Origin: Rufibacter sp. XAAS-G3-1 | GTDB taxonomy: Bacteria; Bacteroidota; Bacteroidia; Cytophagales; Hymenobacteraceae | Direction of reading: 5' to 3' | Assembly: GCF_013623775.1 (NCBI RefSeq) | Contig: NZ_JABFAM010000004.1 | Coordinates: 248,001 to 312,000 of the forward strand | Length of the DNA stretch: 64,000 nucleotides | Part shown: positions 1 through 64,000 of the stretch, in pieces | Position numbering within the stretch: the stretch's first letter is position 1 | Layout of the letters: the number at the start of each line of letters is the position of its first letter | The notes under the pieces: generated by a model | The model's input: only the letters and a program-made list of their open reading frames with translations | Databases searched by the model: none | What the model was told of the DNA's origin: nothing | Program-made: the position numbers and the translations under genes

Positions 1-818
1 ATGTCTGCATTAGGTTCTGTTTGCTCCAAAGCGGCCTGAAAAGACTCAATGGCTTTGGTGAATTCGCCTAAATACACATAGTTGTTGGCCAGGTTCACAT
101 ACGCCGGGGCCAGGTCTGGCTGAATAAGCGTGGCATATTCATACGCTCCCACGGCCTTCTCGTGGTTACCCAGCCTGCTTTGGGCTAGCCCGAGGTTAAA
201 CCAAGCCATGGCCGAATAGGGATCTTCGTCTACAAACCGTTGGAAGAAAGCAATGACATCGTCGCCCTCGCCGGTGATTTCCAGGCAATACAGCAGTTCC
301 TGAAGCGCTAACTCGTTCTCCATGTTCAGGAGCAGGCTCTTCTTGTAGTACTTCATGGCCGCCTTGAACTTACCCCAACTCTGGTAAGAGAGACCTATGT
401 TGAAATAGATGTCATCCTTTATCTCAGACTGGTCAACGGCCTGCTTGAAACAATCAATGGCTAAAGCGAAATCGCCTTTCTGGTTAAAGATAATGCCTTT
501 GGTTAAGGGAATATCCTCATTGTCTGGCTCCATCTGGGCTACTTCCTCTACTAAATGCAGTGCCTCATCAAAGGCTCCCAGCATGGCCAATACCTGCGCC
601 TTGTCAATCAACAGTTCGGTAGAGAAAGGATATTGCGTAATGCCTACATCACAGGCTTTCAGGGCTTGGCTGTAGTTAAAGCTATTGGCATAATAGTCAA
701 TGATACTCTCGTAATCTGAGAGATCAAAAAATACGGTGGTATTAGCCTCCAGCATGCTTTCAAACCTTTGCACAAGGTCTAGGTCTTCGCTGGAGAAATC
801 TTCAAAATTATCGTTCAT
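1..818 (-). CDS. Tetratricopeptide repeat protein, C-terminus cut by window edge
   Basis: The ATG at 816-818 on the minus strand opens a frame with no stop down to base 3, so the gene continues beyond the window; 272 residues are visible. After an acidic N-terminus (MNDNFEDFSSEDLDL) the protein is a run of 34-residue TPR helices, with typical W/LG/Y and A/P spacing in segments such as IYFNIGLSYQSWGKFKAAM and AWFNLGLAQSRLGNHEKAV. No signal peptide is visible, so it is probably a cytoplasmic scaffold or adaptor. It lies 75 nt downstream of the SDR gene on the same strand and may be cotranscribed with it. TPR proteins have no predictable single function, so none is assigned. Confidence 0.85.
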   Translation of the reverse strand, partial: MNDNFEDFSSEDLDLVQRFESMLEANTTVFFDLSDYESIIDYYANSFNYSQALKACDVGITQYPFSTELLIDKAQVLAMLGAFDEALHLVEEVAQMEPDNEDIPLTKGIIFNQKGDFALAIDCFKQAVDQSEIKDDIYFNIGLSYQSWGKFKAAMKYYKKSLLLNMENELALQELLYCLEITGEGDDVIAFFQRFVDEDPYSAMAWFNLGLAQSRLGNHEKAVGAYEYATLIQPDLAPAYVNLANNYVYLGEFTKAIESFQAALEQTEPNAD

Positions 819-893
819 CTACAAGTAAATCTCAACACGGGCTAAGCAAATAGCCCTTCTCTGTACAACACATTTACCCTGCCAAGAAGTGCC

Positions 894-1868
894 TTAGGTG
901 GTTCTTGTCTTCGCAAGTCCTTCGCAGCTCCAACGCAGGGTATCTTCCAACGGCCGGAACATGATGCCAGTTGCCGCCTTTATTTTTGAATTGGAGTAAA
1001 AGTGTTCCTCTTTCGCAATTCTGGCGGTTTCTTTGGTTATCAACGGCTTCACCCCCGTTAGTTTGCCTCTCACACTTTCCAGCCGCCACACTATTTCGGC
1101 CACCCAGTACGGCACCTTGACAGAGGGGGCCTTTTTACCCATCAACACCGCTACACGCTGGAAGAATTGCTGGTAAGTGGTCTGGTGGGCGTTGATGATG
1201 AAACGTTCGCCCCAATGGTTTCCGTTCATTAAAAGCAGCATGGCCTCTACCACGTCCCGCACGTCTACGAAGTTAGCATACCCCTGCGTATAGAAAGCCC
1301 GCTCGTCTGCAATATATTTGAACAGTTGGGTGCTGCTCCGTCCCAGATCGCCGGGCCCCAGAATAACCGACGGGTTCACAATGACGGCTTGCAGTCCTTC
1401 AGAAATCCCTCTCCAAACCTCCATCTCGGCGTAATGTTTAGAGAACGCATACACTGACCTTTCCGCCGCCGGATCCCACTTCACCTCTTCCTGGATGCGT
1501 TTTTCGCCTCTTTTTCGGTTTATAGCCGCAATGGAGCTGACATGGCACAAACGCACTCCCGGTTTGGCTAGGCAGGCGTCTACTACGTTGGTGGTACCGT
1601 CTACGTTTATCTGCTGAAGCAATGCGGCATCCTGCGGCGCATAGGACACAAAACCGGCGCAATGGTAGACTTCCTCCACTTCCTGCACCAACGACCTGAG
1701 CAACAGCGTATCCAGGATGTCTCCGGCTACCCACTGTAAATTTGGATGGGCCAGTTCCGAAACAGTCTTTCTATAGATTGCCGTTACGGCGCAGCCTTCC
1801 TCCAGCAGACGCTGCAAAAGAAAATGGCCTAGAAGGCCACTACCACCGGTTACCAGTACGTGTTTCAA
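894..1868 (-). CDS. NAD(P)-dependent SDR epimerase/dehydratase family protein
   Basis: 324 residues, extended short-chain dehydrogenase type. The Rossmann motif TGGSGLLG is at residues 7-14. The catalytic set is Ser111/112 (CHVSSIAA) and Tyr140-x3-Lys144 (YAFSK). A DIL segment near residue 50 fits the adenine-contact site. The family acts on nucleotide sugars, flavonoid-like or steroid-like substrates, and the sequence does not fix the substrate. It begins 19 nt after the CpsB-type phosphatase stop on the same strand, so a role in making or modifying the exported polysaccharide is possible. Related proteins are often annotated as NAD-dependent epimerases without proven substrate. The start is supported because the nucleotide-binding strand begins at residue 3. 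Confidence 0.85.
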   Translation of the reverse strand: MKHVLVTGGSGLLGHFLLQRLLEEGCAVTAIYRKTVSELAHPNLQWVAGDILDTLLLRSLVQEVEEVYHCAGFVSYAPQDAALLQQINVDGTTNVVDACLAKPGVRLCHVSSIAAINRKRGEKRIQEEVKWDPAAERSVYAFSKHYAEMEVWRGISEGLQAVIVNPSVILGPGDLGRSSTQLFKYIADERAFYTQGYANFVDVRDVVEAMLLLMNGNHWGERFIINAHQTTYQQFFQRVAVLMGKKAPSVKVPYWVAEIVWRLESVRGKLTGVKPLITKETARIAKEEHFYSNSKIKAATGIMFRPLEDTLRWSCEGLAKTRTT

Positions 1869-1887
1869 AGGAGGTTTCTGCTTAGGA

Positions 1888-2640
1888 TTATAGGGTAGCG
1901 TTTAAAAGCGGCAATTTAAGTGCTTCCTGGAACAAAGGCTCTTTTACCACTTTCTCCAGCACCGCAATGTGCTTCATGGAGTGGGTATCGGTGCCCAGGA
2001 ACTCAACTGCCTTTCTTTTGATGAGTTGGCGGGCTACTTCTTTGGCCTGCTTGGAATAATACCCGGCTAATGAATTGGCGTTCACCTGAAACAACACCCC
2101 CGTTTCTCTTAAAGACATGAGCGCCTCTACCCGGCCATAAAAGTACGTGTACCGCTCAGGATGTGCCAACACCGGGGTATATCCAGCAGCCTGCGTAGCG
2201 AAGATCACTTGCCTGAGATGGGCGGGCTCGTTCATGTAAGAGGTCTCCATTAAAAGAAACTTACGTTCCCCGCCAAAGGTCAAAAGCTCTTCGCCATTCT
2301 CTACTTTAGAGAAAAACCATTCATCCAGGTAATATTCTGCTGCGCAGGAAAGCTCCATTTCAAAACCACGCGCGGTAGCCGCCCCTTGCACTTCCTGTAG
2401 TTTTGCCCTGATCGTTTCTGGGGTGTTTTTGTAAAAATCGCCCATAATGTGGGGAGTCATGCACAGCTTTCTGAAACCCAGGGCTTGGAGGGCTTCCAGA
2501 AGTTGCATGGACTCTTCCAGGGTGACGGCCCCATCATCTAGCCCGGGCAGTAGGTGCGAGTGCATATCCGCCTGCAAGTTGGCAAAAGAAGAGATTGCTG
2601 GCTCGTTCTTACCCCAGAGTTTACGAAGGCTATCCCACAT
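1888..2640 (-). CDS. CpsB/CapC/YwqE-type protein-tyrosine phosphatase (PHP fold)
   Basis: 250 residues. The N-terminal metal-binding signature HSHLLPGLDDG (His27, His29, Asp35, Asp36) is the hallmark of PHP-fold bacterial tyrosine phosphatases. Further metal or active-site candidates occur in TPHIMGDFY, LAHPERYTYF and FLGTDTHSMKH. These manganese-dependent enzymes dephosphorylate the tyrosine-rich tail of BY-kinases and so set chain length or export of capsule and exopolysaccharide. The gene starts only 5 nt after the stop of the Wzc-like kinase, its expected substrate, which strongly supports this role. It is cytoplasmic, with no signal peptide. The length is normal for the family. Confidence 0.93.
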   Translation of the reverse strand: MWDSLRKLWGKNEPAISSFANLQADMHSHLLPGLDDGAVTLEESMQLLEALQALGFRKLCMTPHIMGDFYKNTPETIRAKLQEVQGAATARGFEMELSCAAEYYLDEWFFSKVENGEELLTFGGERKFLLMETSYMNEPAHLRQVIFATQAAGYTPVLAHPERYTYFYGRVEALMSLRETGVLFQVNANSLAGYYSKQAKEVARQLIKRKAVEFLGTDTHSMKHIAVLEKVVKEPLFQEALKLPLLNATL

Positions 2641-2645
2641 AGATC

Positions 2646-5078
2646 CTATTTAAAGATAGACTTCAATTTATTTCCAACGGAAGGCTTTTCTTCTTCATCG
2701 TAGTATCCTTGCCCGTAGCCATAGCCGTAGCCATACCCGTAACCGTAGCCATACATATTTCCACCGTTAACATCGTTCAAGATGGCGGCCATGTTTGAAA
2801 GATGGTTGGTGCGCACCAATTTATCAATGCCCTTTAAGAAGGCCTTTTTAGAATAATTGGCCCGAACGATGTACAAAGGAATGTCTGCTTTGCGCATGAT
2901 CAGAACCCCGTCCGTGACCAAACCAACCGGCGGGCTATCTACCAGAATGATGTCATAGATTTGGTGCAGTTCCTCTAAAACACTGTCAAAACGGCCACCC
3001 ATGATCAACTCAGACGGGTTGGGGGGGGTTGGCCCCGCAGAGATAAAATCTAAGTCAGGGATTGTGGTGTTCTGCACGCTTTCCACCACTGAATGCTTGT
3101 CAATCAGGATGGTGCTCATTCCCTTCGCATTGTCCCCGTCTAAGGCGATGTGCACTTTAGGCTTGCGCATGTCCAAATCAAGGATAACCACTTTCAACCC
3201 AGACATGGCAATAATCCCGCCCAGGTTTACCGCCACAAAGGTTTTCCCCTCTCCGCTTATGGTGGAGGTAACGGAGATAATCCTTTTCTTCTTAGAGGCA
3301 CTCATGAACTCCAGGTTGGTTCTTACAGAACGAATGGATTCACTTAGAGCCGACTTTGGGTTCTGATTCACCACCAACTTGGAGAAAGGCATCTTCTGCT
3401 TGTCATAGGACGGCACCACGCCTAGCACAGGAATGGAAGTATTTCGCTCCAACTCCCTCACATTGGTCACCGTATCATGCATCAGATACCGAGATGCAAT
3501 CAAACCAACACCCAGGAACAAGCCCCCGGCAATGCCTATGGCGTAGATGATGAACGTGTTAGGGGAGATAGGGCTTTCTTCCCCGGGCAGGCTGGCTGGG
3601 GACAGGATCTGAAAGTCTGGCGTTGTCCCGGCCATGGCGATGCCGTACTCCACCCGTCTGTTCAGGATCTGGGTGAAGAAGCTTTCATAGAGCCCGAAGA
3701 TACGCTCCAGCCGGGCCCGCTCTGTTTCCTTGGAAGGAGCCTGTAGAATCTTGCCGGTAAGCTCCGCCTGGTTTCTGTCAATGTTCTCAATCTTAGTCTG
3801 AACCAGTGCTCTGCTGCTGCTGACAATAGCGTTTATTCTACTTTGAGCAAGACTTAACTGATCTTCCACTAACGCATCAGAAAGGGTATTGCCTCTGCTG
3901 GTCTTGCTCGTTGTTCTTTGCCGGGCCTGTAAATAGCTAAGCTCAGATAATTGTTCCGCTAACTGAGGGTCTTGGTTTTCCTGCCCCTGCAGCCCGGTTA
4001 CAATCAGAGCCAAATCCTCATTCCGCTGCACCTTGCCCTGAATTGTATTCAAAAGCGATAACTGGAACCGTAGTTCCAGCTTCTCTTTCTCTAATTCCTG
4101 CACCTGGGACAGCGCTTCCTGGAGGTTAGACTTGATATCATACGACTTGTTCTGCCTTACAAACCGCTCAATGTCATTCTCAGCCTTTCTGAGGCTGTCT
4201 TCTGTTTCCTTTAATTGCTCATTCAAGAAACTAAGAGTCTGTCTACTGGCCTGATTGCTGCGCTCAAGTTTATGCTGCAGGTAAACTGCATCAATATTAT
4301 TGACAATATCATGGGCTTTGAACCTATTGAAATCCTTGAATGAAATCTGGATGGTCTTGGACTCTGGGTTAAGGATAGCGGTGGTTAGATTCTCATCAAT
4401 GTACCTTTTCAGATACCCGTTGCTATGCACAATGAAGTAATAGGTTTCCCCTACCTGGGCACCGCCAAACGAAGGGGAAGTATTGACCGTGATGTGGTTG
4501 TCAGAAAGCCGTAAAGGAGCACCCACTGAATGGGTTGTACGGTTTCCTTCTTTGCCTAGCGCTATCTCAAATTTACTTGGGGAAGTAAACGTCACGTAGA
4601 TCTTCTGATCGTATAAGCTGAAGCTGGCAGTGTCATACGTCACGGAGAAGGGGCTGTCTTTGTACAGCTCCGCATCCAGCACGCGCGCTTCTACATAATA
4701 GCTTACCTGCAAGGGCATTGTCCCCTTTAGTCTTTCATACACAATGTTAGACTTAATCAGGTCTACTTCGCCTTGCAGCTTTCCAATACCAGACTCTACT
4801 TTCAGGCCATTGTTCTCCAGTCCAAGAACCCCTGCTTCAGACTGCTCGTCTAACTTAATGGTAGACGAAGATTCATATACTTTTTTGGTGTACCTTAAAT
4901 AAAGGTAAGAGGCAGACACGCCCAAGATGATCAGCAATATTACCCATGGAATGCTACGCCGAACTACATGTAAAAGAGTGACGAAATCAATGCTTGTGCC
5001 GCCATCATCCTCTTCCTCTTCAACACTACCCAAACGATGATCCAGTTCATCCAGATCATTGGCTGTTTTTACACTCAT
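2646..5078 (-). CDS. Wzc-like polysaccharide co-polymerase / BY-tyrosine kinase
   Basis: 810 residues. The order is a cytoplasmic N-terminus, TM1 (about 38-60), a periplasmic Wzz/GNVR region with long coiled coils (about 270-470), TM2 (about 510-530), then a cytoplasmic kinase domain. The kinase has Walker A SGEGKT (608-613), Walker A' LDLDMRKP (633-640) and Walker B ILVDSPP (711-717). The tail holds seven Tyr-Gly pairs followed by QGYYDEEE (about 776-797), the expected autophosphorylation cluster. Such proteins control polymer length and export with a Wza channel. The gene lies 4 nt after the Wza-like gene and 5 nt before its phosphatase, giving the classic trio. The Tyr-Gly tail is encoded by a near hexanucleotide repeat that could slip. 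Confidence 0.95.
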   Translation of the reverse strand: MSVKTANDLDELDHRLGSVEEEEDDGGTSIDFVTLLHVVRRSIPWVILLIILGVSASYLYLRYTKKVYESSSTIKLDEQSEAGVLGLENNGLKVESGIGKLQGEVDLIKSNIVYERLKGTMPLQVSYYVEARVLDAELYKDSPFSVTYDTASFSLYDQKIYVTFTSPSKFEIALGKEGNRTTHSVGAPLRLSDNHITVNTSPSFGGAQVGETYYFIVHSNGYLKRYIDENLTTAILNPESKTIQISFKDFNRFKAHDIVNNIDAVYLQHKLERSNQASRQTLSFLNEQLKETEDSLRKAENDIERFVRQNKSYDIKSNLQEALSQVQELEKEKLELRFQLSLLNTIQGKVQRNEDLALIVTGLQGQENQDPQLAEQLSELSYLQARQRTTSKTSRGNTLSDALVEDQLSLAQSRINAIVSSSRALVQTKIENIDRNQAELTGKILQAPSKETERARLERIFGLYESFFTQILNRRVEYGIAMAGTTPDFQILSPASLPGEESPISPNTFIIYAIGIAGGLFLGVGLIASRYLMHDTVTNVRELERNTSIPVLGVVPSYDKQKMPFSKLVVNQNPKSALSESIRSVRTNLEFMSASKKKRIISVTSTISGEGKTFVAVNLGGIIAMSGLKVVILDLDMRKPKVHIALDGDNAKGMSTILIDKHSVVESVQNTTIPDLDFISAGPTPPNPSELIMGGRFDSVLEELHQIYDIILVDSPPVGLVTDGVLIMRKADIPLYIVRANYSKKAFLKGIDKLVRTNHLSNMAAILNDVNGGNMYGYGYGYGYGYGYGQGYYDEEEKPSVGNKLKSIFK

Positions 5079-5082
5079 GGAA

Positions 5083-5958
5083 CTACTCTGAAATTATATT
5101 TCTGATAACGATATAGGAGGTGAGCACATTTGAAACAGCACCTATTACGGTTAAAACATCCCTAAGAGACTCATTGAACACCCTTTTAACGGGCTCCACA
5201 TAAATGACGTCATTGGGCTGAACCCTAAGGCTGGCTTTCTGCAAACCGGCAATGGTAGAGAGATCAATCACATGCACAATAGGTTTGTCTGTGGCAATGT
5301 CTCTTATCAATCTAATATTCTGGGCTTTCCCGTCTTCTGGGATACCTCCGGCTAACGCCAGAACTTCCACCACATTAATGTTTTCGTTTGTAAGCGGAAT
5401 CACACTTCCTCCCGTAGCCCCCAGCACCACCACTCTCCTACTAACTACTTGAGAATAAACATAGGTGTCTCTATAATAAGTTTCAAATTGGCTTTGGAAG
5501 ACGCTGTCTGCTTGTGCTACTGTCAATCCCTGCACTTGCACAAACCCAATCATAGGCACTTTCACCTCGCCATTGGGCAGCACAGTATACTCCTGCCCGT
5601 ATTGCTGCTGCTGTTGTCCGCCTTGCTGATAGGTATTATTGGTCTGCCCTGCTCTGTTCCCCCGGTTCGCGCCGCCGCCAGTTATATTACCGCCAGACCC
5701 TAATTCCTGCCGCAAGAAGCTGTTAGGATCAATTAATATCTCTCCTTTATTGGTATAAATTCTAATGTTCAGAACATCATTAGGTTGAATTCTGTAGTTA
5801 CGCCCAGCCTCTGCCATAGAAGCCCGAAGCAAATCAGCGTTTACATCACCATCTGTCCTGAACATCACGTTCTGCCGGTAAACATTACAGGAACTCAATT
5901 GCGAGACCCCAATCAAAAGAAACAGATAGAAAAAAGATTTGCGTAAGGCAGAAGACAT
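5083..5958 (-). CDS. Wza-like polysaccharide export outer-membrane lipoprotein (SLBB)
   Basis: The frame is open from 6000, but the ATG at 5958 gives the better start: MSSALRKSFFYLFLLIGVSQLSSC is a short lipoprotein signal with Cys24 as the lipidated residue. The mature part has a Poly_export domain (YRIQPNDVLNIRIYTNKGE) and an SLBB region (VVVLGATGGSVIPL, VVEVLALAGGIPEDGKAQNI). The C-terminus ends in a hydrophobic segment (about residues 265-289) suited to outer-membrane insertion. A Gln/Gly/Asn-rich insert (about residues 90-130) breaks the first domain. It should form the outer-membrane channel for the polymer handled by the downstream Wzc-like kinase, 4 nt away. The 14 extra codons upstream would add a second hydrophobic start and are probably not translated. 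Confidence 0.92.
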   Translation of the reverse strand: MSSALRKSFFYLFLLIGVSQLSSCNVYRQNVMFRTDGDVNADLLRASMAEAGRNYRIQPNDVLNIRIYTNKGEILIDPNSFLRQELGSGGNITGGGANRGNRAGQTNNTYQQGGQQQQQYGQEYTVLPNGEVKVPMIGFVQVQGLTVAQADSVFQSQFETYYRDTYVYSQVVSRRVVVLGATGGSVIPLTNENINVVEVLALAGGIPEDGKAQNIRLIRDIATDKPIVHVIDLSTIAGLQKASLRVQPNDVIYVEPVKRVFNESLRDVLTVIGAVSNVLTSYIVIRNIISE

Positions 5959-6000
5959 ACTTAACAGAAGAGCCTTGATTAGAAATAAACACCTGAACAT

Positions 6001-6444
6001 TACCTGGGCTATGTACAGATAAAGCTAACTACAAAGTAAGGCAAAAGTAATGGCTACGCCAAAAACCAGAAGGCAAGGAATTGAGTTACCCATGCAAACA
6101 CCTCACTCGTTCCCCTAAACGCAGGCATTGAAATATACTTGTAGTAAGCACGGTCTTTGAGAGCCTCTGCTTGTACCGCCGTTTTTAGGCTACTTTTATG
6201 AAAACACGCCAAAAACAAAAGGTTTGTCTGTGCACTGGCACAAGCACCCGCTTGCACCGCCGTTTTTAGGCTATTTTCATGAAAACAGGCCGAAAACCCA
6301 AACCGCTCCTAATGGAAGCAGGACTAATTCAGAAGCTACACAGATAGAAGAAACTTCCCAACCAAAACCCCTAACATACGTTAGGTAGGAAGTTATTTTT
6401 CTGCTAATTTTATGGAAAATTGACTTAAGAAAACAGACTCCTAT
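6001..6444. other. Divergent intergenic gap with one composite repeat
   Basis: 444 bp between two divergently transcribed genes. It contains the composite repeat at 6170-6297. The short open frame at 6054-6257 on the minus strand is made largely of repeat sequence and shows no protein character. I found no convincing promoter match for either flanking gene. Confidence 0.6.
6170..6297. repeat. Composite repeat A, copy 1 (two palindromes)
   Basis: Two copies of the dispersed palindrome (6181-6216 and 6262-6297, both beginning GTTTTTAGGCTA and pairing with GAAAACA(C/G)GCC) are separated by a spacer holding GGTTTGTCTGTGCACTGG and a degenerate CAAGC/GCTTG hairpin. The same arrangement with similar spacer words recurs at 36138-36269. 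The leading words CTTGTACCGCC (6170) and CTTGCACCGCC (6251) show that the unit also contains an internal direct repeat. Confidence 0.8.
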
Positions 6445-7584
6445 ATGCAACTTACCTACAATGAGAATCAGCAAATGATTGCGGACATGATCCGTGACTT
6501 TGGTGCCAAGTCCATAAAACCTGCCATGATGAAATGGGACGAGTCTCAGGAATTCCCCGTTCACGTGTTTAAGCAATTAGGTGAACTGGGGCTTATGGGC
6601 GTGCTGGTGCCGCAAGAATACGGTGGGTCTGGCTTTGGATACCTGGAATATGTGACGGCCATTGCCGAGTTGTCTAAGATAGATGGCTCTATTGGTTTGT
6701 CTATGGCGGCCCATAACTCTTTGTGCACCGGCCATATCCTACAGTTCGGCAGTGAAGAACAAAAAAGAAAGTGGCTGCCTAAGTTAGCGACCGCTGAGTG
6801 GATTGGGGCCTGGGGTCTCACCGAACCTAATACCGGGTCAGACGCGGGTAACATGCGTACGGTAGCAGTAAGAGACGGAGACCATTGGGTTCTAAACGGC
6901 GCCAAAAACTTTATCACCCACGGAAAATCCAGCAACATTGCCGTGGTGATTGCCAGAACCGGCGAAGTAGGCGATTCGCACGGCATGACGGCGTTTGTTA
7001 TTGAGAAACCCACTCAAGGTTTTTCGGCGGGCCGAAAGGAAGACAAACTGGGGATGCGCGCCTCTGAGACTACGGAATTAATCTTTGAAGATTGCCGGGT
7101 ACCCCATGAGAACATCTTAGGCAACGTAGGCGAAGGGTTTATCCAGTCCATGAAAGTGCTGGACGGAGGACGTATTTCCATTGCCGCGTTGAGCTTAGGA
7201 ATAGCGCAGGGTGCGTACGAAGCCGCTTTGGCCTATGCAAAGGAACGCCAGCAGTTCAACAAACCTATTGCTCAGTTCCAGGGCATTGCCTTTAAACTAG
7301 CTGACATGGCCACCGAGATTGAGGCCGCGGCCTTGCTTACCTACCGGGCCGCCGCTATGAAAAACCGGGGCGAAAACGTAACCAAAGAGTCGGCGATGGC
7401 TAAACTATACGCTTCTGAGGTGTGCGTGCGGGCAGCAAACGAAGGGGTTCAGATTTTTGGCGGGTACGGCTATACCAAAGATTATCCGGCTGAGAAATAC
7501 TACCGTGACTCAAAACTTTGCACCATTGGCGAAGGAACTTCAGAAATCCAGAAACTTGTTATCTCCAGAGCAGTATTAAAATAA
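6445..7584 (+). CDS. Acyl-CoA dehydrogenase, short/branched or butyryl type
   Basis: 379 residues, the usual length for soluble short/medium-chain acyl-CoA dehydrogenases. The FAD and substrate signatures are present: AWGLTEPNTGSDAGNMRT in the middle domain and QIFGGYGYTKDYPAEKYYRD in the C-terminal helical domain. The catalytic base is Glu363, just before GTSEIQ. The enzyme oxidises acyl-CoA to trans-2-enoyl-CoA and passes electrons to an electron-transfer flavoprotein. Chain-length preference cannot be fixed from sequence alone; short-chain or branched substrates fit best. It is the first of a plus-strand group but is separated from rpsU by that gene's own promoter. No signal peptide; cytoplasmic. 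Confidence 0.93.
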   Translation: MQLTYNENQQMIADMIRDFGAKSIKPAMMKWDESQEFPVHVFKQLGELGLMGVLVPQEYGGSGFGYLEYVTAIAELSKIDGSIGLSMAAHNSLCTGHILQFGSEEQKRKWLPKLATAEWIGAWGLTEPNTGSDAGNMRTVAVRDGDHWVLNGAKNFITHGKSSNIAVVIARTGEVGDSHGMTAFVIEKPTQGFSAGRKEDKLGMRASETTELIFEDCRVPHENILGNVGEGFIQSMKVLDGGRISIAALSLGIAQGAYEAALAYAKERQQFNKPIAQFQGIAFKLADMATEIEAAALLTYRAAAMKNRGENVTKESAMAKLYASEVCVRAANEGVQIFGGYGYTKDYPAEKYYRDSKLCTIGEGTSEIQKLVISRAVLK

Positions 7585-7597
7585 TTAGGGAAAGGTA

Positions 7598-7628
7598 TTG
7601 ACTTGGAGTATAATTGTAAATACCTTTG
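7598..7628 (+). promoter_or_regulatory. Bacteroidota-type promoter of rpsU
   Basis: TTG at 7598-7600, then 20 nt, then TACCTTTG at 7621-7628. This matches the Bacteroidota consensus (TTG or TTTG, 19-21 nt, TAnnTTTG). It sits 40 nt before the rpsU ATG and starts 14 nt after the acyl-CoA dehydrogenase stop, so rpsU and the genes behind it can be transcribed independently. Confidence 0.75.
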
Positions 7629-7667
7629 CAATCCTTAAAACAACTGACTTTAAAATCAATCTATTAT

Positions 7668-7862
7668 ATGATCATCATCAACGTAAAGGATAACGAGTCT
7701 GTAGACAAAGCCTTAAAAAGATTCAAAAAGAAATTCGAGAGAACTGGTGTCTTGAAACAATTACGCGCTAGAACTTTCTTCCAGAAGCCTTCTGTGTCTA
7801 AAAGAAAGCAGAAAGAGAGAGCCATCTACAAGCAACAATTGTTCGCCAACGACAACTACTAG
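7668..7862 (+). CDS. rpsU: 30S ribosomal protein S21
   Basis: 64 residues starting MIIINVKDNESVDKALKRF, the expected bS21 N-terminus. The in-frame ATG at 7626 would add 14 residues and lies inside the promoter -7 element, so the 7668 start is chosen. The protein is very basic, with the KRFKKKFERTGVL and KPSVSKRKQKERA stretches that bind 16S rRNA near the anti-Shine-Dalgarno region of the 30S platform. In Bacteroidota the gene often precedes a Xer recombinase and hpf, as it does here. Confidence 0.97.
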   Translation: MIIINVKDNESVDKALKRFKKKFERTGVLKQLRARTFFQKPSVSKRKQKERAIYKQQLFANDNY

Positions 7863-7936
7863 TCTTTATCCCTAGAATTTACGTGGTAATTCCATAAATT
7901 AGTGCGTACCGCTTACCAGCGGCTACTTACTAGTTT

Positions 7937-8815
7937 ATGGAATTATTTTTTAAGTACCTCCAGTACGAGAAGCGCTTCAGCCCGCACACCATTACCTCGT
8001 ACCAGACAGATCTTCAGCAGTTCAAAGAGTACCTACAGGAGGTGTATGAACTGGAAGACATTCAGGCGGCAGACCATGCCATCATCAGGTCTTGGGTGGT
8101 TACTCTAGTCCAGAAGGATCTGGACAGCCGTACCATTACCCGTAAAATTGCCTCTTTACGCTCCTACTTTCGTTTTCTGGTACAACGCGGCGTGCTGGAA
8201 AGCAACCCCACCGTTCGCATCAAAGCACCTAAATTAGCCAAGAAGCTGCCGGCCTTCCTTCCGGAGGAGGCTTTCACCCAAATCTTGGATCAAAGCGAGT
8301 TTTCTGCTGATTTCAAAGGCCAACGGGAAAAATTGATCCTTGAACTGCTGTATGGCACAGGCATGCGCTTAGCAGAATTAACCAACCTGAAACTAGGGGA
8401 TATCAATCTCTCTGCCAGCACCTTGAAAGTGTTAGGCAAGGGCAACAAAGAGCGTATCCTGCCTTTGAACCCTTCCTTGGTACAGGCACTGACCCTCTAC
8501 TTACAGGCAAGACGGGCTACTTTTCCTAATAACAATTCTCCTTTTCTCTTCGTTACGGATAAAGAGGCTCCCCTCTACCCCAAGTATGTATACCGGGTGG
8601 TCACCAAGTACATGAGTTCTGTGTCTACTGCCATCAAGAACAGTCCGCACGTACTCCGTCACTCGTTTGCCACCCATCTATTGAACAGAGGGGCAGATCT
8701 GGGCGCCATCAAAGAGTTGCTGGGCCACTCCAGTTTGGCGGCCACGCAGGTCTATACCCATAATTCCATTGAAAAACTTAAAGCCGTCTTTGAGAAAGCT
8801 CATCCCAAAGCGTAA
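7937..8815 (+). CDS. xerC: Xer-type tyrosine recombinase (housekeeping)
   Basis: 292 residues. The N-terminal SAM-like DNA-binding domain (about 1-90) is followed by the catalytic domain with the full tyrosine-recombinase set: Arg144 (GTGMRLAEL), Lys168/171 (VLGKGNKER), His238 and Arg241 (HVLRHS), His264 (LLGHSS) and the nucleophile Tyr273 (VYTHN). Length and motifs fit XerC/XerD, which resolve chromosome dimers at dif, rather than a phage integrase. The position between rpsU and hpf is the conserved Bacteroidota chromosomal setting. Whether this paralogue is XerC or XerD cannot be decided from one sequence. No dif site was recognised nearby. Confidence 0.92.
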   Translation: MELFFKYLQYEKRFSPHTITSYQTDLQQFKEYLQEVYELEDIQAADHAIIRSWVVTLVQKDLDSRTITRKIASLRSYFRFLVQRGVLESNPTVRIKAPKLAKKLPAFLPEEAFTQILDQSEFSADFKGQREKLILELLYGTGMRLAELTNLKLGDINLSASTLKVLGKGNKERILPLNPSLVQALTLYLQARRATFPNNNSPFLFVTDKEAPLYPKYVYRVVTKYMSSVSTAIKNSPHVLRHSFATHLLNRGADLGAIKELLGHSSLAATQVYTHNSIEKLKAVFEKAHPKA

Positions 8816-8840
8816 TTCGTAACACCTAAAGAAGTAAACT

Positions 8841-9140
8841 ATGAAACTGCAAATCAGATCTGTACACTTCACCGCAGACCAAAGTCTGTTAGATTTCCTT
8901 CAGAGAAAGCTTGACAAGCTGGACACCTATTTTGATAGAATAGTAAGCGGCGAAGTGGTTCTGCGTGTGCTAAAACCAGAGTCTCATGATAATAAGTTAG
9001 TGGAGGTGAAATTGTTTGTGCCCGGTGCTACCCTGTTCTGCTCAGAAGAGGCCGGCACCTTTGAGACTGCCACCGACAAAGCCGTGGAAGACATGAAAAA
9101 GCAGCTGATCAGGTACAAAGACAAGCTGACTACTCACTAA
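8841..9140 (+). CDS. hpf: Ribosome hibernation promoting factor, short HPF
   Basis: 99 residues beginning MKLQIRSVHFTADQSLLDFLQRKLDKL, with the beta-alpha fold of the HPF/RaiA family and the conserved ending in which a helix (TATDKAVEDMKKQLIRYKDKL) packs on the sheet. It binds the 30S subunit and stabilises inactive ribosomes in stationary phase. It lacks the C-terminal dimerisation extension of long HPF. It begins 25 nt after the Xer recombinase stop and is followed at 9163-9189 by a terminator hairpin, which ends the rpsU-xer-hpf transcript. Confidence 0.95.
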   Translation: MKLQIRSVHFTADQSLLDFLQRKLDKLDTYFDRIVSGEVVLRVLKPESHDNKLVEVKLFVPGATLFCSEEAGTFETATDKAVEDMKKQLIRYKDKLTTH

Positions 9141-9162
9141 AATACAGATGTTCATATATACA

Positions 9163-9189
9163 AAAAGAGCCCCGTTTTGGGGCTCTTTT
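9163..9189 (+). terminator. Terminator after hpf
   Basis: AAAAGAGCCCC, loop GTTTT, GGGGCTCTTTT, 22 nt after the hpf stop. The stem ends in a T-run, as in an intrinsic terminator. Confidence 0.8.
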
Positions 9190-9569
9190 CGTTAAAACAG
9201 GCTATAAACGAGTCTCTTACACCAAATTACCCACAAAAGTCTTATGGCCGTATTCCCCGTGCCGTTGTTGGTGTGCTCACCATAGCTGTCAGGCTAAGGG
9301 GATATTACCAAGAGTCTACCTATACAAAAGCTTTACCGCCCGCCCTTGTTGCGTGTTTTCACCAACAAGCAAGATGGCTTTGGGTATGGTAGAAGCCTTT
9401 TAGGCATTGCAAAAATGGGGGTTTCCCCTCTTAGCCTGACAGCTATGGTGTTCTCACTCACAACTTCTACTCAGTTCAGTTTGATGGTAGTTTTGAGAAA
9501 GGAACCGATAAAGAATTGTTGGTGATAACACCAACAATGGCACCAAAAATACAAATACCGCTATATAGA

Positions 9570-9596
9570 AAAAGAGCCCCGTTTTAGGGCTCTTTT
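9570..9596 (-). terminator. Terminator after metK
   Basis: AAAAGAGCCC, loop CGTTTTA, GGGCTCTTTT. Read on the minus strand it gives a stem and T-run 28 nt after the metK stop. It is nearly identical to the hpf terminator about 400 bp away. Confidence 0.75.
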
Positions 9597-9623
9597 CGTT
9601 AAAACAGGCGATAATCACACCTC

Positions 9624-10928
9624 TTACAAATTGAAAGCAGCTTTGATTCTGTCTACGTAGTCTAATTTCTCCCAGGTAAAGGTCTCAAACTCCCTTGTTT
9701 CAGTTGTACCGTTCACCTGGTACACTACTTTTTTCACGCCAGACGCACGGCCCATGTGTCCGTAAGCGGCAGTCTCAGAGAAAATAGGGTTCTGCAGGCC
9801 AAAACGCTTCACAATATCATACGGGCGCATCTCAAACAACTCATTCACTTTGTTCGCGATCTCACCGTCGGTCATGGTTTCGCCGTTGGCTCCTTTCACT
9901 TTGGTGGTGCCGTAGGTGGTTACATATAATCCAACGGGCTCGGCTACGCCGATGGCGTACGCTACCTGCACCAAGGCCTGGTCTGCCACCCCGGCAGCCA
10001 CTAAGTTTTTGGCAATATGGCGGGCGGCGTAAGCGGCCGAACGGTCTACTTTAGAAGAATCTTTCCCGGAGAAAGCGCCGCCGCCGTGAGCGCCTTTGCC
10101 CCCGTAGGTATCCACAATAATCTTACGGCCCGTCAAACCCGTATCGCCGTGCGGGCCTCCAATCACGAATTTACCCGTTGGGTTGATGTGGTAGGTGATA
10201 TCATCGGAAAATAGATCAACCGTACGCTGGGGCAATTGGGCTTTCACCCTAGGAAGCAGAATGTTCAAAACGTCTTCCTTGATTTTGGAAACCATTTTCT
10301 CTTCGGCCTGCTTAGAGGCAGCCCGGTCATTGGCGTCTGAACTTTCAAACTCATCGTGCTGGGTGGAGATCACCACCGTGTCAATCTTCTCGGGTACGTG
10401 GGTATCTGAGTAACGGATGGTCACCTGCGATTTGGCATCAGGACGCAGGTAGGTCATTTCTTTGCCTTCTTTCCGCACAGCGGCCAATTCTTTCAGCAGC
10501 AGGTGGGAAATCTCCAGCGCCAACGGCATGTAGCTGTCCGTCTCGTTGGTGGCATAGCCGAACATCATGCCCTGGTCACCGGCTCCCTGGTCTTCGGGGT
10601 TCTCGCGCTCAACGCCCTGGTTGATGTCTCCAGATTGCTCATGGATGGTAGAGATCACCCCACACGCCTCGGCATCAAACTTGTACTCTGACTTGGTATA
10701 CCCAATGCGGCGGATCACCTCACGGGCTACTTTCTGCACGTCAACGTAGGCCGATGATTTCACCTCGCCGCTCAGCACCACCAAACCAGTGGTCACCAGG
10801 GTCTCACAGGCTACTTTTGACTGAGGATCCTGTTTCAGGAATTCATCCAACAGGGCATCAGAAATTTGATCGGCCACTTTATCCGGATGTCCTTCCGATA
10901 CCGACTCAGATGTAAAAAGATAAGGCAT
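9624..10928 (-). CDS. metK: S-adenosylmethionine synthetase
   Basis: 434 residues, the Bacteroidota-length form. The signatures are present: GHPDK at residues 13-17, [12 protein letters not shown] for the ATP site, and [19 protein letters not shown] for the phosphate-binding loop. It makes S-adenosylmethionine from methionine and ATP, with hydrolysis of the triphosphate. A 15-30 residue insertion ([20 protein letters not shown] region) relative to the short bacterial form accounts for the extra length and is normal in this phylum. It is monocistronic: its own promoter lies upstream and its own terminator downstream. I saw no SAM riboswitch in the leader. Confidence 0.97.
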
Positions 10929-10982
10929 TATCTAGATTATTATTTCAACAACAAGGCGGCACAGCACTTGGCCCGCAAGTGA

Positions 10983-11014
10983 CAAATTTAGTTTAATTGG
11001 CGGAGATGCAAAAA
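10983..11014 (-). promoter_or_regulatory. Bacteroidota-type promoter of metK
   Basis: On the minus strand TTTTTG (11009-11014) is followed after 18 nt by TAAATTTG (10983-10990), an exact TAnnTTTG match. It lies 55 nt upstream of the metK ATG. Confidence 0.7.
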
Positions 11015-11086
11015 CATACCTTGCAAATGGGCAATTCTGCCATCTTTTCTTTTAGAAGAAATCTGGCTTATCTGGCCTCTCCCCGC

Positions 11087-11118
11087 TTTTAGGCACTTTT
11101 TAAGAAAACAGCCTAAAA
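11087..11118. repeat. Dispersed palindrome copy
   Basis: TTTTAGGC pairs with GCCTAAAA around an A/T-rich centre. It lies between the divergent metK and PAP2 genes (gap 10929-11239). Besides this and the metK promoter the gap shows nothing else I can name. Confidence 0.75.
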
Positions 11119-11239
11119 ACCAGATTGCCCCTGAGTCTCAACAGCTTTGAAGGCCATACAATCCCGGGCAGAAACCTTTTAAACCTCTTCCCGTTTCAGA
11201 AACATCTTATAATTCATATTTTACCTATTCCTTCCAGCT

Positions 11240-12049
11240 ATGAAAAAACACCTTTATACTCTTTTAATTAGCTTTTTCGCTATTACTCAGACGTTTGCCC
11301 AATCTACTTCTCCTTATAAAACTTCATTTAAGGTAGACGCTCCTATTACGGTGGCTGGAATGGGTTTAAGCGGATTGGGTTTGTACCTGATGCAGCAGAA
11401 GGAGCCTTTCACCCGGGCAGAAGCATTGGCGCTGCGGAAAAGCGACGTGAATAGCTTTGACCGTTTCTCGGCGGGTAACCACAGTGAAAGCGCGAAAAAA
11501 GTAAGCGACTTTATGCTGTATGGCTCATTAGCGGCGCCGGCGTTACTTTTGTTTGACTCTGATATCAATGATAACACTGGGCAGTTGCTGGCGCTTTACG
11601 TAGAGACCATGGCCATCACCGGTACGCTCTTCACCATGAGCTCAGCCGCGTTTCCCAGAGCCCGGCCTTTGACTTACAGCCCAGCGGTAGAAATTGGGGA
11701 GAAAACCCGGGCTAACTCCCAGAATTCCTTCTTCGCAGGGCATACGGCGGCGGTCTCCACTATCTCTTTCTTTACCGCCAAAGTATTCCATGACTACAAC
11801 CCAGACTCACCAGCTAGGCCTTTTGTGTGGGCCGGGGCTGCCGTGGTTCCCGCTGTGGTGGGCTACTTGCGCCTGGAGGCCGGAAAACATTTCCTCAGCG
11901 ACAACCTGGTGGGCTATGGTGTAGGTGCTGCAGTGGGTATTCTGGTGCCGCAATTGCACAAGAAAGACATAGGGCTTTCTGTAGCCCCTACCGTGATTCC
12001 GGTGCTTGGCCAAAACCTGGACGGAGTAAGCCTTCAGTATAAATTCTAA
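11240..12049 (+). CDS. PAP2-like phosphatase family protein, first of a tandem pair
   Basis: 269 residues with a signal peptide (cleavage near TFAQS, about residue 21) and several hydrophobic helices. The PAP2 motifs are RARP (motif 1), SFFAGHTAA with the catalytic His (motif 2, usually PSGH) and LRLEAGKHFLSDNLVG, which fits R-x5-H-x3-D (motif 3). The Lys normally seven residues before the motif 1 Arg is absent (a Ser stands there). PAP2 enzymes hydrolyse lipid phosphates or pyrophosphates outside the inner membrane; substrate is unknown here. The stop overlaps the next start (TAATG), so the two paralogues are translationally coupled. Confidence 0.85.
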   Translation: MKKHLYTLLISFFAITQTFAQSTSPYKTSFKVDAPITVAGMGLSGLGLYLMQQKEPFTRAEALALRKSDVNSFDRFSAGNHSESAKKVSDFMLYGSLAAPALLLFDSDINDNTGQLLALYVETMAITGTLFTMSSAAFPRARPLTYSPAVEIGEKTRANSQNSFFAGHTAAVSTISFFTAKVFHDYNPDSPARPFVWAGAAVVPAVVGYLRLEAGKHFLSDNLVGYGVGAAVGILVPQLHKKDIGLSVAPTVIPVLGQNLDGVSLQYKF

Positions 12050-12891
12050 TGAGCCGCTTGTCTACGTCCTTTCAGTACCTATTGGCGTGTGTGACCCTGC
12101 TCCAGCTTGCCTTTGCTCCGGTACAGGCGCAAAGCACGGTGAACCGCCTGTACCACACAGATTTGCTGCGCGATGGGCTGATTACCGCCGGAGGGGTTAC
12201 CATGTCGGTAGCAGGTTCTTTGCTGCTCACCAACAAAGAGCAACTGACGGAAGCAGACCTGCTGACCCTAGACAAAAACCAGGTAAATAGGTTTGACCGA
12301 TGGGCCGCCGGCAACTACAGCAAGAAAGCCAAAGATGCCAGCGATGTCTTTTTCTACACGTCGTACGCCCTGCCCTTGCTTTTTCTGGCTGATAAAACCG
12401 CTACTCCGCACCTTAAGGACATTTACTTCCTTTATGCTGAAACCGTGTCTTTGGCCGGGGGGCTTTATGCTTTAACCGCTGGCTTAACCAACCGGAAAAG
12501 GCCCAATGTCTACGCCACCCACGCTCCGCTGGAGGAAAGGCTGCATAAGTATGCCGAGAACTCTTTTTTTGCGGGACATACCGCCGCAACGGCCAGTGTT
12601 GCCTTTTTCACGGCCAAAGTCTTCCATGACCTGCACCCAGATTCGCCCTGGCGCCCGGTGGTATGGGGAGCCGCCGCCGCAGTGCCGGCCACGGTAGGGT
12701 ATTTAAGGCTTAGGGCGGGCAAGCATTTCCTGAGCGATAATATTGTAGGTTATACCGTGGGGGCCACCATCGGGATTCTGGTGCCAGAACTGCATAAGAA
12801 GAACAACCAGATGGGCTGGAGACTTATTCCCGCCGCCGAGCAGTTGCCGGGAGAATTTCTGCAAGGCGTGGCGCTAACAAAGCGTTTTTAG
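12049..12891 (+). CDS. PAP2-like phosphatase family protein, second of a tandem pair
   Basis: 280 residues with a signal peptide ending near PVQAQS (about residue 28). It aligns throughout with the preceding gene: NRFDRWAAGNYSKKAKDASD, NSFFAGHTAATASVAFFTAKVFHD and YLRLRAGKHFLSDNIVGYTVG are shared blocks, so the pair is a tandem duplication with clear divergence. The catalytic His residues (FAGH, and KHFLSD) are kept, while motif 1 is reduced to KRP without the usual spaced Lys. It is probably a periplasmic or membrane-bound phosphatase. The stop codon lies inside a degenerate copy of the dispersed palindrome that begins near 12882. Confidence 0.85.
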   Translation: MSRLSTSFQYLLACVTLLQLAFAPVQAQSTVNRLYHTDLLRDGLITAGGVTMSVAGSLLLTNKEQLTEADLLTLDKNQVNRFDRWAAGNYSKKAKDASDVFFYTSYALPLLFLADKTATPHLKDIYFLYAETVSLAGGLYALTAGLTNRKRPNVYATHAPLEERLHKYAENSFFAGHTAATASVAFFTAKVFHDLHPDSPWRPVVWGAAAAVPATVGYLRLRAGKHFLSDNIVGYTVGATIGILVPELHKKNNQMGWRLIPAAEQLPGEFLQGVALTKRF

Positions 12892-12904
12892 CTTACTTTT
12901 CTAA

Positions 12905-12966
12905 AACTGCCTCTAAAACAGGAAAGCCAGCCCCGTGGGGCTGGCTTTCCTGTTTTAGAGGCAGTT
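12905..12966. terminator. Bidirectional terminator, perfect 30-bp hairpin
   Basis: The left arm 12905-12934 (AACTGCCTCTAAAACAGG... to CAGCCCC) is exactly complementary to 12937-12966, with a 2-nt loop GT. It lies between the convergent PAP2 and S9 peptidase genes. The outer arms (CTCTAAAACAG/CTGTTTTAGAG) carry words of the dispersed palindrome; the inner part is an ordinary G/C-rich terminator stem. Confidence 0.85.
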
Positions 12967-12969
12967 ATT

Positions 12970-15360
12970 CTATTTTGGGCCTGTTTTGTTCAAATTAGCC
13001 TCAAAAAGCTTGAGAATACGCTTGTACTCATCTGTCCAGCTGCTGGGCTCTACAAACCCGTGGTCTTCTATGGGGTAAACGGCCAGCTCCCAGTTTTCCT
13101 TTTTCAGCTCAATCAAGCGCTGTGATAACCGCACAATATCCTGGAAATGCACGTTGGTGTCTACCATTCCGTGGCACATGAGGAGGGCTCCTTTCAAGCC
13201 TTCGGCAAAGTAGATGGGTGAGCTGCGCACGTAGGCCAGACTGTCGCTTTGGGGCTCATTTAAGATGTTGGAGGTGTAGCCGTGGTTATAGTGTGCCCAA
13301 TCAGTCACAGAGCGCAGGGCGGCCCCGGCGGCAAAAACATCTGGTTGGGTAAACATGGCCATGAGGGTAATGAACCCGCCGTAAGAACCGCCGTAGATGC
13401 CAATTCTTTGGGGGTCTACGTTGTATTTCTCCACCAGCAGCCTCGCCCCGTCTACGTGGTCACTCAGGTCTTTTCCGCCCATGTGACGGTAGATGCCCGT
13501 GCGCCAGTCACGTCCGTAACCCGCACTGCCGCGGTAATCAATGTCCAAAACGGTATAGCCTTTGTCTGCCAGAAGATTATGGAACATGTACTCCCTGAAG
13601 TAGGTACTCCACCATTTATGGGCGTTCTGCAGATACCCCGCGCCGTGCACAAATATGACGGCAGGCCCTGTTCCCGAGGCATTCTCTGGCCGGTACAGTC
13701 TGGCATGCACCTCGGCTCCGTCTGCTGCTTTGTAGGTGATCACTTCCGGCTCGCGCCAAGGATAGGCATTAAACTCAGCGGTAGTAGATTTGGTGATTTG
13801 CACCGGTTTGGCACCGGGCCGGTTCTCCATGAGGTATAGCTCCCAGGGCTTGTTGGAATAGGAGTAGCGGATGGCCAGGTTCTTTTCATCTGGCGATATG
13901 GTTACTTCATGCGCCCCGGTCATTCTGGTGATCTGCTCCATTTTTCCGCCCTTCAGCGGCAGTCGGTAGAAATGCTGCTCGCCCGGGTGTACCTGGTTGG
14001 TGGTGAGAAACCAGTACTTTTTATCGTTGGACATTTGGATGCTCTGCACCTCAAACTTACCGCTGGTCAGGGCAGCTTTGTTTCCGGTTGTAGCATTTAC
14101 CGTATATAGGTGCGCATAGCCGCTTTCCTCAGAGAGAAACCACACCTTCTCGTTGTCTGGCAGCCAGCCAATCTCACCGGCACCATAGCCGTTGATCCAG
14201 GCATCGTCATGCTGCCGATCCAGGAGTTTGATTGCCCGGGTAGCGGGATCGAAACCCATGATCCAACGGTCTTTGTTATCCTGAGATCTGGCTACCAGCA
14301 CGGCTTTCTTGCCGTTGGGCGAGTAATACGGCCCAAACATCATGATCTTCCTTTGGCCAGCGGCCGAACGTGCAGAGTCCGCTTTGCCCGTCTTTTGATT
14401 TGTCTGTAGGTAAGCAGGCCGGTCTTGAATGCCAGGCAACGTTTTGAAAGAAACCAGGTAGGTAGTATCCCGCGTGAGGTCATACAGCCCCAGTTCATAG
14501 GTCGCCTGCTCATCGCCCACTTTGGTTCTGGTGGCAATTTCTTCGGTGTAGCCCGATGCCGTGACATAGTTAGGCACTTGTGCAATCTTGCTGTTGGCGG
14601 GTCTTGCCACTAAGCGGTAGGTGATAAACCGCTCATCTGGGCTCAGGATGATGTTATCTACCAATTTGTCTTCGAGGTAGATCTCTTTGGGTCTGCTGCT
14701 GGCCGTTTCTCTCTGGGCCAAGCGCTGCTGTTTCCGGGCTTCCTCTCTCTTTTGGATGATCTGCAACAACTCTACCTGCTGCTCGCGCAGAAAACGTTCC
14801 TGCTTGTCCCTTACCAAGTCTGGATCTACGGGCTTTCTGCCTTTCCTGAAATCGGTTAATTGCCGTGTTTGGCCATTGGCGATGTTCCAGGCATAGAGAT
14901 TGCCGTCTTTCACGTAGGTTACTTCCTGCTCATCAAATGCAAACCCCGGTGACGACTCGCGTTCTACGGTTTTGGTGAGTTGCCTCAGCTTGCCACTCTT
15001 TACGTCTAACAGGAAGAGGTCTCCTCCCCGCTCATACACCCGGTGGGTTCTCTTCTGGTTGTACACTCCCCCGGGCGTGAATAATCTCCTGCGGGCAGCG
15101 GCCGATACTTTGGTTGCTTTTGTGCCTTTTACCTGCACCGTGTACAAAGAGTCTCGTTTCGCTTTCTCAGGATTCCACTGGAAATAGACATTTCTACTAT
15201 CATCAGACCAATAGATGTTACTAGGCGAAGTACCAAGCCACTGGGCGGGATCTTGCATGATCTTATCAACCGTGAGCGTTGGTTTGGTTTGGGCGTTAAT
15301 GGTACATAGGGGTAGTACCAAGGCCACCATTAGTACCCAAGTTGCTTTAATGAGATGCAT
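12970..15360 (-). CDS. S9 family peptidase (DPP IV / prolyl oligopeptidase type), secreted
   Basis: The frame is open from 15390 but the ATG at 15360 (MHLIKATWVLMVALVLPLCTINAQ) gives a clean signal peptide; the 10 codons before it fall in a degenerate dispersed palindrome. An N-terminal DPP IV-like beta-propeller (about 60-520) is followed by the alpha/beta hydrolase domain with Ser in GGSYGG, Asp in MVDTNVH and His in EDHGF (669, 744 and 777 counting from 15390; subtract 10 for this start). Such enzymes remove dipeptides, often after Pro or Ala, in the periplasm or at the surface. It begins 42 nt after the amidase stop and is likely cotranscribed. The last codons (NLNKTGPK) overlap another palindrome-like stretch. 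Confidence 0.92.
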   Translation of the reverse strand: MHLIKATWVLMVALVLPLCTINAQTKPTLTVDKIMQDPAQWLGTSPSNIYWSDDSRNVYFQWNPEKAKRDSLYTVQVKGTKATKVSAAARRRLFTPGGVYNQKRTHRVYERGGDLFLLDVKSGKLRQLTKTVERESSPGFAFDEQEVTYVKDGNLYAWNIANGQTRQLTDFRKGRKPVDPDLVRDKQERFLREQQVELLQIIQKREEARKQQRLAQRETASSRPKEIYLEDKLVDNIILSPDERFITYRLVARPANSKIAQVPNYVTASGYTEEIATRTKVGDEQATYELGLYDLTRDTTYLVSFKTLPGIQDRPAYLQTNQKTGKADSARSAAGQRKIMMFGPYYSPNGKKAVLVARSQDNKDRWIMGFDPATRAIKLLDRQHDDAWINGYGAGEIGWLPDNEKVWFLSEESGYAHLYTVNATTGNKAALTSGKFEVQSIQMSNDKKYWFLTTNQVHPGEQHFYRLPLKGGKMEQITRMTGAHEVTISPDEKNLAIRYSYSNKPWELYLMENRPGAKPVQITKSTTAEFNAYPWREPEVITYKAADGAEVHARLYRPENASGTGPAVIFVHGAGYLQNAHKWWSTYFREYMFHNLLADKGYTVLDIDYRGSAGYGRDWRTGIYRHMGGKDLSDHVDGARLLVEKYNVDPQRIGIYGGSYGGFITLMAMFTQPDVFAAGAALRSVTDWAHYNHGYTSNILNEPQSDSLAYVRSSPIYFAEGLKGALLMCHGMVDTNVHFQDIVRLSQRLIELKKENWELAVYPIEDHGFVEPSSWTDEYKRILKLFEANLNKTGPK

Positions 15361-15402
15361 TTTTAAGCTTATTTTTGAAAAACACGTCAAAAAGGAAAGA
15401 GA

Positions 15403-17076
15403 TTAGAAATTCAAAGATGGATGTTTTTTGTGAAAATCTGTTCCATCTTGGTATTCTTTGGCAAAAGCCAACAGTTCTGCTTCCCCAAACAACTTTCCAA
15501 TAAAAGTAATGGTGGTAGGCAGGTTTCTGCTGTTAAAACCGTTTGGCACCACCACACAGGGGTGGCCTGTCAGGTTTGTGATAACCAGGTTGCTGCTCGC
15601 AAACGCTGGTGATACGTACACATCTACTTGGTGCATCATTTTGTGCATTTCCTGAATCAACTGATAGCGTACCCGCTGGGCCTGAAGATACTCTACGGCA
15701 GGAATAAACCTTGCACTCCGGAAGGTATTGGGCCAGGCATTTTTATCCTGGTTCACCATTAAATCTACCTTTCCGTTGCGGGTGATTTCATCAAATGCCG
15801 TCGCACCTTCCACTGAGATGGTCATTACCAGGTCATTTACCGGCATTTTGGGCAGTTCTATAGGAATAAGTTCGTGCCCTGCTTTCCGCAATGCCGCTAG
15901 CGTAGCCTGGTCTTGCGCTTTGGTTGGGTAGTCGCGCTCAAAATCGGTTTTCAGGTACCCAATGCGCAGTTTCTTGAGGTTCCGTTTCGCGTCATAATTG
16001 AAAGGAGCGTCATAGACGGACTGGTCTTTGCCGTCTGGGCCATAAATAGCATTGAACACAATGGCACAGTCTTCTACCGTTCTGGCAATGGGGCCTATCT
16101 TATCCATTGACCAACTCAAGGCCATAGCCCCATGGCGGCTCACCCGGCCATATGTGGGCCGAAGCCCTGTGGTACCACAAGCGGTAGAGGGAGAGACAAT
16201 GGAGCCTAGGGTTTCTGTCCCAATGGCAAACGGCAGCAGACCTGCGGCTACCGCCGAGGCTGAGCCCGCCGATGAGCCGCTGGAGCCTCTGGCAATATCC
16301 CAGGGGGTACGTGTTTTTCCACCATACCAGACATCGCCCATGGCCAACTCCCCTAAGGTCATTTTAGCGACTAACACTGCCCCAGCCTCTCTCAGCCTCA
16401 CAACCACCGTGGCATCTTCCTCAATGGCCTGGTCTTTGAAAGGCACCGCGCCCCAGGTGGTTTTATAGCCTCTGGTACTCAACAAATCTTTTACCCCAAA
16501 CGGAATGCCATGCAATAGGCCCTTGTACTTTCCGGCTTTGATTTCAGCATCTGCTTGTTTGGCTTGTTGCATGGCCAGTTCCTCTGTGAAGGAGGTGACA
16601 CACTGTAGTTTAGGATTGTACTTCTTCAGGCGTTCCAGAAAAAACTGCGTCAACTCTACTGAAGAAATCTTCTTTGCCTTTAAGAGCTCTGCCAACTCCC
16701 TCACGGAATAAAACGCCAGATCTTCTCTGTTGGCCGGAAGCTCTACCTTATTTAAAGAGGATGGCTTGAATTTCTCTTTCTCCCGCTCAAATGTGAAGCC
16801 GACCGGCAGTGGGTTAAACATAAGCGCCGGGGGCACGTCGTTTCCAATTTTAGCAGTCCTTAAACGTCCGTAACTATTCCTAAGATCGGTTAACTCGGCT
16901 AAGGCGGTATCTAGTTGGGCTGGCTTAAAGTTGAGCCCTAATAGTTGCTGGGCACTCTGCACCATTGGCACGGTTATCTTTGCTACCTCCAACCTTCTCC
17001 CCACAAAGGCACCGGTAAAGAAAAGCGCCACTCCAAGGCTGGAGAGAACTAACGTTTTATGCTTGCTTTTAATCAT
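15403..17076 (-). CDS. Amidase signature family hydrolase, membrane-anchored or secreted
   Basis: 557 residues. The N-terminal helix (residues 9-26, VLSSLGVALFFTGAFVG) is an uncleaved anchor or signal. The amidase signature triad is complete: Lys196 (GIPFGVKDLL), cis-Ser268 (RGSSGSSAGSA) and nucleophile Ser292 (GTETLGSIVSP). The spacing of 24 between the two Ser residues is canonical. The family hydrolyses amides, peptide C-terminal amides or similar compounds; the substrate is unknown. An extra N-terminal region of about 110 residues precedes the catalytic domain. The neighbouring secreted S9 peptidase suggests work on extracellular peptides, which is inference only. Confidence 0.9.
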   Translation of the reverse strand: MIKSKHKTLVLSSLGVALFFTGAFVGRRLEVAKITVPMVQSAQQLLGLNFKPAQLDTALAELTDLRNSYGRLRTAKIGNDVPPALMFNPLPVGFTFEREKEKFKPSSLNKVELPANREDLAFYSVRELAELLKAKKISSVELTQFFLERLKKYNPKLQCVTSFTEELAMQQAKQADAEIKAGKYKGLLHGIPFGVKDLLSTRGYKTTWGAVPFKDQAIEEDATVVVRLREAGAVLVAKMTLGELAMGDVWYGGKTRTPWDIARGSSGSSAGSASAVAAGLLPFAIGTETLGSIVSPSTACGTTGLRPTYGRVSRHGAMALSWSMDKIGPIARTVEDCAIVFNAIYGPDGKDQSVYDAPFNYDAKRNLKKLRIGYLKTDFERDYPTKAQDQATLAALRKAGHELIPIELPKMPVNDLVMTISVEGATAFDEITRNGKVDLMVNQDKNAWPNTFRSARFIPAVEYLQAQRVRYQLIQEMHKMMHQVDVYVSPAFASSNLVITNLTGHPCVVVPNGFNSRNLPTTITFIGKLFGEAELLAFAKEYQDGTDFHKKHPSLNF

Positions 17077-17240
17077 GCTTATGTACGTTTATTATCTTCT
17101 TTGAAGGACAATTTATTGCAAATATGCTATGAACTTATAAGGACTTTTAAGTTTATAACTGAAGCTGTTTACAGTTTTGAGCAGAGTTTTCTTGTTCTAT
17201 AGCTACACACATCCCCTTGGTGAAAACGCCGCTATACCTT

Positions 17241-17280
17241 CTGTTTAGAGGCTATTTTCCGCAAAGCAGCTTCTAAACAG
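17241..17280. repeat. Dispersed palindrome copy
   Basis: CTGTTTAGAGGCTATTTTCC pairs with GCAGCTTCTAAACAG. It lies in the 348-bp gap 17077-17424, which otherwise holds only the terminator at 17355-17420. Confidence 0.75.
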
Positions 17281-17354
17281 AAATTTTCAACCAGAAGGCG
17301 ACCCCATCAAACGCTTGTGCTAGCCATGTTTCGGAAATTCTACACAGCTTCACT

Positions 17355-17420
17355 GCCATCTTCCTTTATAACAAAAGAGCCGTCTTGAGAGACGGCTCTT
17401 TTGTTATAAAGGAAGATGGC
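17355..17420 (-). terminator. Terminator of SusCD pair 1, perfect 31-bp hairpin
   Basis: 17355-17385 (GCCATCTTCC... to GAGCCGTCT) is exactly complementary to 17390-17420, with loop TGAG. It begins 4 nt after the SusD stop. The length of the perfect stem far exceeds what termination needs. Confidence 0.85.
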
Positions 17421-17424
17421 TAAA

Positions 17425-18915
17425 TTAAAGTGGGTTCTGCACGATTGCTTTATTAGTATCTATTTCCCTTTGTGGAAATAAGAATTGCCATTCTTTTGCT
17501 CCTGCAGGCACAACAAAATTATTGGTTGTGATGGCCCAGGCAAATGTAGCGGGATGATTCGCACCAGTTCTATCAAGCGGGCTGTTAGTACGCTTCAAAT
17601 CTAAGAACCGGAAGCCTTCTCCCCACAACTCAATCCGGCGTTGAATGAGTATTTCATCAATCAAATCTTTACCTGCCTTCGTTGAGGCTGGAGCACCGCG
17701 GGCAATTAACAAAGTATTAAGGCTTCCAAGTGCTAAAGCGTCTTCGCCTCTGCGAGCGTCTGCCTCGGCAGCAATTAAGTACATCTCTGCTAAGCGCATA
17801 TGAGGCACATCTCCAATACTTGATCCGGTATCAGCAACCCTGAATTTATTTTGTATGTAGGTTGGTTTAACACCTCCAGAAGGAACAGTTACTCCTGTTC
17901 CAGTTGGTGACCATACTTTCTTGCGTACATCAGTTTCAGCAATCTTGTCGTACAGCAATGAATTAATTCTTCTAGGGTTAGTTCTAATATAGGAAGAATT
18001 GTAGTTAGACGACATATAAGCAAAGAAGGAGTAGAAGTAAGAAGTTTGGTCTGGAATCATTTTACTTCCCCAAAGCCATTCTCTGTTACCTACGCTATTA
18101 AACCCTCCTAAATACTCTTGCTGCGTCATCAAAGAAGCACCACTCCCCGCAATCACTTCTTTCGCAAGGCTTGACGCTGAGGCCCAATTTTGCATTGTTA
18201 AGGCTACTCTGGCTTTTACGCCTTTTGCTACCCACACATTAAAATGAGACTTTTCTGCACGTGCAGGAGCATTGGCAAGTTTTGTGATAGCTAGATCCAG
18301 ATCTTGGTTAACCTGGGCATAAACCTCCTCAACGGTTGCACGCGGCTGACCTTCCGTTGTATTAGTAAGTGCCAATGGTATTCCTAGCTGGCTGTTAGTT
18401 TTAGAGGCATCATACCGCTCACCAAAAGCCTGTACCAGCTGAAAATGTGCCCAAGCCCGGTACACTAACGCCTGACCTATCACCATTTCTTTTTCAGCCT
18501 CAGAACCAGTTGCATTATCTAGTCCATTGATAAGCATATTGGCATTAGCAATTATTCTATAGTAGAAATAATACCAAGCATGGTTATAAGTAGTAGTGGA
18601 AGTAGCATTGCGGTGAGAGGTCCAGTTATGCTCGCCATTAAACCATCCATTCCCTTGGGCTGTCTGCACCCAATCTTCACCCAAGGCATCCATGAAAATT
18701 TTATTGGTGCCTTCACCTCCTTGGTTCTGCCTTGAATTATGCTGGGAGTACATCATCCGGTGAATTCCATTCAGCGCGGCGTAGGCATTCTCAGTACTTG
18801 ATAATACATCTGCCTCTGTCACATCGCTAGTAGGCACTGTATCCAGATAATCCTCGCTGCAGGAAGAAGTAAGCAGCCCGGCCATCAAGAAAACACTATA
18901 TATTACTTTTTTCAT
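17425..18915 (-). CDS. RagB/SusD family nutrient-uptake outer-membrane lipoprotein (pair 1)
   Basis: 496 residues. A lipoprotein signal (MKKVIYSVFLMAGLLTSSC, Cys19) is followed by SEDYLDTVPTSDVTEADVL, the usual SusD N-terminus. TPR-like helices and the C-terminal block HMRLAEMYLIAAEADARRGED, then FLDLKRTNSPLDR, are typical of the family. SusD proteins lie on the SusC barrel as a lid that captures ligand, usually glycans or peptides, before TonB-driven import. It begins 14 nt after the partner SusC stop. No glycoside hydrolase or sulfatase is adjacent; the nearest degradative genes are the amidase and S9 peptidase downstream, so peptide import is as plausible as glycan import. Confidence 0.93.
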   Translation of the reverse strand: MKKVIYSVFLMAGLLTSSCSEDYLDTVPTSDVTEADVLSSTENAYAALNGIHRMMYSQHNSRQNQGGEGTNKIFMDALGEDWVQTAQGNGWFNGEHNWTSHRNATSTTTYNHAWYYFYYRIIANANMLINGLDNATGSEAEKEMVIGQALVYRAWAHFQLVQAFGERYDASKTNSQLGIPLALTNTTEGQPRATVEEVYAQVNQDLDLAITKLANAPARAEKSHFNVWVAKGVKARVALTMQNWASASSLAKEVIAGSGASLMTQQEYLGGFNSVGNREWLWGSKMIPDQTSYFYSFFAYMSSNYNSSYIRTNPRRINSLLYDKIAETDVRKKVWSPTGTGVTVPSGGVKPTYIQNKFRVADTGSSIGDVPHMRLAEMYLIAAEADARRGEDALALGSLNTLLIARGAPASTKAGKDLIDEILIQRRIELWGEGFRFLDLKRTNSPLDRTGANHPATFAWAITTNNFVVPAGAKEWQFLFPQREIDTNKAIVQNPL

Positions 18916-18929
18916 TTTTACTTAAGTTA

Positions 18930-21900
18930 TTACAAAGAAAGATTCAACCCTAATGAAAGAACCCGGGCAGGGGTATACACCGCCGATGTAGTACCTATAA
19001 AGTTCTGTCCAACATTCATTCCTTTCCGTTTTGAAATTATTGCCAGGTTTTCTCCTGATGCAAAAATATTGACGTTCTGCAGTTTAAGCTTTGAGGCAAA
19101 AGTTGCTGGAACATTATAGCTCAACGTCACATTTCTGAAGTTCAGGTAAGAGGCATCAATTAACCACCGATCAGAAGCGGTATTAAGATCAGTGTTACCT
19201 GGGTGTAATCTAGGCACATCCGTTATATCACCAGGGTTCTGCCAACGATTCAATATGTCTCTGTGTAAAGCTGACCCATAGGATGGGTTCATTAAACCGG
19301 CATATTCACTATCATAAATTTTGCCACCTACTTGGTACGTTAACAAAGCTGACAATGAAAACCCTTTATAGGAGAAGGTGTTGGTAATACCTCCAGAGAA
19401 GTCAGGGATTGCAGTACCAGCATAATGGAACCTTGCATTATTAGCTATCCAGGTTACAGTATCATTACCAATGATTTTGCTGTTAGTCTCATTGTAAGTA
19501 TTGGCCCGGTACAGACTGTTTCCATTTTCAGGATCAACCCCATAGAATTCACGTAACCAGAAAGAGTTTATAGACTCGCCTTCTTTCAATTTTTTAGTTC
19601 CGCTTACCAATTCTGGTTGCAAAGGAGGCATCTTGGTGATCTCATTTTTATAAGAAGTCCAGTTTACATCCAGGTTCCAAGTAAATCCATTGGTTCTAAT
19701 GATGTCTCCAGCCAAACGGAGTTCCACTCCTTTGTTATTCATAGAGCCAATGTTTTGAATTACCTCATCAACACCACTTGATAAAGGCTGCTTTACTGCA
19801 AACAACAAATCTTCAGACTCCCGGAAGAAGTACTCAACGGAACCATTTAATCTGTTTTTGAATAGAGCAAACTCAACCCCCACGTCAAAGGAGTTGTTTT
19901 TTTCCCAATGCAACTCTCTGTTTCCTAAAGTTGATTGCAGGAACCCTCCTTCTGAAGCATTTTCATAACCAAGTGAATATAATGCCTGCCATGCGTAATA
20001 ATCATCTACATCTTCATTGCCCACTTGTCCATAAGACGATCTTAACTTGATCATCTCAACCCATTCAGGCATTGCAAAGAAGGTTTCTCTATCTAATCTC
20101 CAGGAAGCCCCAACAGACCAGAAGTTACCCCAGCGCACATCTTCAAAGAACCTTGAGGAACCATCTCTACGGAAAGAGCCTGACAAGGTGTATTTGTCAC
20201 TGAAGGTATAATTTGCCCTAGCAAAGAATGATTCTATTTTATGTTCTTCTTTATATGTATAGAGATCATTGATGGTACCAAAGTTTATTAATTCTGTATT
20301 ATTCGCCACCACTTCACCTTGCTTCATCCCATACAAGTAATCACGAGTTCTGCTGTAATTCTCATGCCCAACCAATAAATCAATAGAATGTGCATCTAAC
20401 GTTTTATTGTAGTTAAGCAATTGGTTGACAGTGTAGCTTGTCAAGTTGTACATGGTACGGTTAGCTCTACCGGCAGGTGCACCATCGCCTACAATTGTAT
20501 TCTCGTAACCTTGCTCTTCATAGTTGGTAATATCAACTGTAAGGTTGGTAGTGAACTTGAAATCTTTCAGGAAGGTGATTTCTCCATAGGTTCTTGCTCC
20601 AGCCACATTGCGTCTGTATAAAAACTTATTCCATTCCGTTTCAGCAACTACGTGTCTACCTGCACTTGCACCTGCAGGACGAGTCATACCCGCGGTCGTC
20701 CCAATGTCATATCGCTTATTTCCGTTCTCATCAAGGATATACTCTCCTGTAGTTGGATCATGCATGTGAACAGGATATATAGGCCCTATATTTCGGCTAA
20801 AATAGAAGGGATTGACATATCCCGTAGCACTTCCGGTACTTGCCTGGTTAGAGTTGGAAAGAGTACCAGTCAGGTTAAGGCCAGTTTTAAACCAATTGGT
20901 AACCTTGCTATTGATGTTTACTCTACCTGAATAGCGCTCAAAGTCAGATCTAATCAAGTAGCCTTTATCATTCAAGTAACCTAAAGACACATAGTAATCT
21001 GTTTTATCAGTGCCACCACTAAAGCTTAAGGTATAATCAGATCTTGAGCTGCTACGCGTCAGGTTTTTCTCCCAATCCAAGTCATCTTCCCATAGCAATT
21101 GGGCATCTGGATTGATGGTTCCATCTGGGCGAACAATCTGATTATTAGGCACATTAAAAGGATTATACCCTAGTAAGCCCTTGACATCAGCTGTTGCTTT
21201 CTGATTGGCTTGTTCTCTGGTGGTAGTTGCATTGATTAAGCCGTTACGGTAACCTTCCCAAATGAGAGGGTAGTACTCATATGCATTTACCCGCTCATAT
21301 TCTGGAACAGCTCTTGAAGTAACCCCCTGCATGGCTCTAAGGTTGATTCTGTTTCTATCCTTCCGCCCTTTTTTGGTAGTAATCATGACAACACCATTTG
21401 TTGCCCGAGCTCCATATAGCGCAGTAGAAGCAGCATCTTTCAAAATGGTGATGTTTTCAACATCTTCCATGTTTATGTTTGACAAACCTGCTGTATAAGG
21501 CACGCCATCCACCACATAAAGAGGAGAGTTTGAAAAATTTATAGAGCTGAAACCTCTGATTTGAATGTCAGGCCCACCGCCGGGCTGTCCGCTACCTCCA
21601 GACACCAGCACACCTGGAGCCTGTCCGGCAATGGCGTTTGTGATGTTTGTAACTGGTCGCTGACCCAGTTTTTCAGCACCAATCGTAGCTGTTGAACCGG
21701 TAAATGTGGCTGGGTCTGCTGTACCGTAAGGCACCTGCACTACAATCTCAGCTAATTGTTGTGCATCAGTGGCCATCCGCACATTGATTGTTGACTGAGC
21801 ACCAATGCCTACCTCTTGATTAAGATAGCCTATAAAAGAGAACACCAGGGTTCCGCCCGCATTGGGCACCGAGATCGTATAGGAGCCGTTTACATCTGTT

Positions 21901-22061
21901 GGAGCAGCAGTAGTGGTTCCTTTGAGTTGTACTGTCACGCCAGGCATTCCCTCTCCTGTTGCGGCGTCAGTCACCCGTCCTGTTACAGTCCGGCTTTGTG
22001 CCCACGCCTGTGTTACAAGCGCCAGCATCAAGACGAAGCTGAAAAGTAAAGTTTTCTTCAT
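18930..22061 (-). CDS. SusC/RagA family TonB-linked outer-membrane protein (pair 1)
   Basis: 1043 residues. The order is a signal peptide (cleaved near QAWAQS), a carboxypeptidase-D-like regulatory domain (TVTGRVTDAATGEGMPGV, about 24-100), a plug (IAGQAPGVLVSGG, YVVDGVPYTAG, ILKDAASTALYGARATNGVV) and a 22-strand barrel ending LSLGLNLSL. It should import a ligand caught by the SusD partner. The segment before the plug reads VVQVPYGTADPATF, less like the usual VVVVGYGT TonB-box motif. The first 100 residues are close to those of the SusC at 37083, while the rest is divergent. A well-formed promoter lies at 22102-22132. Confidence 0.95.
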   Translation of the reverse strand: MKKTLLFSFVLMLALVTQAWAQSRTVTGRVTDAATGEGMPGVTVQLKGTTTAAPTDVNGSYTISVPNAGGTLVFSFIGYLNQEVGIGAQSTINVRMATDAQQLAEIVVQVPYGTADPATFTGSTATIGAEKLGQRPVTNITNAIAGQAPGVLVSGGSGQPGGGPDIQIRGFSSINFSNSPLYVVDGVPYTAGLSNINMEDVENITILKDAASTALYGARATNGVVMITTKKGRKDRNRINLRAMQGVTSRAVPEYERVNAYEYYPLIWEGYRNGLINATTTREQANQKATADVKGLLGYNPFNVPNNQIVRPDGTINPDAQLLWEDDLDWEKNLTRSSSRSDYTLSFSGGTDKTDYYVSLGYLNDKGYLIRSDFERYSGRVNINSKVTNWFKTGLNLTGTLSNSNQASTGSATGYVNPFYFSRNIGPIYPVHMHDPTTGEYILDENGNKRYDIGTTAGMTRPAGASAGRHVVAETEWNKFLYRRNVAGARTYGEITFLKDFKFTTNLTVDITNYEEQGYENTIVGDGAPAGRANRTMYNLTSYTVNQLLNYNKTLDAHSIDLLVGHENYSRTRDYLYGMKQGEVVANNTELINFGTINDLYTYKEEHKIESFFARANYTFSDKYTLSGSFRRDGSSRFFEDVRWGNFWSVGASWRLDRETFFAMPEWVEMIKLRSSYGQVGNEDVDDYYAWQALYSLGYENASEGGFLQSTLGNRELHWEKNNSFDVGVEFALFKNRLNGSVEYFFRESEDLLFAVKQPLSSGVDEVIQNIGSMNNKGVELRLAGDIIRTNGFTWNLDVNWTSYKNEITKMPPLQPELVSGTKKLKEGESINSFWLREFYGVDPENGNSLYRANTYNETNSKIIGNDTVTWIANNARFHYAGTAIPDFSGGITNTFSYKGFSLSALLTYQVGGKIYDSEYAGLMNPSYGSALHRDILNRWQNPGDITDVPRLHPGNTDLNTASDRWLIDASYLNFRNVTLSYNVPATFASKLKLQNVNIFASGENLAIISKRKGMNVGQNFIGTTSAVYTPARVLSLGLNLSL

Positions 22062-22101
22062 GTGTTTTTGAGTTTGTTTGTAGATATTACTGTTTGATAA
22101 C

Positions 22102-22132
22102 CAAATATAACCTTAAAAGATATCTTAACAAA
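22102..22132 (-). promoter_or_regulatory. Bacteroidota-type promoter of SusCD pair 1
   Basis: On the minus strand TTTG (22129-22132) is followed by 19 nt and TATATTTG (22102-22109), matching TTTG-N19-TAnnTTTG exactly. It lies 40 nt before the SusC ATG. No anti-sigma or sigma gene is adjacent. Confidence 0.75.
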
Positions 22133-22543
22133 CTCTTAACATTACTTTCAAGCTAATTCATTGAACAAAAAAAAGCCAGAGGACGTATAAGCGCCCCTTT
22201 TACATATTCCAAAAATTAGATATTTGAATCTAAACCGCTCACATTAGACAAAAATTTGCAAATCCATCATAAAAACAATGAATGCATTAAGGCTTTTACA
22301 ACCTTAAACCGCAAGCATTATAATTTAAATACCTCAACACTATTTTTCTTCTTTAAAGATTTCTTTTGTGCTTCAGTTCTGGAACAAAGCACAACAATTA
22401 GGGCACTTCCTCCTAACCGGCATTCTGCGTTTGGCAAAGCTTACCAAAATCATACCCCTTAAACTCCTTTCTATCTCAAGCCTGAACAGCATCATGGCCA
22501 CTGATCTCCGCGTGGAATAAGCAGACTGACACCAAAGCCTTGC

Positions 22544-22577
22544 TTAAGGCGTACTTTTGAAAAAGGAGCCTGAAAAC
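22544..22577. repeat. Dispersed palindrome copy, degenerate
   Basis: TTAAGGCGTACTTTTGAAAA followed by GGAGCCTGAAAAC, a weakened family member. The surrounding gap (22062-22704) also holds the SusC promoter and the terminator at 22639-22681; the AT-rich 22150-22500 stretch shows nothing else I can support. Confidence 0.6.
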
Positions 22578-22638
22578 CAATCACTAGATTAAAAGACCAG
22601 AATCCGGCTTTGCAGGCAACTTGACTCAAACGTCCTAA

Positions 22639-22681
22639 ACCAGGAAGCCCTCTGTCATTCATTGACGGAGGGCTTCCTGGT
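22639..22681 (-). terminator. Terminator of the DUF6588 gene
   Basis: ACCAGGAAGCCCTCTGTCA (22639-22657) pairs with TGACGGAGGGCTTCCTGGT (22663-22681) with one mismatch. It lies 23 nt after the DUF6588 stop on the minus strand. Confidence 0.7.
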
Positions 22682-22704
22682 TCTCTCTTGTTTCTCTCAA
22701 ACGG

Positions 22705-23796
22705 TTAATTAAACCCAAACCCAACCCCGGCCGTGGCCGAAGGGGACTTGGCGAGCGTTCCTTCGCCGTAGACAGAGAAGAACAATAGCTTCAGGCGAAA
22801 CCCGGCGGTGAGCCCAAACTGGCTGTCCTCCACATTCAAGACAACAGGGTCTACTAGGTCAACGATTTCTCTGGCAGGAGGCGTCCCCCTGAACGTGGTG
22901 ACAGGAAAGCGGCCGTTCACGTTGACATCGGTGGTGGCGTGGCTGTATTTCACGCCGCCGTAGGCGGTGATGACGCTTAAGGTTTTAGAGGCGACCAAGC
23001 TGACAGTCCAGGCTTTGGTGGTGAACACCAAAGCCTGGTTATCATAATAGCCGGGCTGTTGCTGCTGCGCAGTTTTGGCGGCGGCAGGATCTGGTTCCAA
23101 ATTCAGGGCGGCGTTGGCTTCCAACTGCGTATATCCGCCGAAAGCGGCGATGTCAAACCCGGGAATGGCGCTGATGACGGGAATCCACTGCTTGAGGCCG
23201 TGCTTCACCCCTACGCCCCAGAGTTTGGTGGAGTAGTCTTCATACTTCACCTCCGGCACATAGCGCACCGCCACTTCGGTGTCTTTGACAAGGCCAAGGC
23301 TCACCTGCGCCATAGGAATGGGCACATTGCGGTAGCCAATACCCGGCGGAGTTCTGAAAGTTGCTTTCTCTCCCGCCCCGGTTGTCTCTACTTCCATTTG
23401 CGGCCCTTCTTCGTCTTCCCCAAAAATGGTGGGGGCAATAGGAGATTGGCCAGGTGACAGCCTTATCTTTTCCAACTCCAGGGTAGAGATATCAAACGTA
23501 GTCTGGTCTTTGGGCACAAACACACCGGTAGCAAAAAGACGCACGTCAAACCTGCCCAAGCCCATGGCTTTGCCCGAGTTGAACCAGCCGCCATTGAGCG
23601 CGTGCCCCACCGCTTTCCCGCCGGGTTCAAAATAAACCCTTATCAAGGTATTGGCGTCTTTGGTGCCCGCTTTTATGACCTCGCCAAAAGATTGCTGGGC
23701 CTGTGCGGACAATGGAGCCAGCACTATACCAGCCATCGGCAACGCCACTAAGCAAAATCTAAAGAGAGCCTGCGGAAAAGAATAAGCAAACAACAT
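22705..23796 (-). CDS. DUF6588 family outer-membrane barrel-like protein
   Basis: 363 residues with a signal peptide ending near SAQAQQ (about residue 34). The rest alternates short amphipathic strands separated by Gly/Pro turns (GGWFNSGKAMGLGRFDVRLFATGVFVP, VSLGLVKDTEVAVRYVPEV, GVGVKHGLKQWIPVISAIPGFDIAAFGGYTQLE) and ends in GVGFGFN, a typical beta-barrel terminus with a final aromatic residue. This pattern matches the DUF6588 family found in Bacteroidota. No function is established for the family. It stands alone between the lamin-tail/TauE pair and SusCD pair 1, with its own terminator. Confidence 0.8.
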   Translation of the reverse strand: MLFAYSFPQALFRFCLVALPMAGIVLAPLSAQAQQSFGEVIKAGTKDANTLIRVYFEPGGKAVGHALNGGWFNSGKAMGLGRFDVRLFATGVFVPKDQTTFDISTLELEKIRLSPGQSPIAPTIFGEDEEGPQMEVETTGAGEKATFRTPPGIGYRNVPIPMAQVSLGLVKDTEVAVRYVPEVKYEDYSTKLWGVGVKHGLKQWIPVISAIPGFDIAAFGGYTQLEANAALNLEPDPAAAKTAQQQQPGYYDNQALVFTTKAWTVSLVASKTLSVITAYGGVKYSHATTDVNVNGRFPVTTFRGTPPAREIVDLVDPVVLNVEDSQFGLTAGFRLKLLFFSVYGEGTLAKSPSATAGVGFGFN

Positions 23797-23870
23797 ACAT
23801 TCAAATAATTGAAAACCCTCAAACTTCTACATAAATAAGAATAATTCAAATATCGGGAGAGACTTTCCTT

Positions 23871-23932
23871 CCAATAAACGTCCGTTTTTGGCCTGTTTTC
23901 CTGAAAACAGGCCAAAAACGGACGTTTATTGG
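23871..23932. repeat. Perfect dispersed palindrome containing the TauE stop codon
   Basis: 23871-23900 (CCAATAAACGTCCG... to CTGTTTTC) is exactly complementary to 23903-23932, with a 2-nt centre CT. The core TTTTTGGCCTGTTTTC/GAAAACAGGCCAAAAA is the family consensus. The stop codon of the TauE gene (23926-23928) lies inside the right arm, so the last codons are read from the repeat. It could act as terminator. Confidence 0.85.
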
Positions 23933-24723
23933 AACGTGTCATAGGCGAACTTGAGGATGATACCCGTCACTACCACCAGAAACAGCTTCCGGACAAAGCC
24001 AGAACCTTTGGCGAGCGCAATGCGGGTGCCCACCATGGAACCAATCACGCTGCTGATGGCCATGGGAATACCAATGTGGTACAAAATGTAGCCTTTGTAG
24101 CCGAAGTACAGCAAGGCCGACAGGTTGGTGGCCACGTTCACTACTTTGGCTGAGGCCGAGGCCGCCAGGAAGTTGAACCCAAAGATGCCCACGAAGATGA
24201 ACATGAGAAAAGAGCCGGTTCCGGGGCCGAAGAACCCATCATAGAACCCGATCACCAGCCCCACGCCTACCCCGTACCAGATTTCTTTGGTCTGCGCCAG
24301 CTTAGGGGCATGAATAGCCCCGAAGTCTTTCCGGAAGAACGTGTACACCGCCACCGAGATCAGGAGCACCAGAATCAAGGGGCGCAGCAGGGCGGTATCA
24401 AAATGGCTGAGCGCCCGCGCTCCCAGAAACGAGAACACGAAAGCCGTCACCGCCGCGGGCAGCAACGCGCGCCAGTTGATTTCCACGTTTCTGGAATAGC
24501 GCCACATAGAGACGGAGGTTCCCGCAATACTGGAGAGTTTGCCCGTGCCAAACACCGTGGGGACAGGCACGTGGGGCAAGAACACAAACAAGGCCGGTAA
24601 CTGGATCAATCCGCCGCCGCCTACTACAGAATCAATCAAGCCCGCCAGAAAAGCGAACAGGCACAGGTACAGGATATCCAAGGTTGAAGAGTTACGCCAG
24701 CGTTGGGGCAGATGAAACCGCAA
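23926..24723 (-). CDS. TauE/SafE family membrane transporter
   Basis: 265 residues with about eight hydrophobic helices and the family N-terminal motif GLIDSVVGGGGLIQLPAL. The internal GFYDGFFGPGTGSFLMF repeat of this motif is also present, as expected for two inverted halves. These transporters move sulfite, sulfoacetate or related anions; the substrate here is unknown. The start at 24723 overlaps the end of the lamin-tail gene by 32 nt. No internal ATG precedes the first helix, so the overlap is probably real and created by lengthening of the upstream gene. The stop lies in a perfect palindrome. Confidence 0.9.
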   Translation of the reverse strand: MRFHLPQRWRNSSTLDILYLCLFAFLAGLIDSVVGGGGLIQLPALFVFLPHVPVPTVFGTGKLSSIAGTSVSMWRYSRNVEINWRALLPAAVTAFVFSFLGARALSHFDTALLRPLILVLLISVAVYTFFRKDFGAIHAPKLAQTKEIWYGVGVGLVIGFYDGFFGPGTGSFLMFIFVGIFGFNFLAASASAKVVNVATNLSALLYFGYKGYILYHIGIPMAISSVIGSMVGTRIALAKGSGFVRKLFLVVVTGIILKFAYDTFQ

Positions 24724-27364
24724 ATATTCTGAAAATGTACGGGCTAATCAAAACCGTCCACAACGGAAGAAGCAATTTTGGCTTATTTATAGAAAAACGC
24801 CCGCCCACTACCGCTGTTTGCTTGAGTACTTCCTTCTGCCCCTGCAAGTTAAAGAGTTCTACCAGTATCACGTAATACCCGATGGCCGCTTTGGAACCGG
24901 CTTCGGTCAGGCCATCCCACTGCAACACGCTCTCGGCCCCCAACAGGGTATTGGCCGAGAGTTTCCGGATGTGCCGCCCTTGCGCATCAAAGATGGTGAC
25001 GGAAGCCACGAATCCCGCTTGCGGCAACCTGAACTGCAATAGCAAAGCATCATCTATCCCGTCTCCGTCTGGCGTAATGATTTTGGGCTGTAGGGTTAGC
25101 TTTTCAGTTGTAGTCACGCTTTCCCGGGCCTGTGAGTTTTCATAGCCCGGCGTAGCCTTCACGTCTGTTGCCGCCGAATGGAAATTTGCCGCTACGGAGG
25201 GCCCAGCAAGGGAAATGCGTTCCAAAGAAATCCCTTCGGCATCAGAAATAAGCTTGAAATGCTGGTCGTCTTGGTAGCTCACCTCGTCCATCACGGTGCC
25301 ATCAGGTAAAAGCAACACCACGGTACCGGCTTCGTCTGGGTAGGGCGGCAAAGAAGGCATTTCAAGGAACCGGTTAGCGTGCCCGGCGGGGTACTCGCTT
25401 TGCAGCGTGGTGCGGCTGGTGGTGAACACCAGGTATTCGCCAGGCGCCAGGAGAACATGCTGGCTGGTGATTTCACGGACATTCGCCACGGCACCGCCAT
25501 TTGCCCGGTTTGCCAATTTCCAGTTTCGCAGGTTCAGGTGTTTGGCAGACCTGTTTACCAGTTCCACAAAGTCAACCCCGCTGGGTCTGGGATTGAACAG
25601 GATTTCATTGATGACCATATCGCTTGGGGCGGGAATGGCGGGGAGAAGTACCGTCTGTTGCTGCGGCACAAGGGCGTTCCCGGCACAGTCTTTCAGGTTT
25701 TGTACCGTTACCGTATATTGCTCGTTTTCCCGCAAAGGCGTTGAAAGGGTTAGCTCTACCTCCGTTAGCCCCGGAGACAAAACCACCGCTTTTTGGATGG
25801 AAACCCCAGAGGAAATGGCGTACCTGTTCACCTGCGCGGCTTGGGTGCTATCCAGCGGCTCATTGAACGAAAGCAGAATTCTGGTAGGGTTAGCCGCTAT
25901 TACTTGCTGAAAAACCGGTGGCGTTTGGTCTACCTCCTGCACAGAATTAGCCTGACCGGGAGTTCCGCCGCGCGGATGCACAGAGGCTTTCCACTGCGAG
26001 GCACCGGCACAAGTACTCTCTATATTAATAAGCTCTAAACTCCAGCCTCCCTCTCTTTTAGCGGTTTCACGGTACCAAGCGTTGTGATAGCGCACCAAAT
26101 CTATCAACTGCCCGGCGGCATTGAATATCTCTATATCATCACCGCTGTCATTGAGGGAGGGAAAAGTAGCAAGCCCCAGCACCGGCCCAAACGGCCGATA
26201 CAGCGCGGTATCAGTGGCGGCGCATACAATCAGGTAGGCACCCGGCTGCAGTACATAATTGGGGAAAGTACCCGAATTGTTGGTGGCATCTGAATACCGC
26301 CACCCTTGCAGGTTAAAAGCTTGGTTGCTTCGGTTGTAAAGTTCAATAAACTCGGCGGCGGGCAAATCCTGCAAGGGGTTGACATCGGCATACACCTCGG
26401 TGATCCGCACAGCACCCGGCTGGGCCGAAGGGGAAAAGACAAACGAACCAGTCAGGTTTTGCGTGAGATTGCCCGCTGCGTCTACCGCGCGCAGAATTTC
26501 TATCTGGTTGCTACCGGTTGTAAAATCCTGGCTGAATTGTAGGCGCACTATGTGCGGGGTGGTGGCGTCCCAATCTGCGGCAACCGGCAATGCGCTCCCG
26601 TTTAGCCGGTAATTAGACAACTGAATGGCATCTGTTTGTTGTATAGGTTCTGAGAAGGTTACCTCCAGAGTTCTGGAATCAGTAGCGATGGTGCTTACCA
26701 GACTGGCAACCCCTATATCTTTGACCGTAAAATCATCAAAATAGAACCGCTGGGCGTTGGTTTGAGAGTACCGGAAGAGAATTCCGGCGTAAGCCGAAGT
26801 GGTGTAACGCGCGTCCTGCACAGTGCCTTGTACTTCATACTTTTGCCGGGTACCGGTCATGTCCAGTTCCAGCGTCCATTGGTGGGTGGCGGAACGGGAA
26901 ACTCTTACCCATACTTTATTATCTGAGGTGCCTACGGTTTTATCTGCCCCGTTTATCATCTTGGCGGCGGAGGTGCCGTCTTTGCGGTAGAGACTTACCT
27001 CATCCTGGGTATCGCCTATCCGTACAAAGTAGCCGCGTAACGCTCCTTCCAAATCTGGCAGGTCAGAAGTAAGATAGACTTCGGCCAGATTGCCCGAGGA
27101 AGTGGCAAACCCCAGTTGCACATAGAACTCCCACTGCGCCCCAACGGCTACCCTGTTTTGGGTAGACAAATGCAGCACCGTACCCGTTACAGCCGGGCCT
27201 TTGCTCTGCAATTGTCCGGCGGCGTTCACCTGGAAAAAATGCCTGTCGCCAGCCCAAACCGGGTTCTGGGTGATGTCTCCGTCGGTGAAAGATTCCTGTA
27301 TCTGGGCCTGTAGAGCCGGTATAACCGCTAAGTATATAAATAATATAAGAAACAATTGCCGCAT
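24692..27364 (-). CDS. Lamin-tail domain surface protein with Ig-like repeats
   Basis: 890 residues. The order is a signal peptide (MRQLFLILFIYLAVIPALQAQ), a jelly-roll-like region (about 25-210), an Ig-like domain (about 215-315), lamin-tail domain 1 (RITEVYADVNPLQDLPAAEFIELYNRS), a second Ig-like domain (about 470-570), lamin-tail domain 2 (MVINEILFNPRPSGVDFVELVNRS) and a FlgD-like Ig end (IITPDGDGIDDALLLQF... ILVELFNLQGQ). Such proteins are secreted and surface-attached in Bacteroidota, often by the type IX system. After the natural-looking end at KQTAVVGG, about 35 residues (FSINKPKLLLPLW...) are encoded by a degenerate dispersed palindrome and beyond, giving the overlap with the TauE gene. 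Confidence 0.88.
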   Translation of the reverse strand: MRQLFLILFIYLAVIPALQAQIQESFTDGDITQNPVWAGDRHFFQVNAAGQLQSKGPAVTGTVLHLSTQNRVAVGAQWEFYVQLGFATSSGNLAEVYLTSDLPDLEGALRGYFVRIGDTQDEVSLYRKDGTSAAKMINGADKTVGTSDNKVWVRVSRSATHQWTLELDMTGTRQKYEVQGTVQDARYTTSAYAGILFRYSQTNAQRFYFDDFTVKDIGVASLVSTIATDSRTLEVTFSEPIQQTDAIQLSNYRLNGSALPVAADWDATTPHIVRLQFSQDFTTGSNQIEILRAVDAAGNLTQNLTGSFVFSPSAQPGAVRITEVYADVNPLQDLPAAEFIELYNRSNQAFNLQGWRYSDATNNSGTFPNYVLQPGAYLIVCAATDTALYRPFGPVLGLATFPSLNDSGDDIEIFNAAGQLIDLVRYHNAWYRETAKREGGWSLELINIESTCAGASQWKASVHPRGGTPGQANSVQEVDQTPPVFQQVIAANPTRILLSFNEPLDSTQAAQVNRYAISSGVSIQKAVVLSPGLTEVELTLSTPLRENEQYTVTVQNLKDCAGNALVPQQQTVLLPAIPAPSDMVINEILFNPRPSGVDFVELVNRSAKHLNLRNWKLANRANGGAVANVREITSQHVLLAPGEYLVFTTSRTTLQSEYPAGHANRFLEMPSLPPYPDEAGTVVLLLPDGTVMDEVSYQDDQHFKLISDAEGISLERISLAGPSVAANFHSAATDVKATPGYENSQARESVTTTEKLTLQPKIITPDGDGIDDALLLQFRLPQAGFVASVTIFDAQGRHIRKLSANTLLGAESVLQWDGLTEAGSKAAIGYYVILVELFNLQGQKEVLKQTAVVGGRFSINKPKLLLPLWTVLISPYIFRIFAVSSAPTLA
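24773..24806. repeat. Degenerate dispersed palindrome inside the lamin-tail 3' end
   Basis: ATTTTGGCTTATTTATAGAA followed by AAACGCCCGCCC matches the family outline (TTTTGGCTTATTT centre, GAAAAACGCC). It is read through as coding sequence on the minus strand. Confidence 0.5.
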
Positions 27365-27420
27365 GCATAGCCTGTACTTTAATTATCATGAAAAGTTGGC
27401 TTACTTTGCAGCTGACCTAG

Positions 27421-27462
27421 AGCGTTTTCTGCCTGATTTTCAGAAAACAAGCAGAAAACGCT
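27421..27462. repeat. Dispersed palindrome copy
   Basis: AGCGTTTTCTGC (27421-27432) pairs exactly with GCAGAAAACGCT (27451-27462), with inner CTGATTTTCAGAAAACA. It lies between the divergent lamin-tail and asd genes. Confidence 0.8.
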
Positions 27463-27542
27463 TTGGGCTAGACATCTGGGGGTAGACACGGCTGTGTTTT
27501 CCTTCGGGTTCAACGTGATATTTACAATTTACACACCCTTAC

Positions 27543-28532
27543 ATGAAAGTAGCTGTAGTAGGTGCCACCGGCTTGGTGGGTGGCGAAATGCTGAAAGTCC
27601 TGGCGGAGCGTAACTTCCCAGTAGACGAATTGTTATTAGTGGCCTCTGAGAAATCGGTGGGCCAGAAGATGAGTTTCAAGGGCAAGGAATATACCGTGAT
27701 CGGGATGGAGGAAGCCATCGCGCAGAAACCGCAGATCGCTATTTTCTCGGCGGGCGGAAGCGTGAGCAAGGAGATGGCCCCCAAGTTTGCCGAGGCGGGC
27801 ACTACCGTGGTAGACAATTCTTCTGCGTGGCGCATGGATCCTACCAAAAAGCTGGTGGTACCCGAGATCAACGCCTCTGAGTTGACCCCCGAAGACAAGA
27901 TCATTGCCAACCCTAACTGCTCTACCATTCAGATGGTGGTAGCCTTGAACACTCTGCACAAGGCCCTCAAAGCCAAGCGCATTGTGGTCAGCACGTACCA
28001 GTCCGTGACGGGTACCGGCAAAAAAGCGGTAGACCAGTTAATGAACGAGCGCGCCGGGAAAGAAGGCGAGAAAGCGTACGCCTACCCCATTGACCTGAAC
28101 GTGATTCCGCACATTGATGTGTTTGAGGCCAACGGATACACCAAGGAAGAAATGAAAATGGTGCACGAGACCAAGAAGATCATGGGCGATGACAGCATCA
28201 GGGTAACGGCTACGGCCGTGCGTATTCCGGTGATGGGCGGACACTCAGAATCGGTGAACGTGGAGTTTGAGAAGGATTTCACCCTGGAACAGGTGTACCG
28301 CCTGCTGCAGGAAACTCCCGGCGTAGTGGTGGTAGACGATACCGCCAACCTGCAATACCCTATGCCCATGGATGCCCACGGCAAAGACGAGGTACTGGTA
28401 GGCCGCATCAGACTAGACGAAACCCAGCCCAACACCTTAAACATGTGGGTGGTAGCTGATAACCTTCGGAAAGGCGCCGCCACCAATGCCGTCCAGATTG
28501 CTGAATACTTGGTAGCGCACAAACTGGTGTAA
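27543..28532 (+). CDS. asd: Aspartate-semialdehyde dehydrogenase
   Basis: 329 residues, the normal length. The NADP-binding motif GATGLVGGE is at residues 7-15, and the catalytic Cys126 is in NPNCSTIQ. The conserved SVTGTGKKAVDQL and GGHSESVNVEF blocks, the latter with the active-site His, are present. It reduces beta-aspartyl phosphate to aspartate semialdehyde for lysine/diaminopimelate, threonine and methionine synthesis; metK lies 17 kb away and is not linked. It is monocistronic, followed by a strong terminator at 28553-28590. Confidence 0.97.
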   Translation: MKVAVVGATGLVGGEMLKVLAERNFPVDELLLVASEKSVGQKMSFKGKEYTVIGMEEAIAQKPQIAIFSAGGSVSKEMAPKFAEAGTTVVDNSSAWRMDPTKKLVVPEINASELTPEDKIIANPNCSTIQMVVALNTLHKALKAKRIVVSTYQSVTGTGKKAVDQLMNERAGKEGEKAYAYPIDLNVIPHIDVFEANGYTKEEMKMVHETKKIMGDDSIRVTATAVRIPVMGGHSESVNVEFEKDFTLEQVYRLLQETPGVVVVDDTANLQYPMPMDAHGKDEVLVGRIRLDETQPNTLNMWVVADNLRKGAATNAVQIAEYLVAHKLV

Positions 28533-28552
28533 CGTTGTCCATCTAGTTAACT

Positions 28553-28590
28553 AATAGGAAAGGCCACCTTTAGGGGTGGCCTTTCCTATT
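28553..28590 (+). terminator. Terminator of asd
   Basis: AATAGGAAAGGCCACC (28553-28568), loop TTTAGG, GGTGGCCTTTCCTATT (28575-28590): a perfect 16-bp stem 20 nt after the asd stop. Confidence 0.85.
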
Positions 28591-28641
28591 TCTGCCCATC
28601 AAGTTTTAAAACAACTAACGCAAAGCACCTCATTCAAGGAG

Positions 28642-28681
28642 CTGTTTTAAGGCTGTTTTTGGAAAAACAGCCTTAAAACAG
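28642..28681. repeat. Perfect dispersed palindrome between convergent genes
   Basis: CTGTTTTAAGGCTGTTTTT (28642-28660), centre GG, AAAAACAGCCTTAAAACAG (28663-28681): a perfect 19-bp stem. It ends 6 nt from the phosphoesterase stop and could serve as that gene's terminator. Confidence 0.85.
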
Positions 28682-28687
28682 GCGAGC

Positions 28688-30274
28688 TTACTGCTTCACC
28701 GTCTTCTTGAGGTCAATTCTGTAGCTGCTTCTCTGGGTGAAGGTTCTGCCGAACATGTCTGTGGCTTTCACCTCAATGGTATGTTCCCCAACAGGTAGTT
28801 TGGTGGGAATACTGCCCCGCCATACGTGCGTAGACTGAACGGCGTTTGAGGGCCGTCGGCCGGGCATCAGTTCTTCTGCGTAATCCCACTCCTGCAGGCT
28901 GTGCAGAAAGGTAGGGTCATGTTGTTTCTGGTACTCCATCTTTTGCCACGCACCGTTGTCTACCCGGTACATCACCGTATCCCGCTCACTGCCCATGAAG
29001 AAGTTCACATAGATGCCGGCCGAGGTGTTTCTGCCTTGTTCTACCACTTTGGGGGCAAAAACCTCCATCTGGTACTCTTCGGGTTTACCGGCTACTTTGT
29101 AGTCCACCACGTATTGGTTGCCTTTGAAGCGGAGGAAGGCATAGCCTTTGGGGGTTCCGTCACGCATGGTAGAGACGGGCACGCCCGCTTCGTTCAGCTT
29201 GCCTGAGTACCAGTCACCGGAGGTAGTGCCCACGTTGTAATGGTGGTGCGGCTTTTGTTGCCGCCAGCCTTCTGCCTGCGTGAAGAAATCCTGTTTCTGC
29301 AAATGCGTATGCGCTGAAAGGGAAAGAGTATGGGGAAAATCTTTGAGCAAATCAAAAAGCCGTTGCCGATCCTCGTCGCGGAAGGCGTCTCCGTCTGGTT
29401 CGCTCAACGGAATATGGAACGCCAGCACCACCAAGTGGTCTTTGGGCACGAATTTCAGGTCGTTCTCCACAAAGTCCAGCTGGTCTTTCCGGAAACCGCC
29501 CCAATAACTTTTGCCGTCCCGAGGGTCTGGGTAAAGCACATCATCCAGCACAATGAAATGGACTTTGCCGTAGTTGAAGGCGTAGTTGGCCGGCCCAAAG
29601 TGCGCCTCAAACGTTTCATCAGACAGGGAGTCGGCGGGGGCATCAAAATCCAGGTCGTGGTTACCCAGCAGGTTATACCACGGGATACCCGCCTTTTTCA
29701 CCGCCTCAATGTAGGGGTTGAACAGGTTGAGGTCGTTTCCCACCAAATCTCCCAGGCTAAGCCCGAAAGGCACCTCTTTGATTCCTTCTACCTCAGAGAC
29801 AATGCCCCGGGCAAAAAAATCCACTTCTTCTCTGGTATAGGGCTGGGGGTCACCAAAAATAAGGGCCGTAAAGTCTTCTTTCTCCCTGACCGGTAACAAC
29901 GCAAAATCTACTGACCTAGGAAGCTTACCGGTGGGCGCCACTCCTTTGAATTTGAGGGCCGGTGAACCTTGAGGTTTATGAATGTAATAGAACTGGGGCA
30001 GGTTCTGCTGGTTAAGGGCAACCTGGTAGCCGCTGGGCTTGATCACCGACAGGATGTTGTCCTGCCCTACGGGTAGGGCATATTCTCCATTTTTATCCGT
30101 TAACACCACTTCGCGGCCATTGGAGACCGCCACCTGGGCAATGCCTTTTTCGGTTCGGTCTTTCTTGCCGTTTCCGTTGGTGTCAGCAAATACGTAGCCG
30201 TTGGCGGTGGTTTGCGCCTGCAGGGTAAGGGAAAAGCACAGACCGGCCATCAATAAAAACTGTTTCTTCATCAT
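28688..30274 (-). CDS. Calcineurin-like metallophosphoesterase, secreted
   Basis: 528 residues. The signal peptide ends near LTLQAQT (about residue 20). An N-terminal Ig-like/carboxypeptidase-regulatory domain follows (GYVFADTNGNGKKDRTEKGI... about 25-110). The phosphoesterase core has GDPQ, SLGDLVGND, LGNHDLDFD and SAHTH, which supply the dinuclear metal ligands, and a C-terminal beta domain from about 370. This architecture matches the family whose C-terminal domain is named calcineurin-like phosphoesterase C-terminal. It should hydrolyse phosphate esters outside the cytoplasm. It follows SusCD pair 2 on the same strand after 212 nt, suggesting that the pair imports a phosphorylated or phosphate-releasing nutrient; that is inference. 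Confidence 0.9.
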   Translation of the reverse strand: MMKKQFLLMAGLCFSLTLQAQTTANGYVFADTNGNGKKDRTEKGIAQVAVSNGREVVLTDKNGEYALPVGQDNILSVIKPSGYQVALNQQNLPQFYYIHKPQGSPALKFKGVAPTGKLPRSVDFALLPVREKEDFTALIFGDPQPYTREEVDFFARGIVSEVEGIKEVPFGLSLGDLVGNDLNLFNPYIEAVKKAGIPWYNLLGNHDLDFDAPADSLSDETFEAHFGPANYAFNYGKVHFIVLDDVLYPDPRDGKSYWGGFRKDQLDFVENDLKFVPKDHLVVLAFHIPLSEPDGDAFRDEDRQRLFDLLKDFPHTLSLSAHTHLQKQDFFTQAEGWRQQKPHHHYNVGTTSGDWYSGKLNEAGVPVSTMRDGTPKGYAFLRFKGNQYVVDYKVAGKPEEYQMEVFAPKVVEQGRNTSAGIYVNFFMGSERDTVMYRVDNGAWQKMEYQKQHDPTFLHSLQEWDYAEELMPGRRPSNAVQSTHVWRGSIPTKLPVGEHTIEVKATDMFGRTFTQRSSYRIDLKKTVKQ

Positions 30275-30486
30275 TTTTATAAAAAGAGAGTAGAAATAAA
30301 GGGGATTATGCGGGGGCCCGCTAGCTTAAAATTCGCTTTCTCAGAGTCATCACGGCCACCACCGGGTAAGTGGTCAGAGGCAAGTACCCGGTGCCCAGAA
30401 ACGCTGAACTTGCTGCCGGGCGTGAAGGCAGGAAGCCACCCCAAAGGCGGCCCCAGCTTCTAAAAGGCGAATAAGGTTTCTTACGC

Positions 30487-32202
30487 TTACCAACCTGGGT
30501 TTTGGCCTAAGTTAGGGTTTTGCTGCAACTGGTTGAATGGGACAGGCCAGAGGTAGTTTTTACCTTCCTCAAACCTTCTGCCGGTGTTGATGATCAGGTA
30601 TCCTTTCTCATCAGTAGGGAAACTGGCTACGTAGGTTTGGCTCCAGCTAGGGATCAGGCTCTTCTTCACCCCTTTCACATCCTGAGCCAGAAGGTGCCCC
30701 TGTTTCCAGCGCAGAAGGTCAAAGTACCGCTGGCCTTCCTGGGCAAGTTCTACCCGGCGCTCTCTCCTGAGTTCAGTGCGCAGCTCCAGCCCGTTGGCGG
30801 CCAGGGTAGTTATGTTCATGTGTACCATGCCTACCCGGTCTCTCAGTTTATTGACCGTTTTATCCAGATCCTGCTGCGTGAGCTTGCCTTGCTCCAACCG
30901 GGCCTCGGCGTAGGTTAACAACACCTCGGCGTAGCGAAGCAGGTGAATGTCATTATCATCTTTGTTATAGGTGCCCACGGCGGCTAAATCCACGTATTTG
31001 GTGAAGTAGAACCCGGTGCCCGTCACGGTTCCTTTTTTGTCGGCGTTGAACTTAGGCAGGTTGAAGACATCGCTGGGCTTGTCGTCCTGGTCACCGTCGT
31101 CTTTTCCGCCCCATTTGGCACCCGGCGCCAGAATGGTCTGCTTCATGCGGGGATCACGGTTCTTGAAAACATCTCCGTAAGTAGCTTCACTATATAAGGG
31201 CGAAACGTCTATGGGTAACCCATCGCTGGCCAGGTAAGCATCTACCAATGATTTGGTGGGACTAAAGCGGGCGGTCTGGTCTGGCACCTGGGTTTCGCGG
31301 CTCATGTTGTGCATAGACACGTTCTCTAAAAACATGCGGGCCAGAATGGTTTCTTTGTTCTTGCCCGCCGCTAGTTTGCCGGCATCGGTGAAGAGCTCGT
31401 TGTAGCTGGTGGTGGGGTTTCCGTTGGAGTATAAGGTGTAGACGCCAAGATCCATCACCGCCTTGGCGGCAGCCTCTGCCACCTCATACCGGCCGTAGAA
31501 CAACGCTACCCGTGCTTTCCAGCCCAGGGCGGCTCCTTTGGTGATTCTGCCCAGGTTGGCTGCGCCATAAGTAGCTGGCAACCCCTGGGCGGCCTCGTCC
31601 AGTTCCCTCAGAATGAAATCTACTACTTCGGCCCGTGGGGTTCTTTTCCCGTAGATTTCGGGGTCACCAATGTTCAGGGTTTTGGTTACCAATGGTACAT
31701 CTCCGTAGAAAAAAGAGAGGTAGCTGTAGAGAAAGGCGCGCATGAACCTAACCTCCCCCACGTATTGGTTTAGTAGTTTGGGGTCTACCACGCCTTCGGC
31801 TTTCTGGTAGTTTTCCAGAAAGTGATTGCATCTCCTGATACCGTCATACTGGGCCGTCCACTCACTGTTGAGGGTACCGGCCGTAAAATCAAAGTTACCG
31901 CTGGAGATGGCCTGGTAATCTGACCGGGGCGGATAGATGGTGTTATCGCCCAGGTTCTCCATGTCCACAAAGTTTTTACCTTTCAGAGAAGCGTACGTGC
32001 CGTTGACGGCCAGTTCCAGTTGATCCTGGGTTTTCCAGAAGGTAACGTCTGTGATGGCATCTAGGGGTTTGCGTTCCAGAAAGTCATCTTCGCAACTGCT
32101 CAAAGAGGCACCTAGTACAACCGCTAAAGCAAAGGAGGTTACCCCAGCAGAGGCCTTGCGGAGATACGCACTTGAAATCTTGGGAATATATTTATGTCTC
32201 AT
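30487..32202 (-). CDS. RagB/SusD family outer-membrane lipoprotein (pair 2)
   Basis: The open frame begins at 32247, but the ATG at 32202 (MRHKYIPKISSAYL...) gives a lipoprotein signal with Cys37 in ASLSSCEDDFLERKPLD and is preferred. It is 571 residues from this start. Typical SusD blocks are VTFWKTQDQLELAVNGTYASL, LGWKARVALFYGRYEVA, LLRYAEVLLTYAEARLEQGKL, RERRVELAQEGQRYFDLLRWKQG and YLWPVPFNQLQQNPNLGQNPGW. It should bind ligand above the SusC channel encoded 116 nt upstream. The phosphoesterase gene follows. The 212-nt space after it (30275-30486) shows no clear terminator. Confidence 0.93.
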   Translation of the reverse strand: MRHKYIPKISSAYLRKASAGVTSFALAVVLGASLSSCEDDFLERKPLDAITDVTFWKTQDQLELAVNGTYASLKGKNFVDMENLGDNTIYPPRSDYQAISSGNFDFTAGTLNSEWTAQYDGIRRCNHFLENYQKAEGVVDPKLLNQYVGEVRFMRAFLYSYLSFFYGDVPLVTKTLNIGDPEIYGKRTPRAEVVDFILRELDEAAQGLPATYGAANLGRITKGAALGWKARVALFYGRYEVAEAAAKAVMDLGVYTLYSNGNPTTSYNELFTDAGKLAAGKNKETILARMFLENVSMHNMSRETQVPDQTARFSPTKSLVDAYLASDGLPIDVSPLYSEATYGDVFKNRDPRMKQTILAPGAKWGGKDDGDQDDKPSDVFNLPKFNADKKGTVTGTGFYFTKYVDLAAVGTYNKDDNDIHLLRYAEVLLTYAEARLEQGKLTQQDLDKTVNKLRDRVGMVHMNITTLAANGLELRTELRRERRVELAQEGQRYFDLLRWKQGHLLAQDVKGVKKSLIPSWSQTYVASFPTDEKGYLIINTGRRFEEGKNYLWPVPFNQLQQNPNLGQNPGW

Positions 32203-32318
32203 GATACTCTTTAAAAAAATGGGCGGAAAAAGGGCAGCGGGCACCACCTAATTGGTTTGCCTGCGCAATAGGCACTGCCTTAGCGCTTGGGTTAGCCGCC
32301 GCTTCCCTGCCAGCCGTA

Positions 32319-35300
32319 TTACTTGAATCTTACATTAAGGCCCACAATAAACGTCTTCACCTGCGGGTACATGCCTCCGTTGGTGGTGGCTCCTCCCAAA
32401 CCGGCGGTTTCAGGGTCATAGGCGTAGAAGTAGTCTGTTCTGGTAAACAGGTTCTCTGCCGACACATACACCCGGAGGTGGTCAATCCTAAACTTGGTGG
32501 TTAGGAGGTTGGGGAGAGTGTACCCTACCTGAATGTTCTTCAGGCGCAGGTAGGCGGCATCTTGCAACCAATGCTCAGACAAGCGCATAGTAGCGTTGCG
32601 GGTGTCTGAATAGGTGAACCGGGGGTACCACGCATCAGTGTTCTCCGGGGTCCACCGGTCGCGGTGCACTTCCTGCGGAAAGGCTCCGTTCACGTGGAAG
32701 GCATGGATACCAGGGCCTGATATGTAGCCGTTCGCCTTGCCAACGCCTTGCAGGAAGAAGGAAAAATCAAACGCCTTGTAAGCAAAGTCACCCCTGAAAG
32801 AGAACGTGTAGCGGGGGAACGCATCCCCAATTACCGTACGGTCTTTATCTGCGGTGATTTTCCCATCTCCGTCTAAATCCACGAATTTCAGGTCTCCGGG
32901 GCCCACCTTGCCTTTATCAGCGTCAAAAATGGGGAACAGGGGTGTCAAAACACCTTTCTCATCCTTGGTGAAATCCATTTCCTGGGCCAAGCCTGCCGTT
33001 CTATACCCATAGTACGCATCAATGGGGTAACCCACTTGCCGAATGAGGTTGCCAACGGTAGGCGGTGCGCCCCCCAGGTTCACTACTTCGTTTTTCACGT
33101 CAGACAGTTGCGCCGTGAATCCATAGCTGAACTCCTTTTTCTGATCGCGCCAGCCCAGGCTAACTTCCCAGCCTTTGTTTGAAACTTCGCCGGCATTCTG
33201 GTCGGGTACTTGCAAGCCTAGAATGTCTGGCTGCGGCACTTTGAGTTGGATGTTCTTGGTTCTTCTGTCAAACAAATCGGCCGTAAACGTGAGCCGGTTG
33301 TTCAGGAATCCCAGGTCAAGGCCAATATTGCCCATGCTTGCCGTTTCCCATTCAAGCAAAGGGTTCGCCAGTACTTGCTGGGCGAGCCCCGAAGTCAACG
33401 CATTGCCAATGGGCATGGTGGTGACGGAGGTAAGCACCGGAACGTAAGGATACCACTCTGAATAGGCAGCCCCGTTTGCCCCGTACTGGCCCCCTAAATC
33501 ACCGTAAGAGACCCGTAGCTTTCCTTCGCTCAGCCAAGCAAGACCGGTACTCTCCTGCACAAATTTTTCCTGGGTAAACCGCCAGCCCACAGAGCCGGAA
33601 GGAAAGAACCCATACCGCCGCGAAGGAAGGTACCGGGACGACCCATCATACCGGGCATTCACCTCCAGCAGGTATTTATCTTTGAAGCTATAGTTGATTC
33701 TTCCAAAATAAGACCGCAACGCCCACTGGTAGGCGTCTCCGGTGGCTCTTGGGTCTATGCTTCCCAGGCTGAACACCGGCACCTCATCGCTCACGAAACC
33801 CATTTTAGAGGCATACCAGGAATCATACCGGAACTCTTCCTGCTGATACCCCAGCAACACCCTCAGGTTATGCGACCCCAGGTTGGCCTCATAGTTCAAC
33901 TGCCCAGACAGCAGCTCTTTCCTTTCTTTGTAGTCCCGGTTTTCCAACTGGTTATCGGTTCGGTTGCTGTACCAGAAATCTCCCGTTTCTGGGTAGAAGT
34001 AGTCAATCTTGCGCGAAAAGGTGGATCTGAGCTGATTGATGGAATTTAGGCCGTATTGGCCCCGCAGGCTTAGGTTCTTCAGGAGGTGAACCGTACCCGC
34101 CACGCTGCCATAAAACTCTTGGGAGGTAAAGTTGTTGTAACCACCATCTATAGCCACGGCCAGGGGATTGCTGGAGCCGCCGCCGTACCCCCAGTTACCG
34201 TTTTGAAACCTTACCGGATCAAGAGGCGACATGGTTAACGTAGTATAGATGGGCCCCGAATTATGGTCAGTGCCCCCGGCCGGTTGGTTCTGCGACCGGT
34301 CTATGTAATTGAAATTGGCATCCAGATCCAGCCGGCCGAAAAGCTTCTGCGCGTTCAGGCGGAGCCTGGCATTATTACGTTTGGCCCAGTATTGGTCTCC
34401 TTCCACCAACCCTTCCTGGCTCAGCCGTCCGTAGGAGGCATAATAACTCAAATCAGAAGATCCGCCGTTCAGGCTTAGGTTGTGGTTTTGCTGAGGGGCA
34501 TACTTTCTAAAGAGCTCCTCAGACCAGTTGGTGTTGGCAAAGTAATTGGGGTCTGACCCCTCCCGTGCCACCTGTATTTGCTCTTTGGTATACGTGGTGG
34601 GCAGGTTCACATTGCGCTGAGATTCATTGAGCATCTCCATGTATTCTGCTGAGCCCAGCATCTTAGGCAGCGCCGTGGGGGTTTGCACTCCGTAGTACCC
34701 ACTATAGTTGAGTGCAGGTGACTGATTGAATTTACCGCTTTTGGTGGTGATCAAGATCACGCCGTTGGCCGCCCTTGACCCATAGATAGAGGCAGAGGCC
34801 GCATCTTTCAAGACAGACACGCTTTCAATATCATCTGGATTGATGGAGTTGATGTCTACGTCTGGAATGCCGTCTACCACCACAAAAGGCTCAGAGTTGT
34901 TCAGGGTGCCTACGCCCCGTATGCGCAGGGTGGCGCCTGATGCCCCCGGGAAGCCCGAGGCACTCACGGCGGTGAGGCCTGGCGCCAGGCCCTGCAAAGC
35001 AGACGCCGCATTGGTTACAGGCCTGTTTTCCAGCGCTTCGGCGCTAATGGACTCCACCGCCCCGGTTACATTCACCTTTTCTTGGGTGCCATAGCCCACC
35101 ACTACTACCTCCCCCAAGGCCTTGGCGTCTTCCTGGAGTACTATGTTAAGCGAAGTCTGGCTCCCCAGGGCTACCTCCTGCTTAACATACCCGATGTAGG
35201 AAATGACCAACACCGGTTCGTCCATCTCGGCAATAGTCATGGAAAACGCCCCTTGCACGTCAGTGAAGGTTCCGGTGGAAGTCCCTTTCAGAAAAACCGA

Positions 35301-35522
35301 CACACCCGCCAAGGGCTGCCCGGCGGCATCTTTCACCACCCCAGACACTCTTCTGCTCTGCCGGTCTTGGTTCCAGAGTTCAGAAAAAGACCCACTGGTG
35401 GCAGAACCCTCAGATTCCTTTGCGACCCCATGTCCCGGGGAAGCCCCAAGCATTGCCAACAGCAACAGGGAATACCTGTAACAGAAGCCCTTCTTGCTGT
35501 TTTCTGGTAATTTTAATCTCAT
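32319..35522 (-). CDS. SusC/RagA family TonB-linked outer-membrane protein (pair 2)
   Basis: 1067 residues. A longer than usual N-terminus carries a signal helix (YSLLLLAMLGASPGHGVA) and a 25-residue polar linker before the carboxypeptidase-D-like domain (RRVSGVVKDAAGQPLAGVSVFL). The TonB-box-like EVVVVGYGTQ follows, then the plug (LQGLAPGLTAVSAS, FVVVDGIPDVDINSINPDDIESVSVLKDAASASIYGSRAANGVILITT) and barrel ending FIVGLNVRFK. It is the importer of the SusD and phosphoesterase group downstream. It differs from the other two SusC proteins in the window, which resemble each other at the N-terminus. Its 5' side is the 1.5-kb gap 35523-37082. Confidence 0.95.
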   Translation of the reverse strand: MRLKLPENSKKGFCYRYSLLLLAMLGASPGHGVAKESEGSATSGSFSELWNQDRQSRRVSGVVKDAAGQPLAGVSVFLKGTSTGTFTDVQGAFSMTIAEMDEPVLVISYIGYVKQEVALGSQTSLNIVLQEDAKALGEVVVVGYGTQEKVNVTGAVESISAEALENRPVTNAASALQGLAPGLTAVSASGFPGASGATLRIRGVGTLNNSEPFVVVDGIPDVDINSINPDDIESVSVLKDAASASIYGSRAANGVILITTKSGKFNQSPALNYSGYYGVQTPTALPKMLGSAEYMEMLNESQRNVNLPTTYTKEQIQVAREGSDPNYFANTNWSEELFRKYAPQQNHNLSLNGGSSDLSYYASYGRLSQEGLVEGDQYWAKRNNARLRLNAQKLFGRLDLDANFNYIDRSQNQPAGGTDHNSGPIYTTLTMSPLDPVRFQNGNWGYGGGSSNPLAVAIDGGYNNFTSQEFYGSVAGTVHLLKNLSLRGQYGLNSINQLRSTFSRKIDYFYPETGDFWYSNRTDNQLENRDYKERKELLSGQLNYEANLGSHNLRVLLGYQQEEFRYDSWYASKMGFVSDEVPVFSLGSIDPRATGDAYQWALRSYFGRINYSFKDKYLLEVNARYDGSSRYLPSRRYGFFPSGSVGWRFTQEKFVQESTGLAWLSEGKLRVSYGDLGGQYGANGAAYSEWYPYVPVLTSVTTMPIGNALTSGLAQQVLANPLLEWETASMGNIGLDLGFLNNRLTFTADLFDRRTKNIQLKVPQPDILGLQVPDQNAGEVSNKGWEVSLGWRDQKKEFSYGFTAQLSDVKNEVVNLGGAPPTVGNLIRQVGYPIDAYYGYRTAGLAQEMDFTKDEKGVLTPLFPIFDADKGKVGPGDLKFVDLDGDGKITADKDRTVIGDAFPRYTFSFRGDFAYKAFDFSFFLQGVGKANGYISGPGIHAFHVNGAFPQEVHRDRWTPENTDAWYPRFTYSDTRNATMRLSEHWLQDAAYLRLKNIQVGYTLPNLLTTKFRIDHLRVYVSAENLFTRTDYFYAYDPETAGLGGATTNGGMYPQVKTFIVGLNVRFK

Positions 35523-36137
35523 TGTTACGCTTTATTAAAAGTGAATTTGTTGTCTTGTCCGTAAGAAATCTCACCAGAGCAATGGAAGGAAGGCAAGAAC
35601 AGCAGGGAAAACAGAGAGGGAGAAGGTGGAATAGAAAGGAGGAAAAGGAATAAGGCTTAGTGCCATAGAACGCCTGTTCCCCAAAACCATGGGGCCCACT
35701 TGTACAGGCTTTTTCGCAATTTCTTATTAGTGTCCTACCGCTGCTTGGCTCTACCATATGCCTTGTAAGATTTAAGGCAAAACTAGGCGGCAGGGGTTAC
35801 CTCAATATTTATAGTATATTATGAGACTATTAAGAAACAGGAGGCAATCTGAAAAAACTTAACAAAAACATAACCATCCTTTGGCAGTATCTAAAGCTAA
35901 ACATGCTCTTAGGCTGGGTTGAGGCTACAATGCCCTTCCCTTACCAAAGGAGATGGACAGACGAAGTATTTTTGGGATCAACTGGAGCAAGGGAGTAATG
36001 CCACCCTCATCGCAGAAAAGGGTGAAGCAAAGCCCTGATGTATCAAAGCAGCAATAGAAGCCGAAATGACAGGACTGGAGTTAAGGGAGTGAGTCTTTTT
36101 TAAAGCTTCTCATTCACCAGTATTTAAAGCAATTGCG

Positions 36138-36269
36138 CTTGTTCTGTCGCTTTCAGGCTACTTTTATGAAAACAGGCCAAAACAAGAGGTTTATTTGCAC
36201 ACTGGCGTAAGCATCCCCCACTTGTACCTCCGTTTTCAGGTTATTTTTATAAAAACAGGCAGAAAACGC
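36138..36269. repeat. Composite repeat A, copy 2
   Basis: Palindromes at 36149-36183 (CAGGCTACTTTTATGAAAAC) and 36231-36269 flank a spacer with AGGTTTATTTGCACACTGGC and a degenerate GTAAGC/ACTTGTAC hairpin. Order, spacing and many words match 6170-6297. Confidence 0.8.
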
Positions 36270-37011
36270 TAGACAGCATTGGTGTTTTGTAAAAGGGAGA
36301 ACAGAAGAAGGATTGTTCGCTCCCAGACAAAAACACAGGTTTTAGAAGCGTATGTAGTTTACCCAAAACAGGATAAGGCTTTCGCGTGGTTTAAGAATCG
36401 GGGCAGGTTTCACCTCCTCCGTGGCATAGCAGGCTGCCGTCACCGTCATATATTGATCAATGGAGTTGATGTACGGCGTGCAATTGCCCAGCACAAAACT
36501 GGCTGGCCATTCAGATTGCCGCCTTTCATAAACTAACAGTACTCTAAACACTGCAGTTCCAGCACTTTTACCCGCCGCCATCCAGTCTCCTGCGTTGGGC
36601 TGGCTACCTCGCAAGTCTGGTAGATTTGCTCCTCTTCAAAGGATGAATAAGCTAGGAGGCAGAGCAGACAGAGGGCATAGAAAGGTCACCTGCCAATAGG
36701 CTTTGCCTAGTAGAACCCGAACGATAAGTAAAGCCGCATGGGCAGATAAATCAGCCTCTCTCCTACTCTTCCGGCAGGCCTCCTTTATATATACCTGCAT
36801 AAGCAACTTATAATAGCAGGGTTATAATATCTATTCTTTTTATCCTTCAAATTTTTTTTACCCCAACGTTCCCTAATCTTTTTCCAAAATCGCCAAGAAA
36901 CATTACCCAGATATTATCAAAACCTTAATTTTCTTACACATATTCTACCATCTTCAAATAAAAGTAAGTTACAAAGTCCCTCACCCCTCCAAACCCAAGA
37001 AAGTCAAACGC

Positions 37012-37041
37012 TTGCAGAGCACTTTTTTACATATATATTTA
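37012..37041 (+). promoter_or_regulatory. Candidate promoter of SusCD pair 3
   Basis: TTG (37012-37014), 19 nt, then TATATTTA (37034-37041), one mismatch from TAnnTTTG. It lies 41 nt before the SusC ATG at 37083. Confidence 0.55.
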
Positions 37042-37082
37042 GAAACACAAATGTTCCTAAAACCTAACAAACCAAAAACCAC

Positions 37083-40000
37083 ATGATGAAAAACTTACTA
37101 GTAAGCTTCGTGCTGCTGCTGACACTTGCCGGGCAAGTATGGGCGCAGGGACGAACTGTAACAGGACGGGTAACGGACGCAGCCACCGGCGAAGGAATGC
37201 CTGGCGTGACCGTCCAACTCAGAGGAAGCAGCACGGCTGTTCCTACAGACGTAAACGGAAACTACTCCATCAGTATTCCCTCGGCTGGTGGTGCGCTGGT
37301 GTTTACCTTTATTGGCTATGTAAATCAAGAGGTAGCCATAGGAACCCAAACGACCATTAACGTGCGCCTGGCATCAGATGCCCGGGCACTGGACGAGATT
37401 GTGGTGGTTGGGTACGGTACGCAGCTAAAGAGAGATGTGACTAGCTCCATCTCTCAGGTAAAAGGCGAGGCAATCGCTAACCTGGCAACCCCCAGCTTTG
37501 ACCAGCAGTTATCTGGCCGGGCAGCGGGGGTGGTAGTACAGCAGCCTTCGGGTATTCTTGGCGCTCCTCCCACCATCAGAATCAGAGGGGTGAACTCCAT
37601 TTCAGGAAACAACTCGCCTTTGATTGTGATAGACGGAGTGCCTGCTTCTTCTGGCAACGTAGGTGCTTTCACCAGTGTAAACGCTTTGGCAGACATTAAC
37701 CCGAACGACATTGATTCCTACGAGATTCTGAAAGATGGGGCCGCTACCGCTATCTATGGTTCCCGCGCTTCTAACGGGGTAATCCTTATTACCACCAAAC
37801 AAGGAAGACAGGGCCAGGTAAAATTCAACTATGACGGTTGGACAGGTTGGTCTAAAGCGACAGAATTGCACGATCTCCTGAATGCCGAGCAATTTGTAGA
37901 GATCCAGAATGAAAAGTACCGCAACGCAGGCTCTACCTCTTTGCCTGCCGTCTATGACGGTACCAACACCAACTGGAATGATTACGTGTACAGAACAGCG
38001 TTTCAGCAAAGCCACACCTTATCTGCCAGTGCCGGAACAGACAGAACCAAGTATTACGTGTCTTTAGGGTACACTGACCAAGAAGGAATTGCGGTGGCCA
38101 ACAGCCTAGCGCGTTACAGCTTGAGAGCCAACTTAAACCAGAAAATATCAAAAAGGCTCACCTGGGATGTGCAGACAGGACTTTCGCACCAAGATAACTT
38201 AGGCCCTCTGGTAGGCACCAACAGCTTGTCTGCGAACACATTCTCTGTTATCCGCATGTTGCCTAACGTGGCAGTGTATAACCCAAATGACCCTACCGGT
38301 TATAACATTGACGCCACCACCCGCAGCTCCCTAGGCAGAGGATCCAACCTCATCACCATTGCCAACGGCATTCCTAACCAGATGTTTGTACTGGAGAACA
38401 ACCGCCGGAAAGGTAAAACCTACCGCTTTGTAGGAAATACCTCTTTGAACGTGAACATCATTGAAAACCTGAATTTTAAAACGTTAATAGGTACGGACTT
38501 CAGTATTATTGAGGATTTCAACTACACAGACCCCAGACATGGCGATGGTCTCTCTTCCGGCGGAACGCTTTCCCAGGCCTACAGCCCTTTCTACACCTGG
38601 AACTGGCAGAATATTCTTTCTTACAACAAGTCTTTCCAGGACACCCACAACTTTGACGCAACCTTAGTGGCCGAATACACCAAAAGCCGCTCTTCTTTCT
38701 TCCAGGCAAGCGGTACCACCCTGTCTGACAGATTCTTCAATCAGAACATCCAGTCCGGAACGTTGACTACCCAGCAGATCTTTGGTGACCTGGAAGAAAA
38801 CGGTTTGGCCTCTTACCTGGCCAGGGTAAACTACAACTACAAAGGAAAGTACTACCTGGGAGGTTCTATTCGGGCAGATGGTTTGTCAAAACTATCTCCT
38901 GACAACCGTTGGGGCTATTTCCCTGGCGTATCTGCGGCCTGGAGAATCTCTGAGGAAGATTTCTTCAAGAACTCAGCGTTCATTAGCGTCCTTAGTGACG
39001 TAAGAATCAGAGGCAGCTACGCTGAAGTTGGCAACAGCGGTATTACCAGCGGTAACTATGGTTATTTGGGCAGCTTTGGCTCTGTACAATACGGCGGAGA
39101 AAGCGGTATCTCTTTCAGCAACACCGGTAACCCGCTGTTGAAATGGGAAACCCAAAAGATATCTGACATCGGCCTTGACTTGGGCTTCCTGAACGGACGA
39201 GTAAACTTTGAGTTTGCCTACTGGAAGAAAGACAATGATGACATTGTGTTAGGAGCTCCAACTCCTCCGTCATTAGGAGTACCCGGCAACATTATTTACA
39301 GAAACATTGGCAGAATGGTCAATGATGGATTAGAGTTTGCGTTAAGCGGTAACGTGATTGAATCTTCCAGATTCACCTGGAACTCAAGCGTGAACTTCTC
39401 TACCCAGAACAATGAGGTAAAAGAGTTGGTAGACGGCCAGGACATTATTGGCGCCTACAACATCATTAGAGTGGGCGAGTCTTTCCAGTCTATCTACGGC
39501 TACGTGTATGAGGGTGTGAACATGGCAAACGGAAACCCTATCTTCAAGAAAGCCAACGGTTCTCTAGTACAGGGCGATATCAACGGCAATTCCTACAAAG
39601 TATATAACCCAGCCAACCCAACAGATGTTTCTCAGGCAGCCTCTTTAGGCGCGGGGGATAAAGTTGTGTTGGGCAGTGCCTTGCCAACCTGGTTTGGTGG
39701 GTTTGACAACAACTTTAAGTATGCCGGTTTTGACCTGAATGTTTTCTTCCGTTTCTCTGGAGGGAACAAAATCATGAACCGCACCCGCCAGGATCTTTTA
39801 ACCATGTTGTTTGAGAACAATGGCACTGAGATCTTAGGCAGATGGCAAAGCGCAGAGAACCCGGGTGATGGGCAGACTCCCAAACTAAGACAAGGAAGAC
39901 AACTCATCATCAACACAGAGAACGAGGCCTCTTCCCGGTTTGTGGAAAGCGGTGACTTCCTGAAATTAAGCAATGTGACGCTTGGCTATACCGTGCCAAA

Positions 40001-40178
40001 AACGTTTACCCAGAAATTCAATCTTGAAAGAGTGCGGGTGTTTGCCCAATTGCAAAACGCGCTCACCTTTTCCGGGTACAAAGGCCTGGATCCAGAAATG
40101 TCTTCTTCCATTGGGGTTGACTACAATACAAACCCGCAACAAAGAGTCTTCTCTCTTGGCGTAAACCTTGGGTTTTAA
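37083..40178 (+). CDS. SusC/RagA family TonB-linked outer-membrane protein (pair 3)
   Basis: 1031 residues. The signal peptide (MMKNLLVSFVLLLTLAGQVWAQ) leads into a carboxypeptidase-D-like domain (TVTGRVTDAATGEGMPGV) nearly the same as that of the SusC at 18930-22061. A TonB-box-like EIVVVGYGTQ is followed by the plug (LSGRAAGVVVQQPS, LIVIDGVPASSGN, YEILKDGAATAIYGSRASNGVILITTKQG) and a barrel ending FSLGVNLGF. It should import a ligand captured by the SusD encoded 22 nt downstream. No degradative enzyme or regulator is adjacent, so the substrate cannot be guessed. Confidence 0.95.
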   Translation: MMKNLLVSFVLLLTLAGQVWAQGRTVTGRVTDAATGEGMPGVTVQLRGSSTAVPTDVNGNYSISIPSAGGALVFTFIGYVNQEVAIGTQTTINVRLASDARALDEIVVVGYGTQLKRDVTSSISQVKGEAIANLATPSFDQQLSGRAAGVVVQQPSGILGAPPTIRIRGVNSISGNNSPLIVIDGVPASSGNVGAFTSVNALADINPNDIDSYEILKDGAATAIYGSRASNGVILITTKQGRQGQVKFNYDGWTGWSKATELHDLLNAEQFVEIQNEKYRNAGSTSLPAVYDGTNTNWNDYVYRTAFQQSHTLSASAGTDRTKYYVSLGYTDQEGIAVANSLARYSLRANLNQKISKRLTWDVQTGLSHQDNLGPLVGTNSLSANTFSVIRMLPNVAVYNPNDPTGYNIDATTRSSLGRGSNLITIANGIPNQMFVLENNRRKGKTYRFVGNTSLNVNIIENLNFKTLIGTDFSIIEDFNYTDPRHGDGLSSGGTLSQAYSPFYTWNWQNILSYNKSFQDTHNFDATLVAEYTKSRSSFFQASGTTLSDRFFNQNIQSGTLTTQQIFGDLEENGLASYLARVNYNYKGKYYLGGSIRADGLSKLSPDNRWGYFPGVSAAWRISEEDFFKNSAFISVLSDVRIRGSYAEVGNSGITSGNYGYLGSFGSVQYGGESGISFSNTGNPLLKWETQKISDIGLDLGFLNGRVNFEFAYWKKDNDDIVLGAPTPPSLGVPGNIIYRNIGRMVNDGLEFALSGNVIESSRFTWNSSVNFSTQNNEVKELVDGQDIIGAYNIIRVGESFQSIYGYVYEGVNMANGNPIFKKANGSLVQGDINGNSYKVYNPANPTDVSQAASLGAGDKVVLGSALPTWFGGFDNNFKYAGFDLNVFFRFSGGNKIMNRTRQDLLTMLFENNGTEILGRWQSAENPGDGQTPKLRQGRQLIINTENEASSRFVESGDFLKLSNVTLGYTVPKTFTQKFNLERVRVFAQLQNALTFSGYKGLDPEMSSSIGVDYNTNPQQRVFSLGVNLGF

Positions 40179-40200
40179 TTTTCAGATCTAAACTTTCAAA

Positions 40201-41805
40201 ATGAAAAATCATACCATAAAACGGATTTTAAAAGTTGCCTTAGTGGCACCTTTGTTTTCCTTGTCCTTCGCAATGACTTCCTGTGAAGACGAGGTAATAG
40301 AATTGGAGGCCCCAGACAGATATACTGAGGTGGGAGCCTTTGAGTCGGCGGCCAGAATTCAACTGGTGATGAACGGTGTCTATGATGCCGCCCAGAGCGG
40401 GTTCTATGCCGCAGGCGCGGTGAGGGGGTATCCATTTGGGGCGGCAAGCACCGCCCAGGGAGATACCAGGGGCGAAGACATGCTCAACATGGAGGCCTTT
40501 TACCAAGCCACCTATGAGAACCTGTACAACCCTACCACAGCCAACAACCAGTACATGTGGGAAACGCTGTACGCGCTCATCAACAAGGCCAACGTGGCTA
40601 TTGAAGGAATCAAGGGTGCCGCCACTTCAGGCATCATCACAGAGCAGACAGCCGCTGAGTACGTAGCCGAATGCCAATTTCTGAGAGCGTTGGCGCTGCA
40701 TGAGTTGATCACCAACTTTGCCCGCCCCTACAACCATACCGCAGATGCGTCGCATTTGGGCGTTCCTATCAGGCTAACGGCGGTAAACACGCCCGCCCGC
40801 GTAGATGAAGCGAAAACCCAGGGCCGCAACACGGTAAAGGAAGTATATGACCAGATCCTGTTAGATCTGAATACCGCCGAGACAGCGCTTCCGGCCACCA
40901 GAGGCACTTTCCAAATCACCAAGGCTACCAAAGGGGCTGCCATTGCGCTTAAAACACGGGTATTGCTCCACAAAGGAGATTATGCCAATGTGGTAACCGA
41001 AGCCTCTAAGCTGGTCACCGGCGATGCGGCTCCTTTCACCAGCCCAATTGGCGGGTATAAATTAACCGCTGAGCCATCTGGGCCGTTTGGTGCCAACAAC
41101 AAAAATAACACAGAGTCTATTTTCTCTATTCTTAATTCTGCCATTGACAATGCCTCTACCAACGGTGCCTTGCCACAGATGTACGGATCAGCTCCAAACC
41201 GGGCACTTGTGGCTATCAGCCCCGTTATCTGGAACCAGGCGTTCTGGCCGGTGTCCGATAAGAGAAGAACCCAGTTGACAGATGTAAGCACCAACAACTA
41301 CCTGTACACCACCAAGTACAACGGTGACAAGGTAACCTGGGCCGACAACACCCCTATCATCAGATATGCCGAGGTATTGCTGAACATGTCTGAAGCCATT
41401 GCCCGTACTGCTGGGGCAACTCCTAAAGCCCTGGCACTTTTGAATGCCGTAAGAGGAAGAGCTACCACTGATGTCTATACTGAGGCGACCTTGAATACTC
41501 CTCAGAAACTCATTCAGGCCATTGTGAATGAGCGTAGAATAGAGTTCCTGGCAGAGGGCTTACGCTGGAAAGACATCTTCCGGTTAGCCGTAGAGGGTGT
41601 CTATGTGTACAAAGGCATTCCTGCTAAAGTGACAAAAGGCAACACTACCGCCGCCGACTACGCTGCCGCTAGTGGCACCGTGAGAGCAGCAGCCTTTGCG
41701 GTACCGGCGGTGCCTTACGAAGATTTCAGGTTTATCTGGCCTATTCCTACCAGCGAGACCTCTGCTAATCCGGTTCTAGCAGGCCAGCAGAATCCTAACT
41801 ACTAA
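40201..41805 (+). CDS. RagB/SusD family outer-membrane lipoprotein (pair 3)
   Basis: 534 residues. The lipoprotein signal ends at Cys28 (FAMTSCEDEVIELEAPDRY). Helical repeats and the family blocks MWETLYALINKANVAIEGI, ECQFLRALALHELITNFARPY, IRYAEVLLNMSEAIARTAG, ERRIEFLAEGLRWKDIFRLAV and FRFIWPIPTSETSANPVL are all present. It begins 22 nt after the partner SusC and ends 5 nt before a perfect terminator hairpin, so the pair is a complete two-gene unit. Confidence 0.93.
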   Translation: MKNHTIKRILKVALVAPLFSLSFAMTSCEDEVIELEAPDRYTEVGAFESAARIQLVMNGVYDAAQSGFYAAGAVRGYPFGAASTAQGDTRGEDMLNMEAFYQATYENLYNPTTANNQYMWETLYALINKANVAIEGIKGAATSGIITEQTAAEYVAECQFLRALALHELITNFARPYNHTADASHLGVPIRLTAVNTPARVDEAKTQGRNTVKEVYDQILLDLNTAETALPATRGTFQITKATKGAAIALKTRVLLHKGDYANVVTEASKLVTGDAAPFTSPIGGYKLTAEPSGPFGANNKNNTESIFSILNSAIDNASTNGALPQMYGSAPNRALVAISPVIWNQAFWPVSDKRRTQLTDVSTNNYLYTTKYNGDKVTWADNTPIIRYAEVLLNMSEAIARTAGATPKALALLNAVRGRATTDVYTEATLNTPQKLIQAIVNERRIEFLAEGLRWKDIFRLAVEGVYVYKGIPAKVTKGNTTAADYAAASGTVRAAAFAVPAVPYEDFRFIWPIPTSETSANPVLAGQQNPNY

Positions 41806-41810
41806 TCTCC

Positions 41811-41851
41811 TTAACAAAACAGCCTACTAAGTTAGTAGGCTGTTTTGTTAA
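41811..41851 (+). terminator. Terminator of SusCD pair 3
   Basis: TTAACAAAACAGCCTACTAA (41811-41830) pairs exactly with TTAGTAGGCTGTTTTGTTAA (41832-41851). It lies 5 nt after the SusD stop. Confidence 0.85.
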
Positions 41852-41906
41852 CCATTGTATCTATTGCAATTCTTGGATTCCTTTGCCTCAGCAGTTGTTG
41901 GCAGCT

Positions 41907-41945
41907 CTGTTTTAGGCTTACTTTCGCGAAAAACATGTCTAAATA
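41907..41945. repeat. Dispersed palindrome copy, degenerate
   Basis: TGTTTTAGGCTTACTTTCGC followed by GAAAAACATGTCTAAA. It lies in the gap 41806-42139 between two terminators; nothing else was seen there. Confidence 0.65.
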
Positions 41946-42051
41946 AAGTTGCCGCCAATTCACGAAATCCTAACCAGTTTCAGCTTCAGAGCAACCTACC
42001 AGTGTCATCTTTATCCTTCCTACTAAGCGCAGAACCTAGTGAACTCACCAG

Positions 42052-42090
42052 AAAACAGCAGAGGCGCTCAATGAGCGCCTCTGCTGTTTT
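42052..42090 (-). terminator. Terminator of the 42140-43207 lipoprotein gene
   Basis: AAAACAGCAGAGGCGCTCA (42052-42070) pairs exactly with TGAGCGCCTCTGCTGTTTT (42072-42090). It is fused at its right to a degenerate palindrome copy (42087-42124, TTTTTGCCTTACTTTTCC then AAACAAGCC). Confidence 0.8.
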
Positions 42091-42139
42091 TGCCTTACTT
42101 TTCCTAAAACAAGCCAATTTCAGCTTTTCTGCTTAAAGG

Positions 42140-43207
42140 CTACTGGTACTGAATGTACATGGGTTTGGGCGTGAGGGCCAGCACCTCTTTGGGGGGGTAC
42201 AGCTTGGAACCCGGCTTTTTGGTGTCATTGTGGTAGAAAATCTTGAAGCCGGTGTACTGTACGGGCTCCTTTTTGATGTAGGCGTTGTAGGTGCTCTTTT
42301 TCAGAACCCGGTCGCCCCAGCCGTCCATGTGCATCACAAACTGTACGTTGGGCCTAAGCTGGATGTCTTTGTAGTTGGTGACCATGCGCTGCGTGAACCG
42401 GTGCACTACCAGGATCTTAGGCGGCAGGTTATACTTCACGGCAATATCATTCAGGAAATTAGTGGCGTAGTTGATCTCCTTCGCGTCCAGCGTACCAATC
42501 TTACGGCCTGGGATCGCTCCGTTCTTCATCGCGAACTCGGGGTCAATGCCCAGGTGTACCTGCGGCAGTTTCAGCCATTGCTCCAGCCTTGGTATTTCGT
42601 CCTGCACGGTGCTGCGCCCAATCTGGATGTCCAGGAACACGAGGGCGTTTCTTCTGGCGGCCCAGGCAATGACGGTGTCTGCCAGGTGGTCGCTCATTCT
42701 TAGGCGGTACGTGCCTCCTTTGCCTGGTTTCCCCTGCGCGGTGACAAAGACCAGGTGAAGCGCGGGCTGCACGGGCGTACCAGGGTCAGCGGCTTGCCAG
42801 GCTTTCACCTCACCGTCCAGTTTAGCCAGCATTTTATCAGGGGCAATCTCGCCCAGAATCCCCATTCGTTTGGAGAGCGGGTTTCCGTAGAAGGCCACAA
42901 TCCGTTTGTGCGGAAGAATAGCCCCCGGGTTGTCGGCGGCCTCATCTCTTATAGGAGCTTCGGCGGGAGCAGTTGCCGCCGTAGAATCACCGGCGGCGGT
43001 AGAATCTGCCGGGGCCGGAACGGCGGCTACTTTTTTAGTCGTATCTGTGGCGGGGGTATGGCTGGCCGAAGCCACGGCGGCCTGGGCGCCGTTTGTTTCT
43101 TTTTGTGTCCCTTCAGAATTACAGGCGGTAAGCAACCCAATACCAACGGCGCACCATAGCGGCAGGCGGTTGCCTTTTCTCATCATTTTCAAGTTCATGC
43201 GGTACAA
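42140..43207 (-). CDS. Uncharacterised lipoprotein with a possible TIM-barrel hydrolase-like fold
   Basis: 355 residues from 43207; starts at 43186 or 43183 (MMRKGNRLPLWCAVGIGLLTAC) give a tidier lipoprotein signal. An Ala/Thr/Pro-rich linker of about 70 residues follows the Cys. The folded part has alternating strand and helix segments (KRIVAFYGNPLSKRMGILGE, PALHLVFVTAQGKPG, NALVFLDIQIGRSTV, VHLGIDPEFAMKNG, KILVVHRFTQRMV, VQFVMHMDGWGD, YTGFKIFYHNDT), reminiscent of a TIM barrel with acidic residues at strand ends. I do not recognise a characterised family and assign no reaction. It stands alone on its strand with its own terminator. Confidence 0.75.
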   Translation of the reverse strand: MYRMNLKMMRKGNRLPLWCAVGIGLLTACNSEGTQKETNGAQAAVASASHTPATDTTKKVAAVPAPADSTAAGDSTAATAPAEAPIRDEAADNPGAILPHKRIVAFYGNPLSKRMGILGEIAPDKMLAKLDGEVKAWQAADPGTPVQPALHLVFVTAQGKPGKGGTYRLRMSDHLADTVIAWAARRNALVFLDIQIGRSTVQDEIPRLEQWLKLPQVHLGIDPEFAMKNGAIPGRKIGTLDAKEINYATNFLNDIAVKYNLPPKILVVHRFTQRMVTNYKDIQLRPNVQFVMHMDGWGDRVLKKSTYNAYIKKEPVQYTGFKIFYHNDTKKPGSKLYPPKEVLALTPKPMYIQYQ

Positions 43208-43511
43208 AATAGATAAAGCAAGATAGGCGGTTTCCCTCTTTAATCGTCAGGAAGATACTCCTTTTCATTTGCTTCTCCACAGAAAATGCCCCATTCTTGC
43301 TACATTCAGCCCATAGGCACAGCTAACCAATGCCTCTGGTTGCCTGCCTGGCGGCTACCCGCCCCCTTCAGAAACCGCTGCTTCTTTCATCGGATTCGGC
43401 GCCCCGAAACGGCATATTGGCTGGAACCCGCCTTTCTTCCGGAGATATTCTCCTTACTTGCCTTCCTTCTTTTCGTATACAGTACCTTTACCGGAAACAA
43501 AGCGCCCCGCC
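43208..43511. other. Divergent gap, nothing recognised
   Basis: 304 bp between the minus-strand lipoprotein gene and the response regulator. The overlapping short frames in it have no protein character and no clear promoter was found. Confidence 0.5.
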
Positions 43512-43952
43512 ATGGAAAAGATCAACCGTGTATTGTTAATTGACGACGATGACATCACGAATTACATGAACACGCGCGTGCTCAACAAAGCCGAGATTGC
43601 GCGGCAGATTGATGTGGTCACTGACGGACAGGCGGCCCTCACCTATTTGAGCAACCCCGAGCACCTGCAGGCTGACCTACCCCTGGATTTGATTCTGGTG
43701 GATATTAAAATGAGTGTGATGGATGGCTTTGATTTTCTGGAACGCTACCAACACCTGGCCCCTGAACGGAAGGCGAAAAAACTGTTTGCCTTGTCCTCCT
43801 CGGCCAGTTTCTATGACTTGCACCGCCTCAAGGACTTTCCAGATGTCAACGGCCACCTCTCCAAGCCCCTCACCCAAGCCGATGCCACTCACCTGATCAA
43901 AGAGCACTTCTTCAGGTCATCTGACGAAGATGCCACTCCTTTAGAATCGTAG
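43512..43952 (+). CDS. Stand-alone response regulator receiver protein
   Basis: 146 residues from the ATG at 43512; the longer frame from 43458 adds 18 residues before the receiver fold and is not preferred. The single CheY-like domain has the acidic pocket (Asp11-14 in LLIDDDD), the phospho-acceptor Asp64 (LILVDIKM), the switch Ser95/96 (FALSSSAS) and Lys118 (HLSKPLT). There is no output domain. No histidine kinase is adjacent, so it is an orphan that could act by protein contact or in a phosphorelay. Single-domain regulators of this type are common in Bacteroidota. Confidence 0.92.
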   Translation: MEKINRVLLIDDDDITNYMNTRVLNKAEIARQIDVVTDGQAALTYLSNPEHLQADLPLDLILVDIKMSVMDGFDFLERYQHLAPERKAKKLFALSSSASFYDLHRLKDFPDVNGHLSKPLTQADATHLIKEHFFRSSDEDATPLES

Positions 43953-44334
43953 CCCCCTGAAGGCAAGAACCACCGCCCTGTTTCTTGGGTAGTTTTGGAA
44001 AAGTAGTGATAAACTAGAATATTCCCTCGTTTGCGTCCCACGAGTGTGGGTTACCTGCGACCTCTGGCCGCTTCTTGGCATAAGTACCCAGACAGAGTAC
44101 TTTCTATTTCTACTGTCCTACCTTATTGTCAATCCTGAAAGGATCTTGTGGGCAGAACATCTTTGTAGTAAGCGCAATTACCGTTGGCTACCAAGATCCG
44201 TCCAGGAGGACAACAAAGAAGCAGGCCAAACGAAGGTAGTCTCCAGACTTATTTGTGGTGTTTTCAAAGCGGCGGGACGCCGAAGGTAGCCCATACTCGC
44301 GGGAGGCGAGCGGGAGAATATTCTGTTTATAAAC

Positions 44335-44388
44335 AAGACATCCGTTTTTGGCCAGTTTTACAGAAAACAGACCAAAAGCGGATGTCTT
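44335..44388. repeat. Dispersed palindrome copy, long arms
   Basis: AAGACATCCG (44335-44344) pairs with CGGATGTCTT (44379-44388) around a family core (TTTTTGGCCAGTTTTACAG, AAAACAGACCAAAAG). Confidence 0.8.
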
Positions 44389-44440
44389 TATTTCAGGAAA
44401 GAACCAATACCAACCAGTATTTACCTGCTTTTACTGATTG

Positions 44441-44468
44441 TCTGGCGCAAGCGGACGCTTGCGCCAGA
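44441..44468 (-). terminator. Perfect hairpin after the VPS10-like gene
   Basis: TCTGGCGCAAGCG (44441-44453), GA, CGCTTGCGCCAGA (44456-44468). It lies 17 nt after the stop at 44486. It lacks a strong T-run. A degenerate form of the same word occurs inside composite repeat A, so it may be a repeat rather than a terminator. Confidence 0.5.
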
Positions 44469-44485
44469 GGTATGCTGATGGGGTA

Positions 44486-47419
44486 CTATTCCCTGCCTCG
44501 GCGCTCTGGGGCTCCCAACGTGAATTCCTGTGAGGTTTTGTTTCCGTTGGCCTCTATTTCCACCACGTATTTTCCCGGGCGGAGATACAGAAGCTGGTTG
44601 GCCGCAGGCATCACCTTTTCTGGGTCGCCAGATCTGCGGCCTTCGTGCAGGGCTTGCTCATAGGCGCTGGTGTTGGCTGCGTCTAACGTGAGGTCATAAG
44701 CAACGTAATTCAAGCCGCGTTCGCTTTGGTCTTTCAATTCCTTCAGCACCAGCCCCTTCTCGGTTTTCACGCGCACGGTGGTGGTACCGGCGGCGTTCAC
44801 AAAGTACGGAATAGTCAACGCTGGCGTGAAAGGCTCGTTCCAGGCCCCGTATTTCTGCCCCCACCACTCTGAATATTGCGGGGCCGTAATCTGGAAGGCG
44901 TGTACTCCTTTCTTCTGCACCTCTGGCGTCAATTGCCGCAGGTGCGCCACATTGCCTATGTACAGCGAACGGCCGTGCGTACCCACCACCAGATCATTCT
45001 CCCGCGGGTGGATTGCCAGATCATGCACTGCCACCGCAGGCAGCACATCACCGCCCAGTGCCTGAAACGTTTGTCCTTTGTCTAATGACACATAAAGGCC
45101 GTTGTCTGAGCCTACATACAAGATGTTCGGGTTTTCAGGGTCTTCCCGCACCACGTTTAGCGGCTCTTTTGGTAAATCTTTGCCAATTTGCTTCCAGGTT
45201 TTTCCGTAGTCCTGTGACACGTACAGGTAAGGCGTGAAATCATCCCAGCGGTACCCGTTCAAGGTGGCGTAAACGGCGCCTTCGTTTTCCGCCGAGGCGG
45301 CCAGCCCACTAATCCACATGTCCTTCGGCAGTTTATCAGAAATCTTCGTCCAGGTATAGCCCCCGTCACGGCTTACGTGGAGGAGGCCATCGTCTGAGCC
45401 GGTGTACAGCAACCCAAACTTTTTAGGCGATTCCTCAATGGTGGTGAGCGTGCCGTAGCCTACATCGCCGGGACGGCCGCCTTTGGTCAAATCACCGGAC
45501 AGGGCTTCCATGTTCTCGCCTTTGTTCAGGGAGCGGTGGAAACGGTTAGACCCGAAGTACAGGACATCTTGGTTGTGGCGTGACAGCAGAATGGGACTTT
45601 CCCAGTTAAAGCGCAGTGGACGCTCACCCAGTTGGTGCTTGGGTTGGATGGACAACCGCTGCCCAGTGGCTTTGTTCAGGCGAAAATACGCGCCGTACTG
45701 TGAGCCGGTGTACACGGTATTGTTATCACGGTAATCTACCTGCACCATCATGCCATCACCGCCGCCCAAGCGCTGGTACGGGTAACGGCCGTTGTCTGTC
45801 CAGGCAGAACTGGCTTGGTACGTGCTGGGGCCACCCCACACGCCGTTGTCTTGCAAACCGCCATACACGTTATAAGGCTGCGCCATGTCAACGGTCACGG
45901 AGTAAAACTGCCCTACGGCCGGAGAATTGGCCTTGAACCAAGATTTGCCATCGTCATAGGTGATGTTGATACCGCCGTCGTTGCCGTTCACCAAATGCCC
46001 CGGGCGGGTAGGGCTCACCCATAAATCCTGATGGTCTGAATGGACGTTGTCGCCGCTAATCTCACGCCAGGTTTTACCGCCGTCTTCAGATTTGAGCAAA
46101 GGCACGCCCAGAACGTACACGTGGTTCGCGTTCAACGGTGACACCCTTATTACCCCGAAATAATAGCCGTAGGTATAATACAGGTCATCTAGGTAACCCT
46201 CGTGGGTTTTCTTCCAGGTTTTTCCGGCATCGTCTGACCGGTAGACCTGCGCACCCGTCACCGGCGTTTCAATCATCATGGAATTGGCATCTACCAGAAA
46301 ATCTGACAACGCCACCGGTCTGATCTTATCTGAACCCACCATCTCTTTCACGGTGCTGCCCGTGTACTGGCGCGGGAAGTTGTTCTCGCTTAAAAAAGTA
46401 TTGATGGCCGCATCATCCAGTTTCAGGAAATCTTCTTTGGAGAAGTCCTTGAATTGCTCTTTGCGCAGTCTGTTACCGGCAGCTACAGCGGGCTTCACCT
46501 CTTGGCGCAGGTCTTGGTTATCTACGCTGGCGTAAAGGATGTTGGGGTTCTGCGGGAAGATGCTCAAGCCAATCCTTCCAATGCCTCCAGTGGCTGGAAA
46601 TCCGCTGGTACCGCCCGTGATGCGCTGCCAGGTATTTCCGCCGTCGGTGCTTTTAAAGATGCCCGAGGTGCTGCCGCCTTCCACAAAGTTCCAGGCGCGG
46701 CGCTCGCGGTGCCACATGCTGGCGTATAGGGTATTGGGGTTAGACGGGTCTATCACCAAATCTACCGCTCCGGTGTTGTCGTCCCCGCCTTTCAGGACGT
46801 GCTTCCAAGTGGTACCGCCATCGGTGGTTTTGTAGACGCCGCGCTCTGGGTTGGGGGAATACAAATGACCCAAGGCCGCTACCCAGGCCGTATTAGGGTC
46901 GGTGGGGTGCTGCATAATGCGGCCAATGTGATGGCTTTCCGGCAGGCCTTTGTACTGCCAGGTTTTACCGCCGTTTGTACTTTTGTAGATACCCACCCCC
47001 GAGTAAGAGGAACGGCTGGAGTTTGATTCGCCGGTACCTACCCAAATGGTATTCGTCTTCCAGTCCACGCTGATGTCCCCGATGGTGATCACGGTTTCAT
47101 TATCAAAAAGCGGTTCAAAGGAAATGCCGTTGTTGGAGGTGTGCCACAATCCGCCGGAGGCGTAAGCCACGTAGAAATTGGTGGGGTCTGCGGGGTTCAC
47201 GTCTACGTCTACCACGCGGCCGCTCATGACGGCGGGGCCCACATTGCGGAACGGCAGGTTGCTCACCAGGGAGTTTTTCTGCAGTTGCAACCGCTGCCCA
47301 TAGCCCTGCAAGCGGGCCTTGGCGGGCGTGGCGGCGGGCTGTTTCTCTTTTTTCTGGGCCACCGCCGGAAGGCTCAATAGCCCCATGAGCAGGAGTGGGT
47401 ACAAGGGTTTGCGTAGCAT
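44486..47419 (-). CDS. VPS10/sortilin-like BNR beta-propeller protein, secreted
   Basis: 977 residues. The signal peptide (LYPLLLMGLLSLPAVAQ) is followed by two large beta-propellers built from BNR/Asp-box repeats (SxDxGxTW type): STNGGKTWQY, TDGGTTWKHV, TDGGNTWQRI, SDDAGKTWKK, SEDGGKTWRE, SRDGGYTWTK, SQDYGKTWKQ and SLDKGQTFQA. A C-terminal beta domain follows from about 830. Such proteins are annotated in Bacteroidota as glycosyl hydrolases or VPS10-domain proteins, but Asp-box repeats are structural and no catalytic residues can be assigned. It is probably periplasmic or surface-exposed. It stands alone. Confidence 0.88.
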   Translation of the reverse strand: MLRKPLYPLLLMGLLSLPAVAQKKEKQPAATPAKARLQGYGQRLQLQKNSLVSNLPFRNVGPAVMSGRVVDVDVNPADPTNFYVAYASGGLWHTSNNGISFEPLFDNETVITIGDISVDWKTNTIWVGTGESNSSRSSYSGVGIYKSTNGGKTWQYKGLPESHHIGRIMQHPTDPNTAWVAALGHLYSPNPERGVYKTTDGGTTWKHVLKGGDDNTGAVDLVIDPSNPNTLYASMWHRERRAWNFVEGGSTSGIFKSTDGGNTWQRITGGTSGFPATGGIGRIGLSIFPQNPNILYASVDNQDLRQEVKPAVAAGNRLRKEQFKDFSKEDFLKLDDAAINTFLSENNFPRQYTGSTVKEMVGSDKIRPVALSDFLVDANSMMIETPVTGAQVYRSDDAGKTWKKTHEGYLDDLYYTYGYYFGVIRVSPLNANHVYVLGVPLLKSEDGGKTWREISGDNVHSDHQDLWVSPTRPGHLVNGNDGGINITYDDGKSWFKANSPAVGQFYSVTVDMAQPYNVYGGLQDNGVWGGPSTYQASSAWTDNGRYPYQRLGGGDGMMVQVDYRDNNTVYTGSQYGAYFRLNKATGQRLSIQPKHQLGERPLRFNWESPILLSRHNQDVLYFGSNRFHRSLNKGENMEALSGDLTKGGRPGDVGYGTLTTIEESPKKFGLLYTGSDDGLLHVSRDGGYTWTKISDKLPKDMWISGLAASAENEGAVYATLNGYRWDDFTPYLYVSQDYGKTWKQIGKDLPKEPLNVVREDPENPNILYVGSDNGLYVSLDKGQTFQALGGDVLPAVAVHDLAIHPRENDLVVGTHGRSLYIGNVAHLRQLTPEVQKKGVHAFQITAPQYSEWWGQKYGAWNEPFTPALTIPYFVNAAGTTTVRVKTEKGLVLKELKDQSERGLNYVAYDLTLDAANTSAYEQALHEGRRSGDPEKVMPAANQLLYLRPGKYVVEIEANGNKTSQEFTLGAPERRGRE

Positions 47420-47948
47420 AAGGCGAACGGGAAGTAGTTTTGTTTAGCTAGGATTGGGTTTGGAGATCTGAAAATAGCGGAAAATCGGGAGTTAACGAAA
47501 CATGGTATGGGGTTTGTCTTTGCCTTCATCCACAAATCACTTCACCTAGAAAAAGAAAGCTGTTTTGGGGCTGTTTTCCGGAAAACAGCCCCAAAACAGC
47601 TTTGGCTTATCTTGTAGCAAGCCTGTTTCAACTGGCAGTTCTTTTACCCAGAGCCGGGAGCATTCCCCCTTCTTCTTTTAGGTAAGCCCGCCTGCAACCA
47701 GAAACAGTCCTTTCTATAATTACTTAATAAGCAGTATTGTACGCACAGAAAATAGCGTCTACCTTGCTTTTACCCTACGTTTAGCCCCTAAGGCTATTGG
47801 ACCACCTGCCCCAGGAGATTGTTTTCCTGCCCCGCGCGCTTCCACTGCTAGCTATAGCCTGGCTTCTCTCACAGGAGCAGCCTCTACGTTGCTCCGCTTC
47901 AAAAGCCTATACTCCTTCACTATCTTATTCAATCATAGAAACACACGC
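47420..47948. other. Divergent gap with a perfect palindrome
   Basis: 529 bp between the VPS10-like gene and a small lipoprotein gene. It holds the 48-bp palindrome at 47556-47603; the remainder shows no gene and no confident promoter. Confidence 0.5.
47556..47603. repeat. Perfect 48-bp palindrome, family prototype
   Basis: AAAGCTGTTTTGGGGCTG (47556-47573) runs through TTTTCCGGAAAA to CAGCCCCAAAACAGCTTT with no unpaired centre, so the whole 48 bp equals its own reverse complement. It is the most symmetrical copy of the dispersed family and lies upstream of both neighbouring genes, so it is not simply a terminator. Confidence 0.9.
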
Positions 47949-48404
47949 ATGAATAGAGCTAAAATATTCTTCCTGGTCTTGTCATTGTTAGTGTTTACCC
48001 AGTGTGGCAGTGATGATGAAAACGAACCAACTCCTGATGAATTCACCGGGGAGTTTACCTTGGCCGGGAAAACATTTACGGGTTTGTGTATTGGCTCACC
48101 GGCATCAGGAATAGGTAACTTTGGGGTGGATATCTCCATCCATACCACTACTGCATCAACCAACACTTTGGTTTTGAGCAATGTACCTACCGCCAGCAGT
48201 GGCACAGTTGCTTTTAGTGATGGTTGGAGACAACCTTCTGGAACTACATTTGCCATTATCAACGCAGATAATATTTTCATGGCCACTAAACCGGGTGGTA
48301 GCATCACAAAAACAGGGGCAAAATCCTTTACCTTTACTTGCACCGTGTACAGCATTGTGGAAAGCGGGGAATACACCGTTACCGGCAAAGGCACCTATCA
48401 ATAA
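47949..48404 (+). CDS. Small lipoprotein of unknown function
   Basis: 151 residues from the ATG at 47949; the longer frame from 47889 puts 20 residues before a good lipoprotein signal (MNRAKIFFLVLSLLVFTQC, Cys19) and is rejected. An acidic linker (GSDDENEPTPDEF) is followed by about 115 residues of short beta strands (GEFTLAGKTFTGLCIGSP, NTLVLSNVP, FTFTCTVYSIVESGEYTVTGKGTY), suggesting a small beta sandwich. No family is recognised. It has no operon partner: the next gene is convergent. Confidence 0.8.
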   Translation: MNRAKIFFLVLSLLVFTQCGSDDENEPTPDEFTGEFTLAGKTFTGLCIGSPASGIGNFGVDISIHTTTASTNTLVLSNVPTASSGTVAFSDGWRQPSGTTFAIINADNIFMATKPGGSITKTGAKSFTFTCTVYSIVESGEYTVTGKGTYQ

Positions 48405-48430
48405 ACTCCTACCCGAGCCACCACCGTATC

Positions 48431-49246
48431 TTAGAAAGAATTAGCGCTCCGGTACCGCTGGGTATTGGCCGGGTATAAGGCCTCCGCGAACTTGAGCAAG
48501 GCTTGGCGGGTGAGGGCGGTATTTTCAAACATGCCCATGTGGCCCACGTGCCCCAGAAAATACGTCATGCTGTTCTGGGGCAGGTGGCACTGCTGCAAGA
48601 CGGCCTCCAGGGGTACCGCCGGGTCTTCTTTGCCTACCAGGAAGAAAACAGGAAGCGCGGTGGTCTTGAGCACCTCACTTCTATCTGGTCGGTCACGCAT
48701 GGCCTCCAGACAGCCCAGAATGGTTTCCAAAGGCGTGGCTTTGCCGATGGCCTGCATTCTCTGGATATCGTCTTTACAGGAAGTGCGGTTACTTTCCGCG
48801 AAAAGCGGGGCTACCAGGGTGTCCATAAACTTCTCTACCCCATGTTTCTGCACAAAGGCGGCGGTTTTGTCGCGGTTTTCCTTTTTCTCCTGGGTGTCTG
48901 GCAGGGCGCTGGAGTGGAACAGGCACAGTCCATACAACAGGTCAGGGAACAGTTCGGCCAAGGCCATTCCTACGTAACCGCCCATGGAGTGCCCAACCAA
49001 CAGACATTTCTCCACCTCTAACGCTTTCAGCGTTTCCTGCACCTGCCGGGCTTGGTTCTCCATAGAGAAATCAGGGGCCATGGGGCTTTCGCCGTGACCG
49101 GGCAAGTCCAGGGCGATAATCCTGAACTGGTGCACGAGCGGTTTGGTGAAATCAGTCCAGAGATCTTTGCTTTCGCAGAAACCGTGAAGAAAGACGATGG
49201 CGGGGCCAGAACCGGCGTCTGTATAGGCAAGGGTGGTAGTAGTCAT
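48431..49246 (-). CDS. Alpha/beta hydrolase fold protein
   Basis: 271 residues. The oxyanion-hole motif HGF is at residues 21-23, the nucleophile elbow GHSMGG carries Ser87, Asp208 is in GKEDP and His236 in GHVGHMGMFE, so the triad is complete. The size and the helical cap (about 120-180) fit epoxide-hydrolase or lactonase-like esterases. The substrate is unknown. No signal peptide; cytoplasmic. It is convergent with the small lipoprotein gene, 26 bp apart, with no obvious terminator between them. Confidence 0.9.
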   Translation of the reverse strand: MTTTTLAYTDAGSGPAIVFLHGFCESKDLWTDFTKPLVHQFRIIALDLPGHGESPMAPDFSMENQARQVQETLKALEVEKCLLVGHSMGGYVGMALAELFPDLLYGLCLFHSSALPDTQEKKENRDKTAAFVQKHGVEKFMDTLVAPLFAESNRTSCKDDIQRMQAIGKATPLETILGCLEAMRDRPDRSEVLKTTALPVFFLVGKEDPAVPLEAVLQQCHLPQNSMTYFLGHVGHMGMFENTALTRQALLKFAEALYPANTQRYRSANSF

Positions 49247-49791
49247 TTGGTCTTTTATTTTTAGCTTGGTTTACGGAAAGAAGGCAGAAAACAGTTATTT
49301 CCCGCTTCTAATTACCTTTTGTAATCATAAGGCTATGTGGTTCTAATTTGCCGCAACACAAGCCACGGCTCTTTTCTTACTGGTTCTACCGGCCATCAAA
49401 ACCCCATGATTACCATAAAAGGTGGTTTTCTCTTTCATAAAACGTAGTGATCTCCTCAGAGAAAGACATCTGCTCCCGGAGAAAAGCATTTTGGCGGACA
49501 CGTGCAGATCAATGATCATGTAAATAGCCAGCGCGAGCAGCCAGGAAATATCATAAATCTTGACTTTCTCTGGCTTAGGGCTGCGGGTGATGCCACAGGA
49601 ATATGAAATAATTTCCTGGAAGATCCCATTTTTTAGAATTTGTTACCGGCAAAAAGGGTTCTTACTCCCATTCTCCTTAGGATACACGCTTCCTCTTTAG
49701 GGCTACTTTCTGGAAATTGGCCTAAAAACAAAAAGCCCTCACTGGTTTTGAAACCTGAGAGGCCTTTCTGTTTTATCTATCAAATCAATAA
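49247..49791. other. Gap with a possible gene remnant and one palindrome
   Basis: 545 bp. On the minus strand a frame stays open from about 49637 to a stop at 49343-49345, with hydrophobic IYDISWLLALAIYMIIDLHV but no suitable start, possibly a decayed gene. A degenerate palindrome lies at 49696-49727. An imperfect hairpin at about 49732-49772 (AAGCCCTCACTGG with ACCTGAGAGGCCTT) may end dxs transcription. Confidence 0.4.
49696..49727. repeat. Dispersed palindrome copy, degenerate
   Basis: TTTAGGGCTACTTTCTGG followed by AAATTGGCCTAAAAA. Confidence 0.65.
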
Positions 49792-51708
49792 TTACACCCG
49801 CACGGCCACATCCATGAGTTCACGCACGGCACGTTCAATGCCGGCGGGGTCAAAGCCGCAGAGGCGGTGCAGTTCCATCTGGGAACCGTGCTCCACAACC
49901 ACATCTGGTATCCCGAGGCGTTTTACCTGGGCAGTATAGCCGTTGTCGGCCATAAACTCCAGCACGGCACTGCCGAAGCCGCCTTGCAGGCAACCATCTT
50001 CTACGGTTACTACTTTGTCGTATGTCTGGAAGATGTGGTGCAGCATGTTGGCATCTAAGGGTTTGGCGAAGCGCATGTCATAGTGGCCCGGGCGCAGCCC
50101 GTCGCGTTTCAGGTTCTGGCAGACCTCCACGGCGTAGTTCCCTATGTGCCCAATGGTGAGAATAGCCACCTCCTCTCCTTCCTGAATCACGCGGCCTTTG
50201 CCCACTTCTATCAGTTCCAGCGGGGTGCGCCACTCCGGCATCACACCTTCGCCGCGCGGATAGCGGATGGTGAAGGGCCCCATGCCGTCTTGGCTGGCGG
50301 TGTACATGAGATTCCGCAATTCCTGCTCGTTCATGGGCGAAGACACCACCATGTTAGGGATGCAGCGCATAAAAGCAATGTCATAAGACCCGTGGTGCGT
50401 TTGCCCATCGGCCCCGGCGAAACCGGCGCGGTCCAGGGTGAAAACCACGTGCAGGTTCTGGAGACACACATCATGCACCACTTGGTCATACCCCCGCTGC
50501 ATAAAGCTGGAGTAAATATTACAGAACGGCACCAATCCCTGGGTGGCCAAGCCTGCCGAGAAGGTAACGGCGTGCTGTTCGGCAATGCCTACGTCAAAGG
50601 CGCGGTCTGGCATGGCCTTCATCATGATGTTCATGGAAGAACCGCTGGGCATGGCCGGGGTCACCCCCATGATTTTCTCGTTCTGCTCCGCCATTTCCAG
50701 CAACGTGTGCCCAAAAACGTCCTGGTACTTGGGTGGCTGCGGCGTGGTATGGTGCACCTTGTAGATTTCGCCGGTGACTTTGTCAAACAAGCCGGGCGCG
50801 TGCCACTTGGTTTGCTCTTTCTCGGCTAGCGCGAAGCCTTTTCCTTTCACCGTCACGCAGTGCAGGATTTTAGGGCCCGGTATCTTTTTCAAGTCTTTCA
50901 AGACCGAAGCCATATGGTTCACATCGTGCCCGTCAATGGGGCCGAAGTAGCGGAAGTTCAGGCTCTCAAACAGGTTGCTCTGTTTCAAGAGCGTGGCTTT
51001 GATGCCGCTTTCCACCTTGGCTACAATCTGCTGGGCGTTTGGCCCAAACTTGCTGATTTTGCCTAGAATGTTCCAGATTTCGTCGCGCACTTTGTTGTAG
51101 GTGCGCGAGGTGGTGATATCAGTTAAGTATTCTTTGAGCGCGCCCACGTTGGGGTCAATGCTCATGCAGTTATCGTTGAGGACTACCAACAAGTCAGCAT
51201 CAGAGGCGCCGCCGTGGTTCAGGGCTTCAAACGCCAGGCCGGCCGTCATGGAGCCATCGCCAATGACGGCAATGTGGTGGCGGTCAAATTCTTTCTTGTA
51301 CTGCGAGGCCACGGCCATGCCCAGCGCCGCCGAGATGGAGGTACTGGAGTGCCCTACGCCAAAGGCATCATAGGTGCTTTCTTTTCTTTTGGGGAACCCC
51401 GAAAGGCCGCCAAACTTGCGGTTGGTATGGAAATTATCGCGGCGGCCGGTCAAGATTTTATGGCCGTACGCCTGGTGGCCCACGTCCCAGACCAGTTGGT
51501 CATACGGTGTGTTGAACACGTAGTGCAGGGCCACGGTCATCTCCACCACCCCTAAACTCGCCCCGAAATGCCCTCCGTAAATGGACACGTTGTCAATGAT
51601 AAACTGCCGTAATTCCTGGCATACCTGCAGCAACTGGTCTTCGGTCAGTTGGCGCAAATCTGCTGGCGAGTCAATTTTGGCCAACAGTTCTCCGGGTTCA
51701 ATTATCAT
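49792..51708 (-). CDS. dxs: 1-deoxy-D-xylulose-5-phosphate synthase
   Basis: 638 residues from the ATG at 51708 (MIIEPGELLAKIDSPADLRQL, the normal Dxs start); the frame from 51741 adds 11 unsupported residues. Thiamine-diphosphate signatures are present: GHSSTSISAALGMA, VIGDGSMTAGLAFEALNHGG with the later NDNCMSIDP, and in the transketolase-like part RAFDVGIAEQHAVTFSAGLA with the catalytic Glu. The C-terminal domain ends with VVTVEDGCLQGGFGSAVLEF. It condenses pyruvate and glyceraldehyde 3-phosphate, the first step of the MEP isoprenoid pathway. The UbiA prenyltransferase at 62972 uses its products but is not linked to it. Monocistronic. Confidence 0.97.
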   Translation of the reverse strand: MIIEPGELLAKIDSPADLRQLTEDQLLQVCQELRQFIIDNVSIYGGHFGASLGVVEMTVALHYVFNTPYDQLVWDVGHQAYGHKILTGRRDNFHTNRKFGGLSGFPKRKESTYDAFGVGHSSTSISAALGMAVASQYKKEFDRHHIAVIGDGSMTAGLAFEALNHGGASDADLLVVLNDNCMSIDPNVGALKEYLTDITTSRTYNKVRDEIWNILGKISKFGPNAQQIVAKVESGIKATLLKQSNLFESLNFRYFGPIDGHDVNHMASVLKDLKKIPGPKILHCVTVKGKGFALAEKEQTKWHAPGLFDKVTGEIYKVHHTTPQPPKYQDVFGHTLLEMAEQNEKIMGVTPAMPSGSSMNIMMKAMPDRAFDVGIAEQHAVTFSAGLATQGLVPFCNIYSSFMQRGYDQVVHDVCLQNLHVVFTLDRAGFAGADGQTHHGSYDIAFMRCIPNMVVSSPMNEQELRNLMYTASQDGMGPFTIRYPRGEGVMPEWRTPLELIEVGKGRVIQEGEEVAILTIGHIGNYAVEVCQNLKRDGLRPGHYDMRFAKPLDANMLHHIFQTYDKVVTVEDGCLQGGFGSAVLEFMADNGYTAQVKRLGIPDVVVEHGSQMELHRLCGFDPAGIERAVRELMDVAVRV

Positions 51709-51848
51709 AGGGGTGCACTTGGGTGGATATTTATGCAACAACGTAAGCCTTTGAAAGTTTTAGCTTATACGTATCCGCACTCAGTCAAAGGGTAAAATTA
51801 AGGATTTTTTCTGAGAGGTCATTTTTTGTACCCGCCGCTGGGCGTTCA

Positions 51849-51884
51849 TTTTTAAGCTGAATTGTGAAAAACAGCTTGAAAACA
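51849..51884. repeat. Dispersed palindrome copy, degenerate
   Basis: TTTTTAAGCTG pairs with CAGCTTGAAAA around AATTGTGAAAAA. Confidence 0.65.
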
Positions 51885-51975
51885 GCACAATTGTGGTTTT
51901 TGGGCTTGTGCTTCCTGTTTTGGTTGTAACCTCACCCCCAGCCCCTCTCCCGCGGAGAGGGGGGGCCCGCTGATG

Positions 51976-52015
51976 CGTTTTAAGGCTGTTTTTAGGAAAA
52001 CCGGCCTAAAACGGG
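51976..52015. repeat. Dispersed palindrome copy
   Basis: CGTTTTAAGGCTGTTTTT pairs with AAAACCGGCCTAAAACG. Confidence 0.75.
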
Positions 52016-52110
52016 GTACCCTAAAGGTAGAGACCAGGCACTGCCTTGTCTCCTACACGCATTGCTTTCCAAGGTTGGTTTTTTCTGTGGGTGCAGATTT
52101 CGCCCCAGTG

Positions 52111-52278
52111 GTTTAGGGCTGTTTTACGGAAAATGGGCCGGAAACGGCATTGGCGTAGACACTCGTAGGAGCTGCGCGCACTATGAGGTCTTTGGAGCGG
52201 GCGGCATCGCAGAGAACGGGCCAGAAACGCTAGAAACCTGCGAGGTCTTGGAGACCTCACAGGTTTGAAACTAACTGG
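52111..52278. repeat. Composite repeat B, copy 1
   Basis: 168 bp: a palindrome-like head (GTTTAGGGCTGTTTTACGG, then GGCCGGAAACGG), a spacer with GAGGTCTTTGGAGCGGGCGG, a second GGGCCAGAAACGC half-site, and a hairpin AAACCTGCGAGGTC/GACCTCACAGGTTT (52234-52266). The same 168-bp arrangement recurs at 59427-59594. Confidence 0.8.
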
Positions 52279-52348
52279 TGCGGAGCATCTGCTTGGGGAC
52301 AGCGTACCAGGTGGCCGGGCACTCCTGGCAAATCCTGGACTGATGCGC

Positions 52349-52387
52349 CGTTTTTGGGCAGAATTTCAGAAATCAGCTCAAAAACAG
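52349..52387. repeat. Dispersed palindrome copy, degenerate
   Basis: CGTTTTTGGGCAGAATTTC followed by AGAAATCAGCTCAAAAACAG. Confidence 0.65.
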
Positions 52388-52466
52388 GTTCTTCTGCGGC
52401 AAACGTTGGCAGATGGCGATACTAATCCGTAATTTTGGAAATTAAACCAATGCCGTACCGCCACAC

Positions 52467-53243
52467 GTGAGTTTTGAGATAAAGCTGTCGCTCTTTGAGG
52501 GCCCATTTGACTTGTTGCTTTTCTTTATTGAGCGCGACGAGCTGGACATCCATGACATTCCCATCTTCCAGATCACCAATGATTTTGTGGGCTACATCCG
52601 GGCTTTGGAAACCATGAACATGGAGGTAGCCAGCGACTTCATTCTCACCGCGGCCACGCTCATGCGCATTAAGGCCAAGATGCTGCTGCCCCGTTTTGAG
52701 AAAGACGAAGAAGGCAATGAGATTGACCCCCGCCAGGAATTGGTGCAGCACCTGCTGGAATACAAGCGTTTCAAAGAAGTACTGGGCGACCTGAGTCTGC
52801 TGGAAGACGTGCGCCTGCAACAGGAAGAACGCGGCAATACGGACGAAGAACTGAGCAAGATTGCCGCCAAACACCAATTGGAGTACGAACTCAAAGACCT
52901 GAACCTGTACCACCTCATGCAGTCGTTCCACAAGGCCATGCGGCGGTACGAAGACGAGCAGAACCGTCCCAAGCACACGGTGGTCACCTACCCCTACACC
53001 ATAGACCAGCAACGCACGTACATCAAGAACCGCGTGAGCGCCCAGGGCGTAGTGCATTTCACTGACTTGTTGCAGGCCTTCCCCGACAAGATTGGGTTGA
53101 TCTTTAACTTTCTGGCCATTTTAGACTTACTCCAGCTCAACGAGATTGGCCTGGAGATTGCCGATGGGTTCAACAATTTCCGTATTGTCCCCTATTCTGA
53201 ACACCAGCACCTGATACTCACTGACCATGGATCTGAATCGTAA
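52467..53243 (+). CDS. scpA: Segregation and condensation protein A
   Basis: 258 residues with a GTG start (GTG AGT TTT GAG), chosen because MSFEIKLSLFEGPFDLLLFFIE is the exact kleisin N-terminus and the nearby ATG at 52450 is out of frame. The N-terminal helical domain that contacts the SMC neck (ERDELDIHDIPI) and the C-terminal winged helix (FTDLLQAFPDKIGLIFNFLAILDLLQLNEIGLEI) are both present. It bridges SMC heads in chromosome condensation. No scpB is nearby. The stop overlaps the next gene's start by 17 nt. Confidence 0.95.
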   Translation: MSFEIKLSLFEGPFDLLLFFIERDELDIHDIPIFQITNDFVGYIRALETMNMEVASDFILTAATLMRIKAKMLLPRFEKDEEGNEIDPRQELVQHLLEYKRFKEVLGDLSLLEDVRLQQEERGNTDEELSKIAAKHQLEYELKDLNLYHLMQSFHKAMRRYEDEQNRPKHTVVTYPYTIDQQRTYIKNRVSAQGVVHFTDLLQAFPDKIGLIFNFLAILDLLQLNEIGLEIADGFNNFRIVPYSEHQHLILTDHGSES

Positions 53244-54288
53244 GAAACTGCTCTCGTACTTCACGCCGCAACGCATCTTAATTCCCGTGGTGATTGGGTT
53301 GAGCGTGATTGGGTACATGTTCTATAGAGACAGCGCCTCCATGGACTTCACGCCGCTCTACAACGCCAAACCTTTCTGGCTGGTCATGACGTTTGTGGTA
53401 CTGGTGATCCGAGACTTCGGGTATATTTACCGCATCAGGTACGTGACCGAGAAATTCCTGAGCTGGCGCAAAAGCCTGGACGTGATCATGCTCTGGGAGT
53501 TTGCCTCCTGCGTGATGCCCAGCGTGGTGGGTGGTTCTACCGTGGCCGCGTTTATCCTGAACAAAGAAGGCCTGAGTTTGGGCAAGTCTCTGGCGTACGT
53601 GATGGTGACGGCCATGCTGGACAACCTGTACTTCATTATTGCGGTGCCGCTGGTCTTCCTGATTACCGCCGGTGATATTTTCCCCGAGGTCTCGGCCATG
53701 GAATTTTCTGTCACCCAAAGTCTGGAGATTGCCTTCATAGTGAGTTATCTGCTGATTGCGCTGTACGCCTTTATCATGGCCTACGGGCTTTTGATCAACC
53801 CTACCGCCGTCAAACGTCTTTTCCTGCGGGCCACGTCTTTTAAATTAACCCGCCGGTGGAGACCAGGTGCCTACAAAAACGGGAATGAACTGGTGTGGGC
53901 CTCGCAGCAACTGAAGGGCAGCACGTTCGGGTACTGGGCAAATGCCGCCCTCAGCACCGCCTTCGTCTGGACGGCCCGCTACTTTGTCATCAACTGCCTC
54001 ATTGCCGCCTTCACAGACATCAGCTTCCATGACCACGTGCTCATTTTCTCGCGCAACATGGTCTACAAGATTGTGTTGCTGGTGGCCATCACGCCGGGCG
54101 GCGCCGGTATTGCCGAGGTCGCTTTCCCAACCTTCTTCGGGCAGTTCCTGGGCCGCTTCACCACCGTGATTGTGCTGTTGTACCGCGTGGTAACCTATTA
54201 CCTGTACCTGGTGCTGGGTTCTTTCTTCCTGCCCCGCTGGGTGCTGCGCGTGTTTGGCGAGCATCCAGAGGATGAGGAAGAAAAATAG
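53227..54288 (+). CDS. Flippase-like / lysylphosphatidylglycerol synthase TM-region family protein
   Basis: 353 residues with about eight membrane helices (for example ILIPVVIGLSVIGYMFY, FWLVMTFVVLVI, YFIIAVPLVFLITAG, AFIVSYLLIALYAFIMAYGLL) and the family motifs SVVGGSTVAAFILNKEG and ITPGGAGIAEVAF. It corresponds to the UPF0104 or LPG-synthase transmembrane family, members of which move lipids, polyprenyl glycans or ornithine lipids. No lysyltransferase domain is attached. It overlaps scpA by 17 nt and is surely cotranscribed. Its stop is 5 nt before a palindrome (54294-54327). Confidence 0.88.
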   Translation: MDLNRKKLLSYFTPQRILIPVVIGLSVIGYMFYRDSASMDFTPLYNAKPFWLVMTFVVLVIRDFGYIYRIRYVTEKFLSWRKSLDVIMLWEFASCVMPSVVGGSTVAAFILNKEGLSLGKSLAYVMVTAMLDNLYFIIAVPLVFLITAGDIFPEVSAMEFSVTQSLEIAFIVSYLLIALYAFIMAYGLLINPTAVKRLFLRATSFKLTRRWRPGAYKNGNELVWASQQLKGSTFGYWANAALSTAFVWTARYFVINCLIAAFTDISFHDHVLIFSRNMVYKIVLLVAITPGGAGIAEVAFPTFFGQFLGRFTTVIVLLYRVVTYYLYLVLGSFFLPRWVLRVFGEHPEDEEEK

Positions 54289-54293
54289 CCCTG

Positions 54294-54327
54294 TTTTGGG
54301 CCTGTTTTTGCAGAAACAGGCCCAAAA
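54294..54327. repeat. Dispersed palindrome at the 3' end of the flippase gene
   Basis: TTTTGGGCCTGTTT (54294-54307), loop TTGCAG, AAACAGGCCCAAAA (54314-54327). It could act as terminator. The rest of the gap 54289-54644 shows nothing. Confidence 0.8.
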
Positions 54328-54644
54328 TGCCATTCCGCCGGGCACCCCATAGCCTGCGCTTCTTCCTTTCCATTGTCTCTTTTCCGCCGGAAAACCTACC
54401 CTTGTTTTGCGGGAGGCCCGGCGGTCTCCTACTTTTCCATTCACCTCCCTGCGCTATCTTCCGTAAAAGAAGAGGCCTGCTCTTCGCCGCGGGCGATGGC
54501 CTCCCGAGAGGGCGATTTTCTCTATGGGTAGCCGCTGCTTTTAAGGTGCCAAATAGCCAAAACTCAATTTCTCACGTATCTACTGTATTGCCTAATTTCT
54601 AAAGGGCATCTAGTCAGACACTTCAAAAACTATAAATTACTCCT

Positions 54645-55136
54645 ATGGACATGACAGCAACCAGATCAACTACTTCTACCCAAAGTATTGGAGTTCGTTA
54701 TGGCGTTCTTTCCGCCGTGGTGATGATCATCTATTACATCGTGATTAACTTACTTGGCCTGCAAGACAGTGAGCTTATCCGTTTTGGAAGCAATATTTTC
54801 ATACTGGGGGCGGTGGTGCTGGCCATTGGCACGCTCAAGAAAAAGCATGATGGCCTCCAGAAGCGAATCCCGTATCTGCCCGGCCTGGCCATCGGCTTTC
54901 TGGTGGGCTTGATTGGGGCTGGGCTTTTCGCGGCCTTTATCCTGATCCACGCCATCTTCATTGACCCGGGCTATGCCGGCGTTCTTCAAAACCAAGACTA
55001 TTACGGCGTCCGGTTACCGCTCTTGATGGTGGCAGGCTCCGTTGTGATTCTGGGCACGGCCGTTGGTGCCATGACTGGTTATATCCTCATGATGGCTTTC
55101 GATAAGTCTGGCGGGAAGTACACCCAAGACCATTGA
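54645..55136 (+). CDS. DUF4199 family membrane protein
   Basis: 163 residues with four membrane helices (about 22-42, 52-68, 80-105, 125-150). The order and spacing, with the charged loop IGTLKKKHDGLQKRIPYLPGLAIGF between helices 2 and 3, match DUF4199, a small Bacteroidota family with no known function. It stands alone, followed by a palindrome at 55155-55194. Confidence 0.82.
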   Translation: MDMTATRSTTSTQSIGVRYGVLSAVVMIIYYIVINLLGLQDSELIRFGSNIFILGAVVLAIGTLKKKHDGLQKRIPYLPGLAIGFLVGLIGAGLFAAFILIHAIFIDPGYAGVLQNQDYYGVRLPLLMVAGSVVILGTAVGAMTGYILMMAFDKSGGKYTQDH

Positions 55137-55154
55137 TTCTTCCCTTTTCAGCAG

Positions 55155-55194
55155 CTGTTTTAGGCCTGCTTTTCTAAAAACAGGCCTAAAACAG
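55155..55194. repeat. Dispersed palindrome copy
   Basis: CTGTTTTAGGCCTG (55155-55168) pairs exactly with CAGGCCTAAAACAG (55181-55194). It lies 18 nt after the DUF4199 stop and could end that transcript. Confidence 0.8.
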
Positions 55195-56030
55195 ACCCGC
55201 ATTGGTGTTCTACGGCAACCCTGATGCGGTTTTTAGCTTTGCGGTCAACGGTACGGGATCATTTTCCCTGAACTTTGCCGTGGTTTATTCCATGGAGACT
55301 ACTTCTGGAACTTTGAGCCCCGTTTTTTCCTGCCTTCCTCTAGCTCTTCTCTATACCTTGCGCCAGCAAGAAACTAGCGGCGCTAGGCTTCTTGCCCTAT
55401 TCTGCGCTTTGGCATCTGCCTAGAACTGACTTCTTTGGGGAGATTGGTGGGTGCACGCCTTTTGATGTTGCTTTGGCTTGTCCGTTCCCTGCGTGGGGGC
55501 AAGTGCTGTATTGTTTCATCTCTGCCGACATGCGCTCACGGCCGCGGGGCCCCGTCTTCCCCTCTCGCACTGCCCTTTCGGCCTGAGAAGTTTTCTTCTC
55601 TTAGCTGAGGTCTGTCTAGGGCCAAAAGCGAGGCGCGCTCGGGAAAGACTGGAACTGGGGAAAGTAAGTAATGGCAGCAGTAAAAGTACCACCCGCTCTT
55701 CCGGAGTTCCACTCCCCTTCTTTTGCCCGTGGTTCCCGGCGGAGTGGAACTCCGCAGCAGACAAGTTCGGGAGTAGAACTCCCGAACAGCGAGGGCATAC
55801 ACCCCTCCTTGGAGATCATGTTGTAAGGGGAAAAACAGTAGCCATTTTAATGAAAGAAAAGGCGCTTTCTACCCTTCCCGCTCTTTCAGATTGGAAATCC
55901 CGAACAGCAACGTTCGTAAAAGTTTCCCTATAAGATTAGCCTGCGAGGGGTAGGTTTTGGCGCTCCACCACGTCCAACGCTAACGACCATAAATGCCATG
56001 CTTTCTAGGTTTTAACTCCACCACCCACAA

Positions 56031-56061
56031 AAAAACGCCTGGTGGGTGGCCAGGCGTTTTT
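56031..56061 (-). terminator. Terminator of ndk
   Basis: AAAAACGCCTGG (56031-56042), loop TGGGTGG, CCAGGCGTTTTT (56050-56061). It lies 22 nt after the ndk stop. Confidence 0.88.
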
Positions 56062-56083
56062 GCTATCTTTTCTGAAAAAGAGC

Positions 56084-56503
56084 TTAGAAACGCTCGTCGG
56101 CAGTGAAGAAGAAGTTTCCTTCAATCTGGGCGTTCTCATCAGAATCAGAACCGTGCACGGCGTTGGCTTCCATTGATTTGGCGTAGATCTTTCTAATGGT
56201 TCCTTCCTCAGCCTGGGCTGGGTTAGTGGCCCCAATCAAGGTACGGAAGTCCAGAACGGCGTTGTCTTTCTCCAGGATCATGGCCACAATGGGGCCAGAG
56301 CTCATGTATTTCACCAGGTCGCCGTAGAAAGGGCGCTCTTTGTGCACCTCGTAGAACTGACCGGCGCGCTCCTCCGTAAGGCGGGTCTTTTTCAGGGCTA
56401 CTACTCTAAAGCCAGCCTCTTCCATCATTTTGGTGATCCCGCCAATGTGGTTGTCCTGCACGGCGTCTGGTTTAATCATGGTGAACGTTACGTTTCCAGC
56501 CAT
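56084..56503 (-). CDS. ndk: Nucleoside diphosphate kinase
   Basis: 139 residues, full length. The phosphorylated His117 lies in the signature NAVHGSDS. The N-terminal [11 protein letters not shown], the [22 protein letters not shown] block and the [18 protein letters not shown] block are typical. It transfers the terminal phosphate between nucleoside triphosphates and diphosphates. A TACTTTTG element at 56545-56552 on the minus strand matches the -7 promoter consensus, 41 nt upstream, but no -33 element stands at the proper distance. It is divergent from nrnA. Confidence 0.97.
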
Positions 56504-56621
56504 ATTTCTTATTTGGTTATCGGTTTAAATAGACGTTGAGCCCGCAAAAGTAGCATACTTTAAGGCAAAACCCATTTTGTACGGTAAAATTACCCGCACG
56601 TTGGGCCGTTCCCAGATTTAA

Positions 56622-56653
56622 TTTGGTTTGTACTTTAATTCTTCAGAATTTTG
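56622..56653 (+). promoter_or_regulatory. Candidate promoter of nrnA and the FKBP genes
   Basis: TTTG (56622-56625), 20 nt, GAATTTTG (56646-56653), one mismatch from TAnnTTTG. It lies 45 nt before the nrnA ATG. Confidence 0.5.
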
Positions 56654-56698
56654 CAGCTTGTATCCGCTATTTTTTAAAAAGCGGACTGTGAGTTTACA

Positions 56699-57709
56699 AT
56701 GCAGCAAATCAACGCGCTAAAGGAGCTTTTAGAGTCTCCTAAGAAGATCATGATCACCACGCACCACAAGCCGGATGCAGATGCTTTGGGGTCTTCTCTG
56801 GGATTGGCGGGCTACCTGAAGAAAAAAGGGCACCAGGTGCAGGTAATCACGCCGTCAGACTACCCCTCTTTCCTGAACTGGATGAGTGGCAACGAAGACG
56901 TGTTGGTGTATAGCCCCAAGACCGATGCCCAGGCCCAACAAATCATAAAAGAAGCCGAGGCCATCTTTTGCCTGGACTTTAGTGCCCTTAGCCGGATCAA
57001 TGAACTGGGCGACTACATCCAGCAGGCTAGCGGCACCAAGGTATTGATTGACCACCATCTTCAGCCTGAGCAATTTGCCGACATCATGTTCTCAGACACC
57101 AGCGCCGCCGCCACGGCCGAGCTCGTGTACGAGGTGATTCGTGCCATGGGCGATGAGGACTTGGTGGACGTGGCCATTGGCGAGTGCCTTTACGCCGGCA
57201 TCATGACAGACACGGGCTCTTTCCGGCACTCCAGCACTACCCGCAACGTGCACATGATCATTGCAGACCTGCTCCACAACGGCATTGACATCTGCAAGGT
57301 GCACCGCAACATCTATGACAGTTACTCAGAGTCGCGCCTGCGGTTTTTAGGCTACGTGCTCAAAGACAAGCTCACCGTGGTGCGGGAGTTCAACACCGCC
57401 TACATTGCCGTGACCGCCGAAGAACTGAAGGCCTACAACTCCCAAACCGGTGATACTGAGGGCCTGGTTAACTTCGCCCTTTCCATTGAAGGGGTTCGGT
57501 TTGCCGCTCTGTTCATTGACCGCTCTGAGGCGGTGAAGATTTCTTTCCGCTCAGTGGGTGATATCTCGGTGAATGAGTTTGCGCGCGCGCATTTCAACGG
57601 CGGGGGCCATAAAAACGCCGCCGGCGGAATCTCCTACCTCCCCCTGAACGAAACCGTGGATAAATTTGTGAGTCTATTACCGCAATACGCGGAACAACTA
57701 GTAAACTAA
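56699..57709 (+). CDS. nrnA: DHH/DHHA1 phosphoesterase, NrnA type
   Basis: 336 residues. The DHH domain has THHKPDADALGS (metal ligands), CLDFSALSRI, VLIDHHLQPEQF and GIMTDTGSFRHS. The DHHA1 domain ends with the RNA-binding glycine motif FNGGGHKNAAGG. NrnA-type enzymes degrade short oligoribonucleotides and dephosphorylate 3'-phosphoadenosine 5'-phosphate; cyclic dinucleotide breakdown products are other substrates of relatives. It is cytoplasmic, which is unlike the two envelope FKBP proteins downstream. It leads a three-gene unit with gaps of 32 and 11 nt. Confidence 0.92.
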   Translation: MQQINALKELLESPKKIMITTHHKPDADALGSSLGLAGYLKKKGHQVQVITPSDYPSFLNWMSGNEDVLVYSPKTDAQAQQIIKEAEAIFCLDFSALSRINELGDYIQQASGTKVLIDHHLQPEQFADIMFSDTSAAATAELVYEVIRAMGDEDLVDVAIGECLYAGIMTDTGSFRHSSTTRNVHMIIADLLHNGIDICKVHRNIYDSYSESRLRFLGYVLKDKLTVVREFNTAYIAVTAEELKAYNSQTGDTEGLVNFALSIEGVRFAALFIDRSEAVKISFRSVGDISVNEFARAHFNGGGHKNAAGGISYLPLNETVDKFVSLLPQYAEQLVN

Positions 57710-57741
57710 CCTTTAAAAGACGCTTAACTAACGTAAAACCA

Positions 57742-58743
57742 ATGTTCAAAAAATCACTGTACCTACTGCCTGCCATGGCGGTGGCCCTTCTTTCCTTCTC
57801 TTGCAACAACTTAGGCAAAGATGAATTTGTGAAGACCCCTTCTGGGTTAGAATACAAACTCTATTCCCTGAACAAAGAAGGCAAATATGAAACCAAAGAA
57901 GCTAAAACTGACTCTGCTGCCCACAAAGCCAAGCTTGACAAAGTAATGAGCTTTGAGATGGAATACCGCAACAGCAAAGATTCTTTGCTGTTCAGCACCA
58001 AAGACAACGCCATGCCCATCCAGATTAAGATGGTGGAGTCTCCTAACAAAGGAAGCATTGAAGAAGCGTTCCTGATGCTGGACAAAGGCGACAGCGCGGT
58101 GTTCAGAATCAACGCCGACACCCTTTTCGCTAAAACGTTCAAAAGCCCGCTTCCGCCGTTCATTGAGAAAGGCAGCCACCTGACCTTCTTCGTGAAAGCG
58201 ATCAACTTGCAGACCGAGCAGGAAGCCATGGCCGACTATCCTAAAATGATGGAGCGTCAGCAGAAAGAGATGGAGGCCCGCGCCGCCAAACAAGCTCCTC
58301 TGGATGACAAACTCATTCAGGACTACGTGAAGAAAGAAAACCTGCAAGTGCAGAAAACTCCTTCTGGCGTGTACTATGCCATCACCCAAGCAGGTACTGG
58401 CCCTAATGCCACAGATGGTAAAGTAGTGAGCGTAAAATACAGAGGCACTTTGCTGAACGGTAAAGAGTTTGACTCTTCAGACAAATCAAACGGTGGCAAT
58501 CCTATTGAATTCCCGTTGGGCCAGAACCAGGTGATCAAAGGCTGGGAAGATGGCATCAAGCAATTCAACAAAGGCAGCAAAGGCACCTTGTTGATTCCTT
58601 CTCCGCTAGGGTACGGCTCTATGGCCCGTGGTGCAGATTTACCGGCTAACTCTGTTCTGCGGTTTGAAGTGGAATTAGTAGATATCAAAGATGCTCCGGC
58701 AGCCCCTGCTGGCCCTATGGGCCCAGGAGTACCTGGCATGTAA
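57742..58743 (+). CDS. FKBP-type peptidyl-prolyl isomerase lipoprotein, two-domain
   Basis: 333 residues. Lipoprotein signal with Cys21 in ALLSFSCNN. Residues about 30-155 form a degenerate FKBP-like domain (PSGLEYKLYSLNKEGKYE, DNAMPIQIKMVE, EEAFLMLDKGDSAVFRI). A charged helix links it to a complete C-terminal FKBP domain (VSVKYRGTLLNGKEFDSS, FPLGQNQVIKGWEDGI, GTLLIPSPLGYGSMARGADLPANSVLRFEVELVDI). It should help fold envelope proteins. A short Pro/Gly-rich tail follows. GldI, a gliding-linked FKBP lipoprotein in Bacteroidota, is a possible relative, but orthology is unproven. Confidence 0.92.
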   Translation: MFKKSLYLLPAMAVALLSFSCNNLGKDEFVKTPSGLEYKLYSLNKEGKYETKEAKTDSAAHKAKLDKVMSFEMEYRNSKDSLLFSTKDNAMPIQIKMVESPNKGSIEEAFLMLDKGDSAVFRINADTLFAKTFKSPLPPFIEKGSHLTFFVKAINLQTEQEAMADYPKMMERQQKEMEARAAKQAPLDDKLIQDYVKKENLQVQKTPSGVYYAITQAGTGPNATDGKVVSVKYRGTLLNGKEFDSSDKSNGGNPIEFPLGQNQVIKGWEDGIKQFNKGSKGTLLIPSPLGYGSMARGADLPANSVLRFEVELVDIKDAPAAPAGPMGPGVPGM

Positions 58744-58754
58744 TTCATACGTGT

Positions 58755-59276
58755 ATGCAACAGTTAGTGAAAAGAAGCAGTTTGTGGAAATGGATGCTGG
58801 GAGTGTGCTTACTCTTCACTTTTTCCTGTGAAGAACAGTATGACCCTTATGACCCCTACGCCAACTTTGACCATGAAGCCCAGGCTAAATTGGAAGATGA
58901 GATCATTACGGCTTATCTTACCCAAAACAACATCACAGACTTTACCAAAACTACCTCGGGCCTTTACTACATAAGAAAAGAGGCAGGTACCGGCGACAAA
59001 CCCACTGCTGGCAAACAGGTAGAGGTGCACTATATAGGTAAGTTTATCCAGGGCGGTCAGAAGTTTGACTCTTCTCATGACCGGGCGCAAACCTTTAAGT
59101 TTGTGCTTGGCCAGAAACAAGTGATTCCGGGCTGGGATGAAGGTGTCGCCCTCATGCAAAAGGGAGAAAAAGCGGTGCTGCTGATTCCCTCACGTTTGGC
59201 CTATAGCCTTAGAGGATCGGGAAAGGTTCCGCCAAACACTCCGCTCATGTTTGAAGTTAACCTGATCAACTTCTAA
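58755..59276 (+). CDS. FKBP-type peptidyl-prolyl isomerase lipoprotein, single domain
   Basis: 173 residues. The signal LGVCLLFTFSC places Cys24 as the lipidated residue. A Tyr/Asp-rich linker (EEQYDPYDPYANFDHE) leads to one FKBP domain with QVEVHYIGKFIQGGQKFDSS, FVLGQKQVIPGWDEGV, LLIPSRLAYSLRGSGKVPPNTPLMFEVNLI. Active-site aromatic positions appear kept. It begins 11 nt after its two-domain paralogue and ends the nrnA unit, with a terminator 20 nt downstream. Confidence 0.92.
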   Translation: MQQLVKRSSLWKWMLGVCLLFTFSCEEQYDPYDPYANFDHEAQAKLEDEIITAYLTQNNITDFTKTTSGLYYIRKEAGTGDKPTAGKQVEVHYIGKFIQGGQKFDSSHDRAQTFKFVLGQKQVIPGWDEGVALMQKGEKAVLLIPSRLAYSLRGSGKVPPNTPLMFEVNLINF

Positions 59277-59296
59277 CAGCTGTAAAAGCATAAGGC

Positions 59297-59336
59297 AAAA
59301 AAGAAGGGCCTCCTACATGGGAGGCCCTTCTTTTTT
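59297..59336 (+). terminator. Terminator of the nrnA-FKBP unit
   Basis: AAAAAAGAAGGGCCTCC (59297-59313), loop TACATG, GGAGGCCCTTCTTTTTT (59320-59336): a perfect 17-bp stem ending in a T-run. Confidence 0.9.
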
Positions 59337-59426
59337 GCTGAAATATGAACGCATGTTACTCCCCTCTCCTAAAAGGATGCTGTACAGCGCTATGCTCGTC
59401 TCATTTACTAAGGAAGCGTGATTTTT

Positions 59427-59594
59427 CGTTTTGGGGCTGCTTTGCGGGAAAGAGGCAGGAAACGGTATTGGCACAGACGCTCGCAGGTTTGAAGCCGCTA
59501 CGAGGTCTTTGGAGTGGGCGGTATTGCGGAAAACAGGCTGGAAACGCGAAAACCTGTGAGGTATTGGAGACCCTCACAGGTTTAAAATCATCTG
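59427..59594. repeat. Composite repeat B, copy 2
   Basis: 168 bp matching 52111-52278 in order: GTTTTGGGGCTGCTTTGCGG, GGCAGGAAACGGTATTGGC, GAGGTCTTTGGAGTGGGCGG, AACAGGCTGGAAACGC, and the hairpin AAACCTGTGAGGT/ACCCTCACAGGTTT. It lies in the gap 59277-59757. Confidence 0.8.
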
Positions 59595-59644
59595 GCGCGA
59601 GACCCTAGTCTCGTGCCTAGGGGCGATGCGAGTCTCCGGACTCG
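59593..59644. repeat. Two adjacent hairpins after composite repeat B
   Basis: GGCGCGAGAC/GTCTCGTGCC (59593-59616, one G-T pair) and GCGAGTC/GACTCGC (59627-59644, loop TCCG). They share the word GAGTC/GAGAC and may be the tail of the repeat. The 52278 copy continues differently. Confidence 0.6.
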
Positions 59645-59757
59645 CCGGGAACCACCAGCAAGGCTGGGCGTAAGGTCAGATCAATGTGTAGGCTAGCCTT
59701 CTTATAGGAGAACGCACGTTAAGAAAGCCTTACCGGCAGCACAAAGACTCCACTTCG

Positions 59758-60468
59758 TTAGTCACTTAATACTTCTGACAAAACGGACAATGATCTGATT
59801 TCCCCAAGCTGGTCTACATGCAGTTGGAAATAGCGCACCAGCAATTGCAGCAGTTCGCGGCGCACTTTCCCGTTGGGGAGTTTAGCGGTCTCGGCATCTT
59901 TGATGACCTCTTTGAGGTAAGGCTCTAATTGCTGCAATTGCATGAGGCTGTTTCCTAACCCAGCTCCGCCACCGGTTTCAAAGGCTACCTGGGTAATCAC
60001 CTCCTCGGCCGAAGGAACGCCAAAGCCCAGATAATTGGCCAGTTGTACCAGAAAAGCCAGGTGGAAGTTCTCAAACCCAGTCTCCAGCTGGTCAAACAGC
60101 AGCATGGCATGGTGCAGAAAGTGAAACAAGGGCCGGTTTTCTTCTTCTTCCCGCACTGTTCTGGAAACCATCTCAGAAAGAAACAGCAGAATACTGCTCT
60201 TCCTAATATCATAAGGAATAGAGGCAAACGGATAGCTGCATTTGTATTCCGAAATTCGGGTGAGGCCTCCTTTCCCCGATGGGTACACCACCATATCTAA
60301 CAAGGTGAACGGCTGAAACAAAGCAATGCGGGAAGCGGTGCCTTTCTTCCTTACGCTGTTCACAATGTAACTTTGCAGCCCCAGCTCCTCGGTGTAAATG
60401 CGCACAATAATGGAAGACTCCTTGAATTTGATGAAGTTCAGGACAATGCCACGGGTTTTTACCAGCAT
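59758..60468 (-). CDS. recO: DNA repair protein RecO
   Basis: 236 residues. The N-terminal OB-fold signature MLVKTRGIVLNFIKFKESSIIVRIYTEELG is followed by the helical domain (LLFLSEMVSRTVREEEENRPLFHFL) typical of Bacteroidota RecO. It loads RecA with RecF and RecR at gaps. The zinc-binding cysteines of some RecO proteins are absent, which is usual for this group. It lies 84 nt downstream of the PorZ-like gene on the same strand, a pairing that I recall from other Bacteroidota. Confidence 0.92.
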   Translation of the reverse strand: MLVKTRGIVLNFIKFKESSIIVRIYTEELGLQSYIVNSVRKKGTASRIALFQPFTLLDMVVYPSGKGGLTRISEYKCSYPFASIPYDIRKSSILLFLSEMVSRTVREEEENRPLFHFLHHAMLLFDQLETGFENFHLAFLVQLANYLGFGVPSAEEVITQVAFETGGGAGLGNSLMQLQQLEPYLKEVIKDAETAKLPNGKVRRELLQLLVRYFQLHVDQLGEIRSLSVLSEVLSD

Positions 60469-60552
60469 AGATTGGGCTTAATTTCTGATTCCTGATACGA
60501 AAGCGCTTTGGCTGAAGATGGCATCCTCCCGCAAGTACAAGCAAAATGACTT

Positions 60553-62868
60553 CTACTGCACGGCTATCTTGGTCATGCACGTCTGTGTTCCATCTGCCGA
60601 GGAAGCCAGGACGATGTATACCCCGGGTTTGGCTTTGCGGCCATTGTAATCACGCCCGTGCCACGCAAAGGTGCCGCCGGCTGCTTTGCCTTCAAACACC
60701 AGGAACCCGGCCACATCCGTGATTTTCACCCACCCATTGTCAGGTACCCCAGAGATACCTATGTTCCCGGAGAACCCGATGCGAACCGGATTAGGGTAAA
60801 CCTGCAGGCAATTCTTGTTCACAGTTTCGGTGCGGGTGGCTGTTCCCCTGAAAACCGCAATTCCGCCTTCAGTACCAATGAGTACTTCTCCGGTAGAAGG
60901 ATCTACGCAGAGGTCTATGATTTTATCAGACGGCAAGGGGCTGTTTTTGGTGGTGAAGTGGAGGATCATCTCTTCGCCGGTTTCATGGAAGAGCCACAGT
61001 CCGGTATCGGTACCAATCCATTTGCGGTTACCGCCGTCAACGGCTATGCTTCTGATTACTTGTCCTTGCAGCAAAGGGCGGCGCTCATAGATGGGCAGAT
61101 AGGCCCCGGCGTAGGAAGAGGTAAAAATCTCTGGGGTACTACTGAAGACGGCTACCCCGCTGTTAGTACCGGCCCAGATTTCCCCTTGCTGGTCAACCGC
61201 CAATGCAAATACCTGCTTGCCCGGTAAACCGCCCTGTCCGGCACCGCCAATGTACGCGTATTTAGCCGTGAGGTCGTCATACACCACCATGCCGGCATCG
61301 GTGCCATTGGTGCTAATGGTAACCCATTTGTAGCCGCTGTCATCCACTACCACCTTATCCAGGCCGCTGCCTAAGCTATAGCCGGTGAAAGGATGCGACT
61401 TCCAGGTGCCATCCGGCTTCAGTTCGAACAGTCCCGGAGCATTGGCGAACTGGTTTCTGTTGGTGACCCACACACTTCCGGCGGCATCAATAGCGATGCC
61501 CGGTACCCTGATGAAATTACGGTCATTCGCGTCTAGGGCGCTGAGGAGAGGACTGTTGGTGTTGTTATAAAGTTTCACCTGGTTCAGGTTGTCCCATTCC
61601 AACAAGCCCGCTCCGTAACTGGCAATGTATAATTTCCCATTTACCGGGTTGCGGCGGGCCATGACCAGATCTCTGGCGTTGGGGGGGAACTGGCCGCCAC
61701 TGGCAAAGTTGTAGCTAGTCCACTGCCCGTTTTGGTACTGGTAGAACCCCGCCGGGGAAGAACGTTGCAGATAGCCCTGGCTGTAGCCGCCACCTAAAAC
61801 GGTGAACAACCCTCGTTCTGCATACACCCCAAACACATCTACAAAGGCAGGCCCGTTGGGCACATGCGCGATAGCCCCCGCATTAGTAACCTGCACCAAT
61901 CCTTTTTCATAACTGGCCGCCCATACCCCGCCCGCTCTGGCGGGAATGGCCATGCGGAGGTTCTGGAACAGCGGCTGAAGAAGGCGGGAAGCCTGCCCCG
62001 TGGAAGATACCTCCAGCACTTCCTGGGCTCCCGTTATCAGCAATCTTTTCCCGTTGGTTTCCATAGACCTGAACTGATGATCCTGCGTGGAGAAACCAGC
62101 TTTGCTCCAAGTGGTACCGTTGAACCGATATACCCCGGTTCCGTTTACGCCTGCATACACGCCACCCTCAAAGGCAGAAATCGTTTTAACAGCGTCTGCG
62201 CTTATTCCTACCGGTAGCCCCTGAGAGGCGTCAAACCGGCGCCAGCTTCGGAAATCCAGGAGGTTGGGGTTGTTGAGATTTGCGGACATCACGCCGTTAG
62301 AAGAAGCGATGTACAGGCTGTCATGCCATACGGTGGAAGAGAACACCTGCACGGCCTCGCCCTTCGCTCCCAGATTGCTGTAAGTGTCTTTGATTTCAAG
62401 CTTCACCAGATCTACCACCACCAGCCCGAAGGAGGTAGACACGAAGGCCATTTTATTATGGGTGTAGAGGTGATGGATGATCTTAGCCCCCGTCATAGGC
62501 TTGCGTACCAGTTCGGTCAGGTTATGCACCTTTCCGTCCTTCAGCAGATCAAGGTTGGTGTTCTCGTAGGCCACTACCAGCGTAGCCGATACTGAATCAT
62601 AGTTGAGCGTGTTGAGGTTGACGTCACTGAAACCATTAGTTCGGGAGAGTTTCTGGAGCGTATGGTCTTCTTTGAGGTAGCGGAAAAAGCCATCTTCGGT
62701 GGCACAATACACGGATGAAGGCGTTTCTGCCACTGCTTTGGCCCGGTGGTTAGGCACATGCACCTGCCACCCGCCCAGCGGCAGCTGACTGGATTGGGCA
62801 TTGGCTCCTGAACTCCCCAAAAGAGCACTCAGCACCACTGCAAACCTGACTATTCTAGGCAGCGTCAT
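60553..62868 (-). CDS. porZ: PorZ-like type IX secretion beta-propeller protein
   Basis: 771 residues. The signal peptide ends near SGANAQS (about residue 25). LPLGGWQVHVPNHRAKAVAETPSSVYCATEDGFFRY is the characteristic PorZ start. Two seven-bladed-type propellers follow with repeats such as SSNGVMSANL, VYAGVNGTGVYRFNG, IASYGAGLLEWD, IWAGTNSGVAVF, KWIGTDTGLWLF and VLIGTEGGIAVF. The C-terminus is a T9SS sorting domain (LQVYPNPVRIGFSGNIGI... GVYIVLA). In Porphyromonas, PorZ is a surface part of the attachment complex that delivers anionic LPS to secreted cargo. Its presence implies a functional type IX system in this organism. Confidence 0.88.
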   Translation of the reverse strand: MTLPRIVRFAVVLSALLGSSGANAQSSQLPLGGWQVHVPNHRAKAVAETPSSVYCATEDGFFRYLKEDHTLQKLSRTNGFSDVNLNTLNYDSVSATLVVAYENTNLDLLKDGKVHNLTELVRKPMTGAKIIHHLYTHNKMAFVSTSFGLVVVDLVKLEIKDTYSNLGAKGEAVQVFSSTVWHDSLYIASSNGVMSANLNNPNLLDFRSWRRFDASQGLPVGISADAVKTISAFEGGVYAGVNGTGVYRFNGTTWSKAGFSTQDHQFRSMETNGKRLLITGAQEVLEVSSTGQASRLLQPLFQNLRMAIPARAGGVWAASYEKGLVQVTNAGAIAHVPNGPAFVDVFGVYAERGLFTVLGGGYSQGYLQRSSPAGFYQYQNGQWTSYNFASGGQFPPNARDLVMARRNPVNGKLYIASYGAGLLEWDNLNQVKLYNNTNSPLLSALDANDRNFIRVPGIAIDAAGSVWVTNRNQFANAPGLFELKPDGTWKSHPFTGYSLGSGLDKVVVDDSGYKWVTISTNGTDAGMVVYDDLTAKYAYIGGAGQGGLPGKQVFALAVDQQGEIWAGTNSGVAVFSSTPEIFTSSYAGAYLPIYERRPLLQGQVIRSIAVDGGNRKWIGTDTGLWLFHETGEEMILHFTTKNSPLPSDKIIDLCVDPSTGEVLIGTEGGIAVFRGTATRTETVNKNCLQVYPNPVRIGFSGNIGISGVPDNGWVKITDVAGFLVFEGKAAGGTFAWHGRDYNGRKAKPGVYIVLASSADGTQTCMTKIAVQ

Positions 62869-62890
62869 ATCTAAAGGTACACAGGATTGA

Positions 62891-62931
62891 GCCTGTTTTT
62901 ACTTTGTTTTCCCTAAAACACGCGGAAAACG
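62891..62931. repeat. Dispersed palindrome copy, degenerate
   Basis: GCCTGTTTTTACTTTGTTTTC followed by CTAAAACACGCGGAAAACG, between the UbiA stop and the porZ start. Confidence 0.6.
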
Positions 62932-62971
62932 CCCGCGCCTCGTTTCCATTGCTCTGGTTACCTGCCAAGAC

Positions 62972-63817
62972 TTACCGAAGCACCATCATGGAACAGATCC
63001 CGACTACCATAATGGCCTTGCAAAGCCAACTCAGCTGCGCGTATTCCTTTTTTCTATCGGCGAAGAAAATCTGCCGGAGCAGTACCAGCGTGGGCAGCAC
63101 CACCCCTACAAAAAGATACACCAGAAACAGGGGTTCATGCTGGCGCTGCAGCATAATGAAGCCCGTGTAGAGCAGGAACAACGCAATGACTACATACAAC
63201 ACCCATTTGGTTTGGGGCAAGCCCAAGACAATGGGCAGCGTACGGCACCGAAAAGAGGCATCGCCGGGCACGTCTTCCATGTCCTTGATGATTTCGCGCA
63301 CCAGGGAGATAAGGAAGGCAAAAACGCCGTAGGCCCAAGCAGCCAGCGAAGGTTGCCCGGCCTGCAACGGCACCACCAACACCATAGTTGCCGACAACAG
63401 CGCGATGGTTAGGTTACCAATCAACGGGCGCTTCTTAAACTGTGCAGAGTACCCCCACAGCAGCATAGCCACCCCAAACAACACCGCCCCAATGCGCCAG
63501 CCTATCAAGCCTCCCAACAGCACTCCCGCCGCCGACAGATACAGGTGAATCATCATGGCCTTGCGGCGGGACAGGGCTTTGCCCACTACTACCCTTGCGG
63601 GCTTGTTGATTAGGTCTATCTTGACATCATAGTAATCATTGATAATGTAGCCCGCCGCCGCAATGCAAAGGGTAGCCACTACCAGCATAGCAAACGACCA
63701 GGACAGCGCCTCTAGAAACGTCCGTTCGGGAAAGACCAGGAACTTACGCACCATGAGCTGCGCCAACAGCATGATGATCAAGTTGGGGAACCGAATGAGG
63801 GCTAAAAACTGCTTCAC
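62972..63817 (-). CDS. UbiA-family prenyltransferase
   Basis: 281 residues with about eight or nine membrane helices. The first Asp-rich motif NDYYDVKID (Asn60, Asp61, Asp64, Asp68) binds the Mg-diphosphate of the prenyl donor. The second is EIIKDMEDVPGD. The N-terminus MKQFLALIRFPNLIIM is typical of geranylgeranylglycerol-phosphate or digeranylgeranyl-type members found in Bacteroidota; menaquinone-type MenA is a less likely alternative. The lipid acceptor is not decidable from sequence. It is 103 nt upstream of the porZ start on the same strand, so cotranscription is possible. Confidence 0.9.
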   Translation of the reverse strand: MKQFLALIRFPNLIIMLLAQLMVRKFLVFPERTFLEALSWSFAMLVVATLCIAAAGYIINDYYDVKIDLINKPARVVVGKALSRRKAMMIHLYLSAAGVLLGGLIGWRIGAVLFGVAMLLWGYSAQFKKRPLIGNLTIALLSATMVLVVPLQAGQPSLAAWAYGVFAFLISLVREIIKDMEDVPGDASFRCRTLPIVLGLPQTKWVLYVVIALFLLYTGFIMLQRQHEPLFLVYLFVGVVLPTLVLLRQIFFADRKKEYAQLSWLCKAIMVVGICSMMVLR

Positions 63818-63864
63818 AGGGGTTTATGGAAAGCGGAAGTTACGCTTAAAAATCCACCTATAAA

Positions 63865-63889
63865 AAAAGCCCCTGGAGCAGGGGCTTTT
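63865..63889 (-). terminator. Terminator of the cold-shock gene
   Basis: AAAAGCCCCT (63865-63874), loop GGAGC, AGGGGCTTTT (63880-63889). It lies 37 nt after the cold-shock stop on the minus strand. Confidence 0.85.
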
Positions 63890-63926
63890 CAATGGGAATG
63901 CAAAATAAGTATGAGGCGTAGAAGTG

Positions 63927-64000
63927 TTAGAGTTTCTTCACGTTTACCGCGTTGATACCTTTCTTACCTTCTTTGGTGTCGAACTCTACTTTGTCGTGCT
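63927..64000 (-). CDS. Cold-shock protein (CspA family), 3' end only
   Basis: The minus strand reads HDKVEFDTKEGKKGINAVNVKKL and a stop at 63927-63929; the rest lies beyond the window. The ending K-V-x-F-x-x-x-x-G-K-K-G-x-x-A-x-N-V is the C-terminus of the small OB-fold RNA-binding cold-shock proteins. Only 23 residues are visible, so the paralogue cannot be named. Confidence 0.85.
   Translation of the reverse strand, partial: HDKVEFDTKEGKKGINAVNVKKL

Follow-up and report, generated by a model that had tools for sequence, protein, structure and literature searches.

What are the palindromes that recur in the gaps between genes of Rufibacter sp. XAAS-G3-1? In a 64-kb stretch of this genome (64,000 nucleotides, hereafter the window), an initial annotation had listed 29 dispersed copies of one family, held that their arms covary, and interpreted them as a selected DNA or RNA structure or as a mobile REP-like unit. 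The observation was confirmed and the interpretation was partly supported. Of the 29 listed coordinates, 28 corresponded to a 36-bp site recognized by a symmetric matrix, all 28 with a score of at least 16; at 24773, the remaining coordinate, there is no site, and the best score was 4.3. The window holds 33 sites at a score of at least 16, including five that had not been listed (2414, 30262, 43980, 49257, and 56056). The family also stood up to shuffling: a loose consensus at a threshold of 20/28 or better yielded 27 sites in the window, compared to a mean of 0.4 in 20 block-wise dinucleotide shuffles, and 22 sites compared to 0.05 at 21/28 or better. In a separate 400-kb piece of the XAAS-G3-1 genome, the loose consensus gave 200 sites compared to 4 in the reversed sequence. 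Taken together, the sites look more like docking sites for a protein than like hairpins or jumping repeats.

The consensus consists of two facing 18-bp half-sites, GTTTTnRGSCTGTTTTyn and its mirror, which together form a symmetric site with a fixed length of 36 bp. Each site contains four A/T tracts, and the tracts within one half lie 11 bp apart. The geometry is rigid: the arrangement GTTTT-N26-AAAAC occurred 86 times in 464 kb of sampled XAAS-G3-1 sequence, compared to 0 to 5 times for each other gap from 18 to 35, and facing half-sites were found at an offset of 18 in 214 cases, of 17 in 6, and of 19 in 3. The symmetric matrix carries 30 bits. At its own 5% threshold it identified 344 sites in the 464 kb compared to 16 in the reversed sequence, at a score of at least 16 it identified 289 compared to 0, and at a score of at least 12 it identified 313 compared to 2 in the control; the same 464 kb served as the training set of the matrix, and the related genomes lay outside it. 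Half-sites seldom stood alone at the stricter threshold of 16 (12 unpaired among 399 half-sites, compared to 2 in the control), and at a threshold of 11 there were 124 unpaired among 662, compared to 76 in the control. Tolerance of loop length is expected of a hairpin, and the rigidity of the 36-bp element thus disfavors the hairpin reading. Rfam families gave no match in the 64-kb window above the gathering score.

Extrapolation from the 313 sites in 464 kb gives approximately 3,600 sites per XAAS-G3-1 genome. In a relative, G006, 20 evenly spaced pieces contained 7.55 sites per 20 kb, or approximately 1,800 per genome by extrapolation; these pieces held 1 to 11 sites each, and no trend with chromosome position was seen by eye. 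Genes were, throughout, mechanical open reading frame (ORF) calls made without annotation. The centers of 164 of 200 loose-consensus hits were located outside ORFs of at least 100 aa (82% of sequence). Among gaps of 100-200 bp, a site was present in 32 of the 48 between tandem genes, in 5 of the 8 between convergent genes, and in 3 of the 16 between divergent genes. All three gap types thus hold sites, as the initial annotation had stated, with divergent gaps the poorer, and its further statement that the elements are not only terminators was supported. The 122 gaps under 50 bp held 5 sites in all. Sites were enriched 15-40 nt past stop codons (57 sites, 29 expected). Of 23 sites with a recognizable promoter, 17 lay upstream of it, compared to 52% when positions were drawn at random within the gaps concerned; this promoter test used a Bacteroidota-type consensus and rests on those 23 sites.

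Within the window, sites are present at 9581-9616 (score 35.3), 11085-11120 (38.0), 12972-13007 (32.1), 15359-15394 (28.2), 22542-22577 (28.4), 28644-28679 (47.9, with 17 of 18 pairs matched), 59428-59463 (34.8), and 62895-62930 (31.4). The previously unlisted sites include 2414-2449 (27.5), located inside an ORF on the minus strand (1888-2640), and a weak site at 30262-30297 (17.8). Some sites come as pairs: 6181-6216 (40.8) and 6262-6297 (45.5) are 81 bp apart, and 36149-36184 (30.9) and 36232-36267 (38.9) are 83 bp apart. Others are associated with longer inverted repeats or flank stems. The left half of the site at 9174-9209 (41.1) overlaps a hairpin (inverted repeat I25), the site at 12884-12919 (29.9) overlaps an inverted repeat with 30-nt arms (12905-12966), and the site at 23884-23919 (48.9) forms the apex of an inverted repeat with 32-nt arms and has a flank stem of 15 bp. 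Flank stems of 4 bp and 3 bp adjoin the sites at 17243-17278 (34.9) and 27424-27459 (36.5), respectively. A weak site lies at 41909-41944 (17.6).

The motif was restricted to the genus Rufibacter among the genomes searched. With up to 2 mismatches, the consensus pattern was present in all 16 Rufibacter-group genomes, at 128 to 1,735 places each, and the reversed pattern at none; the search of related genomes that the initial annotation had proposed thus found the motif in 16 of 16. In other genomes of the family, the same pattern was found in 9 of 188, at 1-2 places each (reversed pattern, 0), and with up to 1 mismatch there was no match in 394 other genomes sampled from the phylum. Exact matches amounted to at least 103 stretches, and the 80 listed from named genomes came from species of Rufibacter and from Sabulibacter ruber; this set may lack records from the XAAS-G3-1 genome or close to it. 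One viral contig had one exact match. Within the genus, a strict pattern gave 16 to 951 forward matches per genome, an apparently very uneven spread. Part of this unevenness is due to differences in spelling, yet density still varies. When the matrix was applied around dxs, 10-15 sites per 20 kb were found in 13 of 13 relatives (158 sites in total, compared to 4 in the control), and by eye these sites follow the same matrix. Across 19 pieces taken from further genera and families, 5 sites scored at least 12 (control, 2) and one scored at least 16, the latter in a piece (G035) that had been selected for that site.

The positions of the sites are conserved between species. Thirty XAAS-G3-1 sites within 160 nt of anchored genes, in three regions, were compared with relatives, and in 249 of 386 comparisons the relative had a site whose gene offset agreed to within 15 nt; random offsets gave 311 of 1930 (16%). 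Of the 30 sites, 14 were kept in at least 80% of relatives and 4 in at most 20%. DNA identity in the dxs region across species with kept offsets was 81-87%. In seven orthologous sets, the eight T/A-tract columns at the center had an identity of 0.92-0.98, and the flanks, beyond 5 bp from the site, one of 0.32-0.62.

The best conserved sites in the window have the same place in every relative. The site at 49257-49292 (score 29.4; not listed previously), with its center 28 nt upstream of the start of the minus-strand ORF 48431-49246, lies 26-33 nt upstream of that ORF in 13 of 13 relatives. The site at 56056-56091 (30.0; also unlisted) overlaps the last codons of the minus-strand ORF 56084 and has its center 10 nt beyond the stop, an offset found in 13 of 13 relatives; the 195-bp divergent gap beside this ORF has no site scoring at least 10 in XAAS-G3-1 or the 13 relatives. 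The site at 52350-52385 (33.7), centered 99 nt upstream of the start of the plus-strand ORF 52467, lies 98-100 nt upstream in 13 of 13 relatives, with a score of only 12.3 in G002 and 19.3 in G011. The site at 54293-54328 (40.0; center 22 nt after the stop of the plus-strand ORF 53227) was kept in 12 of 13 relatives and the site at 49694-49729 (30.9; center 80 nt past the dxs stop) in 11 of 13; the latter adjoins, by eye, a terminator-like hairpin. The site at 47562-47597 (49.4) has all 18 pairs matched and a flank stem of 6 bp; all 13 relatives have a site in this gap, and in 9 of them its offset agrees to within 15 nt. Conservation was lower at 42086-42121 (a weak site, 19.7; 7 of 12 relatives have a site close to this offset), 51848-51883 (30.6; same offset in 5 of 13), 55157-55192 (45.8; this offset in 4 of 12), and 43980-44015 (weak, 16.7, unlisted; same offset in 3 of 13). 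The offset of the site at 44344-44379 (36.3; flank stem 9 bp) was found in 0 of 13 relatives, and a site was located elsewhere in this gap in 13 of 13.

Although positions are largely shared, spelling differs between species. Among dxs-region sites, likeness of half-sites within a genome was 0.6247, compared to 0.609 (sd 0.0045) under label permutation, and 0 of 300 permutations were as high. Across 15 genomes, the largest differences in half-site spelling fell on positions 5, 6, 12, and 13, with chi-square p of 2e-48 to 1e-78 (from 9 to 313 sites per genome and with half-sites treated as independent), and positions 3, 4, and 15 showed no difference between genomes at p < 0.05. In G012, 96% of half-sites had C at position 12 and 0% had G, compared to C in 5-36% and G in 44-79% in other genomes. 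Position 5 was A in 68% of half-sites in G005, and position 6 was T in 96% in G013. Likeness was highest for one locus across genomes (0.69), followed by different loci in one genome (0.65) and different loci in different genomes (0.62). Homogenization within species is therefore partial, because copies from the same locus are more alike than copies from the same genome.

If the sites acted as RNA hairpins, either as terminators or as stabilizers of mRNA 3' ends, their arms would be expected to match as pairs. The claim that the arms covary held for the window, where cells changed on both sides numbered 41 compared to 26.2 after shuffling (4 of 500 shuffles reached 41) and the covariation score was 0.214 compared to 0.156 (0 of 500 reached 0.214). 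It did not extend to the bulk of the family. Over 312 copies, 11.38 of 18 pairs were matched compared to 10.89 when the halves were re-paired, and this larger sample attributed most of the window's excess to a minority with extended stems: in the 49 copies whose stem continued for 3 or more pairs beyond the core, 14.29 pairs were matched compared to 12.30 on re-pairing, and in the other 263 the values were 10.83 and 10.66 (sd 0.09), where only positions 5 and 6 covaried positively. The same comparison in G006 gave 14.53 and 13.46 for 36 extended-stem copies, and 12.32 and 12.06 for 144 others, which showed a small pairing excess at positions 6, 7, 13, and 17. Over the 312 copies, each half usually has G or C at position 9, without a pairing excess, and this position pairs in the extended-stem subset (stems of at least 3). 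Folding followed the same division, with a stem of at least 4 taken as extended. The mean folding energy of the 36 longer-stem copies was -25.78 compared to -14.84 for re-paired halves, a split also seen in G006, whereas the 276 copies with short flank stems did not differ significantly from re-paired halves (-10.67 compared to -9.91, p = 0.26). A TTTT run was found within 10 nt at 16 of 72 ends of stems extended by at least 4 bp, compared to 16 of 552 other ends. Because such runs are commoner at extended-stem ends, some of the extended-stem copies resemble intrinsic terminators; the bulk of the sites does not present a paired stem followed by a T run, and the extended-stem subset fits that description better. 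In two orthologous sets the site forms the tip of a long stem; as judged by eye, both sides of the outer stem have changed between species, and this too would agree with RNA hairpins. As an account of the family as a whole, however, the hairpin reading is improbable, given the rigid length, the presence of sites upstream of genes as well, and the little pairing excess and lack of a significant folding advantage outside the minority.

A REP-like or MITE-like palindrome, spread by a transposase and since decaying, would account for other features. Flanking sequence was shared with another sampled copy in 113 of 227 copies; the other 114 had no shared flank within the sample. Some longer repeats contain a pair of sites at constant spacing, and in one such family the paired sites are 81 bp apart inside a repeat with terminal inverted repeats. 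A further repeat, at 51947-52282, carries the sites at 51977-52012 (44.6) and 52110-52145 (38.5) and matches more than 10 other places in the XAAS-G3-1 genome. The dxs gap that contains it is 725 bp in XAAS-G3-1 and 358-367 bp in 8 of 13 relatives, so the repeat looks like an insertion in the XAAS-G3-1 lineage. The added DNA contains both extra sites, which suggests that new sites arrive on longer repeats, beside the conserved set. REP and BIME elements (GTAG and CGTC classes, with RAYT transposases) are described as high-copy, extragenic palindromes of 20-40 bp, single or paired with linkers (PMC3733652). The 36-bp sites are likewise short, extragenic, and high in copy number, and occur singly or in pairs, but they lack a GTAG/CGTC tag in the matrix and in flank composition, are fixed in length, and in many cases keep their positions between species, whereas REP positions are expected to differ between related genomes and a RAYT gene to be flanked by the same repeat. 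Only one Y1 transposase match (PF01797) was found in the XAAS-G3-1 genome, and by eye its gene is flanked by other inverted repeats, with one site of the 36-bp family about 200 bp away. Across 16 genomes of the genus, Y1 matches ranged from 0 to 6 and were uncorrelated with site counts (Spearman 0.05 and 0.07); G007 had 0 Y1 matches and yet 330 strict sites. The RAYT-type transposase that the initial annotation had suggested looking for thus did not track the family in number, and RAYT mobilization was rejected as the main cause, on the basis of PF01797 in XAAS-G3-1 and the genus, the uncorrelated counts, and the differing flanks. With MITEs, the sites share that some copies are embedded in longer dispersed repeats, of which one family has terminal inverted repeats; they differ in that about half of the sampled copies have no shared flank and many are at conserved offsets. 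The conservation of offsets across the genus, the concentration of constraint at matrix positions, and the similar density in 13 of 13 relatives make mobility distinctly improbable as the general explanation. Of the original interpretation, a covarying hairpin for the bulk and a RAYT-driven REP were not supported, with a partial exception for the copies carried in longer repeats.

The sites could also be a driven self-recognition sequence of the DUS type, in which a receptor prefers marked DNA and recombination spreads and standardizes the mark, so that positions stay and dialects drift. Neisseria DUS are described as numerous, as forming dialects, and as present in terminators in the form of inverted pairs (PMC3630211, PMC2397512). 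The Rufibacter sites resemble DUS and the USS of Pasteurellaceae in copy numbers of up to thousands (extrapolated here to about 1,800-3,600 per genome), in dialects at largely shared positions, and in an intergenic location that is partly in terminator-like stems; the restriction to one genus would also fit. Known uptake sequences are, however, single short units, whereas the Rufibacter site is an obligate, rigid 36-bp dyad with few lone half-sites. It is also strongly intergenic, with only 44 of 265 matrix sites (score at least 14) within ORFs of at least 200 aa, and belongs to the phylum Bacteroidota. We consider this explanation, which is argued by analogy, unlikely.

The best explanation, to which we give about an even chance, is that the sites are bound by a putative dimeric DNA-binding protein at the boundaries of transcription units. 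This reading is based on fixed length, symmetry, halves that are nearly independent in most copies, conservation at motif positions, and shared positions, and also on genus restriction, stop-codon enrichment, placement upstream of promoters, dialects, and the scarcity of lone half-sites. The dyad, the fixed half-site spacing, and the near independence of the halves, with a small residual correlation at positions 5-6, are the properties of a dimeric operator. Binding by a protein, its dimeric state, and its role in marking boundaries are what we infer, the last from site location only. The ligand would likely be a sequence-specific, dimeric protein peculiar to Rufibacter. Bound mostly between transcription units, just past stops or terminators or upstream of the next gene, it could serve as a boundary or architectural mark that limits read-through or the spread of supercoils, or that organizes the nucleoid. 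A minority of sites would be built into intrinsic terminators, some copies would travel inside longer mobile repeats, and the dialects would reflect co-evolution of sites and protein. Sites of chromosome-organizing proteins of the Noc, SlmA, and MatP type number tens to about a hundred per genome. They are similar to the Rufibacter sites, for which the protein is putative, in being dyad-symmetric, of fixed geometry, and repeated around the chromosome; the Rufibacter sites differ in numbering thousands and in lying at gene boundaries. As a candidate binder, HU/IHF (PF00216) had 1-2 matches in all 35 genomes without expansion in the genus, and an HU/IHF expansion was rejected for lack of a copy-number signal.

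Several observations count against a protein-binding site. That thousands of sites in one species should change their spelling together is hard to explain by site-wise selection. For the sites that fall 28-70 nt upstream of a start codon, tight binding would be an obstacle to transcription. The residual pairing excess, the covariation in the window, the lone halves at a threshold of 11, and the 4 of 30 poorly kept sites also weigh against it. The dialects would fit co-evolution with a protein or, by analogy, a drive like that of uptake sequences. More broadly, we tentatively propose, at somewhat less than an even chance, that the sites form a genus-wide DNA addressing code, in which dyads at conserved gene boundaries, together with dialects, point to a trans-acting recognizer with mass co-evolution of 1,800-3,600 sites, or to molecular drive. 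No such element was found in the literature on palindromes and repeats of Rufibacter or Hymenobacteraceae, within a coverage that leaves out most subscription journals.

If this is correct, one genus has a DNA sign of several thousand sites that is unlike REPs, uptake sequences, or terminators. The natural dialects would then provide ready-made specificity variants, and the recognizer could be found by a single pull-down. The system would make it possible to test directly how dispersed sites, in their thousands, can change spelling together, and whether bacteria separate transcription units by means of sequence-specific boundary proteins. Other genera, in which several pieces contained more near-palindromes than their shuffles (for example 6 compared to 1.4 in L078, at 13 or more of 18 pairs), may have sister systems built on different motifs.

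Dyad sites were also found within longer repeats. The dispersed repeat of about 340 bp at window positions 51947-52282 contained two such sites and had more than 10 additional matches in the Rufibacter sp. XAAS-G3-1 genome; when set against most relatives, it looks like an insertion. In C25, a sampled sequence of the same genome, MITE-like repeats roughly 220 bp long formed one family, with copies at positions 102608, 7776, 236 and 365671. These repeats were bounded by terminal inverted repeats (CTGTTTAGAGTTTT), and each contained two dyad sites spaced 81 bp apart. Another long family, distinct from the MITE-like one, was located at C25 positions 103035, 159358, 181060, 337965 and 139240, and its dyad site was adjoined by an internal hairpin (AAACCTGTGAGGTCT...AGACCTCACAGGTTT).

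A gene encoding a Y1 (RAYT-like) transposase was identified at positions 1258-1824 of L029, a piece of the same genome, and was flanked by its own inverted repeats, which were unrelated to the dyad family. It is possible that this gene and its flanking repeats form a small, separate REP system. A perfect inverted repeat with 31-nt arms, located between minus-strand ORFs at window positions 17355-17420, also had no relation to the dyad family.

Within the sites of the G012 dialect, the two halves were often unlike at position 13, with A on one side and G on the other, a difference hinting that the sites are oriented. A 20-kb piece of a second relative, G006 (L237, 2.26-2.28 Mb), had low ORF cover and a single dyad site, and a recombinase-like ORF was recognized there by eye; this may be DNA that was acquired and has yet to take on the sign. 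Among the viral contigs searched, only L227 contained an exact dyad site (positions 1275-1310).
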